From NCBI GenBank assembly GCA_018266055.1, contig JAFDYT010000010.1:20277-84276 (forward strand): DNA of 64,000 nucleotides. The letters run 5' to 3'. The stretch is from Bacteroidota bacterium. GTDB taxonomy: Bacteria > Bacteroidota > Bacteroidia > Cytophagales > Cyclobacteriaceae. Positions 1 through 64,000 of this stretch are shown one piece after another; within the stretch, counting starts at the first letter, position 1; the number at the start of each line of letters is the position of its first letter. The translations under genes and the position numbers were made by a program. The notes under the pieces are model-generated. The model had not been told where the DNA came from, searched no databases, and saw nothing but the letters and a program-made list of their open reading frames with translations.

Positions 1-328
1 CAGTGGCTGCAATAGTCAGTGGAATTTTCAATGCGGCGAAATTATTTTCAGGAATGTTTTTCAGAATCAACTCTTTCAATCCATCCATGGTGAGTAATCC
101 GGCCCACGTCCAAGCAGGGCGCAACGATTTAAAAATACTTAGCTGACGGATCTGGTCGAAGATCTGTTCAGGTTTCATGCCGTACGCATACATTGACGCT
201 ACAATAGAGCCGGCGCTTGTTCCCGAGATGACCGAAAACTCAAGCCCCATTTCTTCCAAGGCTTTCAACACGCCGAGATGCACTATTCCCCTCGCTCCTC
301 CTCCTGATAAAGTAATTCCAATTTTCAT
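1..328 (-). CDS. Patatin-like phospholipase, N-terminal part (runs off the window)
   Basis: Only the first 109 codons are inside the window; the reading frame is still open at position 1. The start codon is the ATG at 328-326. Residues 9-14 read GGGARG, the glycine-rich oxyanion-hole motif of patatins, and residues 36-40 read GTSAG, the nucleophile elbow with Ser38 as predicted nucleophile. The catalytic Asp of the DGA/G motif would lie outside the window. Patatin family enzymes cleave acyl chains from phospholipids or neutral lipids using a Ser-Asp dyad. No signal peptide is visible at this start, which agrees with a cytoplasmic or membrane-peripheral RssA-like form. The gene follows the MBL hydrolase gene on the same strand after 44 bases, so co-transcription is likely. 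The family call is secure; the substrate is not known. Confidence 0.9.
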   Translation of the reverse strand, partial: MKIGITLSGGGARGIVHLGVLKALEEMGLEFSVISGTSAGSIVASMYAYGMKPEQIFDQIRQLSIFKSLRPAWTWAGLLTMDGLKELILKNIPENNFAALKIPLTIAAT

Positions 329-372
329 TCGTGAGTCGTTATCCGTTTAATTGTTAATTGACCATTTGCACA

Positions 373-1212
373 TCAAAGTATTTCCCGTAAGGAAAATGTC
401 TTATCCAGCCGCACGCCTTTCTCAGTTTCTTTCACCGTGCAACATTCGTTGACGGCGTCGTGTTCTAAAAATAAAATGTAGTTGTTCACGGCAGCTTCTT
501 TCAAAAATTGTTCTTTCTCTACAATGGTAAGCAGCGGCCGGGTGTCGTAGCCCATCACATACGGCAACGGAATGTGTCCGGTAGAGGGAAGCAAGTCGGC
601 CATGAAGCAGATCACTTTATCCTTGTATTTTATTTTCGGCACCATCATCTTGTCGGTGTGGCCGGAGGCATAGAACACATCAAACTGCGTAAAAGGCGAA
701 GGCTTGTCGATGGCCAGAAAGTTCAGGTGGCCACTCTCCTGCATCGGCAAAATATTTTCTTTTAAAAAGCTGGCCTTCTCGCGTGCGTTCGGTTGTGTGG
801 CCCACTGCCAGTGGTCGGTGTTGCTCCAATACTTCGCATTGGAAAAAACCATCTTTAGTTTATCGCCTTCGTATTTCACGCCGCCACCACAGTGATCGAA
901 GTGCAGGTGCGTAAGGAACATGTCGGTGATGTCGCTTTCAGTAAAGCCTAGCGCATTCAGACTTTTGTGAAGTGTATCGTCGCCGTGCAGATAATAATGA
1001 CTGAAGAATTTAGCATCCTGTTTATCGCCCAATCCATTATCAATCAGGATAAGCCGGTTGCCATCTTCAATCAAAAGACATCGCATGGCCCAGGAGCAAA
1101 GGTTGTTGTCATCGGCAGGATTGGTCTTTTGCCAAATCGATTTGGGCACCACACCAAACATGGCTCCACCATCCAACTTAAAAAAACCAGTGTTAATCAC
1201 ATGAAGTTTCAA
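373..1212 (-). CDS. MBL-fold metallo-hydrolase (lactonase-like)
   Basis: The 279-residue protein has the metallo-beta-lactamase signature HLHFDH at residues 102-107, which supplies the dinuclear zinc ligands. Further expected ligands are the His of GHTD (184-187), an Asp in MADLLPS (about 206) and a late His-Asp pair (251-252). The length and motif order resemble the N-acyl homoserine lactonase and related MBL-fold hydrolase group, but nothing in the sequence fixes the substrate, so no quorum-quenching role is claimed. There is no signal peptide, so it is probably cytoplasmic. The best start for the frame is a TTG at 1212, because an in-frame stop lies shortly upstream and no ATG is available there; a GTG nine bases further in is the alternative. 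It lies between the 7TM receptor gene (92 bases upstream) and the patatin gene. Confidence 0.88.
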   Translation of the reverse strand: MKLHVINTGFFKLDGGAMFGVVPKSIWQKTNPADDNNLCSWAMRCLLIEDGNRLILIDNGLGDKQDAKFFSHYYLHGDDTLHKSLNALGFTESDITDMFLTHLHFDHCGGGVKYEGDKLKMVFSNAKYWSNTDHWQWATQPNAREKASFLKENILPMQESGHLNFLAIDKPSPFTQFDVFYASGHTDKMMVPKIKYKDKVICFMADLLPSTGHIPLPYVMGYDTRPLLTIVEKEQFLKEAAVNNYILFLEHDAVNECCTVKETEKGVRLDKTFSLREIL

Positions 1213-1262
1213 TGTGGTAAGTATTAAGATTTAAAAATGGAAATTACAGATTCAGCATTCAA

Positions 1263-1290
1263 GATTCAAGCGCAGGCCGCATTTTGAATC
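1263..1290 (-). other. Stem-loop between the 7TM gene and the MBL gene
   Basis: GATTCAA at 1263-1269 pairs with TTGAATC at 1284-1290, and an inner GCG (1270-1272) pairs with CGC (1278-1280), leaving a five-base loop. It lies 14 bases after the stop of the 7TM gene on the minus strand. No U-run follows it, so it may be a weak terminator, an mRNA-processing or stability element, or nothing. Confidence 0.3.
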
Positions 1291-1304
1291 ACCTTACTAC
1301 CGCA

Positions 1305-2531
1305 TTATTTAGGGCTGTTGTCGCCGAAGAAATGCTCCATGGTAAGCACGCTGGTTTCGGAGAGCCGATCGATTCTGGAAAGCCGGACCGACACGGAAAT
1401 GACAAGTAAAATCGCCAGTATAATAAAGCCGATGTTATAAATAAACATGTTGGTTTCGAAATAGCCGAGGAAACAAACAATGACATAGCCAAACGTGAGT
1501 GATCCGGCAAACATGGTCACCAACATTATTGTGGCGCCTCCACGGTCATCGACAAAAGCCTTGATGATCACGAACAAAATATAGCTGAGCACCACGGTGC
1601 TGAAGCCAAGATAAATCGAAATGGCCGGCACCACAATTTCAGCCGGAAGCGCAACGATCGAGATCGAAAATAAAGAGACGATCACATCCGTTGTGCGCTT
1701 CACCCACTTTTGAAAGTCATGGGGAAACAAGCTCGCAATAAAGTGCATAGCAAAAACCGTAGTGAACATCAGGCTGAGGTATTCCAGCCGCATCAGCAAA
1801 GCCCACGGCACGTTAACCCAATCCATGATGCGGTAATAATAGCCAAAGAGAGATCGCATAAACCACGCCATGACAAACAGCGACAAAAACAAAAACACAC
1901 GCTGATGTTCAAACCGGACATAATACAAACAAAGCGAAACGATACCGATGACCAGAAGTACAACTAACAAAGTGTAATCAAGAATCGAAATGATTTCCGA
2001 TCGTTGCTCCATCAACGCTGCAGTGCCTAACCGGAACGGTCCTTTGACGCCGCCACGGTTGGGGTAAAAGTTGGAAGCGTGTACTACCAATAATATAGAG
2101 TCGGTGGTGGGTACAAAGGAATAAAACTCCGGCTTGATATCCGGCTCAGAAGTTTGAGCATCAATGCCTACTTTTCCTTTCGATCCGATTCGTTTGCCGT
2201 TGACAAACAAATCATAATTTGAAAACAACGAAGGGGCTTCGATGGTGAGCGGTGAATTTTTTAACGCCGGGTCGATTAATACTACCAACGCAAAGGTGCC
2301 GTAGCCAATTTTTCTTGATTCTTCGGTCACAGATACCACGCTTGAACCCGCGGGCCACTCTGCATTTCCTTCCAGTAGCGAAGGGAAATAATTCCAGCGC
2401 TCAAGTTCCACAAAAGAGGTATTAAGAGACGAGGCTGTCGCATCAAAAACCGTGAGGTTAGACTTCTGTGCTACCGCTTCTGAATAAATCAATGCGGCAG
2501 CCAGCAGGAATACCCTGGCAATTTTTTTCAT
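1305..2531 (-). CDS. 7TMR-DISM-type membrane receptor without an output domain
   Basis: The 408-residue protein starts with a signal peptide (residues 1-22, ending VAQ). An extracytoplasmic beta-sandwich of about 160 residues follows; its FVNGKRIG stretch resembles carbohydrate-binding jelly-roll folds. From about residue 185 to 390 there are seven hydrophobic segments, as in the 7TM diverse intracellular signalling modules (7TMR-DISM). In that family the last helix usually leads into a histidine kinase, GGDEF or HTH domain. Here only about 25 residues follow the last helix, so the protein would have to signal through a partner. Its start lies only three bases after the accA stop on the same strand, which makes an accA-receptor operon very likely. 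The topology is clear; the ligand and partner are unknown. Confidence 0.72.
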   Translation of the reverse strand: MKKIARVFLLAAALIYSEAVAQKSNLTVFDATASSLNTSFVELERWNYFPSLLEGNAEWPAGSSVVSVTEESRKIGYGTFALVVLIDPALKNSPLTIEAPSLFSNYDLFVNGKRIGSKGKVGIDAQTSEPDIKPEFYSFVPTTDSILLVVHASNFYPNRGGVKGPFRLGTAALMEQRSEIISILDYTLLVVLLVIGIVSLCLYYVRFEHQRVFLFLSLFVMAWFMRSLFGYYYRIMDWVNVPWALLMRLEYLSLMFTTVFAMHFIASLFPHDFQKWVKRTTDVIVSLFSISIVALPAEIVVPAISIYLGFSTVVLSYILFVIIKAFVDDRGGATIMLVTMFAGSLTFGYVIVCFLGYFETNMFIYNIGFIILAILLVISVSVRLSRIDRLSETSVLTMEHFFGDNSPK

Positions 2532-2534
2532 GGA

Positions 2535-3485
2535 TTATTCCTTCACCACACCCATGGCGCAGAACTTATCAATCCGCTGGTTGATTCTTTCCTGGGGCGA
2601 AAGTGCATTCAGTTTGGCAAACTCTTCAAGGATAGTCTTTTTTACTTCGGCAGCAATCGCCTTCACATCCGTATGAGCTCCACCGAGCGGTTCTTTGATG
2701 ATGCCGTCAATGAGTTTGTTCTTGAGCATGTCTTTAGCCGTAAGCTTTAATACTTCGGCTGCTTGTTCTTTGTAATCCCAACTACGCCACAAGATTGAAG
2801 AACACGATTCCGGTGAGATCACCGAGTACCATGTATTTTCAAGCATCAACACCCGATCGCCGATGGCAATTCCCAACGCTCCGCCGGATGCACCTTCGCC
2901 GATGATAATACAGATGACGGGCACCTTCAGCTTAAACATTTCTTTCAAGTTGTGGGCAATGGCTTCGCCTTGTCCGCGCTCTTCGGCTTCCAGGCCCGGA
3001 AACGCACCCGGAGTATCGATGAACGTGACAATCGGTTTATTGAATTTTTCTGCAAGCCTCATCAACCGAAGTGCCTTGCGGTAACCTTCGGGATTGGCCA
3101 TTCCAAAATTGCGCAGCTGACGTTGCTTGGTGTTTCTTCCCTTTTGCTGACCGATGAGCATAAACGTTTGCCCCTCGATGGAGCCCAGGCCGCCGATCAT
3201 GGCTTTGTCATCGCCTACATTTCGGTCGCCAAACAATTCAATGAAATCGGTAGTGATCTCATAAATGTAATCCAGCGTGTAAGGGCGATCCGGGTGACGC
3301 GACAATTGAACCCGCTGCCAGCCGGTAAGGTTGTCAAAGGTTTCCTTTTTCAAATTGATGATTTTTTTTTCCAGAGCCTGAATGGCTTGATTAACCGACT
3401 CATCGCTGTCTACAGCAAGTTGCTTCATGTCAGTAAGCTTCGCTTCGAGTTCGGCAATCGGTTTTTCAAAATCCAACAAATTCAT
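2535..3485 (-). CDS. accA: Acetyl-CoA carboxylase carboxyltransferase subunit alpha
   Basis: The 316-residue protein matches the usual AccA length. It carries the N-terminal helical segment with [14 protein letters not shown], the crotonase-like core with [22 protein letters not shown] around residues 155-175, and [12 protein letters not shown] around 195-205, which forms the acyl-CoA oxyanion pocket. With AccD it transfers the carboxyl group from carboxybiotin-BCCP to acetyl-CoA, giving malonyl-CoA for fatty acid synthesis in the cytoplasm. A perfect Bacteroidota -7 element lies 26 bases upstream of the ATG on the minus strand (3511-3518), so the gene probably has its own promoter rather than relying on the PorP gene 60 bases upstream. 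The 7TM receptor gene follows after three bases. Confidence 0.97.
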
Positions 3486-3510
3486 TAGCCTTTGTTTTTA
3501 ATGAGAAGGA

Positions 3511-3518
3511 CAAAAGTA
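3511..3518 (-). promoter_or_regulatory. Predicted accA promoter, -7 element
   Basis: On the minus strand the bases read TACTTTTG, an exact match to the Bacteroidota -7 consensus TAnnTTTG. The predicted start of transcription would leave a leader of roughly 20 bases before the accA ATG at 3485. No clear -33 TTTG was found at the expected distance. Confidence 0.5.
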
Positions 3519-3545
3519 GCAGATTTTTTATAAAGAAGGGCAGCC

Positions 3546-4568
3546 TCACTCCTTGCGGTTGAAGGTGGGGCATGGAATGAACTTGTCTTTCTTCCTAGAC
3601 TTCTGATTTACAGGGATTTCGAGGCGATATTTCAGGGCTAATTCATGGGCTCCGCCCGACGCCGGACCCAGCTTTGAAACCGTAAAATCGTAGCTGTAAA
3701 CCACCTCCAGCCTGCTGAACTGAAACCCCAAAATGATCACCGCAGCATCCTGGCTGGGGCTGTTGTCAGCATTCTTCGACACAGGAATTCCCCGGTACCA
3801 AAGTCCGAAAACAATGGGGTCGTAAAGCAGGTATGCACCCACGTCGAGTTGCTCAAAATTGGCCTGTCTTTTATAGACAAAAGAAGGCGACAACACTGGA
3901 ATCCGGTCCAGCTTGAAGGCTCCATTGTAAAGGGGAATCCTGACTCCGCCATGTATGGAAATTTTCATCGGCACAAAGGCGTATTGATTGATGAGAGACC
4001 GGTTAGGCTCATTGAGGTGTTGCGCCGAAAAGCCGAGCCAGAAATTTTTGTTGTAGGCCAGAGCTCCGGCTTTGAAATCAAAATAGTGCGCAGCGCCTAA
4101 ATTGTAAAGCGAAGGATCGCTGCTCGGTGTTGTGCCGGAATTATCAAATTGCAGTTGATCTCCAAAAATAAGCCGGTTGAAATCAATACTCCTGACGGCG
4201 TATCCAAAATTAAGTCCGGACGAGATGATCCACTTGCTGCTGATGTGCCATTTGTAGGAATACAAAAAATTGAATTGCGTGGAGCGCATGCCCGCACTTC
4301 CTGCCTGATCTTGAGTAGCCAGAAAACCGAAGCCACTGTTGAGATTCGCCAGATTAAAATCGTAGGAAAACGCGTAGGTAGAATATCCTCGCGCTACGTT
4401 AGGCCACTGGTTGCGGTAGTTGGCGATAAACCGATGATCGTTAGTCGTGCCGGTAAAGGCAGGATTGAGATACAACGGCGCCGCATAGTACTGACTGAAT
4501 TCCGGATCTTGGGCCAGCGAGGAAATCACCACGGAAAGGAAGAAGAATGACAGACAAAACCTTTTCAT
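3546..4568 (-). CDS. PorP/SprF family outer-membrane protein (copy 1)
   Basis: The 340-residue protein has a signal peptide (residues 1-19, ending SLAQ). The family hallmark DPEFSQYYAAPLYLNPAFTG follows directly after cleavage, and the rest is a run of amphipathic strands predicted to form an outer-membrane barrel. PorP/SprF proteins work with the type IX secretion system; SprF is needed for surface display of the giant adhesin SprB in Flavobacterium, whose gene lies next to it. Here the ATG overlaps the stop of the upstream 1238-residue type B cargo gene in an ATGA arrangement, so the two are translationally coupled and probably matched. The protein ends in a Lys-rich stretch and IPCPTFNRKE, a tail shared with copy 2 at 8437-9468. 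Family call is firm; pairing with the neighbour is inferred. Confidence 0.93.
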   Translation of the reverse strand: MKRFCLSFFFLSVVISSLAQDPEFSQYYAAPLYLNPAFTGTTNDHRFIANYRNQWPNVARGYSTYAFSYDFNLANLNSGFGFLATQDQAGSAGMRSTQFNFLYSYKWHISSKWIISSGLNFGYAVRSIDFNRLIFGDQLQFDNSGTTPSSDPSLYNLGAAHYFDFKAGALAYNKNFWLGFSAQHLNEPNRSLINQYAFVPMKISIHGGVRIPLYNGAFKLDRIPVLSPSFVYKRQANFEQLDVGAYLLYDPIVFGLWYRGIPVSKNADNSPSQDAAVIILGFQFSRLEVVYSYDFTVSKLGPASGGAHELALKYRLEIPVNQKSRKKDKFIPCPTFNRKE

Positions 4569-7500
4569 CGGATCAGGTTTACATCGCCTACGCGAATTAG
4601 TTTTTCTCCATTGGCCAACACCGCGGTGAGTTTGTACATGTACACATCCTGTTCACAAAGTTTGCCCTGATAGTATCCATCCCACCCGATGGTAGCGTCG
4701 TGTGTTTCAAAAAGAAGTTGGCCCCACCGGTTGAAGATGAGCATCTCAAATTCTGTCACCCCGCGCATCAGCGGAAGAAATACATCGTTCTTGCCATCAC
4801 CGCCGCCGCCGATCGTTCCGGTCGATCCGTTTCCCGGCGAGAACGCATTAGGCACTAACACTTCGTTGGCTTTTTTTACAAACACAGCGTCTGTTACACG
4901 GGCCGTGTCACTGCAATTTGAATCGTTGGTGGCTACCAGGGTAATGGTAAACAATCCGTCTTTCTTATAGAGGTGCTCGGGTCTTACTTCAATAGAGGTT
5001 TCACCGTCTCCAAAATCCCAATAGAATGTACTCGCATCTGCACTTAGGTTGGCGGTGTACATGATTCCTCCCGGAATGTAAATCACCGGTGGTGTGATTT
5101 TAAAACTCGCCACAGGCCGGACAAACACGTCGATAATGGAAAGCTTTGTCTCGGTAATTGTTTTGCCGCTGGAGTTGGATGCACTCAATGACACAGAATA
5201 TTTTCCGTTATGCAGATAGGTATGTGCTGGGTCGCTGTCCGTAGATGTTCCTCCATCGCCAAAATCCCATCGGTAAGTATTGGCGTCAGCATATTTGGTG
5301 AGATTGGTGAATTGTACCGTAAGCGGTTCGCAACCCGACTGCGGAGTGTACGCAAAATCAACTACCGGCGGTATCGGAAGAATGACCACTTGTTGCCTGC
5401 GCGATTGCGTACATACTGAATCACTCACTGCAAGTTGTATGGTGTAGGTGCCTGCGGCAGCGTAAGTATGGCTCGTCACATTCGCCAGCGAAGAGGTTGA
5501 TCCGTCGCCGAAATCCCATTTGTATTTCCATGGCCCGGTGTTCGTGTTGTTTTGAATAGTAACTGTTGATGAGGGCATTGTTTGTGAAACGGGTGTCGCC
5601 GTAAACGAAACGTTCATGGTGGCGCGTTGCGGTACGGTAATGCTTTGCGTGGTGACAGCACTGGCGCAGTTGGCCAGGTTCTTGGTATCCAATCCAAACT
5701 GAACAGAGAAATCAGTTCCCGCTCGACTGAAAGTAAACTGATATTGCGCATCCGTGCCAGATACGTCGCTTACCACCGTTCCATTTTCATTCACCGTCCA
5801 ATGATAGGTTGAAAGGCCCTGTTGTGCAGCCGTGAGTTTTACCTGAAGGGTATCGCAGTTAAATTTTAATGTATCGATGGTAAAAAGAGAAGACGGCACA
5901 GGCGCAACACGAATAGTTCGAACGGAATCGCCAAAACATCCAGAAGATAAAGTCGTCACCAGCTTTACCGAGAAATCCTGAATTGATTGTGTAGTATTTT
6001 TAAAAGTGTAGGTAAATGAAGGCGTGGTACCGGTGCTGCTAGAAGTAATCACGCCTGAAGTATTGCTAACTGTCCAGGTGTAATCCGAAGGGTTCAGCGA
6101 TTGAGTGGCAGCATCAACAGAAAAACTGATCGCCTGGGGAGAACAGTTGTCGTTGAAGGGTGAATAATTCACCGGACTAAATCCTGACTTCGTTCCCGGA
6201 AAAATAGTGATGGTTACCGGCGTGGAAATTTTTTCGCATCCATGAATGGAATAAACATGGAGGCGAACATCCTGTTGGGCATTAGCCGTTCCGGTATTCT
6301 CAAACTGATGAACAAACTGATTGGTAAACCCTGCATCAGAAGGATGCTGAGTGGCTACCGCTTGAAAACCCAGTCCATCCTTCGCATCAATTTCCCACAC
6401 ATACTTATCGATGGCATCGGGCTGAAGCGGTATGGAGGTATTGGTGAAATGAACCGTGAGCACACTACACCCCGATGTGATATCTGGAGTAAAGCTTACA
6501 TCCGGCAATGGCTCTACGGTTGTGTTAACTACAAAAACCGCGGCGCATGAATTCTGATCGGTAGTTACCCGCAAAGCCACTGGATAGGTACCCGCCACAC
6601 CAAGCGATCGCACAAAGGAAGTCTTGTTATCGAAAGCGGGATCTTTGGTAAACGTCACTCCATCGTAATTGAAGTCCCACTCGCGCAACACAATCGACTC
6701 GCCATTGATAGATTGCAGTGTAGAGGCATCAGCGAAAGCGGTGGATTGACCCTCACAGACGGTGGAAGCGGTAAAGAAAGGCACCGGATTCTGGTAGACA
6801 CGGACCTGCACTTCATCTTCTGTCTGACAACCTGTAGCATTGTCGTGAATGATCAGCTTGACACGATAAATTCCCGGCGTAATGAACGTACGATCGAAAG
6901 GACCCAACGCAGTAGAAGAAAAACCTGCGGCGGGCTGTTGCTCAATGAGCGCGTTGTTTTGATCGTAGAATTGCCATTGCCACTGGGTAGTTGCTGTTGA
7001 CGAACCTACCGACGCATCATTGAAGCGCACCTGAAACGAGGTGAAAGGCGCGGATGCTTGTTGGCAAAAGAAAGGTGTAATCGGTGTGTTCGCTAAATCC
7101 GTAGTCTGAATTTTTGCCACCAGCGAGGGAGAAATGGTAACAAAGCCATCGTAAGTGCTCACACATCCGCCGGCCGCATTATTATCCGTCACAGAAAGAC
7201 GGATTAACTTCGGACCTGAAGTGGGGTAAGCAAAAACCGGTGCAGCACTGGTAGAAGTGGAGAGTGGAGCTCCGGTTCCTGTATTATTATCAAAAAATTG
7301 CCAGGTATAGCCAAACGAAGCACCGCTGATTGAAGGCGTTTGATCATCAAAGAAAATATTATCGCCAACACAAAAAATGGTTTGCACCGGGCCGCTTGAA
7401 TTTCCAAGCCGGGTGATGAAGGAAGGTTGAGGCGAGGGCACAATCACAATCTTGGCAGTAGCTGTTTGTGCCGGGTTATCGCCATTGACCAGATCGCCGT

Positions 7501-8281
7501 TCACAGGGTTAAAAGCATTGCCATCCAGCAGGTTGTTATCGTAGGCATTGCACTGATTCCAGTTCTTCAAAGTGATATCAAATTCTTTTCCGACATCGGC
7601 GGGAAGAGTGACCGGCACATTGATCGGAAGACTTACCTGTCCGGGTGAAGTCACCGGATAAATCGGGTTGCGATTGGCGCCCGGATCTAAATAAGGAAAA
7701 CTACCCGGAGCTACGTTATTTACTTTCACTCCAGGGATTTGATTCCCAGCAGGGCCAGTGCCATAGATCCATTGAATCCACCGAGGTGCATTGTTTTCTC
7801 GCGCCGGTCGTGGAAAACAATTCCAGTCACTGTTATCCGTAAAATTTACTGTCTCGGCAAAACCCTGACACACACGAAATACCTGTGGACCAATAGACGC
7901 ATTATCGTTCGTCCACACCACTACCTGCGTATTTACTTTTGCTACACTTCCTCGTGGATTACAAGCGTTCGATGCGTCGATTACAATGTCATATCCGCAG
8001 TCGGTAGAAACATTGGGATATAAATGTGAAATTGTAACTCCAGTGGCATTGGTTTGAGTAAACGTCTCGGTCGGCGAATTATCACCCCAGTCCACATAGT
8101 ACACAGTTCCCGCTACCGATGACAGGTATCGTGTTTCGATGTTCACCGTATACGGCGCACAGCCTTTGCTGCTAGTAAGAAATTGAAACCCTGGCTCCAG
8201 CGTGCCTGCACACTGCGCCCACGACTTGCCGGAATAAATGAATAAGAAAAAGAAAGTAAATAGAATAAAATACCTGCTCAT
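4565..8281 (-). CDS. T9SS type B secreted protein with PKD domains, gliding-motility-associated C-terminus
   Basis: This 1238-residue protein has a signal peptide (residues 1-22, ending SWAQ). A cysteine-rich head carries a WGDNSP PKD-like turn, VCQGFAETVNF and WNQCNAYDNN. Many immunoglobulin-like PKD or PKD-like modules follow, and several near the C-terminus show the classic W-D-F-G-D-G motif. The last 95 residues, from VPNAFSPGNG through FNRWGQLLFE and GWDGYY to VGDVNLIR, are the CHU_C / gliding-motility-associated domain, which is the type B sorting signal of the type IX system. It is expected to cross the outer membrane and remain at or near the cell surface, perhaps as an adhesin. The head resembles that of the 4871-residue protein at 9490-24105. 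A PorP/SprF gene overlaps its stop. The ligand cannot be read from sequence. Confidence 0.9.
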   Translation of the reverse strand: MSRYFILFTFFFLFIYSGKSWAQCAGTLEPGFQFLTSSKGCAPYTVNIETRYLSSVAGTVYYVDWGDNSPTETFTQTNATGVTISHLYPNVSTDCGYDIVIDASNACNPRGSVAKVNTQVVVWTNDNASIGPQVFRVCQGFAETVNFTDNSDWNCFPRPARENNAPRWIQWIYGTGPAGNQIPGVKVNNVAPGSFPYLDPGANRNPIYPVTSPGQVSLPINVPVTLPADVGKEFDITLKNWNQCNAYDNNLLDGNAFNPVNGDLVNGDNPAQTATAKIVIVPSPQPSFITRLGNSSGPVQTIFCVGDNIFFDDQTPSISGASFGYTWQFFDNNTGTGAPLSTSTSAAPVFAYPTSGPKLIRLSVTDNNAAGGCVSTYDGFVTISPSLVAKIQTTDLANTPITPFFCQQASAPFTSFQVRFNDASVGSSTATTQWQWQFYDQNNALIEQQPAAGFSSTALGPFDRTFITPGIYRVKLIIHDNATGCQTEDEVQVRVYQNPVPFFTASTVCEGQSTAFADASTLQSINGESIVLREWDFNYDGVTFTKDPAFDNKTSFVRSLGVAGTYPVALRVTTDQNSCAAVFVVNTTVEPLPDVSFTPDITSGCSVLTVHFTNTSIPLQPDAIDKYVWEIDAKDGLGFQAVATQHPSDAGFTNQFVHQFENTGTANAQQDVRLHVYSIHGCEKISTPVTITIFPGTKSGFSPVNYSPFNDNCSPQAISFSVDAATQSLNPSDYTWTVSNTSGVITSSSTGTTPSFTYTFKNTTQSIQDFSVKLVTTLSSGCFGDSVRTIRVAPVPSSLFTIDTLKFNCDTLQVKLTAAQQGLSTYHWTVNENGTVVSDVSGTDAQYQFTFSRAGTDFSVQFGLDTKNLANCASAVTTQSITVPQRATMNVSFTATPVSQTMPSSTVTIQNNTNTGPWKYKWDFGDGSTSSLANVTSHTYAAAGTYTIQLAVSDSVCTQSRRQQVVILPIPPVVDFAYTPQSGCEPLTVQFTNLTKYADANTYRWDFGDGGTSTDSDPAHTYLHNGKYSVSLSASNSSGKTITETKLSIIDVFVRPVASFKITPPVIYIPGGIMYTANLSADASTFYWDFGDGETSIEVRPEHLYKKDGLFTITLVATNDSNCSDTARVTDAVFVKKANEVLVPNAFSPGNGSTGTIGGGGDGKNDVFLPLMRGVTEFEMLIFNRWGQLLFETHDATIGWDGYYQGKLCEQDVYMYKLTAVLANGEKLIRVGDVNLIR

Positions 8282-8343
8282 TGATCTGTTTGTTCAAGAC
8301 AAAAGACCAAAGCCATTAAGACGGTAATTAGATCACAAAGGAA

Positions 8344-8365
8344 CAAAAAGGAAACCCCCTTTTTG
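8344..8365 (-). terminator. Stem-loop downstream of PorP copy 2, possible terminator
   Basis: CAAAAAGG at 8344-8351 pairs with CCTTTTTG at 8358-8365 around a six-base loop. It lies about 70 bases after the stop of the PorP copy 2 gene and about 60 bases before the start of the next cargo gene, the place where the upstream cassette should end. The U-run is part of the stem rather than after it, so this is a moderate candidate. Confidence 0.35.
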
Positions 8366-8436
8366 GTGTTCAGCGAGGTTTTGAACGATAAGGGAAAGGA
8401 AAAAGCGATTAACTGTCGCCAGGTGGCGTCAAACGG

Positions 8437-9468
8437 TTAGTTCCAGAATCCTTGTTTGCTATTGAACGTAGGACAAGGAATCAGGCGATTGCGTTTTTTC
8501 ACACCTCGATGCAGCGGCTTGGCCGTGAATTCATAAACAATAGAAATCTCATGAGCTCCACCCGCCGAAGTCGATAACGGAGAGATGGTAAAATCGTAGC
8601 TGTAGCCCACCGTAAAGTCTTTCAGATAAATTCCGAGTAGGAATATGAGCGCATCTTGCTGCACAGTACCAATCACATTTTTCTGGAAAGGTTTTCCCCG
8701 ATACCAAAAACCAATTGACACCGGATCAACATGGTAATTGATCCCCACATCCAACTGCGAAATTCCCGATTGATTTCGGTACACGAAGGATGGTGTAAGG
8801 TAAGAGGGACGCTCGGCCGACCGAATACCGCCACTCAGATTGATCCTTGCTCCACCATGTATGGTTGTTTTCATGGACAACCTGCTCACTTCATTTAATA
8901 TGGACAAGTTCGGAGTGTTCATGTGGCTGAACGCCGCGCCTAACCACAAGGATTTGCTATACAAAAGGAATCCAGAACCAAAATCAAAATACTGTTGATT
9001 CCCTAGCCGTTGCAACGCTGGATCGAGCGATTGGTGTCCGTCGCCATATTGAAGTCCATCGCCGAGGATTAGCTTAGTTCGGTCGAGACCATTCACCCCA
9101 TATCCAAAGTATAGTCCTGGTGAAAATACAATTTTCTCGTTAAGCCTGACTTTATAACTGTAGGTAAGGCCAAGCGTGGTGGTTCTCCACCCTGCTGACC
9201 CCATCTTATCCGTACTGGCGATGATCCCGAAGCCGCTACGTAATTCATCTACCCAAATATCGTAGCTGGCCATAAACGTATTGAAGGCCTGCGGAAGGTT
9301 AGGCCATTGAATCCTGTTGTTCACCACCAGCCTTTGCTGAGGAGTAATACCAGTAAAGCCTGGGTTCAAATACAAAGGAGCCTGATAATATTGGGAAAAC
9401 TGAGGGTCTTGTGCAGAGGCCACTCCACTGATCAAACCGATAAATACGATAAACCAACATCTCTTCAT
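8437..9468 (-). CDS. PorP/SprF family outer-membrane protein (copy 2)
   Basis: The 343-residue protein starts with a signal peptide (residues 1-19, ending ASAQ) and then has DPQFSQYYQAPLYLNPGFTG, almost the same as copy 1. Other shared blocks are IQWPNLP/NQWPNVA, GSAGWR/GSAGMR and the SYDFT strand near the C-terminus. It ends with a basic stretch and IPCPTFNSKQGFWN, so the IPCPTFN tail with its cysteine is conserved between the copies. It is the downstream gene of the giant 4871-residue cargo gene, separated by 21 bases, and probably acts as that protein's outer-membrane partner in type IX secretion or surface retention, by analogy with SprF and SprB. A stem-loop follows the gene. Copy 1 and copy 2 are clear paralogues. 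Confidence 0.93.
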   Translation of the reverse strand: MKRCWFIVFIGLISGVASAQDPQFSQYYQAPLYLNPGFTGITPQQRLVVNNRIQWPNLPQAFNTFMASYDIWVDELRSGFGIIASTDKMGSAGWRTTTLGLTYSYKVRLNEKIVFSPGLYFGYGVNGLDRTKLILGDGLQYGDGHQSLDPALQRLGNQQYFDFGSGFLLYSKSLWLGAAFSHMNTPNLSILNEVSRLSMKTTIHGGARINLSGGIRSAERPSYLTPSFVYRNQSGISQLDVGINYHVDPVSIGFWYRGKPFQKNVIGTVQQDALIFLLGIYLKDFTVGYSYDFTISPLSTSAGGAHEISIVYEFTAKPLHRGVKKRNRLIPCPTFNSKQGFWN

Positions 9469-9489
9469 ACTAACTCAAATATATGCTTT

Positions 9490-12400
9490 TTATCGGATCA
9501 AAGTTACGTCTCCTACCTGAGTGGTGCGCTGCTGGTCTGACAAGCGCAGGGTAAGTTTATACACATACACTCCCGCTGGCATCAGGCGACCATTTTGGTC
9601 ATAGCCATCCCAGCCAATCGTTTGGTTATTACTTTCAAACACAAGATTTCCCCACCGGTCGTACACTTGCATGTTGAATTCCTCCACGCCTTTTACCTGC
9701 GGCAAGAACACATAGTTATACAAGTCTACACCACCTACACCACCACTTGGTCCGGCGGTACTTGGCGTAAAGGCGTTAGGAACTTTAGCCACGCCACCTT
9801 GCTTGGCAGTGATAAGCTTAAAGGTTGTAGCCGAGCATTTGACAGTGTCCGACGAGCCGTCTTTATAATGAACCGGATGAACGTAGGTGGCTGTGAATTT
9901 CAAAGAATCAACGCCTTCAAATTTGTATTTGTACTTAGGCTGAAACTCAGTCGAAGTTCCGCCGTCACCAAAATCCCACAGATACTTGTTGGCCGTATTA
10001 CCACTTCCATTCACTGTGGTGATTTCCTGATCGGGAACATATACTGTGCGCGGAAACACATCAAAGATCGCTTCCGGCTTACCATACAATAATATACTTG
10101 TGGTGTCTGACGCAGTTTGGCCGGTCAGTGAACTACTTGTCAGCAAGTACACAAGGTAAGATCCTTCGCTTGATATACTGAACACCGGCAACAATGCATT
10201 GGACGAGGCCACGGTATCCCGTGTTACCTTATCAATTACAGCCCACTTATACCGATCACCAGTAGCAAGGTTCTCAGTAACATTAACCTTGGTTGGGAAA
10301 CAAGAGAAGATCGGGTCGACTTTGAACTTCGCAACAAGCGGATCGAGTAAGATGCTCACTGTTTTAGTAACAGTGCTCACGCAAGTTAATCCCGCCGTCT
10401 CCGCATCGATGTTTGTTGCCGTCAGCGTAGCCTCACGATTACCCGGCGATGAGTAATTCACCGTAAGAGGTGATGCAGAACTTGTTTGTGTAGCAGGCGA
10501 AGCGCCAAGGCCATAATCCCAGTCAAATCGGAACGGAGTCCAATCTGGAGTACCCTGTTCGAGTGATTTATTAGTAAAGGTTGCTACCGCAGTACCCATG
10601 AGGAAGTGCGTAGCAGTGTAATCAAAGTCTGCTTTAATCGATTTATAAACTGACACTTGAATTGTGGTGTCTGCCGGGCAATGTCCATTATCTGCATGGT
10701 ACAGAATCTCTATCACCTGCGGATTGCTCTTAGTCGCATCGATTGATAGTGTGTAGTTGGCATTGATGGAGGTTTTCACTTCCTCTTGTTGCCCTACATT
10801 TCCTTTATCGCGATAGAACCAGGTATTCCCCGTGGTAAGCACTCCTACCGTTTGGTTGGTCAGCTTCACCTGATCGCCGCTACAAATTTGTGACTTGTCT
10901 ACCGACACCTTAGCTTTTAGCTGAGCATACACAGTGATCGTTTTAGTAGCAGTTTTTGCACATCCATTCGGGAAATGCGAGTTCAAAGCAGCCGTAAGAA
11001 CAATGTTCGGTTTAAGCGACGAAGTAAGACTCGTGTTGATGAAATTATGCTTGATGACTTTGTTGGCTACGCTTGTTGTAGCTACGAAAGTTGAATCATT
11101 GCCGTCGCCCCATTGCCATGTATACGACGTACCTGCCACTTGATTGAACTGGAAGGAGGTGAGATCAGGAGTACATGTTGCCAGCGGTGAAATAATGCTG
11201 TAGGTCGCATCGGGCAGCCCGACAGTATACACCACTTGATCGGTAAGCGGAATGCTACATCCCAGATTATCCTTCAGCGAAGTGAGTTTGTAGGTTGTTG
11301 ATACCGCTGGTTGAACCTGTACTGACTTAAAGTTTCCGACATTGGTTGAAGTAAAGTTGGTCGTTCCATCAGTATATCCCAGCGTAAATGGTGCCTGACC
11401 TTGAAGTGCAATCTGCAAGAAATCTTTGCTGCCAGTACACAACCAGGTTGAGTCATTCTGGAAAGTTCCTCCCATCTTCGGCGAGGCAAGCAAACTCATC
11501 ACTTTAGGTGTACTTGCGCAAGCTGTGGCTCCAGGACCTATTGCGGTAATGGTGTAAGAGATGAAGTCTTCCGCTGAAGTGAGCGTATCCTGTACAACTT
11601 GATTAATTGTCAAACCGCTACCGGGATTAGTATCAACTCCTGAATTATTAGGATCGGCTACCCACGTAAACGTTGTTCCTGCTACTGCACTGGTAAGGGG
11701 AACATTCAACGTGCTACCATAACATATTGATGCAGGCGCCGTGAAGGCAACATTCGGAATTGGATCAACTTCAATGTCGATGTCAACCGGTGATCCTGAG
11801 CATCCACTTGCTTTAGGCGTAATGTGGTAGCGCACATTGGCCGCCACTGAACCTGAGTTCTTAAGTGTTTGGAAAATCAAATCACCAGCGCCATTGGATT
11901 GACCAGAGGAAGCACCCGAAGTCACCGATGCAGTCCATGAATTAATCGTTCCTGACACATCCGCTGATAGTGATATATTGACGAGGTCGGTGCTACAGAT
12001 CGCTGCCGGGGAAATTGTCGGGTTGATGATGGAGGTAGTAACCACCGGAGCAGGATTAACATTTAGCGTGATCGTCACGCTATTTCCTGAACAACCAAGT
12101 CCTCCGCTAACTACAGGTTGCAATACGTAAGTTACCGTTTGCTGTGTCGTTGTTGGATTGCTCCACACGTCCGCAATGCTTTGTCCGCTGGTGTAAGTTG
12201 TTACCGCTACCGCAGGCGAAGTCAATGTCATACCTCCAGTCGGCGTCACACTGGATACGATGAATTGAACAGTACCCGCTGAAGGAACGGTTGGTGAAGT
12301 CAAGGATATATTGCTGGCTGTACCTTCGCAGATTGTTTGAATTGCCGGTGAGGCCACCAATTTAGGTAACGGATCTACAGTCACAACAACATTGACTGTA

Positions 12401-15400
12401 GCTCCTGAACATCCAGTTCCATTTTTGGCTCCGTTCGCGATTGGTGTTATTTTATAAGTAACGGTAGCAGGACTGTTAGAAGTGTTGACCAGATTATCCG
12501 CAATGGTATAGCCCATCGGCAAGTTGCTTGCAGCAGGAATAAATCCTGACAACAGACCTCCCACACTTGAAACAGCGGTGTAGTTAAAGGAAACTGCACC
12601 TGAAGAAGGAGTAGTCGGCGAATTCAAAACAATATTGGTTACTCCGTTACTGCAAATGCTTGGTGAGTTATTGACCGGAGTAGCAGTAATCGTTGGCTCA
12701 ACAGTGAGTACAACCGCTGTGGCAGGACCTTGACAAGAGGCCCCTGTTACCGGAACAACCGTGTAGGTCACTGTCAACGTTCCGTTGGTTGAGTTCGTGA
12801 ATTTATCGCCTTGAATTTCTGTATTGGCTACTCCTACCCTTGCTCCAGTATTTCCGGCTGTCTGACTAAGTCCTGCCTGAATAACAACAGAAGTAATGTT
12901 GTAATTGGCCGCAGGCACACTGCTCGCCAGAGTTGACAATAGTATACCCGAGCTATTTGTTGAACAGACTGTGGTGTTAAGGCTAGCCAACGCAGGAGCG
13001 GGATTTACAGTAAGCACCACCGTTTGGTCGGTACCCACGCAACCTGCGGCAACCGGCGCAATGGTGTATGTCACGGTGAGTGGTGAACTTGTTGTATTGG
13101 TAAACACATCCGAAGCGAGGAAATTATTAGCGGCATAAGTACCTAATCCGGCATTGGTTCCCGATGGAGTAATTCCAGCCGAGGTCAACACTTGCTTAAG
13201 GTTGTACTGCGTGATGGCTGCGGACCCAACGGCCGTACCTAATACTATTCCGGAGGGAACGCCGCTACATACTGCGCTTGCACCCGGCACAAGGATCGGC
13301 TCAGGATTTACAGTGATCGTCATCGTCACGGGGACACCCTGACAGCCCGAAGCACTTATTCCAAGAATACTGTAGGTGACAACCTTAGCCGCACTGGTGG
13401 TATTGGTATATGAATCATTCTTTATTAATGAAACTCCACCCACGGACCCCACTACTGTATTGGAGGCATTGGCTGTAATGGTGCCAGGTACTGTAACCGA
13501 AATTAACTTGTACTGCGCCGCACCAACTGAAGTGCCACTGGTAGAAAGAATCAGGTTGGTAACTTCGCGGCTACACACTGTGTTGCTTAGCGCCGCCAGA
13601 ACCGGTTCCGGATTAACTGTTACAGCAATATTGAATGGAACTCCATAACATCCTGCTGCAGACTTAGGTGTAATCTGATAAGTGACTTTCAAAGGAACAG
13701 CTCCGACGTTATTGAATACGTCGTTCTTGATAGCATTAGCAGACAAGTTTACGCCTGTGGTCGGTGAACCAGTCAATCCCGCATCCTGACTTACCAGTGA
13801 AACATCGTACGTGGAAGCTGCCACAGAAACACCGTTGGTATTCAACACGACGTTGATTGGATTCGATGATGAAGCATTGTTGCTGCACACTGTTTTGGTA
13901 GCAAGACCAGGATCCATCACAGGTTCCGGATTGATCGGCTGAGTAATGGTAAAGGATAACCCAGGACAAGGCCCCGACGACGGTGTAACCGTATACGTTG
14001 CGTTGAGCACCGCACCAGTCTGGTTTACTAAATTATCTGTGATATTTCCAGTACCCGATCCGGTTCCGCCTGTAAGATTATTGTCATACACGGCAGTCCA
14101 TGTGAATGTGGAAATAACGCCGTTCGTAATCTTCGTTTGAGGGTTAATATTAATTGCTGATCGCGAACACAACGCAGCCTGAGTCGCATTAGCGCCCACA
14201 GGCGTAGGACTTACCTTAACAACATATGTGAAAGTAGCTCCTTGGCAATTGTTTGCCACGCTGAATGGAGTGACGGTGTAAGTAAGCGTTGCAGGAACAC
14301 CCGTGTTGTTCGTATAGCTGTCCGTGATCGGTGCTGCGCTTGCAACTGCCCGATTCGCAGCCGCTGGAACACCAACGTTATCGGACGACACTGTATAGGT
14401 AAACACTGAGTTTACGCCATTAGTAATTTGAGTTGACAAGTCGTGATTTAGTGTTGTTGCGCAAAGCGGGTCAGTGAATGTGGAACCCACTGGCTCAGGA
14501 TTAACTGTAATAGTAATGGTTTTATTCGCGCCCACGCAAGGTGCAGCACTCACCGGAGCAACCACGTAAGTAACTGTAAATGGCGTGTTCGATGTATTCT
14601 TGAACACATCTGCAGCGAGGTAATTGGCGGCTACACCAGTCGCGGGAACAACCGCGTTGCTTACCGATGCGGTCAACGTTCCACCGATGGTGATAGAAAG
14701 TATATTGTAGCTGCTTGCTGCAACCGACGTTCCATTCGTGTTAAGTGTTAAACCAGTAGAAAGACCACTACAGATAGATTTATCAAGACCACTGGCCACC
14801 ACGGGCTCTGGGTTAATTGTAATAGTAATTGTCTTGGATGCACCTTGACAAGGTACGCCACTAAAAGGTACTACTGTGTAGGTCACCGTAAGCGGGAGGC
14901 TTCCGGTATTAGTAAATTTATCAGTTGATAAGTAGTTCGCTGCTACATTGCTGGCAGGCACGACTACATTTGTTCCGGCTGCAGTAAGGCCAGGGGCAAT
15001 AGTGCGGGCGGTAATTGAATACGTTGCGGCAGCTACTGATGTGCCGTTGGTATTGAGCACCAATCCGATATTGCTTCCGCTACAGGCTGTCGAATTCAGT
15101 CCATTCGCGACTACCGGTTCCGGATTGATCGTTATGGTCACAACCTGAGGAGCTCCCTGACAGTTGAGCGCACTGACCGGCACGATAGTATAATTAACTG
15201 TCAAAGCCGAGTTTGTTGTATTCGTAAACACATCGTTTGCCAAATAAGCAGCTGCTACTCCGGTCGCAGGAACTGCCGCGTTGGAACCGGCAGCTACTAA
15301 GCCTCCGCTAATAGTGCGAGCTGTTATGTTATAATTGGCAGCCGTAACTGAGGTGCCGTTTGTATTAAGGGTAAGCCCAATGGCCAGACCGCTGCAAAGT

Positions 15401-18400
15401 GTTGCATTCAGCGTGGTGGCCACTACCGGTTGAGGTTGAATGGTGACAGTGACATTTACTGGCACACCTGCACAACCTGCTGCGCTGACCGGCACTACAG
15501 TGTAAACCACATTCAAGTTGCCTGATGTCGTATTGGTGAAGAGGTCTGATGCTAAATATCCTGCAGCTACACCCGTAGCCGGAATGGCAGCGTTGCTTCC
15601 GCCCGCCGTTAACCCGGGTGCAATTGAAATCGCGGTGATATTATAATTCTGTGCAGCCACCGAAGTTCCATTGGTAGCTAAGGTTAAACCAGTCGCGACG
15701 GCACTACACCACGACATGTCAAGTGTGCTTGATAAAACTGGTTTGGGATTAATCTTAATCGTGATGACTTTCGCAGTTCCCGAGCAATTTGCTCCACTCA
15801 CAGGAACAACTGTGTAGGTTACGTTAAGAGGATTTGCAGTAACATTATTGAATTTATCTGCCGCAAGATACCCAGCCGCTACAGCCGTTGCCGGAACCGT
15901 TGCATTTGCGCCGGCCGCCACCAGCCCAGGGGCGATTGTGCGGGCAGTAATATTATAATTCAGAGCTGCTACCGATGTTCCATTAGTATTCAGCGTAAGC
16001 GCAGTAGCTGCGTCGCTACATACTGTAGCATCTAAAGAGTTAGATACAACCGGCTCTGGATTAATGGTCATGACCACCGTGGCAGGATTGCCTAAGCAAC
16101 TGCTGGCACTTACGGGCACGATAGTATAAGTAGCGGTTAATGGTAATGCCGTTGTGTTCACAAATTTGTCGTTTGTGAGGTAAGAATTGGCCACGCCTAC
16201 CGCCGGAATCGCAGCATTGCCTCCGTCGGCAGTAAGGCCTGCAGCAAGTACCAGGTTTGTGATGTTATAATTTGAAGCCGCAACGGATGTTCCGTTGGTG
16301 TTCAAGGTCAGGTTCGTTACCGTGCTGCTACAAATTGTGTTGTTTAGTGTGGTTGCTAAAACTGGCTCCGGATTAATGGTGATCGTAATTATTTTAGATG
16401 CACCCACACATCCCAATGCACTTACCGGAACTACAGTGTAAGTAACATTCAATGCAACTGCATTTTTGTTTGTGTACAAATCGCTTGCCAGATAATTAGC
16501 CGCTACTCCTGTAGCCGGAACAGTAGCATTCGAACCACCCACCGATAGCCCGCCAGCCACAGTCCTTCCGGTAATGTTGTAGGTAGCTGCAGCAACGGAA
16601 GTTCCATTCGTATTCAAGGTTAAACCAATAGCCACGTCACTGCATTCTGTGTCGTTTAAGGAACTCGACATTACAGGCTCAGGATTTATGGTTATGGTTA
16701 TAGTCTTTGAAGGACCAGGGCATCCTGCCGCACTCAATGGAACTACCGTGTAATTTACAGTCAATGAACTATTGCTTGTGTTGGTGTACTTGTCACCGGA
16801 CAAGTATGTTGGTACTACATTGCTGGCCGGTACAACAGCATTAGTCGCTCCTGGTGTAAGCCCGACAGCAACAGATACTGAAGTGATGTTATAATTCGAC
16901 GCCGCTACGGAAGTACCATTGGTATTTAGCGTAAGCCCTGTCACTGTGCCGCTACAGACAGTTGTATTCAATGAACTTGAAACAATCGGCTCAGGGTTCA
17001 CAGTCAGCGTAATATTCTGAGGATTTCCTAAACAACCCGCAGCACTTACCGGCACCACAGTGTAGATCACATTCAAAGGCAAAGTACCTGTGTTGGAATA
17101 CGTATCGTTAGTCAAATAATTAGCCGCTACGTTACTGGCTGGTACCGTCGCATTTCCACCAGGGACTAGTCCTCCTGCGATTGATACTGCTGTAATATTA
17201 TACAATGCCGCCGCGACAGAAGATCCGTTGGTATTTAGTGTTAATCCAATTGGCACAATACTACAAACCGTACCTCCCAGCGTAGTGGATACAACAGGCT
17301 CTGGATTGATCGTGACCGTAATAACCTGCGCAGCGCCCAGACACGATCCGATTGAACCTACCGGAACTACTGTGTATGTTACTGTCAAAGGATTTGCGGT
17401 GGTATTTGTATAGACATCCGAAGCCAGGTAATTGTTGGGTACACCGCTTGCCGGCACTGCAGCGTTGGCTACGTTTGGTGTCAGTCCGCCCGATATGGAG
17501 CGCGAAGTAATATTATAGCTGGCCGCACCAACTGAAGTTCCATTGGTGTTAAGTGTTAATCCAATTGCACTGCGACTACACACCACGGGTGCAGGGGCAG
17601 ACATTACCGGTTCGGGATTAATAGTTATTGTGATTACCTTGGGTTGTCCCGTGCAAGGAGTTGCACTCGTCGGCACCACGGTGTACGTAACTGTGAGCGC
17701 TGCGTTTCCAGTATTCTTAAATACGTCGGCCGCAAGATAGCTGGCAGGCACTCCGGTTGCAGGCACGACTGCATTAGTTCCGTTTGCTACCAAGCCAGGA
17801 CTTATTGATCTGGCTGTAATATCATAACTCGCGGCACCAATAGAGGTTCCGTTGGTATTGAGTGTAAGACCTGTAGCCGAACCGCTACATACAGACGCAT
17901 TTAGTCCGTTGGCAATTACCGGCTCAGGTAAAATCGTAAGCGTTATTGATTTTGGAGGGTTTCCATTACAACCTAAGGTACTGACAGGTACAACCTGATA
18001 CACAACTGTCAAAGAAGTGTTTCCCGTGTTTGTAAATTGATCATTGGCCAGATAACCCGCTGCTACATTTGAAGCAGGAACTATGGCGTTACTTCCTCCT
18101 GCCACAAGACCAGGAGCTATGGAAATACCGGTAACGGTGTACCCACTCACTGGCGTAGAGCCTGCAATTGTACTCAATGTCAATCCCGAGGCAATACCAC
18201 TACACAAACTTTTGTCCAATGAATTGGAAAGAGATGGTTGAGCATTGATCGTTACATTAATATTAATCGAGCTTCCAACGCAACCTGCTGCTGTCACTGG
18301 AACGGCCGTGTACTGCACCACAAGCGGACCCACGGTGGTATTTAAATAAGAATCGTTGGATAGATACGTAGAACTCACCCCCGTTGCTGGAATTACCGCG

Positions 18401-21400
18401 TTGCTTCCACTTGGAGTTAATCCGCCAGGAACGGAAACGGAAGTAATATTAAAATTATTTATCGCTGGGGAAAGTGCTGTCTTGGTAAGCGTCAGTCCAA
18501 TAGCCACGCCGCTACAAACTGTCGGACTCACGGGTGAAATTGTGGGCTGAGGATTTACTGTAACTACTACAGTTTGTGGCGTTCCATTACATCCACTACC
18601 ACTTTTCGGAGTGATGGTGTAGGTCGCCGTGATTGCCGCTGATGAGCTATTGGTCAGAACATCAGTAATATGGAATGTGCCAGGAGCGCCGGCTGCTACG
18701 TTCACACCAGCAGTACCTTGAACTGATGCGTCTGACATCACCGGGATCGGCCAGTTGAAAATGGTCCCTGCAGGAAGGTTTAGCGGAGAAGTAAGGATTT
18801 CGTAATTCACCTGACTGCCACTACAGATTGTTTTCGTCTGCGGACTTACCAAAACAGGCTCAGGATTCACGGTAACCACCACACTTTGAGTAGCGCCAAC
18901 GCAATTGGGTGCTGCTGTAGCCGTGGGAGTAACGTTAAAAGTTACAGATCCTACTGCACCCGATGTGTTTTTCAAGGCGCCCGCACCTGTAAAGGTTGAA
19001 GAAAGATTTCCCGATCCTGATTGCCCAACAATGGCTCCAGTGATGCTACCGGTAATACTTACTACTGTCCATGAATAGGTGCTTGGAATAGCCGATGTAA
19101 ATACAAGCGAAGGTGCACTTCCGCTACAAACTGATGCCGTGGCGCTCGAACTCATCACTGGTCTGGAGTTAACTGTAACCGGTAACGTTGCTGGCGCACC
19201 AACGCAACCAGAAGACGCCGTTTCTGTCACCTGAATAGTTACGGGAGAAATCGTTCCAAAGTCCACGTTGATCGTACTACCTGATCCACTTGGTGTGGCG
19301 CCGGTTACTGTCCATGCGTACGTTGAGGAACCATTCGGAGTAGTGACGCTATAAGGAACTGCAGTTTGATTTGTACACACCTGTGTTGCTCCGGTAATCG
19401 TATTCGCCGTAGGAGCTGCGTTCACCACCACATTCATGGTTTGCGTATTTCCTGTACAGCCATTCAATGTCTCAAATACATTTATAGCAACTGTTCCGGT
19501 AAGCGCCGGAAATTTCAAGAGCACAAAGAAGTTGGATGAATTAGTTCCACCTCCACCGAAGAGTGTTACATCTCCGGCAGGCGTACCGTTCACAGTCCAT
19601 GTATAGTTAGAACCCGGATTGAATGTAGGATCCAATTGATACAGGAGAATGTTGTTACCCGTACACACTGAGGTATTTCCAACGATCGGATTATCAATCG
19701 GCCGTGCGAGGGTGGTCAGATTTATAGTTGCCGTGTTAAAGCAATTCGTGGGTTTAGAAGTATCAGTAACCTTGGCGTACAATGTAGTTGATCCTGTTAA
19801 GGTATATGCTGTAGGCGTTGGCACCAGCGTAGTCAGGGCCACATCAGAGTACCATGCCACGGTACGGTTGACAAGTGATCCGTTGGCAATCGCAGTGTTA
19901 TAGGTTGTTAAGTCAAACGGCCCATGCTGGTTTCCATGTGGAGGTATTGGAGTAGCGCCTACATGATCTTCGCAGAAGGAAAGGTTTTGGTTAACCACTG
20001 TTGGTAAACCATTAATAGTGAATGTGATTTTTCCAGTGTTAACACAATTGAACGGTGCCGGAGAAGTTGCGATAAAATAGAAAATCTTACCGTTGGTCAC
20101 TGTAACATTGGTTGGAGTTCCCACAGGAAGTGTGTGAGCAGCATCCGTATACCACGCGACGGTAGTGCCTGGTGCGGCGACTGTATTTGTTACTGAAGAA
20201 TTGTATGACGTCAAATCAACTCCAGCGTGAGATCCACCCCCTTTTACATCCTCGCACAACTGCGGAGCCGGATCCACTGAAGTAGGCAACGGATTAATAG
20301 TAATATTTACGGTGCTCGAACTATTGGCACAAACTCCAAGAGCACTCGCAATAGTCCAGGTAAGCGTCGTGGTAATTGGTGCACCACCCGGCGCGGGAGC
20401 CGGAAGCCCAGAGGCAGTTGTAGTCGGATTATGAGTATTGCCAAAGGTAACACCACCAGGTCCTGTCCAAGTACCTGTACCTCCATTGGTCGCCACGTTA
20501 CCAGCGAGAGTAACACTTGCAGCGCTGGCACACACATTGGGTTGGGCGGGGCCTGCATTCGCCGCTGCCGGTAATGGATCTTGAGTTTGTACTACAGCTA
20601 ACCCCGTACTGCTTTTACAAAATGTAGGTGCTGTAGTGCTGAAGGAATAGGCGTAATAGGTAGCCGTAGCATTACTTGTAGGCGTGAACTGCTGATTGCG
20701 CACACCGCCGGTAGTTCCTACAGCCGCTACCGTTCCGGCCGCATCAGAGTACCATTGAATATTGAATCCTACCCCTGGGTCAGTAACACTTATCGTCGCT
20801 CCGGTAGCACTGGAGGAACACGCCGTTCCATTTACAGCGCCCGTCGGTGCGGATGGCAATGGATTGACCGTAAAGCTTAAGTTGGTATTAAAAGTGGTTT
20901 GACAACCTAGAGGAGTAAGTATTGAAACTATAGTTATAGTATGGGGACTTGGCGCTGTAGTGTTCAGGGCAGCCTCGGTGAAAGAGATTGCCGTTGCTAA
21001 ATCTCCATTGGCAAGATTAACCGTGAAGGTCTTGGTTGACACTGAACCTCCATCGACTTTATAACTTAACGTATAATTTCCGGCAGAGGTGGAAGGCGCA
21101 TCAATGCTAAAATTTAAAACAGGATCGGTGGTGGAGGCTCCGTTAAAACAAGTACTGGTCGGCGTTAGCGTCGGAGCCGTATCAAAGATCGGTGCAAAAC
21201 CTCCGATTGTTACCGAAGCCGTACTTCCCATGGAGGAAGCTACGCATCCATTCGCATCGGTAAGTGCTGTAATTTGATAAGTCGTGGCAACACCAGGGTT
21301 GGGCGCAGTGATTGTGAATGGAGAGGCGGCCCAGTTATTTACGGTTACAGGTCCACCTGGGGTCATGGTATAGGTCACATTAAATGGCCCAGTTCCGGTT

Positions 21401-24105
21401 AACACCCAATTGATATCAGGGGCCGGATTTCCCGAACAAACCGCCCCACCTCCGGTAGGATTAGCTGCCGTAGGCAAAGGATTGATAGTCACCACTACAC
21501 CGGCCGAAACGGGGCTTGCACAATTGGACGGAGCCACGCCAATCACCTGAACAGTGTATGTTCCTGATTGCGCCACCGTATTGAGTGTAATTGTGCTGGT
21601 GGTGATGCCCGTTGAAACACCATTTTTATACCATAAATAGCTGGAGGCTAGTCCGCCCACATTTGATGATTGCAATACTGTTTTTTGAGTACCATCTGCA
21701 CAAATAGTCAAGCCCGTGCTGGCGCCAGTCTGGCTAATCGTGGGTTGAGGGGGAACAGGATTTACCGTGATCGTTGCTGCAGCACTGTTGGCGCTGGCAC
21801 ATGTTCCGCTTTTCACGACAGCTCTGTACATGTATGTGCCCGCACCGAAGGCAGGGAGTTCTGAAAAAGTAGTTGTAGTATTAACAATGTCTGTCCACGA
21901 GGTTCCACCATCAATTGAGCGTTGCCATTTTTGAATGGTTCCTGTATGGCCAGCCAAAGTCATTGTCCCAGTGGTGGTAACTCCATCATTACAAATTGTT
22001 TTATTTGGAGTGACCGATCCCCCTACCGAAGTAGGGTCAATGGTAATCGCAAGCGTAGAGTTAGATGTATTACAATTTGGTGCGCTTACATATTGATTGA
22101 GTACCTGAATTGTAGTGCTGCCTGATCCCGTAAAATTGGCGGTCATACTTTGCGCATTAACGCCTGAGGCAACACTTGCATTTCCGTTGCTGAATGACCA
22201 AAGGTATTGGGTCGATAAGGTTACAATAGCCGAATTAGTAAATTTATTAGCCGCAATTGTTTTTGTTGGGGCAGCTGCAGCTAAAGAATAAGCCACTCCG
22301 GTAGACCCGACGCAAAGTGGTGTAGTACCAGTGATTGCCCCTGGCGTGGATAGCTGAGGCATTACCGTAAGCACAATTTCGACGGGATCACTTTCGCAAG
22401 TATTTGTGGCACCTACTACATACGTTGCCCAAACCGAATACACTGCGCCAGCACCACCACCCTGGCTAGTGTTGATCGGCGCACTTATTGCCGCATTAGC
22501 CACCGTATAATCTGAAAGCTTAAAATTTGTGCTGTTTGTACCGTTACTATTGGTCATCAAGGTCGCTCCACCCAATTTTGGGTTTTTGTTGTACCAATTG
22601 ATAGCCGTGGAACCTGTTGTACCTCCAACTGTAAAGTTCTGCCCTGTTGTACTAGCGCCGTAACATAAAGAAGGATTCGTAGCTGTTGGCGTAGTGGGTT
22701 TGGTAATTATGGTGATTGGCGCAGAGATACTTACTGGTGCAGGGCTGTTAGGCGTAATAGAGTTATACGGATTACAAACATCCCAATAATCCATTCTCAC
22801 CCAAAGTTTCTGATTTACCGCCTGATTATTGGTAGCAGTGGTAAAAATTGTTCCCATATAACTTGTCCCAGTAGGTGCCGTCACCGAAGGAGGAATAGTG
22901 ATAACTCCATTGGCATCCGCTGAACCGGTGACTGGATAAAATCCTGTTGGAACAACCAACGAGCCAAGTGCATCATTGTTTGTGACTCTCACGGTAGCGC
23001 CGCCCAAGGCTGCTGGAAGAGTAACCCAGATGTCAGGAATGTTACCAACACCTCCATTATCTACACTACCATAAACTATTCTTACATAACGATAGTCCTG
23101 GTTGGGTACGTTCTTCTCCTGGCTTAAGCGGCAATTGAGAAGAGTGTTGTCGTTAAACTGCATGCCCACGTTGGTGCCAAGACATACTTTGTCAGAATTC
23201 GCTACCAGAGGAGGTAACTGCAGAGTGCCTGTATTGGCATTATCTGTATCGTAGTTCGCAAAGGTCGTTGTCTGTGCTACAGATGCGCATGATAACCCCG
23301 TAGAAGTGTTTTTGGGGAGAATTGTGGCAATCCAATCGCAAGAATTGGGGGCTGCTCCCGTGGTAGATGAGGGGTAATTATGAGTCTTTGTTCCGTTTAT
23401 GATGATACCCGGATTTCCACCGGTAAATCCACTAGGATCTATATAAGTAGTGGAAGGATTAAACGATGCGTCCACTTGCTGAACAGGCACATTGGCGTCG
23501 GTAGTTGCATCGCCCCATGTGATGGTGTAAAAATTTGTCCCGATTAGGAAAGTAGAACTGTTTCTGTATCGTAAGCTCAATTCATACTGCCATTGCCAAA
23601 AATCCATTACCACCGGAATACACTGGTCAACAGACTTGGAGGGAATCTTCCCTTGCGAAAGCTTTATAATATCATTACAAGTAAATACCCATTGATTCAG
23701 AGAAGATTGATCTGTAAACGATGTAACTCCTGAGGCTGATGTCAAATTTCCTACTGCCGCATTGTAACTTACCAACACAGCTTCGCCAGGCTTTACGAAT
23801 ACTTCACTTGCACTGTGGCCTGGGGCGGTGTGGGCATCGAAAGTTACCAACAAGGTCGTTCCGGTGGCTAAAATTACGCTTGTGACAGGTACGGAAGTTC
23901 CAGCCACTTTAACAGTCCATCCTGCCGTGGTCGGCGCAGGCTGAGTTATAGTAGCCGTGAATGTAACCAGGGTTTGATTTTGAGCTAAGGTTTCGTGCCT
24001 CGCTTTACTAAATGCTGCCTGCGAAAACGCCCTTTCGCTTAGGACGAATAGGGCGAGAAATGTGAATATTTTAAAATAGGCTAGTTTAGGTAATTGGTGG
24101 TTCAT
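9490..24105 (-). CDS. Giant T9SS type B repeat protein (4871 residues), adhesin-like
   Basis: One uninterrupted frame of 14.6 kb encodes 4871 residues, about 490 kDa. A signal peptide (residues 1-29, ending AFSQ) is followed by a cysteine-containing head with YTITWGDATTDAN, DKVCLGTNVGMQFND and WDVCNPYN. Dozens of beta-sandwich PKD-like repeats follow, including a regular array of 13 units at about residues 1850-3200. Classic PKD domains near the C-terminus carry WQWGDGN, FDWDYG and WDFGDGG. The final 95 residues, from VPNAFTPSTAG through YDRWGNLVFE and GWDGYD to VGDVTLIR, form the CHU_C type B sorting domain. Composition is rich in Thr, Asn, Ser, Val and Gly and poor in charge, as in surface adhesins such as SprB. 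It is probably exported by Sec and then by the type IX system, with the PorP gene 21 bases downstream as partner. Adhesion or gliding is inferred. Confidence 0.92.
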   Translation of the reverse strand: MNHQLPKLAYFKIFTFLALFVLSERAFSQAAFSKARHETLAQNQTLVTFTATITQPAPTTAGWTVKVAGTSVPVTSVILATGTTLLVTFDAHTAPGHSASEVFVKPGEAVLVSYNAAVGNLTSASGVTSFTDQSSLNQWVFTCNDIIKLSQGKIPSKSVDQCIPVVMDFWQWQYELSLRYRNSSTFLIGTNFYTITWGDATTDANVPVQQVDASFNPSTTYIDPSGFTGGNPGIIINGTKTHNYPSSTTGAAPNSCDWIATILPKNTSTGLSCASVAQTTTFANYDTDNANTGTLQLPPLVANSDKVCLGTNVGMQFNDNTLLNCRLSQEKNVPNQDYRYVRIVYGSVDNGGVGNIPDIWVTLPAALGGATVRVTNNDALGSLVVPTGFYPVTGSADANGVITIPPSVTAPTGTSYMGTIFTTATNNQAVNQKLWVRMDYWDVCNPYNSITPNSPAPVSISAPITIITKPTTPTATNPSLCYGASTTGQNFTVGGTTGSTAINWYNKNPKLGGATLMTNSNGTNSTNFKLSDYTVANAAISAPINTSQGGGAGAVYSVWATYVVGATNTCESDPVEIVLTVMPQLSTPGAITGTTPLCVGSTGVAYSLAAAAPTKTIAANKFTNSAIVTLSTQYLWSFSNGNASVASGVNAQSMTANFTGSGSTTIQVLNQYVSAPNCNTSNSTLAITIDPTSVGGSVTPNKTICNDGVTTTGTMTLAGHTGTIQKWQRSIDGGTSWTDIVNTTTTFSELPAFGAGTYMYRAVVKSGTCASANSAAATITVNPVPPQPTISQTGASTGLTICADGTQKTVLQSSNVGGLASSYLWYKNGVSTGITTSTITLNTVAQSGTYTVQVIGVAPSNCASPVSAGVVVTINPLPTAANPTGGGAVCSGNPAPDINWVLTGTGPFNVTYTMTPGGPVTVNNWAASPFTITAPNPGVATTYQITALTDANGCVASSMGSTASVTIGGFAPIFDTAPTLTPTSTCFNGASTTDPVLNFSIDAPSTSAGNYTLSYKVDGGSVSTKTFTVNLANGDLATAISFTEAALNTTAPSPHTITIVSILTPLGCQTTFNTNLSFTVNPLPSAPTGAVNGTACSSSATGATISVTDPGVGFNIQWYSDAAGTVAAVGTTGGVRNQQFTPTSNATATYYAYSFSTTAPTFCKSSTGLAVVQTQDPLPAAANAGPAQPNVCASAASVTLAGNVATNGGTGTWTGPGGVTFGNTHNPTTTASGLPAPAPGGAPITTTLTWTIASALGVCANSSSTVNITINPLPTSVDPAPQLCEDVKGGGSHAGVDLTSYNSSVTNTVAAPGTTVAWYTDAAHTLPVGTPTNVTVTNGKIFYFIATSPAPFNCVNTGKITFTINGLPTVVNQNLSFCEDHVGATPIPPHGNQHGPFDLTTYNTAIANGSLVNRTVAWYSDVALTTLVPTPTAYTLTGSTTLYAKVTDTSKPTNCFNTATINLTTLARPIDNPIVGNTSVCTGNNILLYQLDPTFNPGSNYTWTVNGTPAGDVTLFGGGGTNSSNFFVLLKFPALTGTVAINVFETLNGCTGNTQTMNVVVNAAPTANTITGATQVCTNQTAVPYSVTTPNGSSTYAWTVTGATPSGSGSTINVDFGTISPVTIQVTETASSGCVGAPATLPVTVNSRPVMSSSATASVCSGSAPSLVFTSAIPSTYSWTVVSITGSITGAIVGQSGSGNLSSTFTGAGALKNTSGAVGSVTFNVTPTATAAPNCVGATQSVVVTVNPEPVLVSPQTKTICSGSQVNYEILTSPLNLPAGTIFNWPIPVMSDASVQGTAGVNVAAGAPGTFHITDVLTNSSSAAITATYTITPKSGSGCNGTPQTVVVTVNPQPTISPVSPTVCSGVAIGLTLTKTALSPAINNFNITSVSVPGGLTPSGSNAVIPATGVSSTYLSNDSYLNTTVGPLVVQYTAVPVTAAGCVGSSININVTINAQPSLSNSLDKSLCSGIASGLTLSTIAGSTPVSGYTVTGISIAPGLVAGGSNAIVPASNVAAGYLANDQFTNTGNTSLTVVYQVVPVSTLGCNGNPPKSITLTILPEPVIANGLNASVCSGSATGLTLNTNGTSIGAASYDITARSISPGLVANGTNAVVPATGVPASYLAADVFKNTGNAALTVTYTVVPTSATPCTGQPKVITITINPEPVMSAPAPVVCSRSAIGLTLNTNGTSVGAASYNITSRSISGGLTPNVANAAVPASGVPNNYLASDVYTNTTANPLTVTYTVVPVGSIGSCLGAAQVITVTINPEPVVSTTLGGTVCSIVPIGLTLNTNGSSVAAALYNITAVSIAGGLVPGGNATVPASNVAANYLTNDTYSNTGTLPLNVIYTVVPVSAAGCLGNPQNITLTVNPEPIVSSSLNTTVCSGTVTGLTLNTNGTSVAASNYNITSVSVAVGLTPGATNAVVPASNVVPTYLSGDKYTNTSNSSLTVNYTVVPLSAAGCPGPSKTITITINPEPVMSSSLNDTECSDVAIGLTLNTNGTSVAAATYNITGRTVAGGLSVGGSNATVPATGVAANYLASDLYTNKNAVALNVTYTVVPVSALGCVGASKIITITINPEPVLATTLNNTICSSTVTNLTLNTNGTSVAASNYNITNLVLAAGLTADGGNAAIPAVGVANSYLTNDKFVNTTALPLTATYTIVPVSASSCLGNPATVVMTINPEPVVSNSLDATVCSDAATALTLNTNGTSVAALNYNITARTIAPGLVAAGANATVPATAVAAGYLAADKFNNVTANPLNVTYTVVPVSGANCSGTAKVITIKINPKPVLSSTLDMSWCSAVATGLTLATNGTSVAAQNYNITAISIAPGLTAGGSNAAIPATGVAAGYLASDLFTNTTSGNLNVVYTVVPVSAAGCAGVPVNVTVTIQPQPVVATTLNATLCSGLAIGLTLNTNGTSVTAANYNITARTISGGLVAAGSNAAVPATGVAAAYLANDVFTNTTNSALTVNYTIVPVSALNCQGAPQVVTITINPEPVVANGLNSTACSGSNIGLVLNTNGTSVAAATYSITARTIAPGLTAAGTNVVVPASNVAANYLSTDKFTNTGSLPLTVTYTVVPFSGVPCQGASKTITITINPEPVVASGLDKSICSGLSTGLTLNTNGTSVAASSYNILSITIGGTLTASVSNAVVPATGVAANYLAADVFKNTSNTPFTVTYVVAPVSAAPCVGANKTITITVNPEPVGSTFTDPLCATTLNHDLSTQITNGVNSVFTYTVSSDNVGVPAAANRAVASAAPITDSYTNNTGVPATLTYTVTPFSVANNCQGATFTYVVKVSPTPVGANATQAALCSRSAININPQTKITNGVISTFTWTAVYDNNLTGGTGSGTGNITDNLVNQTGAVLNATYTVTPSSGPCPGLSFTITQPINPEPVMDPGLATKTVCSNNASSSNPINVVLNTNGVSVAASTYDVSLVSQDAGLTGSPTTGVNLSANAIKNDVFNNVGAVPLKVTYQITPKSAAGCYGVPFNIAVTVNPEPVLAALSNTVCSREVTNLILSTSGTSVGAAQYKLISVTVPGTITANASNTVVGSVGGVSLIKNDSYTNTTSAAKVVTYSILGISASGCQGVPVTMTITVNPEPILVPGASAVCSGVPSGIVLGTAVGSAAITQYNLKQVLTSAGITPSGTNAGLGTYAANNFLASDVFTNTTSSPLTVTYTIAPVAAGCVGTDQTVVLTVNPAPALASLNTTVCSTNSSGILLSTLASSVPAANYNITSVVIQAGLSQTAGNTGARVGVANTEIQGDKFTNSTNGTLTVTYTVVPVTGASCQGPATAVVLTVEPTITATPVNNSPSICSNGVTNIVLNSPTTPSSGAVSFNYTAVSSVGGLLSGFIPAASNLPMGYTIADNLVNTSNSPATVTYKITPIANGAKNGTGCSGATVNVVVTVDPLPKLVASPAIQTICEGTASNISLTSPTVPSAGTVQFIVSSVTPTGGMTLTSPAVAVTTYTSGQSIADVWSNPTTTQQTVTYVLQPVVSGGLGCSGNSVTITLNVNPAPVVTTSIINPTISPAAICSTDLVNISLSADVSGTINSWTASVTSGASSGQSNGAGDLIFQTLKNSGSVAANVRYHITPKASGCSGSPVDIDIEVDPIPNVAFTAPASICYGSTLNVPLTSAVAGTTFTWVADPNNSGVDTNPGSGLTINQVVQDTLTSAEDFISYTITAIGPGATACASTPKVMSLLASPKMGGTFQNDSTWLCTGSKDFLQIALQGQAPFTLGYTDGTTNFTSTNVGNFKSVQVQPAVSTTYKLTSLKDNLGCSIPLTDQVVYTVGLPDATYSIISPLATCTPDLTSFQFNQVAGTSYTWQWGDGNDSTFVATTSVANKVIKHNFINTSLTSSLKPNIVLTAALNSHFPNGCAKTATKTITVYAQLKAKVSVDKSQICSGDQVKLTNQTVGVLTTGNTWFYRDKGNVGQQEEVKTSINANYTLSIDATKSNPQVIEILYHADNGHCPADTTIQVSVYKSIKADFDYTATHFLMGTAVATFTNKSLEQGTPDWTPFRFDWDYGLGASPATQTSSASPLTVNYSSPGNREATLTATNIDAETAGLTCVSTVTKTVSILLDPLVAKFKVDPIFSCFPTKVNVTENLATGDRYKWAVIDKVTRDTVASSNALLPVFSISSEGSYLVYLLTSSSLTGQTASDTTSILLYGKPEAIFDVFPRTVYVPDQEITTVNGSGNTANKYLWDFGDGGTSTEFQPKYKYKFEGVDSLKFTATYVHPVHYKDGSSDTVKCSATTFKLITAKQGGVAKVPNAFTPSTAGPSGGVGGVDLYNYVFLPQVKGVEEFNMQVYDRWGNLVFESNNQTIGWDGYDQNGRLMPAGVYVYKLTLRLSDQQRTTQVGDVTLIR
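14503..18555 (-). repeat. 13-unit tandem array inside the giant protein, about 104 codons per unit
   Basis: Thirteen consecutive units run from one N-P-x-P boundary to the next, 4053 bases in all, averaging 312 bases or 104 residues. Each unit has the order NPEPV, a CSG-like turn, GLTLNTNGTSVAA, YNIT, a GL turn, NAxVPAxxVAAxYLxxDxFTNT, LTVTYTVVPVSA, CxG and ITITI. The two cysteines are present in all 13 units, about 78 residues apart, and would suit one disulfide per domain. Synonymous bases differ widely between units, so the array is not a recent duplication. More diverged units flank it on both sides. The units look like the PKD-like beta-sandwich repeats common in Bacteroidota surface proteins. 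Confidence 0.9.
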
Positions 24106-24168
24106 TGAGTATTTGGGCAGTATCGATTAATTATAAATTCAAATTGAGTAAAAACAGTAACCCCAATT

Positions 24169-24182
24169 TTGATATATATCAA
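24169..24182. promoter_or_regulatory. Perfect FNR/CRP-type palindrome in the divergent intergenic region
   Basis: The 14 bases read TTGAT, ATAT, ATCAA, an exact match to the FNR consensus TTGAT-N4-ATCAA. It lies 63 bases upstream of the giant adhesin gene start and about 100 bases upstream of pyrG. A second, looser arrangement of ATCAA and TTGAT follows at 24178-24195. The whole intergenic region is AT-rich, so chance cannot be excluded, and no Crp/Fnr regulator gene is in the window. Confidence 0.4.
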
Positions 24183-24253
24183 TCAAAAATATTGATTAAT
24201 TCCTCAAAAACGAAATATTTTAAATTTGGCAGGAATCAATTTGACAAATAGGC

Positions 24254-24261
24254 TACCTTTG
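24254..24261 (+). promoter_or_regulatory. Predicted pyrG promoter, -7 element
   Basis: TACCTTTG matches TAnnTTTG exactly and is followed by GCGCC, a common context in this phylum. The ATG of pyrG lies 24 bases further on. A TTTG is present at 24225-24228, but its 25-base spacing is longer than usual, so the -33 element is uncertain. Confidence 0.5.
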
Positions 24262-24284
24262 CGCCTTCATTTTTTTGCCGCACC

Positions 24285-25904
24285 ATGTCTTCTGCTAAAT
24301 ATATCTTCGTCACCGGTGGTGTTACCTCCTCTTTGGGTAAGGGAATTATCTCCGCCTCGCTGGGAAAATTGCTTCAATCAAGAGGTTTTTCAGTCACCAT
24401 TCAAAAGTTCGACCCCTACATCAACATCGATCCGGGAACACTTAATCCTTATGAGCATGGCGAGTGCTATGTGACTGACGATGGTGCAGAAACTGATCTG
24501 GATTTAGGCCACTACGAGCGCTTTCTGAATGTCCGCACTTCCCAAGCCAACAACGTAACTACAGGACGGATTTATAACAACGTGATAACCAAGGAGCGGC
24601 ACGGTGAATATCTGGGTAAAACCGTTCAGGTCGTTCCCCATATCACTGATGAGATCAAGCGCAACATCTTCCTGCTCGGCGAAAGTGGAAAATATGATTT
24701 CATCATCACCGAGATCGGTGGCTCAGTCGGAGATATTGAGTCATTACCCTTTGTAGAAGCCGTTCGGCAGGTACGTTGGGATCTTGGTGCGAATAACTCA
24801 ATGGTTATTCATCTTACCCTGATTCCGTATCTGAAAGCCGCTAAAGAACTCAAAACCAAGCCGACTCAACATTCTGTAAAAGAACTCCTATCCTACGGAA
24901 TTCAGCCGGATATCCTGGTTTGCCGCACGGAATTGCCTCTTTCGCAGGAAATCAGAAAAAAATTGGCTCTTTTTTGCAACGTCAACGTCAATTCTGTAAT
25001 CGAAGCCATCGATGCGGATACTATTTATGATGTGCCCCTGTTGATGAAAAAAGAGAAGCTTGACGAGCGTGTGCTCACCAAGCTAAAAATGACCTCTAAA
25101 CACGAGCCCGAACTCGAGCAGTGGAAAGCATTTTTAGGAAAGCTCAAGAATCCGGTAAACGAAGTAAACATTGGGCTTGTAGGAAAATACGTGTCACTTC
25201 CTGATGCTTATAAGTCTATCGCCGAAGCCTTTATCCATGCAGGTTCTCAAAACGATTGCAAGGTTAATCTTAAATGGATCTCGTCGGAAGAAATTAATCC
25301 TGAATCTGTAAAAGCCACCCTTGGCGGATTGGATGCTGTGCTGGTCGCACCCGGATTTGGTGAGCGTGGCCTGGAAGGAAAAATAGAAGCAATCCGATTC
25401 GTACGAGAGAATAAAATCCCATTCCTAGGAATCTGTCTCGGTATGCAATGTGCGGTTGTTGAATTCTCCCGAAATGTGCTTGGCTTCGACGCCAGTTCCA
25501 CAGAGCTCAACCCAAAAACCAAACATCCTGTCATCGACATGATGGAAGAGCAGAAAAAGATTACAACAAAAGGCGGCACGATGCGTCTTGGAGCTTATGC
25601 CTGCAAACTCAAAAAAGGGTCGAAAGCCAATCATGTGTACGGGGATACCTTAATCCATGAAAGGCATCGTCATCGCTATGAATTCAATAACAAATACCTT
25701 GAGCAAATTGAAGAAGCAGGGCTAAAGGCTGTGGGAGTGAATCCGGAGTCGGGATTGGTTGAAGTGGTGGAGCTAAAAGATCACCCCTGGTTTATTGGCG
25801 TACAATACCACCCTGAACTGCGAAGTACAGTACTTAACCCTCATCCGTTGTTTGTGAAATTTGTAGAAGCTGCGATGGAATACAAGAAAACGGTTAACAG
25901 CTAA
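24285..25904 (+). CDS. pyrG: CTP synthase
   Basis: The 539-residue protein has the full two-domain structure. The N-terminal amidoligase domain begins [23 protein letters not shown] with the ATP P-loop, and has [20 protein letters not shown]. The C-terminal class I glutamine amidotransferase domain has the nucleophile elbow GICLGMQ (Cys384) and the His-Glu pair in [10 protein letters not shown]. It makes CTP from UTP, ATP and glutamine in the cytoplasm. The length is typical and no residue is missing. The gene is divergent from the giant adhesin gene across 179 bases and has its own -7 element. yidC follows after 48 bases on the same strand and may share the transcript. Confidence 0.98.
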
Positions 25905-25952
25905 TTGTCGGTAGTTGACAGAATTATTTTAATCTTCTAATTATTTAAAAGA

Positions 25953-27734
25953 ATGGACAGGAATTCGGCCATAGGTTTAACATTGATTGCTCTCTTACTG
26001 TTGGTTTACTTTTACTTCTTCTCTCCTGCCCCAACGCCACAGGAAGTAAAACCCATCACCATAGAATCATCCATCAAAAAGGATAGTGCAGCACAAAAAA
26101 AATCACCAGCCATCGACAGTGTTGAAGCGAAGCAATACGGCAACCTTTCTTCCTTCCTTTCGGGAACTGAAACATTTACGGAATTAGAAAATGACGTGCT
26201 GAAACTAAAATTCAGTAGTCACGCTACGCTAAGCGGTGTAAACCTCAAGAATTACAAAACCTATTCGCAAAAGCCACTTGATCTTATTTCAAATGGCAAC
26301 AATACCTTTTCGCTGACCGGTATCTATGAAGGAAAAGAAATCGATTTTTACCAGCTTAATTATCAGGCAGAGAGCGTAAAAAAAGGTGACACTACTTACT
26401 TAAGTTTCACCGCCAATCTTTCGGAAAGTGCCTATCTCAAACACATCTACTCCATTCCTGCTAAAGGATACAGCATTGGATATCGCATCGAGCTTCAGGG
26501 AATTAAAATCGATGGAAAAAATGTAGCGCTGTCATGGATTGATCTCGTGCCTTTGCAGGAAAAAGATCTTAAAGACAGCCGAAACAAGACCACCGTAAAT
26601 TATTATTCGACCGAAGGTTCGTTCGACGGATTGTCGGACACAGCTCCAGATTCAAAAACTGTAGAAACGCCGCTGAAATGGGCAACCATTAAACAGAAGT
26701 TTTTCCTGAGCGCCATCTTCGCCAAGGATAAATTTTCGACTGGTGCATTCTCTACCGCGTTTGAAGAAAAGGATTCATCCTTTGTTAAAAAAGCTGAGGT
26801 GAATTTGTTCATCCCTACGGAGTCATTCGCTTCAAAGAAATCTGATTTTACGTATTACTTCGGCCCTAACGATTACAAAATCACCAAGGAAGTTCCGCTT
26901 GAATTCTCACGCAACATGTACCTCGGTTGGCCTCCGGTAATCTGGGTCAACAAGTTTTTGCTGATGCCGGTGTTTAATTTCTTGCAAACATTTATCGGCA
27001 ACTATGGCGTCATTATTTTACTGTTAGTTCTCTTCATGAAGATTTTACTGATGCCGCTGACGTACAGCTCTTACATGGGCATGGCGAAAATGCGCTTGCT
27101 CAAACCAGAACTTGACGCCATCAAAGAAAAGAATGGCGACAACATGGCGCAAGCACAGCAAGATCAGATGAAATTGTATCAACAGGCGGGAGTAAATCCC
27201 TTCAGTGGATGCATTCCATTGCTTCTGCAGATGCCAATTCTCTTTTCCATGTTTTACCTCTTCCCTAACTCGATAGCCTTGCGTCAACAGCCGTTTTTGT
27301 GGGCTGAAGATTTATCAACCTGGGATTCGGTGCTGACTCTACCTTTTTCAATTCCGTTTGGCTATGGTGATCACGTAAGTTTGTTTGTGTTGTTGATGAC
27401 GGCTTCACAAATTGTTTTCCAATGGCAAAACAATCAGATTCAAACCGTGCAAGGCCCAATGAAAGCGATGGGCTATGTGATGCCGATCGTGTTCTTGTTC
27501 TTCTTTAACTCATTTTCTGCCGGCCTTAGTTTTTACTACTTCGTATCCAACCTGATTACGTTTGCACAGCAAGCGATTATCAAACGCTTTGTAGATGAAG
27601 ACAAAATCAAAGCGATCATGGACGAAAACCGGAAGAAGGCCGCCAGTGGAAACACGAAGAAATCCAAATTCATGTCGAAGCTGGAAGAAGCGATGAAGAA
27701 TAGTGAGGAAGCCAGGAAAAAGAACAAGAAATAG
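25953..27734 (+). CDS. yidC: Membrane protein insertase YidC
   Basis: The 593-residue protein has an N-terminal membrane anchor starting MDRNSAIGLTLIALLLLVYF. A large periplasmic beta-sandwich domain follows to about residue 330. The conserved insertase core (Oxa1 fold) has GNYGVIILLLVLFMKILLMP, then a cytoplasmic loop with QAGVNPFSGCIPLLLQMPI, and FFFNSFSAGLSFYYFVSNLIT. The C-terminus is a Lys-rich cytoplasmic tail, as is usual in Bacteroidota. YidC inserts and folds inner-membrane proteins, alone or with SecYEG. The full length and all conserved helices are present. It follows pyrG by 48 bases; the 172-base gap after it holds the parA regulatory region. Confidence 0.97.
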   Translation: MDRNSAIGLTLIALLLLVYFYFFSPAPTPQEVKPITIESSIKKDSAAQKKSPAIDSVEAKQYGNLSSFLSGTETFTELENDVLKLKFSSHATLSGVNLKNYKTYSQKPLDLISNGNNTFSLTGIYEGKEIDFYQLNYQAESVKKGDTTYLSFTANLSESAYLKHIYSIPAKGYSIGYRIELQGIKIDGKNVALSWIDLVPLQEKDLKDSRNKTTVNYYSTEGSFDGLSDTAPDSKTVETPLKWATIKQKFFLSAIFAKDKFSTGAFSTAFEEKDSSFVKKAEVNLFIPTESFASKKSDFTYYFGPNDYKITKEVPLEFSRNMYLGWPPVIWVNKFLLMPVFNFLQTFIGNYGVIILLLVLFMKILLMPLTYSSYMGMAKMRLLKPELDAIKEKNGDNMAQAQQDQMKLYQQAGVNPFSGCIPLLLQMPILFSMFYLFPNSIALRQQPFLWAEDLSTWDSVLTLPFSIPFGYGDHVSLFVLLMTASQIVFQWQNNQIQTVQGPMKAMGYVMPIVFLFFFNSFSAGLSFYYFVSNLITFAQQAIIKRFVDEDKIKAIMDENRKKAASGNTKKSKFMSKLEEAMKNSEEARKKNKK

Positions 27735-27833
27735 TTGATTTGAAGGGTTTTAACGGCTCTTTAAATTTCGATTGATCTTCACTCCTTTTGAATCCATCCA
27801 CAATCCATTGTTGAAGGTACGTGGATAACATCA

Positions 27834-27853
27834 TGTTTCACGATGTTCCACGA
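27834..27853 (+). promoter_or_regulatory. Tandem parS-type half-sites upstream of parA
   Basis: Two ten-base units stand head to tail: TGTTTCACGA at 27834-27843 and TGTTCCACGA at 27844-27853. TGTTnCAC is exactly one arm of the parS palindrome TGTTnCACGTGnAACA. They lie over the place where the -33 element of the predicted parA promoter (27868-27875) should be, so a protein bound here would compete with RNA polymerase. A related GTGGATAACA lies just upstream at 27821-27830. No full 16-base parS was seen in the window by eye. Confidence 0.5.
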
Positions 27854-27867
27854 TCGTTCAATACCCC

Positions 27868-27875
27868 TATCTTTG
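27868..27875 (+). promoter_or_regulatory. Predicted parA promoter, -7 element
   Basis: TATCTTTG matches the Bacteroidota -7 consensus exactly. The parA ATG at 27907 lies 31 bases downstream. The bases at the expected -33 position belong to the second parS-type half-site and are not a good TTTG. Confidence 0.55.
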
Positions 27876-27906
27876 CTTTCCCTAAAAGTTATTGAGGGGA
27901 ATATCC

Positions 27907-28680
27907 ATGGGTAAAATTATTGCAATAGCAAATCAAAAAGGTGGAGTAGGAAAAACTACTTCCGCCATAAATCTTGCCGCAAGCCTTGCCGTGCTCGAGT
28001 ATAAAACCTTGCTGGTCGATGCCGACCCGCAAGCCAACTCTACGTCTGGTTTGGGCATGAATCCTAAAGACATTAAAAAAAGCATCTACGAGTGTATGGT
28101 AGATGGTGTAGATCCGAAAGATGCCATCATCAAAAACGAATTGAAATTTTTGGATGTACTTCCGTCGCACATCGACCTGGTAGGTGCCGAAGTGGAGATG
28201 GTGAACATCGAACATCGCGAGGAAAAAATGCGTAATGCCTTGGCTAAGATTAAAGATCAGTACGATTTTATTCTGATCGATTGCTCGCCATCGCTCGGCC
28301 TTATTACCATCAACTCGCTCACCGCAGCGGATTCAGTGATTATCCCGGTGCAATGTGAGTATTTCGCTCTTGAAGGTCTTGGCAAATTGCTCAACACCAT
28401 CAAAATCATTCAAACACGATTGAATCCAAAGCTGGAGATTGAAGGGATTTTGCTGACGCTTTACGATTCAAGGACTTCCTTGGGCAATCAGGTGGTAGAA
28501 GAAGTACGTACGCATTTTAAGAGCATCGCTTTTAAGACCATTATCCCACGCAACGTCAAGCTGAGCGAGTCGCCAAGTTTTGGTTTGCCGGTAATTGTGC
28601 ACGATGCGGAAAGCAAAGGCGCATTGAGCTACCTGAATCTGGCGCATGAAGTCCTAAACAAAAATGGTTTGCAAAAATGA
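27907..28680 (+). CDS. parA: Chromosome partition ATPase ParA/Soj
   Basis: The protein of 257 residues starts [20 protein letters not shown]; residues 11-18 are the deviant Walker A motif with the signature lysine. [12 protein letters not shown] and [12 protein letters not shown] are the Walker A' and B regions. No N-terminal HTH is present, which is the short chromosomal Soj type that dimerises on ATP and binds DNA non-specifically to move ParB-parS complexes. A TTG start five codons upstream is possible, but the ATG fits the family better. parB overlaps the stop codon as ATGA. The upstream region carries a promoter element and two parS-type half-sites, suggesting autoregulation. Confidence 0.96.
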
Positions 28681-29579
28681 GCAAGAAAAAAGCACTTGGT
28701 CGTGGATTGAGCGCGCTGCTCAGCGACTCTGAAGATGAAAAGTCAGAAGTAGATATCACCTCGCCTGCCACCGTTGCTGCGGAAGAACATTCTAAAAAGG
28801 GATTAGATGAAATCCCGGTTGAGGAGATTGAAACCAATCCGTTTCAACCTCGCCAATATTTCGATGCGGATGCGTTGAATGAACTGGCAGAGTCGATCAA
28901 AGTACATGGCATTATCCAACCTATTACGGTTCGGAAATTATCGGATCATCAGTACCAGTTAATATCGGGTGAACGCCGTTTTCAAGCCTCAAAAATCGCA
29001 GGCCTCAAAACGCTTCCCGCTTATGTGCGCACCGCCAACGACCAGCAAATGCTGGAGATGGCGTTGATAGAAAACATTCAGCGTGAAAATCTTAATCCGA
29101 TTGAAATTTCGTTGAGCTATCAGCGATTGATTTCAGAGTGTAATTTAAAGCAAGAAGAACTTGGCGAACGCGTTGGTAAAAACCGAACAACGGTAACTAA
29201 CTACCTTCGCTTGCTGAAGCTACCGCCGGATATCCAGATTGCGTTGCGCGACAATAAAATATCGATGGGCCATGCCCGGGCGATCATTAACATCGACGAC
29301 ACCGCCTCTCAGCTTTTTATTTTTAAGAAAATTATTTCCGACGACTTATCGGTGCGCGCCGTGGAATCCATGGCCCGCGAACTGGCACAAGGAGCCAAAG
29401 TAGTGACTGAAGAAAAAGCGCCGGAACCTCCCAAAGAAATACATCAACTTCAAACCAGGCTATCGTCACACTTTGGCACGAAAGTTACTGTAAAGAGCGA
29501 CGGCAAGAAGGGAGACATACGAATTCCTTTCTTATCCGTAGAAGACCTTAACAGAATCCTGGATATACTAAAACTTTAA
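28677..29579 (+). CDS. parB: Chromosome partition protein ParB/Spo0J
   Basis: The 300-residue protein begins with the basic [13 protein letters not shown] peptide, which in the family stimulates ParA ATPase. The ParB/Srx domain (about residues 40-135) has [13 protein letters not shown] and the CTP-binding motifs [12 protein letters not shown] and [16 protein letters not shown] (box II and III). An HTH for parS binding follows ([19 protein letters not shown]). The short C-terminal dimerisation domain ends in [11 protein letters not shown]. It loads onto parS and spreads as a CTP-dependent clamp. It overlaps parA by four bases and is followed after one base by the DUF5683 gene. Confidence 0.96.
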
Positions 29580-29580
29580 T

Positions 29581-30189
29581 ATGCGTTTTGCCGGCCTTTT
29601 GATTGCCTCACTCCTGATATCTTTTTATTGCGGAGCGCAGGAAATTAAAAAAGACAGTACTTCAAAAATCGAGAAAGACACTACTGGCCTGAGTAATGAC
29701 AGCATCACTATTTCCAAAGGAAAAAGAGTGGTAAGCATTGAGTCGTACGCCAAGCGTTTTGATCCGCGCAAGGCATTATTTTATGCGGCGATCTTACCCG
29801 GCTCCGGCCAGGCCTACAACAAGAAGTACTGGAAAATCCCGATGGTGTACGGAGGATTTATCGGCCTGTTGGCGGTAGTTAAATTTTACAATGATCTGGA
29901 AACAAAATACAAAGGCCAGCTCTTTTACAACCTCAATAATCCCAACATTACTTATAACCCTATCAGCGGAGGCACCACAGCTCAATTGCGCACCATTGTA
30001 GACCAGTCACGAAGGCAGCGTGATTATTTTACTATCCTCACTGGAATTTTTTACATCCTGCAAATGGTGGATGCACATGTGGATGCTCACCTCAAAGAAT
30101 TTGACCTCAACCCAAAGCTTCGCGTAAGCATTGAGCCATCCATGGCCCCTGGGCAAAGTGTAGGAATGGGCTTAACTTTCAGATTTTAA
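29581..30189 (+). CDS. DUF5683 family protein downstream of parB
   Basis: The 202-residue protein has a signal peptide (residues 1-19, ending CGAQ), a variable Ser/Lys-rich segment, and a DUF5683-like core with PRKALFYAAILPGSGQAYNKKYWKIP. Two hydrophobic segments (around residues 85-100 and 150-165) suggest membrane association. It ends MGLTFRF, with the terminal aromatic residue often seen in outer-membrane proteins. Genes of this family commonly sit between parB and dapB in Bacteroidota, but their role is unknown. It begins one base after the parB stop and ends 11 bases before dapB, so it is in the same operon. Confidence 0.8.
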   Translation: MRFAGLLIASLLISFYCGAQEIKKDSTSKIEKDTTGLSNDSITISKGKRVVSIESYAKRFDPRKALFYAAILPGSGQAYNKKYWKIPMVYGGFIGLLAVVKFYNDLETKYKGQLFYNLNNPNITYNPISGGTTAQLRTIVDQSRRQRDYFTILTGIFYILQMVDAHVDAHLKEFDLNPKLRVSIEPSMAPGQSVGMGLTFRF

Positions 30190-30200
30190 TTTCTAAACCA

Positions 30201-30908
30201 ATGCGGATATTATTAATCGGCTATGGCAAAATGGGCAAGGCCATCGAAGCCATTGCCATTTCGCGCGGCAACACCGTGGTAGGAAAGGCCGATACACGGC
30301 AAGAACTTCTGAGCTTTAACGGTCAGGTAGATGTGGCCATTGAATTCTCTCAACCCGACGCCGTAATCGAAAACCTGAACTATTGCTTTGAGAAGAAAAT
30401 CCCAGTAGTGTGTGGTACAACAGGCTGGCTCGACAAGAAAACAGAAATCGAAAATCGCTGTAAGCAGCAAGGTGGCGCTTTTTTCTACGCGTCTAATTAT
30501 AGCCTTGGCGTAAACATTTTCTTTAAGCTTAATGAGTTTCTCGCCCGATTGATGAATGGCAGAACCGGATATTCTATTTCAATTGACGAAACGCATCACA
30601 CCCAAAAGAAGGATGCGCCCAGCGGTACGGCTATCACGCTGGCCGAAGGGATTTTAAAACATAATTCCTCAAAGAAGGCATGGGCTCTGAACGAAACCCA
30701 AAATCCCGAAGCACTCGTTATACACTCATTCCGGATAGACCCGGCTCCAGGAACGCATTCGGTGAATTACAAGTCGGCGGTGGATGATATCGAAATAAAA
30801 CATACCGCCCACTCGCGCGAAGGCTTTGCGCTGGGGGCTGTATTAGTAGCCGAATGGCTCGCCGGCAAAAAAGGAGTCTATTCTATGGATGATTTTTTAA
30901 AGTTCTGA
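30201..30908 (+). CDS. dapB: 4-hydroxy-tetrahydrodipicolinate reductase
   Basis: The 235-residue protein has the Rossmann nucleotide site GYGKMGKA at residues 7-14, EFSQPDAV, and VVCGTTGW around 70-76. The catalytic block IDETHHTQKKDAPSGTA follows at 128-144, with the catalytic His pair at 132-133 and Lys137. It reduces 4-hydroxy-tetrahydrodipicolinate with NAD(P)H, the second committed step toward meso-diaminopimelate and lysine. It is slightly shorter than the Escherichia coli enzyme, as is usual for the Bacteroidota type. It is the fourth gene of the parA-parB-DUF5683-dapB run. lepB follows after 81 bases with its own promoter. Confidence 0.96.
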   Translation: MRILLIGYGKMGKAIEAIAISRGNTVVGKADTRQELLSFNGQVDVAIEFSQPDAVIENLNYCFEKKIPVVCGTTGWLDKKTEIENRCKQQGGAFFYASNYSLGVNIFFKLNEFLARLMNGRTGYSISIDETHHTQKKDAPSGTAITLAEGILKHNSSKKAWALNETQNPEALVIHSFRIDPAPGTHSVNYKSAVDDIEIKHTAHSREGFALGAVLVAEWLAGKKGVYSMDDFLKF

Positions 30909-30929
30909 CTTCTGGGAATTTTGGTTTTC

Positions 30930-30960
30930 TTTGCACTGCGAAATTCAAGACCTAATTTTG
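30930..30960 (+). promoter_or_regulatory. Predicted lepB promoter, complete Bacteroidota type
   Basis: TTTG at 30930-30933 and TAATTTTG at 30953-30960 are separated by exactly 19 bases, the textbook Bacteroidota spacing. The lepB ATG at 30990 follows after 29 bases. This is the best complete promoter in the window. Confidence 0.65.
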
Positions 30961-30989
30961 AATTTGTACTACTTTAAATATTTAATGAA

Positions 30990-32138
30990 ATGAATTGGAA
31001 ATTCTGGCAAAAGAAGAAAGAGGAAGAGAAAAAACCAAAGTCAGCGTTGCGTGAATGGTGGGACGCGATCCTTTTCGCCGTAGTAGCTGCCACGCTTATC
31101 CGTTGGTTGATCATGGAAGCCTATACCATCCCCACTCCTTCGATGGAGAATTCATTGCTGGTTGGCGATTTCCTTTTCGTTAGCAAGTTTCATTACGGTA
31201 CACGCACACCGCGCACACCTTTACAAATTCCGCTCACTCACCAAAAAATCTGGTTTACCGAAATTCCTTCATACCTCGACTGGGTTCAACTGCCCACCTA
31301 TCGTCTTCCGGGCATTAGCCATGTGAAACGCGAAGATGTGGTAGTGTTCAATGTGCCAGGCCTTGCTGAAAATAACTACATGCTGCCAAGGAATGAATGG
31401 AAGAGTTATCCGGTGGACCTTAAAACCAATTACATCAAAAGATGTGTGGGCATTCCCGGCGATGTACTGGAAATTAAAAACAGACAATTGCTCGTGAACG
31501 GAAACCCACTAACCCCTCATGCGGGTATCCAATTCAAATATCACGTTGTTTCAAAAGATCAGATCAGCCCGAGAAACATGGAGAAGCTTGGCCTTGATCC
31601 GGAAGATTACACCGAGTACCAGCGCACGTCGCCCGACAAGGTGGAATACGACATGCTACTCACAGAAGACAAGGTGAAAGAAGTGAAAGCGTTGCCCTAC
31701 ATTATCTCAGCCGAATTGCCTGCCGCTGAACAATCTGCTGACATGCGGATTTTCGCTAACTCAGATAAGTTTCACTGGAACGGCGATAACTACGGACCGA
31801 TCACCATTCCTAAAGAAGGAATGACTATTGCGATCAACGATTCAACTCTTGCCCTTTACGGAATGGTCATTCGTGATTACGACTTCAACAAAGACGTAAC
31901 GATCGAAAAAGGAAAATTAACGATCGAAGGAAAAGAAGTAACCCAATATACTTTCAAGCAAAACTATTATTTCATGATGGGTGATAACCGTGACAATTCG
32001 CTCGACTCACGCTATTGGGGTTTTGTACCGGAAGATCACATTGTGGGCAAAGGCTTCTTTATCTGGCTTTCGCTTGATAAATATGGCGACTTCCTGCACA
32101 AAATTCGTTGGAGCCGCTTCTTCAATCTGATTCGCTAA
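30990..32138 (+). CDS. lepB: Signal peptidase I
   Basis: The 382-residue protein has a short cytoplasmic N-terminus rich in Lys and Glu and one membrane helix (about residues 24-42). The catalytic serine lies in TIPTPSMENSLLVGD (Ser51) and the general base lysine in NYIKRCVGIPGD (Lys150). GDNRDNSLDSRYWGFVP comes near the end. It removes signal peptides from Sec-exported proteins on the periplasmic side. It is longer than many homologues because of an insertion of roughly 150 residues between the Lys box and the GDNRDNS box, a size often seen in Bacteroidota. The gene has its own well-formed promoter and faces ung tail to tail with six bases between. Confidence 0.96.
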   Translation: MNWKFWQKKKEEEKKPKSALREWWDAILFAVVAATLIRWLIMEAYTIPTPSMENSLLVGDFLFVSKFHYGTRTPRTPLQIPLTHQKIWFTEIPSYLDWVQLPTYRLPGISHVKREDVVVFNVPGLAENNYMLPRNEWKSYPVDLKTNYIKRCVGIPGDVLEIKNRQLLVNGNPLTPHAGIQFKYHVVSKDQISPRNMEKLGLDPEDYTEYQRTSPDKVEYDMLLTEDKVKEVKALPYIISAELPAAEQSADMRIFANSDKFHWNGDNYGPITIPKEGMTIAINDSTLALYGMVIRDYDFNKDVTIEKGKLTIEGKEVTQYTFKQNYYFMMGDNRDNSLDSRYWGFVPEDHIVGKGFFIWLSLDKYGDFLHKIRWSRFFNLIR

Positions 32139-32144
32139 GCACCG

Positions 32145-32813
32145 CTACCAGTCGATTTCCTTTAAGCCTTTACTCTTGAGGTAGTCGTTTGCCTTGCTGA
32201 AATGTTTGCAGCCAAAGAAACCGCGATCCGCTGAGAATGGCGAAGGATGGGCGCTCATGAGTACCAGATGCTTTGACCGGTCAATGATCTCTCCTTTTTT
32301 CTGTGCATAGGCACCCCACAACAAGAAAACGACATTCGTTTTGCGTTCGGAGATTAGTTTGATCACGGCGTCAGTAAAAGTCTCCCATCCTTTATTTTGA
32401 TGAGATCCCGGTGTGGAAGCCCGAACAGTTAAGGTCGCGTTAAGCAAAAGTACGCCTTGCCTCGCCCATCGCTCAAGATCGCCGGTGGCCGGAATAGGCT
32501 TGCCAAGATCCTTGTTTATTTCTTTAAAGATATTGACCAACGACGGTGGCTGGCGGATTCCGTCGCGAACCGAAAAGCAAAGTCCATTGGCCTGACCGGG
32601 CCCATGATAAGGATCCTGCCCGATGATCACTACCTTCACATCATCAAAAGAACAGGAGTCAAACGCCCTGAATATCTCTTTGCCTGGCGGGTAGATCGTC
32701 TGCGTTTTGTACTCCGACTTCACAAATTCAGAAAGAGCCTCGAAATATTCCATTTTGAACTCATTATCCAATTTTTCTTTCCAGGAAGCGGCTATTTTAA
32801 CATCCGAGGGCAT
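32145..32813 (-). CDS. ung: Uracil-DNA glycosylase (family 1)
   Basis: The 222-residue protein has the water-activating loop VVIIGQDPYHGPGQANGL with Asp67 and His70. It also has LLLNATLTV in the uracil-recognition strand and the Leu-loop region SAHPSPFSADRGFFG with His189. It excises uracil from DNA as the first step of base-excision repair. The length and motifs are those of the UDG family 1 core. It is convergent with lepB across six bases and divergent from apaG across 66 bases. No convincing promoter was found for it in that gap. Confidence 0.97.
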   Translation of the reverse strand: MPSDVKIAASWKEKLDNEFKMEYFEALSEFVKSEYKTQTIYPPGKEIFRAFDSCSFDDVKVVIIGQDPYHGPGQANGLCFSVRDGIRQPPSLVNIFKEINKDLGKPIPATGDLERWARQGVLLLNATLTVRASTPGSHQNKGWETFTDAVIKLISERKTNVVFLLWGAYAQKKGEIIDRSKHLVLMSAHPSPFSADRGFFGCKHFSKANDYLKSKGLKEIDW

Positions 32814-32845
32814 GAGAATAAAAGTTTAGTAAACGATTTGAAGCG

Positions 32846-32874
32846 TTGAAAATTAGAAAAAATTGATATTTTTG
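32846..32874 (+). promoter_or_regulatory. Predicted apaG promoter placing the transcript start at the ATG
   Basis: TTG at 32846-32848 and TATTTTTG at 32867-32874 are 18 bases apart. The -7 element ends only five bases before the apaG ATG at 32880, so the transcript should be leaderless or nearly so. Confidence 0.5.
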
Positions 32875-32879
32875 AACAG

Positions 32880-33266
32880 ATGATTGCTGAAATAACTCAA
32901 GGCGTAAAGGTAACAGTAGAGACGGAATACCAACCCTCGTATTCCAATCCCGGGCAATTCCATTATGTCTTCACCTATCGCATCACAATCGAAAATCAAA
33001 GTGAATTTACCGTTCAGCTTTTGCGTCGTCATTGGCACATCAAAGATGCTGGCTTTGATCCACGCGAAGTAGAAGGCGAAGGTGTGGTGGGTCAACAACC
33101 GGTGCTTGAACCAGGTCAAACACATCAATATGTATCGGGTTGCAACCTAAAGTCAGGCCTCGGCAAAATGGGTGGCACCTACTTGATGGAGCGCATCATG
33201 GATGGATCTCACTTTGATGTCACCATCCCCGAGTTTACCATGGTAGCCCCGATGCGGCTCAACTGA
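32880..33266 (+). CDS. apaG: ApaG domain protein
   Basis: The 128-residue protein is a single ApaG domain, an immunoglobulin-like beta-sandwich. It shows HYVFTYRITIENQSEFTVQLLRRHW in the first third and the later motifs GEGVVGQQPVLEPGQTHQY and GTYLMERIMDG. The family is widespread; it was named from the apaH region of Escherichia coli and has been linked to cobalt and magnesium efflux phenotypes and to nucleotide binding, but its biochemical role is unsettled. No signal peptide is present. The gene stands alone, divergent from ung, and its promoter is so close that the message may be leaderless. Family identification is firm. Confidence 0.94.
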   Translation: MIAEITQGVKVTVETEYQPSYSNPGQFHYVFTYRITIENQSEFTVQLLRRHWHIKDAGFDPREVEGEGVVGQQPVLEPGQTHQYVSGCNLKSGLGKMGGTYLMERIMDGSHFDVTIPEFTMVAPMRLN

Positions 33267-33282
33267 TAAACCACCGATTCAC

Positions 33283-33290
33283 TATCTTTG
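33283..33290 (+). promoter_or_regulatory. Predicted promoter of the SAM methyltransferase gene, -7 element
   Basis: TATCTTTG matches TAnnTTTG exactly and ends 14 bases before the GTG start at 33305. This supports that start. No -33 element was recognised. Confidence 0.45.
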
Positions 33291-33304
33291 GTGAATTAAT
33301 ATTT

Positions 33305-34087
33305 GTGTCCACCTTCTTTCATTTAAAATCATACCTGAATCATTGGCTTGATGTCGTTGACGAACATTCAATTCATTCCCCCTTCTTCTTCGATTTTTAT
33401 AATAAAGTAGTAAAAGGCAAAACTGATCCTGCGCTTTTTGAGGAAATCGAAAAGACACGCGAGAGGCTGCTTAAAAATCAATCGGTAATTTCCATCAAAG
33501 ATCTTGGTGCAAAATCTCCACACTTTAAGAGTGATAAACGCCCGATCAATCAGGTGGCCGCCACAAGCCTGAACGACATAGACCAATGTGCTTTCTTTTA
33601 CAGGATGGCCCGTTACATGGAGTCGAAGCGGATTGTGGAATTGGGTACCTCCATGGGCATCACCTCGTTGTATTTATCAAAAATAGAAGGCGCCAAACTT
33701 TTTACATTCGAAGGCAACTCAGACCTGATCAATATTGCACTGACCAACTTTGAATCGTTGGATCAAAAAAATATCGAACTCATTGAGGGCAATATTGATC
33801 ACACCTTGCCGGAATTTTTGCAGAACCCAGCCAAGATTGACTTTGCCCTAATCGATGCCAATCATCGGTATGAGCCCACGCTCAAATATTTTAACTGGCT
33901 TTCGATGAGAATGGCCGATCAGTCAGTGATCGTGATTGATGACATCTATTATTCCGAAGAAATGGGACGTGCCTGGTCAGAGTTAAAGAAACACGAGCTT
34001 GTGTACGGAAGTATCGATCTATTTCGTTGTGGAATATTATTCTTTGACCTGGCGCTCAACAAGCAGCACTTTATCTGGTCGAATTAA
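33305..34087 (+). CDS. Class I SAM-dependent methyltransferase (O-methyltransferase-like)
   Basis: The 260-residue protein has the SAM-binding motif I in RIVELGTSMGITSLYLS (around residues 110-126). An acidic residue for the ribose hydroxyls lies in FTFEGN, and DFALIDANHRYEPTLKYF and VIVIDDIYYS correspond to the later motifs of the class I fold. This layout is close to the catechol O-methyltransferase-like group that uses a metal ion, but the substrate cannot be read from the sequence. The N-terminal 100 residues are helical and probably form a cap. The start is a GTG placed shortly after a -7 element. No signal peptide is seen. The next gene starts 35 bases downstream with its own promoter element. 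Confidence 0.82.
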   Translation: MSTFFHLKSYLNHWLDVVDEHSIHSPFFFDFYNKVVKGKTDPALFEEIEKTRERLLKNQSVISIKDLGAKSPHFKSDKRPINQVAATSLNDIDQCAFFYRMARYMESKRIVELGTSMGITSLYLSKIEGAKLFTFEGNSDLINIALTNFESLDQKNIELIEGNIDHTLPEFLQNPAKIDFALIDANHRYEPTLKYFNWLSMRMADQSVIVIDDIYYSEEMGRAWSELKKHELVYGSIDLFRCGILFFDLALNKQHFIWSN

Positions 34088-34093
34088 AAAAGT

Positions 34094-34101
34094 TACATTT
34101 G
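34094..34101 (+). promoter_or_regulatory. Predicted promoter of the coiled-coil membrane protein gene, -7 element
   Basis: TACATTTG matches the -7 consensus and lies 21 bases before the ATG at 34123. The -33 element would fall inside the end of the preceding gene and was not clear. Confidence 0.4.
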
Positions 34102-34122
34102 ATTTTATTTTGAATTGAACGT

Positions 34123-35034
34123 ATGGCAGAAGAAACAGCATCACCCAAAAAAGGAAACAAGACTACGATCATCATCGCGGTGCTTTTGGTTATTATCCTG
34201 ATTCAAAGTGTAAAGATTTATCTTGATTATCAGGAAAAAGTAGAAGTTAAACAGCAATTGGTCACCACGGAAGAAGACCTTGCTTCTACCATGCAAAAAC
34301 TCAACGACATCAAAGCCGAATTGGATCAGAAAATTGTAGAGATCGAAAAATTAGGCGGCGATGTAAAAGAACTTCAAAAAGCGAAGGCTGAGGTTGAATT
34401 AGAATTGCGCCGAAGTACCAAGCGAAGCGCCAAAGCCATGCAAGAGTTGAAAGACAAGGTAGAAGGCTATGAGGTGTTGCTGAAGATGAAAGACGATGAA
34501 ATCGAAAAACTAAAGCACGTAAACACACAGCTTTTCTCTGAAAACAAGAGTTTAAAAACCAAACAAAATATGCTGAGCGACTCCATCAATGTGCTCGCTA
34601 AAAATAAAGACGAGCTCGCTTCGAAAGTTGCTATCGCTTCGCAATTGAAAGCCGAGAACATCACTATCAAAGCCGTCAGCAGCAAAGGAAAAGAAAGTGA
34701 GTCGCCGTTCAGGAACAAGCGGCTTCAAAAACTAAAAGTGGAATTTAATCTTGCGGAAAATAAGGTGGCGCCCATTGAAGGTAAAAAAATCATTATCCGG
34801 ATTGTGGACGAAAATAACCAGGTGATCTTTGATGTGGCTCGGGGATCTGGAACTTTTATGATCAATGGCAAAGAAGAATTTTACACCTCCGCCCAGGAGA
34901 TACTCTTTGACAACACTAAACAAAAGCTAAGCTTCCTCTACGAAAAAGGTTCTGAATACACGTCGGGCAAATACGTAATCGAAATCTATTCCGACAATTA
35001 CAAGATTGGCTCGGGGCAGTTTGAAGTAAAATAA
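34123..35034 (+). CDS. Coiled-coil protein with N-terminal membrane anchor, unknown function
   Basis: I do not recognise a named family. The 303-residue protein has a short basic N-terminus and one membrane helix at about residues 15-30 (IIIAVLLVIILIQSVKIYL). A long charged heptad-like coiled coil follows to about residue 165. A C-terminal domain of about 110 residues has alternating strands, including GKKIIIRIVDENNQVIFD and GKYVIEIYSDNYKIGSGQFEVK. The topology suggests an inner-membrane protein with a stalk and a beta-sandwich head facing the periplasm. It ends three bases from the stop of the convergent gene at 35038. A structural or envelope role is plausible but not shown. Confidence 0.65.
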   Translation: MAEETASPKKGNKTTIIIAVLLVIILIQSVKIYLDYQEKVEVKQQLVTTEEDLASTMQKLNDIKAELDQKIVEIEKLGGDVKELQKAKAEVELELRRSTKRSAKAMQELKDKVEGYEVLLKMKDDEIEKLKHVNTQLFSENKSLKTKQNMLSDSINVLAKNKDELASKVAIASQLKAENITIKAVSSKGKESESPFRNKRLQKLKVEFNLAENKVAPIEGKKIIIRIVDENNQVIFDVARGSGTFMINGKEEFYTSAQEILFDNTKQKLSFLYEKGSEYTSGKYVIEIYSDNYKIGSGQFEVK

Positions 35035-35037
35035 GAG

Positions 35038-36462
35038 CTACGCCGTAATTTTTGACGCTTCCAGTGGATAATCAAACAAGCCATGTTCTTTGATGGCCTC
35101 CTCCACTTTGTGCGGCACAAATTTCTCCCATCCCGCTTGCCCTTTTCTGATCATGGTAAGTACATTATCAGAGATGATGTGAAGATTGGCAATGTTGGCG
35201 TCGTCAATTTCTTCCATCTTGTTGTTATCCATCAGGTAACGGAACAAGTTTTTGAGGTGATCCGGTAATTCCGATTCAAAATCATTCAGTCGGAAAATTG
35301 AACCATCTTTTCGTAAAGCCGGGTAAATGTACAGTTTAATATTACTGCCAAAGAGTGAGGCAAAGCATTCAAGGATTCCTCCGCGGAGGTTTTCGTAGGT
35401 TTTCTCGTCAAATATTTTTTGAAGAGCATAGATGCCCATGACCAACCCTGTTTTGCGGCCTTTGGTAATTTTCGAGAGATAATCTACGAGGCGGTAGTAT
35501 TCAAAATAATTTGAGATCAATACATTTTGCCCTAGGGAACAAATGATGTCTGCCCGATGGAGAAAGTCCTTTTCATCGATTGCACCTTCAGAACTTAGGT
35601 CATTCAGCGTAAGCTCCGTGAGCATAACAATTTTACTTTTGTCGACGTCGGGATCTTGTCGAAAATGACGGCGTGACGTGAGCAGCATGTCTACGTTTAC
35701 GTGCGTCACAGGGCGGAAACGTCCGCGCAACACCATCACATTCTTTTTGTAGAGATATTCTGAAGGTTGCATTACTCGACCGTCAGGTCCAAACATGGCG
35801 GCTTTGGTAAGACCATTCTTCACTAGTTTCAAGGCGTTTAATCGGTTGTCAACGTGCTTGAAGTCGGGGCCTTCCAACCGGAACATATCGATTTCGGCGC
35901 GACGAGTGCCCACACCATCCAACAGCGAGAGCATAATCGCTTCGGTATCCACCAGAAACATCACCGCATAGATCAGGTTAACACCCAATATACCCAGCGT
36001 CACTTGCTGTTGAAGCGGGTCGTTGTCGTGCAGTTTGATGTGAATGATGCAATCGTTGTACGGGCCAGTGGGTGTAAGTTGAAACCGGATTCCCATCCAT
36101 CCGTGGCCCTGATTAGTACGCTCGAAGTTCAGGGTTTCTACTGTATCCGCAAAAGCGAAGAAACGGGTTTGCTCGATGCGGTGCGGCAATCGCTCGGGAA
36201 GCAACTGATACTCATGGTTGATCATGCTGATGAGTCGCCCTTCGCTCACATAACGATCGCAAACTCCATAAATAGCATCGCTGAATTTCATGTCGTACGC
36301 CGACATAGTTTTGGCAACAGTTCCGCTGGCCCCTCCTACTTTAAAGAAATTTGCCGCCGTCTCTTGCCCGCCACCAACCTCAGCAAACGATCCATAAATG
36401 GCTTTGCTAAGATTGATTCGTAATGCTTTCTCTTGTGTCGTGAGCTTTTTTGCCTCTTCCAT
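35038..36462 (-). CDS. Conserved protein of unknown function
   Basis: The 474-residue protein is soluble by sequence, with no signal peptide or membrane helix. The conserved-looking stretches are KALRINLSKAIYGSFAEVGGGQE and KVGGASGTVAKTMSAYDMKFSDAIYG near the N-terminus, and GHGWMGIRFQL and MFLVDTEAIMLSLLDGVGTRR further in. From memory, relatives occur in Bacteroidota and cyanobacteria and carry inconsistent database labels such as TonB-dependent receptor or nicotinate-nucleotide adenylyltransferase; neither fits what is seen here, since there is no barrel, TonB box or HxGH nucleotidyl-transfer motif. A -7 promoter element lies 38 bases upstream. It may have an enzymatic role in the cytoplasm, but I cannot say which. 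Confidence 0.7.
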   Translation of the reverse strand: MEEAKKLTTQEKALRINLSKAIYGSFAEVGGGQETAANFFKVGGASGTVAKTMSAYDMKFSDAIYGVCDRYVSEGRLISMINHEYQLLPERLPHRIEQTRFFAFADTVETLNFERTNQGHGWMGIRFQLTPTGPYNDCIIHIKLHDNDPLQQQVTLGILGVNLIYAVMFLVDTEAIMLSLLDGVGTRRAEIDMFRLEGPDFKHVDNRLNALKLVKNGLTKAAMFGPDGRVMQPSEYLYKKNVMVLRGRFRPVTHVNVDMLLTSRRHFRQDPDVDKSKIVMLTELTLNDLSSEGAIDEKDFLHRADIICSLGQNVLISNYFEYYRLVDYLSKITKGRKTGLVMGIYALQKIFDEKTYENLRGGILECFASLFGSNIKLYIYPALRKDGSIFRLNDFESELPDHLKNLFRYLMDNNKMEEIDDANIANLHIISDNVLTMIRKGQAGWEKFVPHKVEEAIKEHGLFDYPLEASKITA

Positions 36463-36499
36463 TGCGATACAAACTATTCGTAAAGATCACCTATTTCCA

Positions 36500-36507
36500 C
36501 AAAGATA
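36500..36507 (-). promoter_or_regulatory. Predicted promoter of the 35038-36462 gene, -7 element
   Basis: On the minus strand the bases read TATCTTTG, an exact -7 match, 38 bases upstream of the ATG at 36462. A 10-base inverted repeat (36515-36541) occupies the region just upstream, where the -33 element should be. Confidence 0.45.
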
Positions 36508-36514
36508 AGTGAAT

Positions 36515-36541
36515 AAATCACTAACGCACTTTTAGTGATTT
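36515..36541 (-). other. Inverted repeat between the TerB gene and the next promoter
   Basis: AAATCACTAA at 36515-36524 pairs with TTAGTGATTT at 36532-36541 around a seven-base loop. It is 63 bases past the stop of the TerB gene and eight bases upstream of a -7 element. It could be a terminator for TerB (the minus-strand stem ends in TTT) or an operator for the next gene. Confidence 0.4.
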
Positions 36542-36604
36542 TGGTTTGACAGCTCAACATCGAATGAGGAGCTTTCCTTTCACGGTTGGCTTAGGCGAAG
36601 GCCT

Positions 36605-37042
36605 TTATTTCTTCGCGAATTTCTCTTTGGCTTCCTGCTTGAGTTCGTCCCACTCGTCGGGTGGAGGAGGTGTTCCTTTTTCAAAGACTTCGTGCAGCAG
36701 CCATTTTACGATCTCCTTTTTCATTCCAAATCGCTTCACCAACGCTTCACAAAAATCGATCTCTTTCTTCTCCACTACACCATCAGCCCACACCATCAGC
36801 ACGAGGTCATAAAGGACGTTCATCTGGTCATTGAAATTATCCGGCACATTCACAGAATACTTCTCATCGTTGTTGATCAGTTCCTGCACCTGACGATCTT
36901 TCAGACCATAGCGCTTTCCGATTTTGAAAAGCATCTTCTGCTCTTTTTCGTGAACAAACCCATCGGCCTTCGCGAGCGCGAGCAAATTTTTGATGTGGTT
37001 TTTCTTGTAGGATAAATACTGATGCTCAAAGAAACCGTTCAT
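36605..37042 (-). CDS. TerB-like protein
   Basis: The 145-residue protein is all-helical and carries the two acidic loops typical of TerB-type domains: KADGFVHEKEQKML near residue 30 and WADGVVEKKEIDF near residue 95. These are duplicated helix-loop-helix units that can bind metal. The C-terminus has a proline run (TPPPPDEW) and a Lys/Glu-rich tail. TerB domains occur in tellurite-resistance modules and in many signalling or envelope stress contexts; no other ter genes are nearby, so tellurite resistance should not be assumed. A strong stem-loop separates it from the Gfo/Idh gene upstream. A second TerB-like gene lies at 55107-55571. Confidence 0.75.
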   Translation of the reverse strand: MNGFFEHQYLSYKKNHIKNLLALAKADGFVHEKEQKMLFKIGKRYGLKDRQVQELINNDEKYSVNVPDNFNDQMNVLYDLVLMVWADGVVEKKEIDFCEALVKRFGMKKEIVKWLLHEVFEKGTPPPPDEWDELKQEAKEKFAKK

Positions 37043-37087
37043 GGCTATGGCGTTTGATCTATAATAACTTCTACGACACTAAGGTAT

Positions 37088-37143
37088 GAAAAAGTGCAAA
37101 GCCGAAAAGCAGAAATACCGCTCACAGCTTTGCACTTTAATTT
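37088..37143 (-). terminator. Rho-independent terminator after the Gfo/Idh/MocA gene
   Basis: AAAGTGCAAAGC at 37091-37102 pairs perfectly with GCTTTGCACTTT at 37127-37138 around a 24-base loop. On the minus strand the stem is followed by TTC and ends in a run of five T. It lies about 15 bases past the stop at 37153. On the plus strand it is also followed by a T-rich stretch, so it could work both ways. Confidence 0.55.
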
Positions 37144-37152
37144 TCCTTTTTG

Positions 37153-38310
37153 CTATACTTTTATTTTAACCCATTTTTTGTTGGATTGCGCTGATTTCAC
37201 AACCGTTTCAACAAACACCATTCCGCGAACGCCGTGGTTCACGTCAGGGAAATCGTATTTCTCAGGGTTAATTTTCTTGCCCGGCTTATAATCATGAAGG
37301 GCGTTGGTAAATGAGCGGTAGATATTGGCAAACGCCTCCAGATAACCTTCGGGGTGACCGGCAGGTGTGCGGATGTAAGCCTTTGCCTCATCCGACAGGT
37401 ATTTCCAGCCAGCGCGCATGATCTCCTTAGGTTTGTCGAGCCATTTTACCACAAGGGTATTGGGCTCTTCTTGCCTCCATTCTATACCTCCTTTTTCGCC
37501 ATAGACGCGAATGTTGAGATTGTTTTCGTCGCCTGCGGCTACTTGAGTGGCTAGCAATACTCCAGTTGCTCCGTTATCAAATTTTACCAGCATAGAGCTG
37601 TCGTCATCCAGCATACGGCCGGTAACTACGGTGTTCAGCATGCTGCACACTTCGGTAATGTCAGAGCCTGTAATGTATTCAGCCAAGTTCGCAGCGTGCG
37701 TACCAATATCGCCGATGGCCCCACCTCTCCCCGATTGCTTAGGGTCGGTGCGCCAAGAGGCCTGCATGTTGCCTGTTTTTTCAAGCGGACCTGAAAGCCA
37801 CCCTTGCGGATATTCTACAAACACTTTTCTGATTTTACCAAGCTTTCCTGACTTCACCATCTGGCGGGCTTCTTTCACCATGGGATAGCCGGTATAGGTA
37901 TGCGCCAACGCCAGGATCAAGCCGGTTTTGTCGACCAGTTTTTTGAGCGACTTGGCTTCTTCCAAAGAAAATGCAATGGGTTTCTCTACTACGACGTGGA
38001 AACCAGATTCCAACGCCATTTTAGTTGGGCCGTAGTGAACGTGGTTGGGGGTGACCACACTTACAAAGTCAATCCGCTGATCGGGTGGCAATTGTTTTTC
38101 TTTCTCGAACATCTCCGGGTAGGTATTGTACACCCTGGAGGGGTTCAGATAAAGAGATTTGCCTGTTTCTACTGATTCAACCGGGTCGATGCTGAAAGCA
38201 CCACATACCAGTTCAATCTGGCCATCGATGGCCAACGCTTTCCGATGTACCGGACCGATGAAGGAGGTGAGGCCACCGCCTACCATTCCCATTCTTAATT
38301 TTCTTTTCAC
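37153..38310 (-). CDS. Gfo/Idh/MocA family oxidoreductase
   Basis: The 385-residue protein has the N-terminal Rossmann motif MGMVGGG and the family signature EKPIAFSLEEAKSLKKLVD, whose Lys is the expected catalytic or cofactor residue. GGAIGDIGTHAANLAEYITG contains the catalytic-type His. These enzymes oxidise or reduce sugars, inositol or related compounds with NAD(P); the substrate here is not evident. No Tat or Sec signal is seen, so it should be cytoplasmic. The start is a GTG at 38310; an ATG six codons downstream is possible but would shorten the first strand. It follows ppk2 by nine bases and ends at a strong terminator, so the two form an operon. Confidence 0.92.
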   Translation of the reverse strand: MKRKLRMGMVGGGLTSFIGPVHRKALAIDGQIELVCGAFSIDPVESVETGKSLYLNPSRVYNTYPEMFEKEKQLPPDQRIDFVSVVTPNHVHYGPTKMALESGFHVVVEKPIAFSLEEAKSLKKLVDKTGLILALAHTYTGYPMVKEARQMVKSGKLGKIRKVFVEYPQGWLSGPLEKTGNMQASWRTDPKQSGRGGAIGDIGTHAANLAEYITGSDITEVCSMLNTVVTGRMLDDDSSMLVKFDNGATGVLLATQVAAGDENNLNIRVYGEKGGIEWRQEEPNTLVVKWLDKPKEIMRAGWKYLSDEAKAYIRTPAGHPEGYLEAFANIYRSFTNALHDYKPGKKINPEKYDFPDVNHGVRGMVFVETVVKSAQSNKKWVKIKV

Positions 38311-38319
38311 GCTGTTGGT

Positions 38320-39252
38320 TTACTTTTTCTTTTTGGTTTTTGCTTTACTATCATCTTCATCCATCAGTTGAACTTTAGCTTTTTGCAGCTCTTGCTTTTG
38401 AACCTGGCTCACTTCCGGATAACTGAGCTCCAATTTATTAAATTGTTTGGAAATGATGGTAGCAATGGCCAACCGTGCAAACCATTTATCATCCGCAGGA
38501 ATAACAAACCAGGGGGCGTGTTCGGTGGAGGTTTCGCTCAGGGCTTGTTCGTATGCTTTTTGATAGTCGTCCCAGAATACACGCTCTTTCAAATCAGAGA
38601 GGGAGAACTTCCAGTTCTTGCCCGGATCGTCAATGCGCTCCAGGAAGCGTTTCTTTTGTTCCTTTTTAGAAACGTTAAGGAAAAATTTCATGATGATCAT
38701 TCCGTTATCGGCAAGGTTCTTTTCAAACCGGCGGATTTGCTTGTAGCGATTGTCCCAGAATTTATCGTTGATTTTTTCTACCGATTCAATACCCGGAATA
38801 TTCTCATTCAATATCCATTGCGGGTGAACTTTGGTAGCCAACACGTTTTCGTAATGCGAGCGATTGTGGATGGCGATTTCACCGCGCGCCGGCAGTGCAA
38901 TCTGGTGGCGCCAGAAATAGTCGTGGTCAAGTTCAAAAGCATTGGGGGCTTTGAAGCTGTACACTTTTACGCCCAGGGGATTAAATCCTGACATAATGTG
39001 CTTTACCGCTCCGTCCTTGCCGGCGGCATCCATCGCCTGAAAAATGATCAGTACGCTGTATCGATTGTGCGCATAAAGCTTGTCTTGAACGTCGGCCAGA
39101 TACTTGCGGCTGGCTTCGAGCATTTTTTCAGATTCAGCTTTGTTGAGTGCTTTTCCTTTGTAGCCTGTTTCAAAGTCTTTGAGTTTAACTTTTTTATTAG
39201 GCGTCACCATCATGTCTTTAATGGGGATGTGCTTATCATCAGCAGTTTTCAT
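38320..39252 (-). CDS. Polyphosphate kinase 2 family protein
   Basis: The 310-residue protein has the PPK2 Walker A motif IIFQAMDAAGKDGAVKHI (Lys79). NPLGVKVYSFKAPNAFELDHDYFWRH holds conserved Asp and Arg residues, HNRSHYENVL is the lid region, and MIIMKFFLNVSKKEQKKRF follows. PPK2 enzymes use polyphosphate to phosphorylate nucleotides (AMP, ADP or GDP). The single-domain length and motifs suggest the polyphosphate:nucleotide phosphotransferase group, but the nucleotide preference is not readable. The C-terminus is Lys-rich. The minus-strand upstream sequence has TTTG at 39304-39301, then 20 bases, then TAGATTGT, a weak promoter. The Gfo/Idh gene follows after nine bases. Confidence 0.93.
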   Translation of the reverse strand: MKTADDKHIPIKDMMVTPNKKVKLKDFETGYKGKALNKAESEKMLEASRKYLADVQDKLYAHNRYSVLIIFQAMDAAGKDGAVKHIMSGFNPLGVKVYSFKAPNAFELDHDYFWRHQIALPARGEIAIHNRSHYENVLATKVHPQWILNENIPGIESVEKINDKFWDNRYKQIRRFEKNLADNGMIIMKFFLNVSKKEQKKRFLERIDDPGKNWKFSLSDLKERVFWDDYQKAYEQALSETSTEHAPWFVIPADDKWFARLAIATIISKQFNKLELSYPEVSQVQKQELQKAKVQLMDEDDSKAKTKKKK

Positions 39253-39403
39253 ATTCTGTGGGTTTTGTTCCTACAATCTACCTTAAAGCCCCTTACGGCA
39301 CAAATGATTTAGTTCAATACCACCAGTGATAAAAATCATGTTTTCCTTCAATTTCAATCGATTTCTTGGTATATTCAGTGTCACTTCTAACCCTGCTCTG
39401 ATC

Positions 39404-39868
39404 ATGAAAAAATTTATACCATTCCTGTTGCTCATAACTCTTATGAGTAGCGCTCCGCGCATCACCAAAGCGCAGTCTGCCGACATTGCCGCGATTAAGG
39501 AAGTTATCGCTAAAGAAACGCTTTCGTTCTTCACAGTCGACCGCGCCAACTGGGAAAACTGCTGGCTGAAAGTGCCTTATGCGTATTGGTCGTACTCCGA
39601 CTCCACGGCTACCAGTTTTGTAGAAGGCTGGGAGGCGCTCAACAAAACGTTTGACAGCTATTTCAAAACGGCCAAGCCTTCAAAAGCCGAAATCACCAAC
39701 GAATGGCTTGACATCAAAGTTTACGGTAACGGAGCCTATGTGCGCTTTGTGCAAAAGGTGAAAGACGAAATCGATCACGATGTTACTTCGCAGGTGCGGG
39801 TGCTGGAAAAGAAGGATGGCAAATGGAAAGTGATCTGCGTAGGCGCAATTGCCAAATACCCTAAGTAA
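39404..39868 (+). CDS. Exported SnoaL/NTF2-like protein
   Basis: The protein of 154 residues has a signal peptide, MKKFIPFLLLITLMSSA with a likely cut after KAQ (about residue 23). A cone-shaped NTF2-like alpha+beta fold follows: an initial helix (IAAIKEVIAKETLSFFTVD), WENCWLKVPYAYWSYSD, and strands ending in GKWKVICVGAIAKYPK. This is the general pattern of SnoaL-like domains, which serve as enzymes or ligand-binding units. The function cannot be predicted. The start at 39404 is chosen because it gives a clean signal peptide; 26 extra codons upstream are open. The stop at 39868 is directly followed by the stop of the convergent CoA-binding gene. Confidence 0.75.
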   Translation: MKKFIPFLLLITLMSSAPRITKAQSADIAAIKEVIAKETLSFFTVDRANWENCWLKVPYAYWSYSDSTATSFVEGWEALNKTFDSYFKTAKPSKAEITNEWLDIKVYGNGAYVRFVQKVKDEIDHDVTSQVRVLEKKDGKWKVICVGAIAKYPK

Positions 39869-40234
39869 TCAATATTGATTGGAGCGGAGAAGCACCAGTG
39901 TGCACGCTTCCAAGGCTTCTATTTTATTCTCTGTAAGAATCGATTCCAGTTCAGGATTCTCCGTTCCCGGATTGAAGATCACGCGCTTTGGTTTTAAACT
40001 TAGAATATAATCGTACCAGGCTTGCTGATTCGTGGGGCTGATGTAAAGCGTAACCGTATCCACATCAGGAATTGCTGGCTTTTTTTTCAAATCAAGAATC
40101 TGTTTTCCAAGTACCTCTCCTGCCTTCACGCCTACTGGCACGAATTCATTTTTATATTCATGAAGCATTTCGGCAGCGAGATAGGCATACCGCGATCTGT
40201 TTTCGCTAGCACCGATGATGACTGTCTTTTTCAA
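39869..40234 (-). CDS. CoA-binding domain protein
   Basis: The 121-residue protein is a single CoA-binding (Rossmann) domain, with KTVIIGASENRSRYAYLAAEML at the N-terminus and VPVGVKAGEVLGKQILD in the middle. DTVTLYISPTNQQAWYDYIL and VIFNPGTENPELESIL follow toward the end. Such stand-alone domains resemble the first domain of succinyl-CoA synthetase alpha chains; their role is mostly unknown. The start codon is a TTG at 40234, since no ATG is available before the FAD gene. That gene ends eight bases upstream, so the two are probably co-transcribed. It abuts the convergent NTF2-like gene with no spacer. Confidence 0.85.
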   Translation of the reverse strand: MKKTVIIGASENRSRYAYLAAEMLHEYKNEFVPVGVKAGEVLGKQILDLKKKPAIPDVDTVTLYISPTNQQAWYDYILSLKPKRVIFNPGTENPELESILTENKIEALEACTLVLLRSNQY

Positions 40235-40241
40235 AGTCGTT

Positions 40242-41810
40242 TTATTTTAAATACAAATTTACAACCGCTTCGGCACACCGCTCGCCGTCCATCGCTGCCG
40301 ACACAATTCCTCCCGCATAGCCAGCTCCTTCAGCGCAAGGGAATAATCGTTTGGTTTGCGGATGTTCAAGAGAATTTTTGTCTCGCGGAATGCGCACTGG
40401 TGACGACGTTCTGCTCTCTACGCCAACCACCTGCGCCGCGTTGGTGAGATAGCCTTTCATCTTGCCTCCAAAACTGCGAAAGCCTTGTTTCAAACTTTCG
40501 TGAATGAATGGCGGCAACACCGATTTTAACTCCACGGAAGCAAGCCCGGGCTGATACGATGTATCCAGCAATGTGGAGGAGGTTCTTCCGTTCACAAAGT
40601 CAACCAGCCGCTGTGCCGGCGCAGTCTGTTTGCTGCCGGCTGCCGCGCAGGCGCGCCGCTCAATCTCCATTTGAAAATACATTCCGGCCAACGGACCGTA
40701 ATTTGCATACGACTTATAATCCTCCTCACTCACTGCTACTACAATCCCGGAGTTGGCAAACCTGGAATCTCTCCGCGACGGACTCATGCCGTTCACAACA
40801 ACCTCACCGGGTGCGGTTGCCGCAGGAACGATGAAGCCACCCGGACACATGCAAAACGAAAACACACCGCGCTCCTTGCCTTCTGCTTTGGCTTGATGAA
40901 CAAGTGCATACGAAGAGGCTGGCAAAAAATCTCCACGATCAGTCGGACAATGGTATTGAATTCGGTCGATCAGTTGTTGCTGATGTTCTACGCGCACGCC
41001 AAGCGCAAATGGCTTGGCTTCAATCAAAATTTGGCGGCGATGTAACAATTCAAAAATATCGCGGGCGGAATGACCCGTCGCCAGGATGACCGCCTGCGCT
41101 TCGTGCGAAAGTCCATCGGCGGTAACCACTCCTTTTATTTCGGATGATGATACGATGAAGTCAGTCACTTTCTTTTCGAAGTGAATTTCGCCGCCAGCCT
41201 GAAGAATGGTTTCGCGCAAAGCGGCCACAATTTTCGGAAGCTTGTTCGTGCCTATGTGTGGATGGGCATCAAACAAAATATCTTCGCTCGCACCGTGGTG
41301 CATGAGTATCTCCAGTATCCGGTTGACATCGCCGCGTTTGTTGGAGCGCGTGTAGAGCTTACCATCAGAGTAAGTGCCGGCGCCACCTTCGCCAAAGCAG
41401 TAATTTGATTCAGGGTTTACGACATGATCTTTGTTGATCGCTGCAATGTCACGTCGCCGCGCCTGAACGTCTTTACCCCTCTCGAAAATGACAGGCTTCA
41501 CGCCAAGTTCAATAAGTCTCAAGGCAGCAAACAAGCCTGCCGGGCCGGCGCCTACTATAATCACAGGTTGTTTGTGCCGTACATCCTGAAAGCGAAGTTC
41601 TCGTGGCGCAGGAAGTTTTTCGTCACGACCGAAAACTTCAGCCTGAATTTTCACCCAAATGGTTTTGCCACGGGCATCGATTGAGCGGCGCGTTGGCCGG
41701 ATAAAAACCTCGTAGGGGCTGAGGTTTGCTTTCGCGTAAAGCGCCTGTTTGAAGGTCGCTTCGTCAAAAGCTTCTTCCGGCAGAAGATTGATTTCTATCT
41801 TTTTATTCAT
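40242..41810 (-). CDS. FAD-dependent dehydrogenase-like protein (COG2509 type)
   Basis: The 522-residue protein has an N-terminal region of about 85 residues before the Rossmann FAD site PVIIVGAGPAGLFAALRLIELG. NYCFGEGGAGTYSDGKLYTRS follows, then ATGHSARDIFELL and the C-terminal FAD motif PCAEGAGYAGGIVSAAMDG. This matches the large uncharacterised FAD-dependent dehydrogenase group (COG2509). The N-terminal extension with RRSIDARGK resembles the added domain of these proteins. Substrate and partner are unknown. The start is taken as ATG at 41810 (MNKKIEINLLPEEAF); the frame stays open for 21 more codons upstream, but that part looks non-coding. It is divergent from tyrS and ends seven bases before the CoA-binding gene. 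Confidence 0.85.
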   Translation of the reverse strand: MNKKIEINLLPEEAFDEATFKQALYAKANLSPYEVFIRPTRRSIDARGKTIWVKIQAEVFGRDEKLPAPRELRFQDVRHKQPVIIVGAGPAGLFAALRLIELGVKPVIFERGKDVQARRRDIAAINKDHVVNPESNYCFGEGGAGTYSDGKLYTRSNKRGDVNRILEILMHHGASEDILFDAHPHIGTNKLPKIVAALRETILQAGGEIHFEKKVTDFIVSSSEIKGVVTADGLSHEAQAVILATGHSARDIFELLHRRQILIEAKPFALGVRVEHQQQLIDRIQYHCPTDRGDFLPASSYALVHQAKAEGKERGVFSFCMCPGGFIVPAATAPGEVVVNGMSPSRRDSRFANSGIVVAVSEEDYKSYANYGPLAGMYFQMEIERRACAAAGSKQTAPAQRLVDFVNGRTSSTLLDTSYQPGLASVELKSVLPPFIHESLKQGFRSFGGKMKGYLTNAAQVVGVESRTSSPVRIPRDKNSLEHPQTKRLFPCAEGAGYAGGIVSAAMDGERCAEAVVNLYLK

Positions 41811-41878
41811 AGGAAAGGTATTTATCCTTTCAATTACAAAGGCGAAGGTAATAATTACTAAAATCTTCCCCACTCCTT

Positions 41879-41886
41879 TATATTTG
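41879..41886 (+). promoter_or_regulatory. Predicted tyrS promoter, -7 element
   Basis: TATATTTG followed by GCGCC matches the -7 consensus and the same context seen before pyrG. The tyrS ATG at 41904 lies 17 bases downstream. No clear -33 element. Confidence 0.5.
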
Positions 41887-41903
41887 CGCCTTTGAATTTA
41901 TCC

Positions 41904-43193
41904 ATGAAGGAAAATTTTGTAGAAGAACTGAAATGGCGGGGCATGCTGCACGACATCATGCCCGGAACAGAGGAGCAATTGACCAAAGAAAAGACGGCGG
42001 GATATATCGGTTTTGACCCCACAGCCGATTCGCTGCACATTGGCAACCTCGTTCAGATTATGACGCTGGTACATTTTCAACGGGCAGGCCACAAGCCTAT
42101 TGCTTTGGTGGGCGGCGCCACCGGCATGGTGGGCGACCCCTCGGGCAAATCGGCCGAACGCAATCTGCTGTCGGAGGATATTCTTCGTCACAACCAGGAA
42201 TGTGTGAAAAAACAGTTGGAGAAATTTATCGATTTCTCCTCTTCGGCCAACAGCGCCGAAATGGTGAACAACTACGACTGGTTTAAAGGCATCAGTTTCC
42301 TTGAATTTATCCGCGACGTAGGCAAGCACATCACCGTCAACTACATGATGGGAAAAGATTCGGTACAAAAGCGATTGGAGTCCGGATTATCGTTTACTGA
42401 ATTCAGCTACCAGATTGTGCAGGGGTACGATTTTTACTGGCTCTACAAAAACAAAGGCGTGCGCTTACAAATGGGCGGCTCCGACCAGTGGGGAAATATT
42501 GTCACGGGAACTGAACTAATCCGGCGCAAAGACGGCGGCGAAGCGTTTGCGATTACCACTCCTCTTATCAAAAAAGCTGACGGTACTAAGTTTGGAAAAA
42601 CCGAACAAGGCAACGTATGGCTTGACCCGAAAAAGACCTCGCCCTACAAATTTTATCAATACTGGCTCAACGCCTCCGACGAAGACGCGGCGAACTTCAT
42701 AAAAATTTTTACACAACGAAGTAAAGAGGAAATTGAAGCGTTGATTGCTGACCATGCTACGGCGCCTCATCTTCGCCAATTGCAGAGCGCGCTCGCCAAA
42801 GACATTACGTCGCGGGTGCATTCCGCCGCAGATGCAGAGAGCGCTATAAAGGCCTCGTCCATATTGTTTGGCAATTCAGTAACTGAAGACCTGGTAAGCC
42901 TCGACAGCGATACATTCGCCGCTGTGTTTGAAGGTGTACCTCAAATCACGGTGACAAAATCAGCGTTTGATGCCTGTGCTTCCGTGACCGATCTACTTTC
43001 CGAAACGACGCAAGGGAAAATATTTCCATCGAAAGGCGAAGCCCGGAAAATGATCACCGGCGGTGGCGTGAGTATCAACAAACAAAAGGTAGAAAACGCA
43101 GCGTCAAAACCATCCTTCGGGTTGTTGCAAAACCGTTTTCTGCTCGCGCAAAAAGGGAAAAAGAATTACTTCCTGATTGAAATAACCGATTAG
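41904..43193 (+). CDS. tyrS: Tyrosyl-tRNA synthetase
   Basis: The protein of 429 residues is a class Ic aminoacyl-tRNA synthetase. The first nucleotide-binding motif is [14 protein letters not shown] (HIGN, residues 45-48), the tyrosine pocket has [14 protein letters not shown] and [11 protein letters not shown], and the KMSKS equivalent is KFGKT at 229-233. A C-terminal S4 RNA-binding domain ends the protein ([25 protein letters not shown]). It charges tRNA-Tyr. The ATG at 41904 is preferred to a TTG four codons upstream because of its distance from the promoter element. The PAP2-like gene follows after two bases. Confidence 0.98.
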
Positions 43194-43195
43194 TC

Positions 43196-43834
43196 ATGTG
43201 GCTCCTATGGAAGGAGGCTTTCGCTAATAAAAGCTTTCGATTACACTTTTTACTCTCTTTGATCGGTCTTGCGGCGTTTGCGATATCGCTTCCTTATTTT
43301 TTTAATAATGTACTTCTTCAAAAACCCGGGCCGCAACTGGATGATCCGATTTTAAATTTCTTTCAGCCCAAAGATTGGTCAATCGAAATCTTTGTATTGA
43401 TCTATTTTTCGGCGATCATTTTTATTATCATTAATATTCGTCGCCCGGCCACCATGCTCCTGACTTTGCAAGCTTACGTTACTGTCAATTTCATGCGCAT
43501 GACCAGTCTTTACTTGTTTACCCTTGAAGCTCCTGAGGGGACGATCCCGCTCGGCGATCCCTTTCTTTCCACTTTCGTCTATGGTCAGCCGGTGTATGTG
43601 AAGGATCTCTTTTTCTCCGGGCATGTTTCAACGCTATTTATCCTATTTCTCATCGAGAAGAAAAGGATTTTCAAAGGAGCTCTGCTGGTGTCCACAGTAT
43701 TGGTGGCTATTATGCTGGCATGGCAGCGGGTACATTATTCGCTGGATATCCTGGCGGCGCCGCTCATCACCTGGATCGTAATACGGTTTTATGGCTGGTT
43801 TAATTCAAGATGGGTTATTATCGGACAGAATTGA
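43196..43834 (+). CDS. PAP2_C (sphingomyelin synthase-like) membrane phosphatase/transferase
   Basis: The 212-residue protein has about six membrane helices. Its catalytic motifs match the C3 region of sphingomyelin synthases and relatives: KDLFFSGHVSTLF with His143, and QRVHYSLDILAAPL with His180 and Asp184. This His-His-Asp triad is used in lipid phosphatases and phosphotransferases of the PAP2 superfamily. In sphingolipid-producing Bacteroidota such an enzyme could add or remove a phosphate head group on ceramide or diacylglycerol, but the actual substrate is not known. The gene starts two bases after the tyrS stop and is followed by a short stem-loop and then the PhyH-like gene. Confidence 0.82.
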   Translation: MWLLWKEAFANKSFRLHFLLSLIGLAAFAISLPYFFNNVLLQKPGPQLDDPILNFFQPKDWSIEIFVLIYFSAIIFIIINIRRPATMLLTLQAYVTVNFMRMTSLYLFTLEAPEGTIPLGDPFLSTFVYGQPVYVKDLFFSGHVSTLFILFLIEKKRIFKGALLVSTVLVAIMLAWQRVHYSLDILAAPLITWIVIRFYGWFNSRWVIIGQN

Positions 43835-43848
43835 GCGCAGCCCTGTAT

Positions 43849-43865
43849 CCTACTAAAATAGTAGG
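43849..43865 (+). terminator. Short stem-loop after the PAP2_C gene
   Basis: CCTACTA at 43849-43855 pairs with TAGTAGG at 43859-43865 around a three-base loop, 15 bases past the stop. There is no T-run after it on the plus strand, so termination is uncertain. The 168-base gap also holds TAATTTTG at 43961-43968, a possible -7 element for the next gene. Confidence 0.35.
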
Positions 43866-44002
43866 CTAACTATTTGGAAGAAATTTCGTTAAGTTGATTT
43901 TTAGCCAGATTTTGAGGCTTTTGAGGTGGAATGGGATTAGAGTGTTTGTTAAAATTGTATTAATTTTGAAGTATCTTTCTATTAACTAATTTGGCCAACG
44001 AC

Positions 44003-44926
44003 ATGGATTTGAACGGAACGGAAGCACATCATCACACGGAAGCAGTCAATGGCAAGCACCATTCGTCAAATGGGCATCATAACGGAAATAGCCATTCCAA
44101 CGGAAAAGACCAATTTAAAAACGCTTACCCTGTTTTTCAGTTAAATGAGAAACTGTCCGAAGAACAAAAGAAGTTTTTCGACGAAAACGGGTTCATTCAT
44201 TTTAAGGGATTCATCTCCAAAGAGAAGGTAAGTGAACTGCTCAAAGAAGCAGAGATGATTCAAAACGAATGGGTAAGTAAAGGCTACAAAATGATCAATG
44301 GAGTTCCGATCAAATACGGAACTGATGTAGACGGCAAGAAAATCGTGCAGCGTTTTGCCTTCCTCAATAAACACAGTGAAAAATTTGCCAACCTGTTAAA
44401 AGATGCTCGCCTGAAAGGCTTGTTTGACCTGATCGGGGCAGCCGATTGCCGCATTGGAGAAACAGAGAAAGACGGCTTGGTTTTCAATCATTACATCAAT
44501 ACCGAAGAAAGCAATTACAGCCAACTCGGCTGGCATACTGACGCTTTGCGCGATATATTCCAGGGGCAAAAAGTGATGCCGATGCTCAATGTGGGTATTC
44601 ATCTCGACAACTCTACCACAGACAACGGCGGGCTTCGCATCATTCCGGGTACGCACAATAAAGGCATCGGGACGATGCTCTTTAAAAAAGTGTATTTCAT
44701 CAGCCACAAACCAGATAAGAAAGAGCTTGGCTTAAATGTAGAAGCCGGAGACTTGACCGTTCACGACGGTCGCCTGTGGCACCGTGTTGCTCGCTCGCCA
44801 TTTACCGGTGAGAAAAGCAGACGCCGCGTGATGTACGTGCCGATTGTTACCGGCAAGTTTATCCCGCGCGATGAAAACAGTAAACCGCTGTTGTATCAGC
44901 GTTTGATTTCCATCACCAACAAATAA
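44003..44926 (+). CDS. Phytanoyl-CoA dioxygenase (PhyH) family protein with His-rich N-terminus
   Basis: The 307-residue protein is a non-haem iron, 2-oxoglutarate-dependent dioxygenase of the PhyH type. The metal triad is expected at His178 and Asp180 (LGWHTDALRD) and a distal His at 260 (RLWHRVARSP), with Arg264 a candidate 2-oxoglutarate contact. Before the domain is an unusual tail, residues 1-37, with eight histidines and several Asn, Gly and Ser, which looks like a metal-binding or flexible linker. Such enzymes hydroxylate fatty acyl chains, polar lipids or small molecules. The start is the ATG at 44003; a TTG four codons upstream is less likely. It is followed by an SDR gene after six bases. 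Confidence 0.85.
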   Translation: MDLNGTEAHHHTEAVNGKHHSSNGHHNGNSHSNGKDQFKNAYPVFQLNEKLSEEQKKFFDENGFIHFKGFISKEKVSELLKEAEMIQNEWVSKGYKMINGVPIKYGTDVDGKKIVQRFAFLNKHSEKFANLLKDARLKGLFDLIGAADCRIGETEKDGLVFNHYINTEESNYSQLGWHTDALRDIFQGQKVMPMLNVGIHLDNSTTDNGGLRIIPGTHNKGIGTMLFKKVYFISHKPDKKELGLNVEAGDLTVHDGRLWHRVARSPFTGEKSRRRVMYVPIVTGKFIPRDENSKPLLYQRLISITNK

Positions 44927-44932
44927 TCGTTT

Positions 44933-45712
44933 ATGGCATTTGCCTTACTTACCGGCGCTAGCGGTGGCATTGGCTTGTGCATGGCCTATGAATTGGCCAG
45001 TAAAAATCATGACCTTCTGCTGGTTGCCCGCTCGGGTGACAAACTGAAATCAATCGCCGCCAGCATCACTGAAAAGTATAAGGTTAAGGTAGAAACTCTA
45101 TCCCTTGATCTTTCTGTTGCTGGCAGCGCAAATACGCTTGCCGCCTGGGTCACCTCAAACCAATATCCTGTTGACATATTGATTAACAACGCAGGCTATG
45201 GCATCTGGGGAACCATCGAAAGCACACCTCAGGCTCAATTGAACAACATGATGCAACTGAACATGATAACACTTGCAGAAGTGTGTCAATTGCTCATTCC
45301 TGAATTAAAGAAGCATCCAAAATCCTATATTCTCAATGTGGCAAGCACCGCGTCGTATCAGGCTGTACCTACATTGGCTACTTATGCAGCAAGCAAATCA
45401 TTTGTGGTACTCTTTACACGAGGTTTGCGCAAAGAGTTGAGCGGATCAACGGTTTCGGTTACGTGCCTTAGTCCCGGGGCTACCTCCACTAACTTCATTG
45501 ATCGAGCAGGCATGGATTCACTGAAAGAGCGTGCCGAAAAATTCAGCATGTCTCCCGAAGAAGTGGCCAAGAGCGCCATACGTGGCATGTTCAAAGGAAA
45601 GGCTGAAATCATTCCTGGATTTGTCAACTGGCTTTCAGTGCAGTTTACCTATCTCCTTCCAAAAAGCATTCCTGAAAACATCGCTGCGGGATTGTACAAG
45701 ACCAAGCCTTAA
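44933..45712 (+). CDS. Short-chain dehydrogenase/reductase
   Basis: The 259-residue protein is a classical SDR: the TGxxxGIG cofactor motif is TGASGGIG at 7-14, NNAGYG lies at about 85-90, and the catalytic Ser-Tyr-Lys set is in NVASTAS, YAASK and neighbouring residues. It probably uses NAD(P)H. The C-terminal part with KAEIIPGFVNWLSVQFTYLLPKSI is somewhat hydrophobic, which suits a lipid-related substrate. It could act as a ketoreductase for fatty acids or 3-ketosphinganine, but nothing fixes this. It begins six bases after the PhyH-like gene, so these two are very likely co-transcribed. Its stop overlaps the convergent Omp85-like gene by four bases. Confidence 0.88.
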   Translation: MAFALLTGASGGIGLCMAYELASKNHDLLLVARSGDKLKSIAASITEKYKVKVETLSLDLSVAGSANTLAAWVTSNQYPVDILINNAGYGIWGTIESTPQAQLNNMMQLNMITLAEVCQLLIPELKKHPKSYILNVASTASYQAVPTLATYAASKSFVVLFTRGLRKELSGSTVSVTCLSPGATSTNFIDRAGMDSLKERAEKFSMSPEEVAKSAIRGMFKGKAEIIPGFVNWLSVQFTYLLPKSIPENIAAGLYKTKP

Positions 45713-45719
45713 AAGGCTT
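45704..45719. other. Inverted repeat over the SDR / Omp85-like gene stop codons
   Basis: AAGCCTT at 45704-45710 and AAGGCTT at 45713-45719 are separated by two bases. The arms contain the stop codons of both convergent genes. A hairpin with a somewhat larger loop is possible on either transcript and could end both genes, since there is no spacer between them. Confidence 0.35.
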
Positions 45720-46848
45720 CTGTGATATTGAAGTAAAAGCCGCTCGATCGCTGGCCAAAACCGTAGTCAAGCCTGAGATTCAGCTTCTCCTTTTTGTCGA
45801 TAGCGTAGCGGATGCCTGATCCAAATGAAGGTTTTAGTCCTTGAAGAGTAATCAGGTCACCAAACGTAGATCCCACTCTTCCGGCCGCGGCAAAAATCAC
45901 AATTCCAAACCGTCCGATGATGTGCGCCCTGTGTTCGGCCTGAATTCCTATAAGACTTTTGTCGGTGTAGCGTCCTTCGTAGTAGCCGCGCATCATGGAG
46001 TTGCTACCAATGTTTGACATACTGCGCAACGGAACGTTGCCGATATTTCCATTGAGTAAAAGCTGAAACGCCAGCACCTGATTTTGATCGATAGAAAGAT
46101 ATTTTCGAATATCTACCGTGTGAACAGTGTAGTTGAAAGAACTTCCAAGTGTGGAAGAGAAGTCGGTCAGATTATACGAAAAATAAAACCCGTGGCTCGG
46201 GCTGAATGCATTGTTTCTGCCATCCCAAAGTATTACCATTCCAAGTCCCGACACCAGGCTTCCCTTTCGGCCGGGAACAGACTGCAGGTCGAAGATGCTG
46301 GTGCCAGGTGCTTTGTCGGCGCCGTATTCAAACTTGAAAACATTTTGCATTTCGTAGGCCAGGCCCAGAAAGAGATTCTTATACGTCTTTCGCAAAAGCT
46401 GAGGATAGATGTAAAACTGCCCGACGGTATAGCGCTCCATGTCGGAATCCTTTGAGTTATCGCCCAGACCCCAGAAGCGATCCGGAAAATAGCTCGCCGA
46501 TGCCTTGGTTTTCAGAATATACTTTTCGTTGTGAAAGAAAATGGTACTCTCGATACCCAGCACCGCCTGATGGCGCAGGGTGTACAAAGAAAGCCCCTGA
46601 ATGAACGAAGTTCTTACCGTAGTATCATGCCCTAGTTTGAAATAGAAATTGCCGGCACCTCCAAAAGCGAGTGTCGTCTCCGGCGAATAAATCATCGCCG
46701 GGAAGGCAAAAATCTTCCGTTTCTTCCCAAGCTTATTAATTGAATCTTTTTTCTCAAGATTGATCTGAGCGAAAGAAACCGAAGCTCCCAGCATCAGGTA
46801 AAAAAGCAAAAGAAGTGAAGGTCTGACTGGATTTAACCGATAAAGCAC
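45709..46848 (-). CDS. Omp85/BamA-type outer-membrane barrel without POTRA domains
   Basis: The 379-residue protein has a signal peptide ending SFAQ (about residue 28). No POTRA repeats are present; a 16-strand-like barrel runs to the end. The MRGYYEGRYTD stretch corresponds to the conserved (V/I)RG(F/Y) lid loop of the Omp85/bacterial surface antigen fold, and the chain ends in TEAF with the terminal Phe of an outer-membrane beta-signal. Relatives are called BamA/TamA family proteins, but the missing POTRA domains argue against a role as the main insertase. The start is a GTG at 46848. It is the last gene of a five-gene run of envelope genes after the TonB-like gene (28 bases). Confidence 0.8.
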   Translation of the reverse strand: MLYRLNPVRPSLLLLFYLMLGASVSFAQINLEKKDSINKLGKKRKIFAFPAMIYSPETTLAFGGAGNFYFKLGHDTTVRTSFIQGLSLYTLRHQAVLGIESTIFFHNEKYILKTKASASYFPDRFWGLGDNSKDSDMERYTVGQFYIYPQLLRKTYKNLFLGLAYEMQNVFKFEYGADKAPGTSIFDLQSVPGRKGSLVSGLGMVILWDGRNNAFSPSHGFYFSYNLTDFSSTLGSSFNYTVHTVDIRKYLSIDQNQVLAFQLLLNGNIGNVPLRSMSNIGSNSMMRGYYEGRYTDKSLIGIQAEHRAHIIGRFGIVIFAAAGRVGSTFGDLITLQGLKPSFGSGIRYAIDKKEKLNLRLDYGFGQRSSGFYFNITEAF

Positions 46849-46876
46849 AACGCAAACTAAATTCGAAGCAAGATGC

Positions 46877-47758
46877 TCATTTCGTTTTTAAAACGAAAAC
46901 AACCTTTCCCTTGGATTTTTGAGGAGCCTGACCGTTGGATGTACGTATTAAAGAATTCTTCCGGATTTCGTCTTTCAATAATTGCTCGGCGCGAGGGCTA
47001 AGACCTCGTTCCAGCGTGGTGATTCCCACAATTTCTCCATCTTCATCGCATTCTATTTCAAACACGATGCGACCATCTTCGTTGTCGGGAAGATCTGGAG
47101 TTTTCGGCTTGCTGGCCCACTCCCATCCTGACATGGCCAATCCGAAACCATCGCCGCCACCGCCACCACCAGGCTTGCCGTAAAGTGCTTTGGCATCTAA
47201 TTTTCCCTGGGGGTTGCCTTTGTCACCCACTTTGCCCGGATCGTCGCCGTGGCTTTGGTTGGTCTCGCCTTTTTTAGTGCCTGATTTATCGGAATAGAGT
47301 GCCTCCTTTTTTACCACAGGTTTTACCTCGTCGGCCGCTTTAGTATCCTTCTTTGTTTCGGGCGTCTTGATTTTTTCGTCTTTCTTCTTTTTATCAGTTT
47401 TCACAACCACCGAACTCTCTTCATCCGACACTACGCCCGGATCTTTCTTTTCTTCCTGAGCTTCTGATTTTTGTGACTCTACCTGTTGGGTTGGAGTAGC
47501 GGCAGCATTTTTATCTTCTTGTTTTTGCTCCAGAGATTTATTGTCTTCTGTATCGGTATTTCCAACTGGTTTATCCGGTTGAATATCTCCTCCACCCTGA
47601 TCGTCTAAACCGAAGTTGAGTTCAACACCATATTCAGGCGCAGGCGGGTAAGGAGCACGCCAGGATACCAGAAAAAAGAAAGTTAAAAACAAGCTGGCAT
47701 GCAACCCGAGGGAGACGAGAAATGCAATGCGCTTATTTTTAACTTCCTTGTTCTCCAT
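46877..47758 (-). CDS. TonB-like energy-transducing envelope protein
   Basis: The 293-residue protein has a cytoplasmic N-terminus, one membrane helix (about residues 9-28) and a long disordered linker (residues 50-190) rich in Lys, Glu, Asp, Gln and Pro. The folded C-terminal region has GRIVFEIECDEDGEIVGITTLERGLSP and ends GKVVFVLKTK. This is the layout of TonB-type proteins, in which the linker crosses the periplasm and the C-terminal domain contacts an outer-membrane partner. No ExbB or ExbD gene is nearby, so the motor would have to be encoded elsewhere. A glycine-rich segment (PGGGGGGDGFG) precedes the C-terminal domain. It is the fourth gene of the run, nine bases after the SPOR gene. 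Confidence 0.72.
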   Translation of the reverse strand: MENKEVKNKRIAFLVSLGLHASLFLTFFFLVSWRAPYPPAPEYGVELNFGLDDQGGGDIQPDKPVGNTDTEDNKSLEQKQEDKNAAATPTQQVESQKSEAQEEKKDPGVVSDEESSVVVKTDKKKKDEKIKTPETKKDTKAADEVKPVVKKEALYSDKSGTKKGETNQSHGDDPGKVGDKGNPQGKLDAKALYGKPGGGGGGDGFGLAMSGWEWASKPKTPDLPDNEDGRIVFEIECDEDGEIVGITTLERGLSPRAEQLLKDEIRKNSLIRTSNGQAPQKSKGKVVFVLKTK

Positions 47759-47767
47759 TTTGATTTA

Positions 47768-48472
47768 TTAATATTTCATCACCCACAGGGCGCTTCCATA
47801 TTCTGCTTTGGAAGCATCGGCGCTGGTTTGGGCGGTTGAGAAGGAATCAAAATCGCCGATTCCTAAACGGTAGAATTTCCATTTGCCAAAAGGCGGAATA
47901 ATCTTGCTTCCCACACCTTTCGTACTGAGTTTCTTTGCCTGATCCATTACCAAATCGCCGTCGATTGAACTGGCGATGATGACATAGTAACGTCCGGTTC
48001 GTTGAGATAGTGTTTCAATGGCACCTTCGGCAGGCTTGGCTTTCGCTTCGGCTTCGCGCTTCAGGCGTTCTTCTTCGGCTTGTTTTGCCAACCGTTCTTC
48101 TTCGGCTTTCTTAGCTGCATCAGCCTTTTCTTTATCCAACTGCTCTTGTTTTGCCTTGGCAAGCTGTTTAGGCTTATACACAAACTGATAAATCAATATG
48201 CCGGCAATCACTACCACCAGAGCGATCACGATGCCTATAACCACGGGAGCGCTTGACGATCTTTCTTCCTCCTCGTCGTCGTACACCGGAGTTTCTTCAT
48301 GTGCTGAGGCAACGGGTTCTTCAACTACCTCTTCCTCGTGATGAGTTTCTTCTTCTACCTGAGCTTTAGAGGATTCGTCGAGTTGATCAAGAGGCTTATA
48401 TTCTATATCCGGAAGGCCAAAGTTGTCCTCATCGTTGAGGTTTTTGTTGGTTTCGTCGGGTGTGTTTGCCAT
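47768..48472 (-). CDS. SPOR-domain membrane protein
   Basis: The 234-residue protein has an acidic cytoplasmic N-terminus (residues 1-70, mostly Glu and Asp) and one membrane helix (VVIGIVIALVVVIAGILIYQFVY). An Ala/Lys/Glu-rich helix runs to about residue 150. A C-terminal SPOR domain follows, with GRYYVIIASSIDGDLVMDQAKKL and GKWKFYRLGIGDFDSF. SPOR domains bind denuded peptidoglycan glycans at sites of cell-wall remodelling such as the septum. In this cluster it may tie the neighbouring envelope proteins to the cell wall. Spacing: 63 bases after the barrel gene and nine bases before the TonB-like gene. Confidence 0.87.
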   Translation of the reverse strand: MANTPDETNKNLNDEDNFGLPDIEYKPLDQLDESSKAQVEEETHHEEEVVEEPVASAHEETPVYDDEEEERSSSAPVVIGIVIALVVVIAGILIYQFVYKPKQLAKAKQEQLDKEKADAAKKAEEERLAKQAEEERLKREAEAKAKPAEGAIETLSQRTGRYYVIIASSIDGDLVMDQAKKLSTKGVGSKIIPPFGKWKFYRLGIGDFDSFSTAQTSADASKAEYGSALWVMKY

Positions 48473-48535
48473 AGTTTGCGATTTTAACGGAATGTTAAGG
48501 AGACAATAACGGAATTTCTGCGAACATTATCAATA

Positions 48536-50275
48536 CTAAAAAGTCCAACTGGCGCCTCCCATCGCCTGGAAGCCACGCACCGGATAGTTCAAGTACAGTT
48601 GATAATTGCTCGATAATAAGTTGTTTAAAGTGAGAAAAACTGAAAACTGCTTTGACACCAAATAATTCGCTTTCAGATTCAGGTCAGCCGCAGCATTGAG
48701 CGACACAATTTTTCCTGAACTTAAGTCCAGCGCCTTGATTCCTCCCAGGGCCACTACATCCACACCCAAAAGAACCTTATCATATATGTTGTACGATGAA
48801 TTGATAGCCACTTTGTAGGCCGGCCGATGAAGCGCACCCGACTCAAACGTGCCGGTGATCGAATTTTGTGCAGCTATCTGACTGGCAATGGTTGAGCTAT
48901 AACCAAAATAATCAGCCCGGGCATTCAGCTTGAAGTCATCCGTAGAATACCCCAGTTCACCAAAAAGATTGGTTCGTTGAGGATTGCCGTTGTCGTAGGC
49001 TACTGAAAACTTTGACGAGTTGCTCCCCACACCAGACTGGTAGTAATAAAGGTTTTTCAGGTTGGCGAAAGAAAAACCAGCGCCGAAGTAGACCTTACCA
49101 CTTAACTTCCCTTTGAGTCCTGCGGTGAAGTCAAGCGTGCGGTTAGTGTTGAACACGGCAATATTGGAATTAATCCAAAGGTTTTCGCGCGACAGGGTGT
49201 GCAACGAAACCTTATCGACATCACCAGTCAAACCGGCATAGGCATCCACTCCGGGAGCAAGCTGATAGTTCGCCGCCAGGTTTGGATACACGTGCAATCC
49301 ATTTTGTTTACCGATCGTGTCGTTTTCAACTACGGCGTTAGCGCCAAGCGTCAATACCAATTTATCAATCGCGGCGAATTGATACGCTGGTTTAACTTTG
49401 AAAATCTGACGCATATTCGAATTGATTAATGCATCCTTTCGGGTAATCAGAAAATAATCGGAGTTGATAAGAACTTTCTTCTTGCTGTCGATTTTGTATT
49501 CACCAGCAAAGTTGAGACTCAACTCATTCTCACTGGCCGAATAATGGTCGGTCAACGAACTGAATCCCGCCTTGAGATTATATTTGAAATCAGAGCTCTT
49601 CGAATTCTCTAGTTCACCGCCCAGGCTAATGATGTTATATTCTTGCCTGATCGTGCTTCGGTCAACGGTTGTGCCTGACGGGTATCCATAAAAATGCCCG
49701 GCTGTATTTTCGTAGTTAAGAAACCCTCCTACTGCGACATGATCGCTCATGGCCTTTCCAAATAAACGAAGTTCAGTGCGACCGCTGGCAGAATTCTTGT
49801 CATCAACCGGTCCGCTGCCGAAGCTGCGATGGAAAAACTTTAGTCCGTAATATTTATTCTTATTTCGTTTGTTGGTCAGGTAGGCCTCCGCATAGGGTGA
49901 CGTATAATTACCAAAACCAGCGCTTACATAATTGCCGTAGATTTTTGAAATGGATTCTTGCTTCAACTTCAGCGGGCGAAGCACCGGAGTAAAGTCGGGT
50001 ACATTGAAGGGAAGATTTTTAAATTGATATGTGATCTCCGGTTTGATCGGCTCAACGGGCCTTGGCGGGATTTTTTCAAAATTCCTTTCAGCCTGCGGCA
50101 GCGTAATTTGCTTGCTCTTGGTAATCTGAATTTCCACCTGCGCAATTTCTCCTTGTCCTTCTTTTGGATCTTGAGCAGCGATCGGAGACGATGCGAAAAT
50201 CAGAAGCAAGAAAAAGCCCAGGCACGCCATCGATTGGATCGCACGTTGCAGTTCTTTCACATGTATTGTCTTCAT
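48536..50275 (-). CDS. TonB-dependent-receptor-like outer-membrane barrel without plug
   Basis: The 579-residue protein has a signal peptide (cleavage near IAAQ, residue 35) and a proline-rich stretch of about 70 residues (FEKIPPRPVEPIKPEI). Beta-strand-rich sequence with many Tyr, Asn and Phe follows to the end, finishing GGASWTF with a C-terminal Phe. There is no plug domain, so the common label TonB-dependent receptor should be used with care; it may be a porin-like barrel that takes its energy or partner from the TonB-like gene two genes downstream. It starts five bases after the TPR gene stop. This TPR-plus-barrel pair is familiar in Bacteroidota, but its function is not known to me. Confidence 0.72.
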   Translation of the reverse strand: MKTIHVKELQRAIQSMACLGFFLLLIFASSPIAAQDPKEGQGEIAQVEIQITKSKQITLPQAERNFEKIPPRPVEPIKPEITYQFKNLPFNVPDFTPVLRPLKLKQESISKIYGNYVSAGFGNYTSPYAEAYLTNKRNKNKYYGLKFFHRSFGSGPVDDKNSASGRTELRLFGKAMSDHVAVGGFLNYENTAGHFYGYPSGTTVDRSTIRQEYNIISLGGELENSKSSDFKYNLKAGFSSLTDHYSASENELSLNFAGEYKIDSKKKVLINSDYFLITRKDALINSNMRQIFKVKPAYQFAAIDKLVLTLGANAVVENDTIGKQNGLHVYPNLAANYQLAPGVDAYAGLTGDVDKVSLHTLSRENLWINSNIAVFNTNRTLDFTAGLKGKLSGKVYFGAGFSFANLKNLYYYQSGVGSNSSKFSVAYDNGNPQRTNLFGELGYSTDDFKLNARADYFGYSSTIASQIAAQNSITGTFESGALHRPAYKVAINSSYNIYDKVLLGVDVVALGGIKALDLSSGKIVSLNAAADLNLKANYLVSKQFSVFLTLNNLLSSNYQLYLNYPVRGFQAMGGASWTF

Positions 50276-50280
50276 CGTCG

Positions 50281-53200
50281 TTAATTCTTTTTATCCAAAG
50301 TATCGCTCTTCACCTGACTTTGCTTTTTCAATTCATCGTCGTTGATCTTTTTGAGCTTCTCTCTGGCTTGATTTTTTATTTCGCCATCAGCAAAATTATC
50401 AATCAGCGACTGCAGCGTGGCCTTTGCCTGAAATGAGTCGCCAGTGGCCAACGAATTATCTGACATCAGTAAGAAAGCTTTTCCCACCCAATTTGGATAC
50501 GCCGAAAAATCGGTGTTCAGGCTCACCAGCGTTTCGTAGCATTGCTTGTACTCTTTCGCATTGTAGAAAATTTCTGCCAGTCTGTATTTCGCCTCAGCGC
50601 CGTATTCATCTTGTGCTGCATTGATCGTTGAAAGCAACTCATCTTTAGCTGTTTCATAATCGCCTTTACCGATGGCGGCTTTTCCAAGAAACAAAGATGC
50701 CTTGTTTTGCGCACCGGCAGTGATCGCACCTTTCTCCAAAATCAGCTTGGCATATTTCTCTACCGAATCATATTTCGCCAGCAAGAAATACGATTCCATC
50801 AATCCATTCCATGCATTGTATTGCTCCTTTTTGTTTGCCGCTTCCTTTGCCAGGATCGTGTACGATACCGCTGCATTTTCATAGTGCGCCTGCTTGAACT
50901 CCAATTCAGCTACACGGGCATTTACTTTGTTGGCAAATGAGAAGGTCTTATCCTGACTGAGCTCGGTATAGATCGGCAGCGCTTTTGCAAAATCCTTCAG
51001 TCTGTAATAGGCCTCAGCCTGATAATATTTTGCTTCTGAAAGTTTTGCACTTTGTCTATAGGAATTAATAAACGCATCAAGATTCTTGATCGCATTAGCA
51101 TAATCCTGATTGAAGTACAGATTCTTGGCTGCTTCAAATTCTACCGATTCGATTCCTTTAGCATCCGGATTCAGGTTTTTGTATTTCGCCAGATAGCCGT
51201 TGAAGTCCGCCGAGCGGCCCGCCAAATTCAGCGCCTCCTGCAACGGTAGAAGAATATCCTTAGCCGCCGGATGATTTCCGTAATTGTCAACAACAAAAAT
51301 GTAATCCTGAGCCGTCTTGTTGTATTCTTTGAGGTTGTAATACGAAGCCGCACGACGCACATACGCGTAAGGTGTAAACCGCGATGAAGGATTGGAAGTT
51401 ATCAATCCGGAATATCCTGATACGGCCTCATCGTAGTGTCCTTGCTCAAACTCCTGCTGCGCGAGCTGAAAGCGCGCTTCATCTACATAACTCGAAGTCG
51501 GGTAATCGCGGATTACACGACTCAGCTCACTCTTGGCATCCGGATATTTTTGAAGTATTCCAGAAATGATGCCCGACTGAAAATGGCCGTAATCACTGTC
51601 TGACGATTTTAATGCAAGCGCCTTTCGATAATAGACAAGGGCATCGGAATACGACTTCGACACGTAGTAGCAATCGGCCAGGCGCATCGCGCCGTCGGCT
51701 AGGTTAGGCTGGCTGGCCGGCGACTTGGTCACAAATTCTTTAAAGCTAAACAACGCGCGGTCATACTGCTGAAGATTGTAATAGGCATAACCAAGACCGT
51801 AGCGGGCGCGAAGTTTCAGCGAAGCATCGTCACCATCAATTGCATGCAAGTAGTTGGCCGATGCCTTGTCATACTTCTTCATGATCGAATACGCTTCGCC
51901 GCACCAGAAATTCGCTTCCGCGGAATAATCCTGGTCCGCCGGATGCTCTAATGATTTTTCGAAATACGTGACAGCCTGTGTATAATCTTCCTGATTAAAA
52001 TACTCCATGCCCTTGAGCATCGTCGCTTTTTGATAGGCGCGCTCTACAGAAGGACTTCGGTTGGGTAGTGATTCGATGTATTCGATCGCTTTATTGTAGT
52101 TGTTGGCGTTGACGTACGCTTGCGAAAGAAGTTCTTTGATTTCAAGGGTATGACTGCTGGAAGGAAATGCCTTCACTATTTTTTCAAATTCGCTGATCGC
52201 CTGATCGGCCCTTCCCATTTCGTATGCAATTTTAGCAAACAGAAACGATGACTCCTCTACCAGTTTTGGATCGGCCTTATATTTGCGCGCGATATCAAAA
52301 GCGGTAAGCGCCATGGGCCGTTGATTGGTTTTCAGATACAATTGGCCCAGGTAATACGATGAATAAAATCCTACCGAGTCAGCATCTGCGAAAGAGTTTT
52401 TGAGATAATTAAGCGCCTTGCTGTCCTGACCTAATAAATAGGCGGAGTAACCTGCGCGCAGCAACACACTTTTACCAGCCGTAGCTTCTTTGCCTTCAAG
52501 ATATTTGTCGTAACCGATCAATGCGTTTTTGTAATCGGACTTTTTGTAATAGGCTTCTGCCGTAAGTAATGCAAAGTCAGCCGCGTTTTCCAATCCCTCG
52601 CGCGACGCCACGGATGCTGCATACGTAATTAGCGTGTTGTAATCTTTCTGTTTGTAATAGACATTGGCGATAAGGTAAGGCACAATTGATGCATACGACT
52701 CGGTGGCTTCGGCACGCTTCAGGTCGGTAAGCGCATTCGCAAAGTCGCCCTGACTGTATTCTGCAAAGCCCGCGTAGTAGCTTGCTGCCGGCCCATACTG
52801 GCCTCCTTGTGTTTTGATGAAGTTGAACTGATCAAGCGCGTCTTTAAGAAACTTTTGACTGAACAAACAATAGCCCCAGCGAAAATGCGCCTCGCTCTGC
52901 TGTGCTAGCGTAAGAGCGTTGAAGTCTGCTTTCGAATAATAGCCTGCTGCCTTTTTATAATTCTTTTCCTGATAAAAGAAATTAGCGAGTTCAGCGTAAG
53001 CAACAGAAGCCTTAGGGCTTGATGGATTATTCTCAATGAAATCTTGAAGTTGTTTTTCAGAATCAGTGTGGTAGAGATTCAGCGAGCAGATGCCACGATA
53101 ATATTCTGCATCTTGCCTCTGTGTGCTTGGCGACGGCACCAATGAAAGGTACTCGGAAAAATTTTCTCGGGCAGCAGCGTACTGCTTTTGCATCATCAGC

Positions 53201-53307
53201 TCGGTGCCGGTTTTGAACAGTCGCTCGGCTCTTTGCTGCATCAGCACATCTTGCGCCTTGACTTGAGAAAAAAAGAACAACAGAACAAGAATTGAAAAAC
53301 CTTTCAT
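50281..53307 (-). CDS. Periplasmic TPR-repeat protein
   Basis: This 1008-residue protein has a signal peptide (MKGFSILVLLFFFSQVKAQ) and then a long run of tetratricopeptide repeats to about residue 980. Typical pieces are AYAELANFFYQEKNYKKAAGYYSKAD, ANFWCGEAYSIMKKYDKASANYLHAI and ARYGLGYAYYNLQQYDRALFSFKEF. TPRs form scaffolds for protein-protein contact, and the signal peptide places this one in the periplasm. The frame stays open to an upstream ATG at 53376; the start at 53307 is chosen because it gives a clean signal peptide. It is the first gene of the envelope cluster, and the 205-base gap upstream to holA is the longest in the window. No clear -7 element was found in that gap. Confidence 0.88.
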   Translation of the reverse strand: MKGFSILVLLFFFSQVKAQDVLMQQRAERLFKTGTELMMQKQYAAARENFSEYLSLVPSPSTQRQDAEYYRGICSLNLYHTDSEKQLQDFIENNPSSPKASVAYAELANFFYQEKNYKKAAGYYSKADFNALTLAQQSEAHFRWGYCLFSQKFLKDALDQFNFIKTQGGQYGPAASYYAGFAEYSQGDFANALTDLKRAEATESYASIVPYLIANVYYKQKDYNTLITYAASVASREGLENAADFALLTAEAYYKKSDYKNALIGYDKYLEGKEATAGKSVLLRAGYSAYLLGQDSKALNYLKNSFADADSVGFYSSYYLGQLYLKTNQRPMALTAFDIARKYKADPKLVEESSFLFAKIAYEMGRADQAISEFEKIVKAFPSSSHTLEIKELLSQAYVNANNYNKAIEYIESLPNRSPSVERAYQKATMLKGMEYFNQEDYTQAVTYFEKSLEHPADQDYSAEANFWCGEAYSIMKKYDKASANYLHAIDGDDASLKLRARYGLGYAYYNLQQYDRALFSFKEFVTKSPASQPNLADGAMRLADCYYVSKSYSDALVYYRKALALKSSDSDYGHFQSGIISGILQKYPDAKSELSRVIRDYPTSSYVDEARFQLAQQEFEQGHYDEAVSGYSGLITSNPSSRFTPYAYVRRAASYYNLKEYNKTAQDYIFVVDNYGNHPAAKDILLPLQEALNLAGRSADFNGYLAKYKNLNPDAKGIESVEFEAAKNLYFNQDYANAIKNLDAFINSYRQSAKLSEAKYYQAEAYYRLKDFAKALPIYTELSQDKTFSFANKVNARVAELEFKQAHYENAAVSYTILAKEAANKKEQYNAWNGLMESYFLLAKYDSVEKYAKLILEKGAITAGAQNKASLFLGKAAIGKGDYETAKDELLSTINAAQDEYGAEAKYRLAEIFYNAKEYKQCYETLVSLNTDFSAYPNWVGKAFLLMSDNSLATGDSFQAKATLQSLIDNFADGEIKNQAREKLKKINDDELKKQSQVKSDTLDKKN

Positions 53308-53512
53308 CCAAAGTTTTTCATTAAAACCTAGTAAGCCTGATTTTATTGTAGTATTCAGTTTAAAAAATAAATCCATGCAAAAAATTTCAAATGAGCATGA
53401 ACAAACCTCTGTAAAGGTATAAAAAAAATCAAAGGATCATACTTGACCCCGGATTGGATAATCAATTTAAATTTAACAGGAAGCTGGTGTGCATTTTGGT
53501 CGAGACAATGGT
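53308..53512. other. Longest intergenic gap, no gene seen
   Basis: This AT-rich region between holA and the TPR gene holds no open frame with coding character, no tRNA-like structure and no strong stem-loop. It probably carries the promoter of the TPR-barrel-SPOR-TonB cluster; the best minus-strand piece resembles TACCTTTA, one base off the -7 consensus. Confidence 0.3.
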
Positions 53513-54535
53513 TCAGACCATCATTCGGAAGACGAGCTCTTTGAGGATTTGACCTTCGCCTTCGCTTCCTGAATTTACCCCTTTCAATTTCAGATCAGCA
53601 CTTCGCAGCAGCGAAATGATTTCGAGTGTTTTTTGCTGCGGATACCGCTGCAACGCCGCCACATAGTCCTTAGCAGCGTACGGACTAATCTTGAGTGCCG
53701 CTGTCAGCCCCTGTGATGACCGATCTCCTACGCTATGTGCGGCCAACACTTTGCTGAAGAAGGAATATAAAAATGCCACGATTGGAATAACTGGATTTTT
53801 CTTCGGGTTTGCCTCAAAGTAGTTAGCGATCTTGGCAGCTTGCAACCAATCTTTATTGATCAGCGCTTTTTGCAACTCGAAAATATTGTACTCACGGCTG
53901 ATGCCGACTTTGCTCATTACTTCAGCGGCCGTGATGGTCTGCTTTGCGTCATGGCTGATCACCACCTTATCCACTTCGTTGGCAAGACGGTTGAGATCGT
54001 TGCCCACATACTCTGCCAATACCCGCGCCGCCTCTTCGTCCATGGCATATTTTTTTTCGGCAGCATAGTCCAGCACAAATTCTACAAGCTGATTGTCGTA
54101 TGGCTTTTTAAACGTAGCCGACACGGCCAGTTGCTCTGCTTTTTTGCCTAATTCACGACGTTTGTCTAGCGCTTTGTTTTTATGACACAACACCAGTACC
54201 GTAGTGGGCGAAGGTTTGGTAAGGTAGTCGAGCAGTAGCTTTGATCCGCTTTCCTTGTTGAGGTCCGGGATATCCTGAGCTTCGCGCACGATCACCACCT
54301 GCCGCTCGGCCATCATGGGGAAACGCCGCGCGTGTGTGAGAATAGTTGCCATGGGTGCATCTTTGCCGTACACCACCACCTGATTAAAACCCTTTTCCGC
54401 CTCGCTTAAGGCATTGGCTTCAATAAAGTTGGCGATCACGTCGATGTAGTAGGTTTCTTCTCCTTGTAATAAATACACCGGATCGAATTTCCTTGCTTTT
54501 AACTTATCCAGAATTTTTTTTGCCGAAGCATCCAT
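53513..54535 (-). CDS. holA: DNA polymerase III subunit delta
   Basis: The 340-residue protein matches the delta subunit of the clamp loader, with VYLLQGEETYYIDVIANFIE at the N-terminus. Domain I-II segments such as RRFPMMAERQVVIVREAQDI and VLVLCHKNKALDKR follow, with a helical C-terminal collar (SREYNIFELQKALINKDW, AAKDYVAALQRY). Delta opens the beta clamp and is essential for loading it at primed DNA. The ATG overlaps the stop of the upstream rhomboid gene by one base (TAATG on the minus strand), so they are translationally coupled. Confidence 0.93.
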   Translation of the reverse strand: MDASAKKILDKLKARKFDPVYLLQGEETYYIDVIANFIEANALSEAEKGFNQVVVYGKDAPMATILTHARRFPMMAERQVVIVREAQDIPDLNKESGSKLLLDYLTKPSPTTVLVLCHKNKALDKRRELGKKAEQLAVSATFKKPYDNQLVEFVLDYAAEKKYAMDEEAARVLAEYVGNDLNRLANEVDKVVISHDAKQTITAAEVMSKVGISREYNIFELQKALINKDWLQAAKIANYFEANPKKNPVIPIVAFLYSFFSKVLAAHSVGDRSSQGLTAALKISPYAAKDYVAALQRYPQQKTLEIISLLRSADLKLKGVNSGSEGEGQILKELVFRMMV

Positions 54536-55107
54536 TAGCGCACCTTTTTCTTGTCCGCCAAATTAAAGGCTGTAACCACGCCAGTCAAGGCGCCAAACAA
54601 ATGAGCCTCCCACGAAATGCGCGGGTCGGTAGGAAAAACTCCGTAAAGAATGGCGCTGCCATACACAAAGAGGATGATCACTGAAATAATAAGGGATAAA
54701 AAATCCTGTCTTAAAATTCCGAAAAGGATTAAAAATGCAGCAATACCGTAGATCAGGCCGCTGGCCCCAATGTGGTAAGAGAGTCTAGGGCTTAATAACC
54801 AAACTAGAATATTGGTGACGAAGTAGCACCGGAAGAAAACGATGCCGCCAATGCGATCATAGAAGAAATACAACAGGGTTCCCAAAAACAAGAGTGGAAA
54901 AGTATTGGAGATCAAATGCCCCAAACTTCCGTGAATGATTGGTGCGAAAAATATTCCGATCAATCCGTGCAACGTGCGAGGATATATTCCCAGGTAGCCA
55001 AGATCGGTGCCAGTAAAAAACTCCACGCTAAACGCTAGCCACATTAGGAATACAAGGCGAAAGGGTACGACCGTGCTCCCAAAAATTTGGTTTTCGTGTG
55101 ATGACAT
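54535..55107 (-). CDS. Rhomboid family intramembrane serine protease
   Basis: The 190-residue protein has six membrane helices. The catalytic serine lies in HIGASGLIYG (Ser116) and the catalytic histidine in WEAHLFGALTG (His169). The HxxxN-type loop HGSLGHLISN (residues 59-68) supplies the oxyanion residues. It should cut membrane proteins within or near the bilayer. It is a short, minimal rhomboid without extra domains. The start overlaps the TerB-like gene stop by one base and the stop overlaps holA by one base, so three genes are tightly coupled. The substrates are unknown; a link to envelope stress or protein quality control is possible. Confidence 0.9.
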   Translation of the reverse strand: MSSHENQIFGSTVVPFRLVFLMWLAFSVEFFTGTDLGYLGIYPRTLHGLIGIFFAPIIHGSLGHLISNTFPLLFLGTLLYFFYDRIGGIVFFRCYFVTNILVWLLSPRLSYHIGASGLIYGIAAFLILFGILRQDFLSLIISVIILFVYGSAILYGVFPTDPRISWEAHLFGALTGVVTAFNLADKKKVR

Positions 55108-55571
55108 CAGTACGTTGAAGGATCCTTAATCATTGGCAACTTCACGTACTTAGCTTCGGCCGCGCCAATTGATTTCATACCAAACAGGCCGCCAGATGAT
55201 TTGGCCACATTCATCGCCAAGTCGCAAATACTTTTGTAATACTCTTTGGCAAAATCGGGTTTCACTTTGGGGAGCAATGTGTTCAGCATGGAAAGCTCTT
55301 CTACAATCAGGCCATTGCGCTGAGTGGCTTCCACAGGATACGCTTGCAAAACGATTTTGAGTTTGTCCTCAAAATCAACTCTAACCTCCTGATAGAGGTC
55401 GAGGATTCCCTGGCTTGAACCTCGCTGTTTTTTGGTTTGGTTAATTGCCTCTTTTATTTCACTCCGGTCAATGTCACCATCTGCGCCAGCGATGAGAATG
55501 GCGACAAGAATCGGTGCTTTGTACATGAACTCCTGATCTTCGCTGGAAAGGCTGCCAAACTGGGTGCTCAT
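55107..55571 (-). CDS. TerB-like protein (second copy)
   Basis: The 154-residue protein is helical, with APILVAILIAGADGDIDRSEI near residue 30. That acidic loop (GADGDID) is the metal-binding type seen in TerB domains, and RNGLIVEELSMLNTLLP may be the second half. The C-terminal part is less clear, so this is a less certain member than the protein at 36605-37042. No signal peptide. It is the first of three genes joined by one-base overlaps with the rhomboid protease and holA, and it is divergent from the response-regulator gene. Role unknown. Confidence 0.65.
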   Translation of the reverse strand: MSTQFGSLSSEDQEFMYKAPILVAILIAGADGDIDRSEIKEAINQTKKQRGSSQGILDLYQEVRVDFEDKLKIVLQAYPVEATQRNGLIVEELSMLNTLLPKVKPDFAKEYYKSICDLAMNVAKSSGGLFGMKSIGAAEAKYVKLPMIKDPSTY

Positions 55572-55630
55572 TTTTTTAAAATTATCCTCTGTAAAAGTGA
55601 TTTATTTAATGTAAATTTTAAAACTTTATA

Positions 55631-55646
55631 GGTTAAATATCTAACC
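55631..55646. promoter_or_regulatory. Small inverted repeat before the response-regulator gene
   Basis: GGTTA at 55631-55635 and TAACC at 55642-55646 stand around a six-base AT spacer, 23 bases upstream of the ATG at 55669. It is a possible operator for the two-component operon. The 97-base divergent gap shows no convincing -7 element in either direction. Confidence 0.25.
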
Positions 55647-55668
55647 AAGTTACTATCCTAAAGCACAG

Positions 55669-57030
55669 ATGTACGAAAAAGAGCCAATTAAAATATTTGT
55701 TGTAGAGGATGACCCTACCTACACCAAGTTTCTCAGTTACGTTTTAAGCCTGGACCCCGATTTTGAAACACAGTTTTTCAGCAACGGTAAGGATTGCATT
55801 GAGCAGCTTCATAAAAGACCGTCAGTCATTACCCTTGATTACTCCCTACCCGACATGTCTGGAGAAAAGGTTCTTTCCGCTATCCGCGAATTTGACCCGG
55901 ACATCAGTGTAATAATTATCTCCGCCCAGGAGAAAATAGGAACAGCTGTAGAGTTGCTTAAACTTGGGGCATTTGACTATATCACCAAAGATGAAGAAGC
56001 GAAAGACCGCATTCTTAACAGCATCAAAAACGCGCGAAACAAATCGTCACTCATTCGCGAAATCGATCGGTTGAAAGAAGAGATCTCTGCCAAATACGAA
56101 TTTGAAAAGAGCATCATCGGAAGCAGTGAGGCAATCAAGAAAGTATTTGCCCTGCTGGAAAAAGCCGTGAAGACTCAGATTACAGTTTCCATCACCGGCG
56201 AAACCGGAACGGGAAAAGAGCTGGTGGCTAAGGCAGCGCATTATAATTCTAAAAGAAAAAATAAGCCTTTCATAGCAGTAAATATCGCCGCCATACCGCG
56301 CGACCTGATTGAAAGTGAATTGTTCGGCCATGAAAAAGGAGCCTTTACCGGCGCAGCCAATCGCAGGATAGGTAAGTTTGAAGAAGCCGAAGGTGGCACG
56401 ATCTTTCTGGATGAGATCGGCGAGATGGATCTTAACCTCCAGTCAAAATTGCTGCGCGTGTTACAGGAAAAGGAAATCACCAGAGTAGGAAGCAATCAGG
56501 TGATAAAACTGGATGTCAGAGTTATCGTGGCTACGCACCGTGCATTGCTGGAGGAAGTAAAAGCGGGCCGGTTCAGAGAAGATTTGTATTACCGTCTGCT
56601 CGGATTGCCAATTCACCTGCCACCGTTACGCGAACGCGGGCAAGACATCATTGTACTCTCACGATACTTTTTAGATCAGTTCAGCAAGGAAAATCAGTTG
56701 CCAAAATTCAAAATCAGTCCGGAAGCGCAGAACAAACTATTGAAATATCCTTTCCCCGGAAATGTGCGTGAACTTAAATCGGTGATTGATCTCGCGGCTG
56801 TCATGGCGGAAGGAAATGAGATCCGTGAACAGGATATCAACTTCCATAGTGTATCAGGAGAACAGGCCATGATCCTTCAGGAGATGACACTTCAGGAATA
56901 CACGTATCGAATCATTCGCAACTACCTTAACAAATACAACAACAACGTGCTGGAGGTAGCCCGCAAATTAGACATCGGCAAATCCTCAATTTACAGGTAT
57001 CTTAAAGAAATGGAACAAGTTGGGATTTGA
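55669..57030 (+). CDS. NtrC-type sigma-54-dependent response regulator
   Basis: The 453-residue protein has three domains. A receiver at residues 1-120 has phospho-acceptor Asp57 in ITLDYSLPD. A sigma-54 AAA+ domain at about 150-390 has Walker A GETGTGKE (177-184), the sigma-54 loop GAFTGA (224-229) and Walker B IFLDEI (245-250). A C-terminal Fis-type HTH follows (VLEVARKLDIGKSSIYRYL). All residues for ATP use and sigma-54 contact are present, so it should activate RpoN promoters when phosphorylated. It is the first gene of an operon with the hybrid sensor at 57033. No -24/-12 promoter was recognised in the window, so its targets probably lie elsewhere. Confidence 0.94.
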   Translation: MYEKEPIKIFVVEDDPTYTKFLSYVLSLDPDFETQFFSNGKDCIEQLHKRPSVITLDYSLPDMSGEKVLSAIREFDPDISVIIISAQEKIGTAVELLKLGAFDYITKDEEAKDRILNSIKNARNKSSLIREIDRLKEEISAKYEFEKSIIGSSEAIKKVFALLEKAVKTQITVSITGETGTGKELVAKAAHYNSKRKNKPFIAVNIAAIPRDLIESELFGHEKGAFTGAANRRIGKFEEAEGGTIFLDEIGEMDLNLQSKLLRVLQEKEITRVGSNQVIKLDVRVIVATHRALLEEVKAGRFREDLYYRLLGLPIHLPPLRERGQDIIVLSRYFLDQFSKENQLPKFKISPEAQNKLLKYPFPGNVRELKSVIDLAAVMAEGNEIREQDINFHSVSGEQAMILQEMTLQEYTYRIIRNYLNKYNNNVLEVARKLDIGKSSIYRYLKEMEQVGI

Positions 57031-57032
57031 AG

Positions 57033-58943
57033 ATGAAAACACTAAAGTCGTACGTAAAGCGTGGAGGTTTTTTTAAAGCCGTGGTTGAAGATGGATCGGA
57101 TATCATCTTCATTGTGGACTATTCCGGAGAAATCCTTTATCATAATCCTTCCGCCAAAGGAACTCTGGGCTATGAAGCGAACAGCCTGATCGGAAAGAAT
57201 TTTTTTGACTTTATTTTACCGGAAACACTTCCGGAATTTAAGAAAGCCTATCAGCAGAGCACAAAGAAAAAGTTTAATGAATCTGTCGAGTTTCAGTTTC
57301 TGTGCAAAGACAAGTCCTACACGTACCTGGAATTTAACTCTATCAACCTTTATCAAAAAGAGAAAATAAAGGGACTGATCCTCGACTGCCGTGACATCGC
57401 TCAGCGAAAAAAAGATGCTCAGGAATTGCTTCGGGCACAAAAAGCCAAAGAGCTTTTCCTGGCCAATATCAGCCACGAAATCCGTACGCCTATCAATGGC
57501 ATTGCCGGAATGGCGTCGCTGCTTAGCCAAAATCCAAGTGCCAACGAACAGGCTACTTACCTACAAGCGATTCAAAGTGCCGCGGATAACCTCAAAGTTA
57601 TCATCAACGACATTCTAGATTTAGCTTCGATCGAGTCAGGGAAACTAAAATTTGAGCAAATCGGATTTAATCTTAACGATCTGCTGCACTCCTTGATCAA
57701 CACATTCACCTTTCAGGCTTCTGAGAAAAAAATAGAGTTGAATTATTCGCTAAGCGAAGAAGCCAATAAGATTTTCATCGGTGACCCGGTAAGGCTTAAT
57801 CAAATTTTGCTAAATCTAATTAGCAACGCGATTAAGTTTACGCATCACGGCACCATCTCCGTAAACTGTTTCGTTAAGAAAAAAGAAGCCAAACGAAATA
57901 TTCTCGCCTTTGAAGTAAAAGACACGGGCATTGGCATTCCAAAAGACAAACTTAAAACCATCTTCGAAAGCTTCAGTCAAGCGGATGCAAGCGTGACCCG
58001 GAAATACGGTGGCACAGGGCTAGGACTCACCATTGTAAAACAATTGGTTGAATTACAACACGGCACTATTGACGTAAAAAGTAAAGAGGGAGAAGGCTCT
58101 ACGTTTACCTTTACGATCCCGTATGAATTAGGAAGCCGAAATAATATCAAAGGACATCTGGCGAAAGAATCGCCGTTGCTGAAAAAGACGCTCAAAGATC
58201 TGTCGGTATTATTAGTAGAAGACAATGATATTAACCGGCTTTATGCCAGCAGCATTTTAAAGATGTGGGACTGCAAAGTGGATACCGCTGAAAACGGATA
58301 TGTGGCCATCGAAAAAATCAAGAATGATTATTACGATATCGTGCTAATGGATATTCAAATGCCCGTGATGGATGGGTTTGAAGCCACCAAGGCCATTCAC
58401 GCTTTGCCACCACCCAAAAACAAAGTGCCTATCATCGCCCTCACGGCCAATGCTACGCGCAAAGATCTGGAACAATGTCTGGCCAGCGGCATGAACGATG
58501 CCATTCCCAAACCGTTTACTCCCGAAGATCTGTACGACAAACTCACCGAATATAGTTCCGAGTTTAAGAAGATCAGTCAGGCGGCGGGTATTGTTCCTGA
58601 CTACCAAAAGAAGACGATCGACCTTACTTACCTGAGAAACATCTCGAACAACAATCAGAAATTTATCGATGATATGCTTCGGGCATTTCTTCAATCCATT
58701 CCCAAAAGTATTGAAGAAATCAACACTAACCTGGTGGCCAAAGAATGGAATGCGCTGGCGCGGTCGGTGCACAAATTAAAACCCTCGCTCACGCTCATTG
58801 GCCTTCACAGCACACGCGAAAAAGCAATTATGCTGGAAGAAACCGCCAAGCAGCAAAAGAACATCAATGCAATTTCATTTCAAGCCAATGAACTTTGCCA
58901 GGAACTGAATGTAGCACTCGACGAGTTGCGGCAGATGACTTAG
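57033..58943 (+). CDS. Hybrid histidine kinase with PAS, receiver and Hpt domains
   Basis: The 636-residue protein is soluble, with no membrane helix. A PAS domain (about residues 12-125) may sense a small molecule or redox state. The HisKA domain carries the phospho-acceptor His148 in [16 protein letters not shown]. The HATPase domain has [20 protein letters not shown] and [12 protein letters not shown] receiver has Asp440 in [13 protein letters not shown], and a C-terminal Hpt domain has His580 in [10 protein letters not shown]. All sites of a four-step phosphorelay are present, so it may pass phosphate through the Hpt to the response regulator encoded just upstream. The start is the ATG at 57033, two bases after that gene's stop. 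It overlaps the convergent secreted protein gene by four bases. Confidence 0.93.
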
Positions 58944-61900
58944 TTTGAATTAAGCACTACCAACTTCTTGTATACCGGCATTTTTCCAGGAGCGCCAATC
59001 ACCACGAAGTAAACACCGTTTATCAACGACGAAATATCAACAGCCTTCACCCCATTAAAGGCATCGGTGAAATCACCTTCCATCACGTTGATGCCGCGCT
59101 GGTCAGCTATTTTCCAGATACTGCCTGATGGCAATTCGCCTGGTAAGGCAAAGTTAAATTTTCCATTGGCCGGATTAGGGTAGATTTTCACGTCCTCCAA
59201 TACTCCTGCCTGAGGTTCAATGCCTGTAATCAATGCACCCTTTTTCGGAGAAATTGGCATTCGATAGCTTTGAAGAATTTCCTTGGTAGAGAAATTCTGA
59301 ATAAACACCATGACGCTAAGTTTTGTAGGATCCAGAATTTTAGAGTCTATCGTTATGTCTCCTTTGGTAAATACCTGAGTATCGTTGACTACCATTGCCT
59401 GATTCTTGGTCACTCCTTCGCCTCCGAACAATAGCTTCCGGACGACATTCTGATAGGTACCAGGATTTGGGCTAGGCGCAGAAATTACCACAGGACTTTC
59501 CACAAGTACCGCTTGCGCGTACAGCGGGAAGGTGATGGCTGTATCGGCTCTCACCGTAACACTCACATTGATTTTATTTGCACTTGAGGTATTCGTAGTA
59601 TCGACCTTAGTGATGGTCAATAACGGCTTCCTCAGAGCTCGGCGATCCAATTCAACCAGGTCAATATTATTATAATTGCCTGAGCTGAAATTACCGCTCT
59701 GAATTCCGTCCATCACCGAGTACGGCGCCTGCTGCACGTTGTAATAAAGCGCACGGGCAGCGGCATCGTCATTATTTCCCTGATTGAATACATCAGCTTG
59801 TGGGAATCGGATGTGATATTGAATGTCGTTGAAATCCGTATTGCCATTTCTGAGACTTAGCTGACCGGCGAACAGGTTGTTGAAATACGTATCGGCATTC
59901 ACGCTTGCTGTTAATGTGGCGTTGGTAAAATGCTCTACCAAAACATTTTTCGTCTTGTCGCCGACAAAGAAATTATCGAATGCAAAGCCATCATAAGGTT
60001 TATTGGGTTTTCCGCGGTTAGCAAATCCGATTCGCACTCGTACTTGTTTCCGCAACGTATCCAATGAGTTCGTCGGATTGAGCAGCGGTATCATATCTAG
60101 GTTGAACTTACCGGTGTACCAAACCCCAGATTGACCGGGACCCGTCCAACCATACGGGCCGAAGCTTGGTTGCTCTCCAGGATTAGAAGTAACGATGGCT
60201 CCAGGTTTATACCAATTAATACCCTGATCACGCTGAGTTACCGGTAGTCCCGCCAGCGGGCCCACGAGTTGCCATGACAAACCGCCATCCACTGAATATT
60301 GTAACACGGCTCCGTCGTTGTTGGCATCAGTATCCACAATATAATCAAGCGAAACCATAGGCCGGTTTAGCTTCGATAAGTTAAAGCAAGGTCCGTTGAT
60401 AACTGAATTTTCATAGTAGTAATACGAATTTGCATTCTTGCCTGTCCACCACGAAATGTTCGTCTGCGGCGTTGGCTTAATCACTCCCGCAGCTCCGTTT
60501 GGAATACCCCAAACCCAACTGGTATCACTCGCGATAGTATCGATCAATGTGGAATTCGTTGCCTGGAAGGCTTCCGGAATCCAACCACCATTGCTCGCTT
60601 CAAATGATTCTGTGTACGCGGAGTTAGGCTTTGGCGTGATTGTATTGTACGGCAAGATAAACACCTTCTTCGACGGAGAAGTATCAAAACAACCGTTGTT
60701 GTTGGTTACTTTAATCTTCACCAGATAGGTTCCGTTAGTCGCGTACTTATGGTTAGGATTTTCGTAATTGCCACCCGTCTTCGCGTCCACTACTTTTGTG
60801 CCTGGTGCTCCCGTGATCACCGTACCATCGCCAAAATCCCACTGATAATTCGTTATCGTACTCACTATACCAGGCTTGGATTTGTCCACAAATTTTGTTG
60901 AATCATTGGTACAAATTGACGACCACGAGAACAAAGGAGTCGGAGGGTTTCCAACTTTCAATGTATACGGGGCGCTTGTGTTAGTACAACCTTGATCGGT
61001 GGTGACCTGAAGCAATACATTGTAACTATTCGGTGATGCGTAGGTGTAGGGTGTGGAAACAAAAGGATTTGTGAAATACTGTTTGGGTTTACCATCGCCA
61101 AAATCCCAGATGTAGTTCACGATCGAGGTAGCCGGCAAAGTAGATGGATCAATCGTAGAGTTGTCTTTAAATATGATTGCACTTACCACGCAATTGTTGG
61201 AAGAAGTAAACGCTGCACGAGGACTAGGATAAACCAGTATTGTATGGAATCGTTTCGAAATAGCATTAAAGCTATTTTTATACACGTAAACCATCAGGTA
61301 GGATTTGGAAGGCAATCCATTGGTTTGAAGGTAATACTCTGCACCAATTTTTTGAATGTGCGACGCCAGTAACGTTGAGTCAGGACCTGCAGGACCAGCC
61401 GCAAAGAAACCGGTTTCCGGCACTCCACCCGTGCTAGCTATTGGATTACCAATCAATTTGAGCAACCCTTCTTCACCGCACAACGGGATCTCACCCGTCG
61501 CCAGGGTACTCTTACCACTCACTACAAAATCAATCGAAGTCACCGGGTTGACAATGACCTGCTGAACATTGCTATTGGTACAGCTATTACCATCGGTGTA
61601 TGTATAAGTAATGAAGTTAGAACCGAGCGTTACGGCGCTTGGATCAAATGTCGCCTTATCCACCGGGCTCGCCACAGTACTACCTATATTGGAGGTTATG
61701 GGAGTGATTGAGAATAAACCTCCAACCTGATTTCCTGTGAGGGTAATCGGAGCATTATTTTCCGCCAACTGCGGAGGCGAACCTACCGGGAATCCACTAA
61801 ATGTCACGATAGGAAGGGGATTGATTTTTAAATTTGTTTGCGTGCTCACCGCCGTACAAGGTCCGCCGCCATCTGGGTCTAAAGCTGTCAACGTCAGCAC

Positions 61901-64000
61901 TACTGTCGTATTAATCTCGTTCGGGTTCTTGAAATTGTAGGTCGCATTAGGTGAATTGACGTTACTAAATGTTCCTGCACCCCCACTCCACACGGTAGTT
62001 GATGTTGAACCTCCAATGCTACCACCCAAGGCGATTCCCGGGATGTTTTCACAAAGTGCTAAACTAGCTGGTGCGAATACCCTTGCCGCTCGGTTGATCG
62101 TAACGTTAATCGTAGCAGATACCGGCACGCAAGGTCCGCTTCCATCAGAATCATTGGTTGTAAGCTGGAAGGTCACCACATTGGCCACGTCTGAAGGGGC
62201 AACACTATAAGTGGATGTTACTGTATTCCCTGATACGTTAGTCGCCGACAATGTTCCGCTTCCTGTTACTATGCTCCACAACCCTGTAGTTGCACTTCCA
62301 CCTATTGTTCCTGTCAATGCAATGCTCGCTGGCTCGCACACAGTGTAATCCGCTGGAAGTGTTACCGTCGGAGCTCTGTTTATCGCCACATTAAGGATGC
62401 CCGATACCGCTACGCAAGGACCAGCACCGTCAGGGTCGTTTGTGATCAACCGGAACACAGCGGTGGTCGCGATATCACTTCCTGCTACTGTATATGTTGC
62501 GGTAACATTGGTACCAGAAACTGTGCTTGCCGAAATAGACCCGTTACCTGAAACAATTTGCCAGGTGCCCGAAGTGGCGGCACCTCCAATTGTTCCGGAT
62601 AGTGCAATCGTTGAAGGTTGGCAAACCGCATAGTCTGTCCCAGCATTTACTAGCGAAACAGGATTAACCGTTACCGTAATATCCTTAGTAGGTCCTGTGC
62701 ATCCGTTGGCCAATGGAGTAATTCGATAAATTACAGTTCCTACGGTGTAGTCGGTGAGTGTTAATGCCTGACTTATCGTCGATCCGTTTCCGGCCGTTGC
62801 TCCGGAAACATTTGCAGTGGGTATTACAATCCAACTGTATGTGGTTCCTGCTACATTTTGAGGACTTGCATTGATGGCGATAACTGCAGTTTGACCGGCA
62901 CAAATTGTCACATTCGATCCGTTAGCCGAAGGAACAGGCTCTACAGTTACTACATAATCTTTTGCAGCTCCATTGCAACCACCTTTAGCAGGAATGATGT
63001 GATACGTTACTGTTCCTGCCACATTGCCCGTATTTACAGGCGAATCAGTAATTGCTCCTGAACCTGAAGCAGTAGTTCCGCTTATGGGACCTGAGATTGT
63101 ACTGGTCCATGTAAATGTGGTTCCTGCAATTGTTGTAGTGGGTGTGAAACTTAAAGCCTGGCTGCTGCAGATTGTAGTCTGCAACTGAACCGGTGTATTG
63201 GTAATTACCGGCACAGGGTTTACCGTCGCAGTCACTGTAATAGCTGTCCCTGAACAACCATTGGCAACCGGAGTAATTGCGTACGTCACGGTACCTGAAT
63301 TCACTCCGTCTGTACTCGTCAGCGCTTGGCTTATAATCGATCCACTTCCGGCTGCTGCTCCGGTTACGTTGCTGCTGCTCTGAATCGTCCAGTTGAATGA
63401 GGTTCCACTTACGCCGTTTGGATTAGAAATAACGATATTGGTTGTCTGTCCACTACATATCGTTTGATTTGAAGCCGATACATTGGGCTTAGGTTCTACT
63501 GTAACCAAATAATTCACCGCCGTTCCAATACACGAATTAAACTGTGGCGTAATTACATATGTGATCAGCCCTGGTGCATTGCCTGTATTGACCGGTGTGT
63601 CTGTTATCGTATTCGATCCAGAGGCTGTCACTCCTGTGAGGGAACCCGTAAAGGTTGAAGTCCAGGTATAAGTTGTCGTCACTCCGGTGTTCGAGGTTGG
63701 AAGGAAATTCAGTGCGACTCCACTGCATATGGTAGTCTGCAATTGAGAAGGAGTATTGGTTATCACGGGGTTCGGATGGATCGTAATGGTAAACGTTTTC
63801 TTATTAGCCCCCGCACTGCTACATCCGTTGCTCGTGCCCGTCACTACGATGGTGCCTACGATGTCTGATCCTGTCGTGTTGTTCGGGGCCGTGTAGATGA
63901 TGTCTCCTGTACCGCTTGTCGCGATGCCTATGCTTGCGTTGCTGTTCGTCCAGCTCTGCACGCTGCCCGCTACGTTGCTCGTCAGCGGTACATTGATACT
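58940..64000 (-). CDS. Giant T9SS type A secreted repeat protein, C-terminal part (runs off the window)
   Basis: The frame is open to position 64000, so the true start and signal peptide lie outside; 1686 codons are visible. The visible part begins with PKD-like beta-sandwich repeats with paired cysteines (TICSG and CxG), then three GTIGG-containing repeats with VCEPASIALTG and DGSGPCV. Two classic PKD domains follow (WDFGDGKP, WDFGDGTV), then an ESFE...GGW domain of the MAM/jelly-roll kind and an Omp28-like segment beginning VLVEHFTN. The last 80 residues are the type A sorting domain (IYPNPANGKF to [11 protein letters not shown]). This differs from the type B domains of the other two giants. 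It should be secreted by the type IX system and attached to the surface. Its stop overlaps the sensor kinase gene. Confidence 0.88.
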   Translation of the reverse strand, partial: SINVPLTSNVAGSVQSWTNSNASIGIATSGTGDIIYTAPNNTTGSDIVGTIVVTGTSNGCSSAGANKKTFTITIHPNPVITNTPSQLQTTICSGVALNFLPTSNTGVTTTYTWTSTFTGSLTGVTASGSNTITDTPVNTGNAPGLITYVITPQFNSCIGTAVNYLVTVEPKPNVSASNQTICSGQTTNIVISNPNGVSGTSFNWTIQSSSNVTGAAAGSGSIISQALTSTDGVNSGTVTYAITPVANGCSGTAITVTATVNPVPVITNTPVQLQTTICSSQALSFTPTTTIAGTTFTWTSTISGPISGTTASGSGAITDSPVNTGNVAGTVTYHIIPAKGGCNGAAKDYVVTVEPVPSANGSNVTICAGQTAVIAINASPQNVAGTTYSWIVIPTANVSGATAGNGSTISQALTLTDYTVGTVIYRITPLANGCTGPTKDITVTVNPVSLVNAGTDYAVCQPSTIALSGTIGGAATSGTWQIVSGNGSISASTVSGTNVTATYTVAGSDIATTAVFRLITNDPDGAGPCVAVSGILNVAINRAPTVTLPADYTVCEPASIALTGTIGGSATTGLWSIVTGSGTLSATNVSGNTVTSTYSVAPSDVANVVTFQLTTNDSDGSGPCVPVSATINVTINRAARVFAPASLALCENIPGIALGGSIGGSTSTTVWSGGAGTFSNVNSPNATYNFKNPNEINTTVVLTLTALDPDGGGPCTAVSTQTNLKINPLPIVTFSGFPVGSPPQLAENNAPITLTGNQVGGLFSITPITSNIGSTVASPVDKATFDPSAVTLGSNFITYTYTDGNSCTNSNVQQVIVNPVTSIDFVVSGKSTLATGEIPLCGEEGLLKLIGNPIASTGGVPETGFFAAGPAGPDSTLLASHIQKIGAEYYLQTNGLPSKSYLMVYVYKNSFNAISKRFHTILVYPSPRAAFTSSNNCVVSAIIFKDNSTIDPSTLPATSIVNYIWDFGDGKPKQYFTNPFVSTPYTYASPNSYNVLLQVTTDQGCTNTSAPYTLKVGNPPTPLFSWSSICTNDSTKFVDKSKPGIVSTITNYQWDFGDGTVITGAPGTKVVDAKTGGNYENPNHKYATNGTYLVKIKVTNNNGCFDTSPSKKVFILPYNTITPKPNSAYTESFEASNGGWIPEAFQATNSTLIDTIASDTSWVWGIPNGAAGVIKPTPQTNISWWTGKNANSYYYYENSVINGPCFNLSKLNRPMVSLDYIVDTDANNDGAVLQYSVDGGLSWQLVGPLAGLPVTQRDQGINWYKPGAIVTSNPGEQPSFGPYGWTGPGQSGVWYTGKFNLDMIPLLNPTNSLDTLRKQVRVRIGFANRGKPNKPYDGFAFDNFFVGDKTKNVLVEHFTNATLTASVNADTYFNNLFAGQLSLRNGNTDFNDIQYHIRFPQADVFNQGNNDDAAARALYYNVQQAPYSVMDGIQSGNFSSGNYNNIDLVELDRRALRKPLLTITKVDTTNTSSANKINVSVTVRADTAITFPLYAQAVLVESPVVISAPSPNPGTYQNVVRKLLFGGEGVTKNQAMVVNDTQVFTKGDITIDSKILDPTKLSVMVFIQNFSTKEILQSYRMPISPKKGALITGIEPQAGVLEDVKIYPNPANGKFNFALPGELPSGSIWKIADQRGINVMEGDFTDAFNGVKAVDISSLINGVYFVVIGAPGKMPVYKKLVVLNSN

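Follow-up and report, generated by a model that had tools for sequence, protein, structure and literature searches.

The stretch of DNA analyzed here (the window, 64,000 nt in its full length) bears on its minus strand two adjacent units, each of which couples the gene of a type B secreted cargo to that of a PorP/SprF carrier. The short cassette, unit A, specifies a 1238-residue cargo with a head, a PKD-type stalk and a CTD (cargo A, 4565..8281), and its reading frame overlaps by 4 bases that of the 340-residue carrier A (3546..4568). In the long cassette, unit B, 21 bases separate the reading frame of the 4871-residue cargo B (9490..24105) from that of the 343-residue carrier B (8437..9468). 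Carriers A and B score far above the cut-offs of both PF11751 (213 and 209.7 bits, cut-off 22.3) and TIGR03519 (253.3 and 240.4 bits, cut-off 90.55), and fall into separate clades in our trees. The type B CTD makes up the last 110 residues of each cargo (4568..4897 in A and 9493..9822 in B, minus strand) and is recognized in both by CHU_C (PF13585; 36.3 and 46.5 bits, cut-off 27), with the TIGR04131 score falling just above its cut-off of 35 in cargo A (35.9) and just below it in cargo B (32.6). The reading frames and profile scores thus bear out the two-unit arrangement proposed in an earlier note made from the sequence alone, and the head motifs named there are found in both cargo translations. 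The same note took the two PorP copies for close paralogs; at 45% identity, they are old ones. The genome as a whole has 7 PorP genes and 15 CHU_C domains. Downstream of unit A lies a 316-residue gene, which we take to resemble acetyl-CoA carboxylase alpha, and upstream of unit B a divergently oriented gene for CTP synthase. Tandem Repeats Finder detected no DNA-level repeat in positions 1-26000, a scan of 3300-3600 for promoters and terminators returned nothing, and a search of solved structures recovered no relative of PorP at E 1. Elsewhere in the window, a third large surface protein of 1673 residues with PKD_5 repeats (58940-63961, minus strand) ends in a type A-like sorting tail (Por_Secre_tail) and so probably uses another export carrier, and a 1031-residue TPR protein (50281-53376, minus strand) matches the T9SS component PorW/SprE below the cut-off (67.9 against 250 bits).

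Comparison of the carrier sequences points to a feature that had escaped the earlier note: both PorPs end in the motif IPCPTF (3561..3578 in carrier A and 8464..8481 in carrier B, minus strand), the cysteine of which (Cys333 and Cys332, respectively) is the sole one past residue 30. All 36 PorPs of the A and B clades possess a tail of the form [ILV]PCP[TSAN][FY], again with the only cysteine past residue 30, and in each of the 22 loci with the tandem arrangement (see below) both PorPs have one cysteine after residue 25. A comparable tail is seen in the T9SS component PorG. PorG of this genome (NF052316) ends in DIPCPSSPYR; a PorG match is present in 53 of 59 genomes of the family, and the 30 family PorG loci that were fetched all show one cysteine in the last 30 residues, within [IV]PCP in 23 cases. 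So two protein families, the PorP carriers and PorG, share one tail motif, as they do with the CxC in Flavobacterium. In F. johnsoniae, a disulfide from the tail CxC of SprF to Cys343 of GldK is reported to hold SprF on the moving gliding track, and PorG bonds the same GldK cysteine (PMC12635249). The same source describes the second cysteine of the CxC as the one that bonds GldK and SprF with only that cysteine as still moving helically; gliding on agar required both cysteines, SprF without Cys324 was GldK-linked in only a minority of molecules, and export of SprF does not need the tail cysteines. For PorG of P. gingivalis, it proposes a helper oxidant, and it gives Cys356 of PorK as the PorG-binding residue. 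GldK of this genome (419 against 350 bits) has a cysteine, Cys245, that aligns with this PorK Cys356 (PorK sequence from structures), and GldJ is likewise encoded (TIGR03530; GldJ_short, 595 against 383 bits). The GldK and PorG cysteines are no indication of gliding by themselves, because they are needed for secretion itself.

The twin cysteine of the SprF type is absent from both carriers of the window, which have the single cysteine of IPCPTF; in a seven-carrier alignment, this residue lines up with the second of the two cysteines in Flavobacteriaceae-like CxC tails. Across the class sample, 18 of the 19 genomes for which both loci were fetched combine a single-cysteine PorG tail with a carrier lacking CxC (16 of these 18 carriers having a further cysteine about 12 residues upstream), and one has CxC in both proteins, as does a further genome, G198, from beyond the 19. 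In G175, PorG has one tail cysteine and the carrier two, eight residues apart. A tail cysteine is present in 29 of the best 30 class carriers fetched, the remaining one (L270) having none. The twin and single states thus give a faint hint of covariation between PorG and carrier, with few changes behind it. From the tail motif and the analogy to SprF, we infer that the carrier cysteine is a single-cysteine, SprF-like disulfide clip to the gliding track. Because agar gliding needed both SprF cysteines and linkage without Cys324 was confined to a minority of molecules, such a single-cysteine tail might fail without a helper oxidant.

The tail cysteine is selective: it occurs in 3 of the 7 PorPs of this genome (those of units A and B and an orphan with a divergent 1748-residue cargo beside it) and in 3/11, 5/12 and 4/9 of those in three others. 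The core PorP beside gldK in this genome has none, and PorPs ending in PRYF or PRFF without a tail cysteine are common in the same class. At locus L333, an orphan PorP with the tail IPCPDF (2000-3067, minus strand) is divergent from a 1748-residue type B cargo (3205-8451, plus strand) and is possibly the counterpart of the F. johnsoniae orphan shuttle. In F. johnsoniae, the static cargo Fjoh_3952 is reported to share an operon with a PorE homolog, whereas the mobile cargos have none (PMC12618676). Fjoh_4750 and Fjoh_1123 are published as mobile, the latter in few cells. The 65 PorPs found in eight genomes include 24 with a tail cysteine, of which 2 adjoin or are fused to a PorE-like gene, as against 13 of the 41 others (one-sided Fisher p 0.028; p 0.085 when the six A/B PorPs of G000, G065 and G107 are set aside). 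Both tail-cysteine PorPs with such a neighbor come from G187, the post hoc removal of which gives 0/21 versus 13/38 (p 0.0013). For this count, two downstream genes and a fusion served as homology queries for PorE-like genes, an OmpA regular expression having first found 1/59. Six of these genes, scanned against NCBIfam, best matched the PorE/CHU_0125-OmpA models, below the cut-offs, and a Pfam search of those at L343, L350 and L390 revealed no OmpA domain. The tail was taken as the last 14 residues, shortened from 20 after L381 and L389 showed a cysteine 18-19 residues from the end; it would leave out five PorPs of the A/B clades from other genomes, whose cysteine lies 15-25 residues from the end. 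At L342 and L361, one gene (521 and 517 residues, respectively) joins a PorP to a C-terminal portion akin to the PorE-like genes, in the manner of a built-in anchor; that of L342 is OmpA-like by motif. In G191 and G187, which belong to two other families (L376 and L387), the gene directly after a tail-cysteine carrier best matches GldJ, just below the cut-off (450.7 and 452.8 against 458.2); in these two genomes, the PorP followed by gldK (above cut-off) has just a cysteine 18-19 residues from its end. The PorE-like and GldJ-like neighbors are suggestive of a tie between the tail cysteine and the track but do not prove it.

The adhesins could instead be static, with the PorPs just holding their cargo on the surface, for example via a PorE encoded elsewhere, and the tail cysteine serving export or barrel biogenesis. 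Static type B cargos are indeed reported from F. johnsoniae (PMC12618676), and the sharing of the tail by PorG, a part of the secretion apparatus, means that the export machine could read it. However, the PorE-like queries matched none of the genes that follow the A PorP in G000, G065 and G107, and the next gene downstream of the B PorP is that of cargo A, with no PorE between, so that no PorE-like gene directly follows the A/B PorPs in these three genomes. The dispensability of the SprF tail cysteines for export (PMC12635249) and the abundance of PRYF/PRFF-ending PorPs in the same class likewise speak against such a role for the cysteine, and we regard static display as rather unlikely. On the preferred reading of a clip to the track, the periplasmic IPCP tail of each PorP would form one disulfide with Cys245 of GldK, and both adhesins would ride the moving GldJ-GldK-GldN track in the manner of SprB-SprF, with a single tail cysteine in place of the CxC. 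With one cysteine in the tail, formation of the bond would call for a further oxidant, in line with the proposal made for PorG of P. gingivalis.

The family of the window was treated as one group (f1), in which a search with the B PorP at E 1e-40 matched 147/148 genomes; 40 stretches together with the window yielded 36 PorP-cargo cassettes with a cargo-PorP spacing of -3 to 90, adjacency being part of the collection criterion. Over 55 PorP-CTD pairs (the 36 A/B pairs and 19 others from four genomes), the distances in the two trees correlate with a Spearman rho of 0.90, with 0/500 permutations as high, and the 36 A/B pairs alone give a rho of 0.78 (0/500, permuted within clades). Cargo CTD and PorP hence co-branch in the tree comparison that the earlier note had outlined; this is also expected from plain linkage and is no proof of binding specificity or contact. 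Separate evidence for such contact comes from F. johnsoniae, in which two type B cargos tested are reported to need their own PorP/SprF and three orphans to share one, with crosstalk where the CTDs have 68% identity (PMC12618676).

The head core extends from Cys41 to Pro284 in cargo A (7430..8161) and from Cys162 to Pro470 in cargo B (22696..23622), both on the minus strand, as delimited by invariant cysteines and profile comparison (see below). Head alignments and trees comprise the 30 complete heads, 6 of the 36 cargos being excluded for a cut 5' end. The earlier note supposed that head and partner had stayed matched. For the short cargo this mostly stands, as its heads generally track the carrier, L310 being the single clear departure; for the long cargo it fails, as the heads reject two genus clades recovered by PorP and CTD. 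The B carriers of the window, G094 and G017, which belong to one genus, form a clade with support of 98/99 in the PorP tree and 80/89 in the CTD tree, and the B heads reject this clade with a delta lnL of 100 (p-AU 1.7e-29). Similarly, the pair G065 and G122 of another genus (PorP 100/100, CTD 99/99) is rejected by the B heads with a delta lnL of 79.5 (p-AU 4.5e-4). Both genera are taxonomic groups that were picked after a quick tree; genus g33 also looked split, and genus g16 agreed. In the converse direction, PorP rejects 3/3 head groupings tried (p-AU 5e-5, 3e-4 and 4e-5), and the CTD rejects two of them (p-AU 0.006 and 1e-5) and does not reject the third (0.089), these groupings having been picked from the head tree after it was seen. 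Along cargo B, identity between the window and G094 is 27-49% over residues 1-1200, 65-77% from 1400 to 4000, 38-53% over 4000-4800 and 85% in the CTD.

Hidden paralogy, or fast and uneven evolution that misplaces the heads, could produce such a conflict with no exchange at all. The heads do evolve fast (45% identity where PorP has 86%), and the three B units of G074 indicate that extra copies existed. Against this, the head data actively reject the carrier genus clades by the likelihood differences given above, PorP and CTD return the rejection for three and two of the three head groupings (chosen after seeing the head tree), and under paralogy alone the CTD, as part of the same gene, and PorP, encoded next to it, would have moved together with the head. 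Hence, we give this explanation a low probability and favor the exchange of tips. In unit A, 18 of the 21 other tandem loci show 66-74% identity to the window in the head and 60-78% in the carrier, and two more, those of G107 and G011, diverge in head (33 and 43%, respectively) and carrier (58 and 49%) alike. The tandem locus L310 departs from this, with an A head 31% and a carrier 71% identical to those of the window; it joins G107 in the A-head tree, and PorP rejects the pairing of the two (p-AU 0.0065). The CTD of L310 also groups with G107 (90/85), so that more than the tip may have moved. As the B heads reject genus groupings that PorP and CTD recover, the tips have probably been replaced or exchanged on a conserved base, frequently in B and rarely in A.

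A scan of named genomes recovered 29 loci, recorded as Bacteroidetes, Cytophagales, Cyclobacteriaceae or Flammeovirgaceae bacteria, which derive from 28 metagenome bins and one isolate, Chryseotalea sanaruensis, in which unit B is present (L315). Unit A lies directly after unit B in 16 of these loci, is absent within 8 kb in 9 (judged by reading-frame end motifs alone), and the remaining 4 end too early for a call. Counting the window and five further genomes, the tandem is present in 22 loci, throughout which cargo A always measures 1233-1275 residues. The A clade consists of the same 7 rows in the PorP and CTD trees (SH-aLRT 83 and 89, not starred) and the B clade of the same 24 rows (SH-aLRT 96 and 97). 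The A/B duplication is therefore old, predating the genera sampled. That the tandem arose by recent duplication in this organism, as the adjacency and common strand of the units might suggest, is barely credible: the A and B PorPs are only 45% identical and sit in separate clades with members of several genera, and the PorP trees together with the 22 tandem loci refute it.

The homology of the A and B heads posited by the earlier note also emerges clearly, by profile-profile comparison. BLASTP of cargo A against cargo B gives 30% identity over the last ~460 residues (E 3e-45) and just E = 0.001 for the heads as two sequences alone. With hhalign, 11 A heads and 19 B heads, aligned separately, match with a probability of 100 and E 3.4e-58 over 330 columns, as opposed to a probability of 6.5 for the A-head profile against a stretch of the B stalk as control. 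Six cysteines are invariant in 30/30 complete heads (41, 95, 107, 138, 155 and 244 in A numbering), as are D149, N154, N163, R167, Y173, W241 and P284. Searches of the 13 other type B proteins of this genome with the A-head and joint head profiles gave no match at E 1. The B-head profile alone gave one (E 5.9e-10, 29 bits), aligning model positions 338-508, which we estimate to lie beyond the head core, with residues 1056-1205, close to the base of a protein of 1408 residues. The proposition that the two heads share just generic PKD features such as the WGD turn and the Ig fold, for which the E of 0.001 from BLASTP might speak, is refuted by the profile comparison with its stalk control, the invariant residues and the lack of matches among the 13 other type B proteins, and is exceedingly improbable.

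Pfam finds nothing in the A head of the window and chance-level matches only in other members, and PDB sequences searched with the head gave no credible match. Structure prediction gave a weak model for the A head (pLDDT 60.8, pTM 0.53) and a useless one for the B head (pLDDT 32.8); the 50 Foldseek matches listed for the former are mostly beta-sandwiches of the Ig, FnIII or cadherin type, with a query TM of at most 0.36. Given these weak models and low scores, we do not claim a receptor-binding or adhesive fold for the heads.

As the earlier note also held, the stalks differ: that of the long cargo contains an array of 24 recognizable units of an Ig-like PKD_5 repeat with a usual spacing of 104 residues (11767..19158, minus strand, from profile searches), and the short one has none. 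The 15 B units compared show a mean identity of 49% and two cysteines each. This repeat is absent from the short A cargos in 7/7 cases (six tandem ones plus the one in G094, encoded on a separate contig). With a repeat-unit profile built from cargo B of the window, cargo length tracks unit number across the 30 complete cargos (Spearman 0.94). Complete B cargos range from 2328 to 5619 residues, apart from that of G066 (1550 residues), the placement of which between A and B is unsure. As 9/19 B cargos, of up to 4168 residues, show just 0-3 units by this profile, their stalks must consist of other or diverged domains. Two loci, L086 and L087 (G090 and G016), pair A-like carriers with long cargos (3826 and 3985 residues) holding 9 and 8 B-type units, from which the repeat array would either have been gained twice or predate the A/B split. 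In G074, the three B units lie on one contig (L063, L064 and L065), with cargos of 2807, 2823 and 2328 residues and diverged heads.

Taken together, these observations lead us to favor, as the reasonably probable account, a system in which both adhesins are exported, held by their carriers and clipped by a single cysteine to the gliding track, with the length and tips of the long arm being variable; we regard its export-and-anchor part as highly probable. After export, the CTD would stay on its own PorP and, therefore, the N-terminal head would be the far, outermost tip. The length of the short arm would be fixed, and that of the long arm would vary by gain and loss of repeats. The tips, above all that of the long arm, would be replaced by recombination as base and carrier stay, and the two reaches would serve near and far contact. 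A broader generalization is put forward tentatively, at somewhat less than an even chance. The C-terminal tail cysteine of the carrier, usually followed by proline, might be a general label that decides between riding the track and staying; PorG would share the label, and its forms would change together in the two proteins, with CxC in one Flavobacteriaceae-like group and the single IPCP in the family of the window. This family would have on one track a fixed short and a variable long adhesin with interchangeable tips.

If this holds, the tail cysteine would be a sequence rule for telling mobile from static carriers, which could be sorted from their last residues. A large environmental lineage would then share the SprF-type disulfide link in a chemically simpler form that uses one tail cysteine, and its members would run two arms, one short and one long, off the same drive and swap their tips. 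T9SS type B pairs, SprB-SprF and the GldK disulfide are already known. In 2025, some F. johnsoniae type B adhesins were reported to move with the gliding machinery and others to be static, a neighboring PorE gene being named a likely mark of the latter (PMC12618676). In the portion of the open-access literature covered, which excludes subscription papers and supplements, neither a carrier tail with a single cysteine nor a tail-based rule for sorting PorPs nor tip exchange in such adhesins came up.

Among the closest known systems is SprB-SprF of F. johnsoniae, which, as described in PMC12635249, likewise couples a very long type B cargo to its own PorP/SprF carrier with a tail cysteine, the docking cysteine of GldK (Cys343 there) and GldJ being found in this genome too. 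It differs in its CxC tail, as against the one cysteine (IPCP) in the carriers here, and in that the present system has two tandem units, one fixed and short and one variable and long, with homologous heads. Because the twin-cysteine feature is absent, we do not call these carriers SprF, even though they are proposed to work like SprB-SprF. PorG, disulfide-linked to GldK/PorK (PMC12635249), has the same I-P-C-P tail in the same genome but is a smaller protein of another family (NF052316) with no cargo. In PG1035-PorP-PorE of P. gingivalis (PMC9143113) and Fjoh_3952-Fjoh_3951-Fjoh_3950 (PMC12618676), a type B cargo is likewise held by a PorP-like protein, on the cell wall; PorE is part of the former complex, and this role was proposed from the operon for Fjoh_3950. 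Unlike these, the A/B units have no adjoining PorE, and their carriers have the tail cysteine. Finally, fibrillar adhesins with shuffled ligand-binding domains (PMC10952558) offer a parallel for a tip exchanged on a conserved base; in the present units, a T9SS PorP carrier goes with the base, and Pfam offers no credible match for the head.
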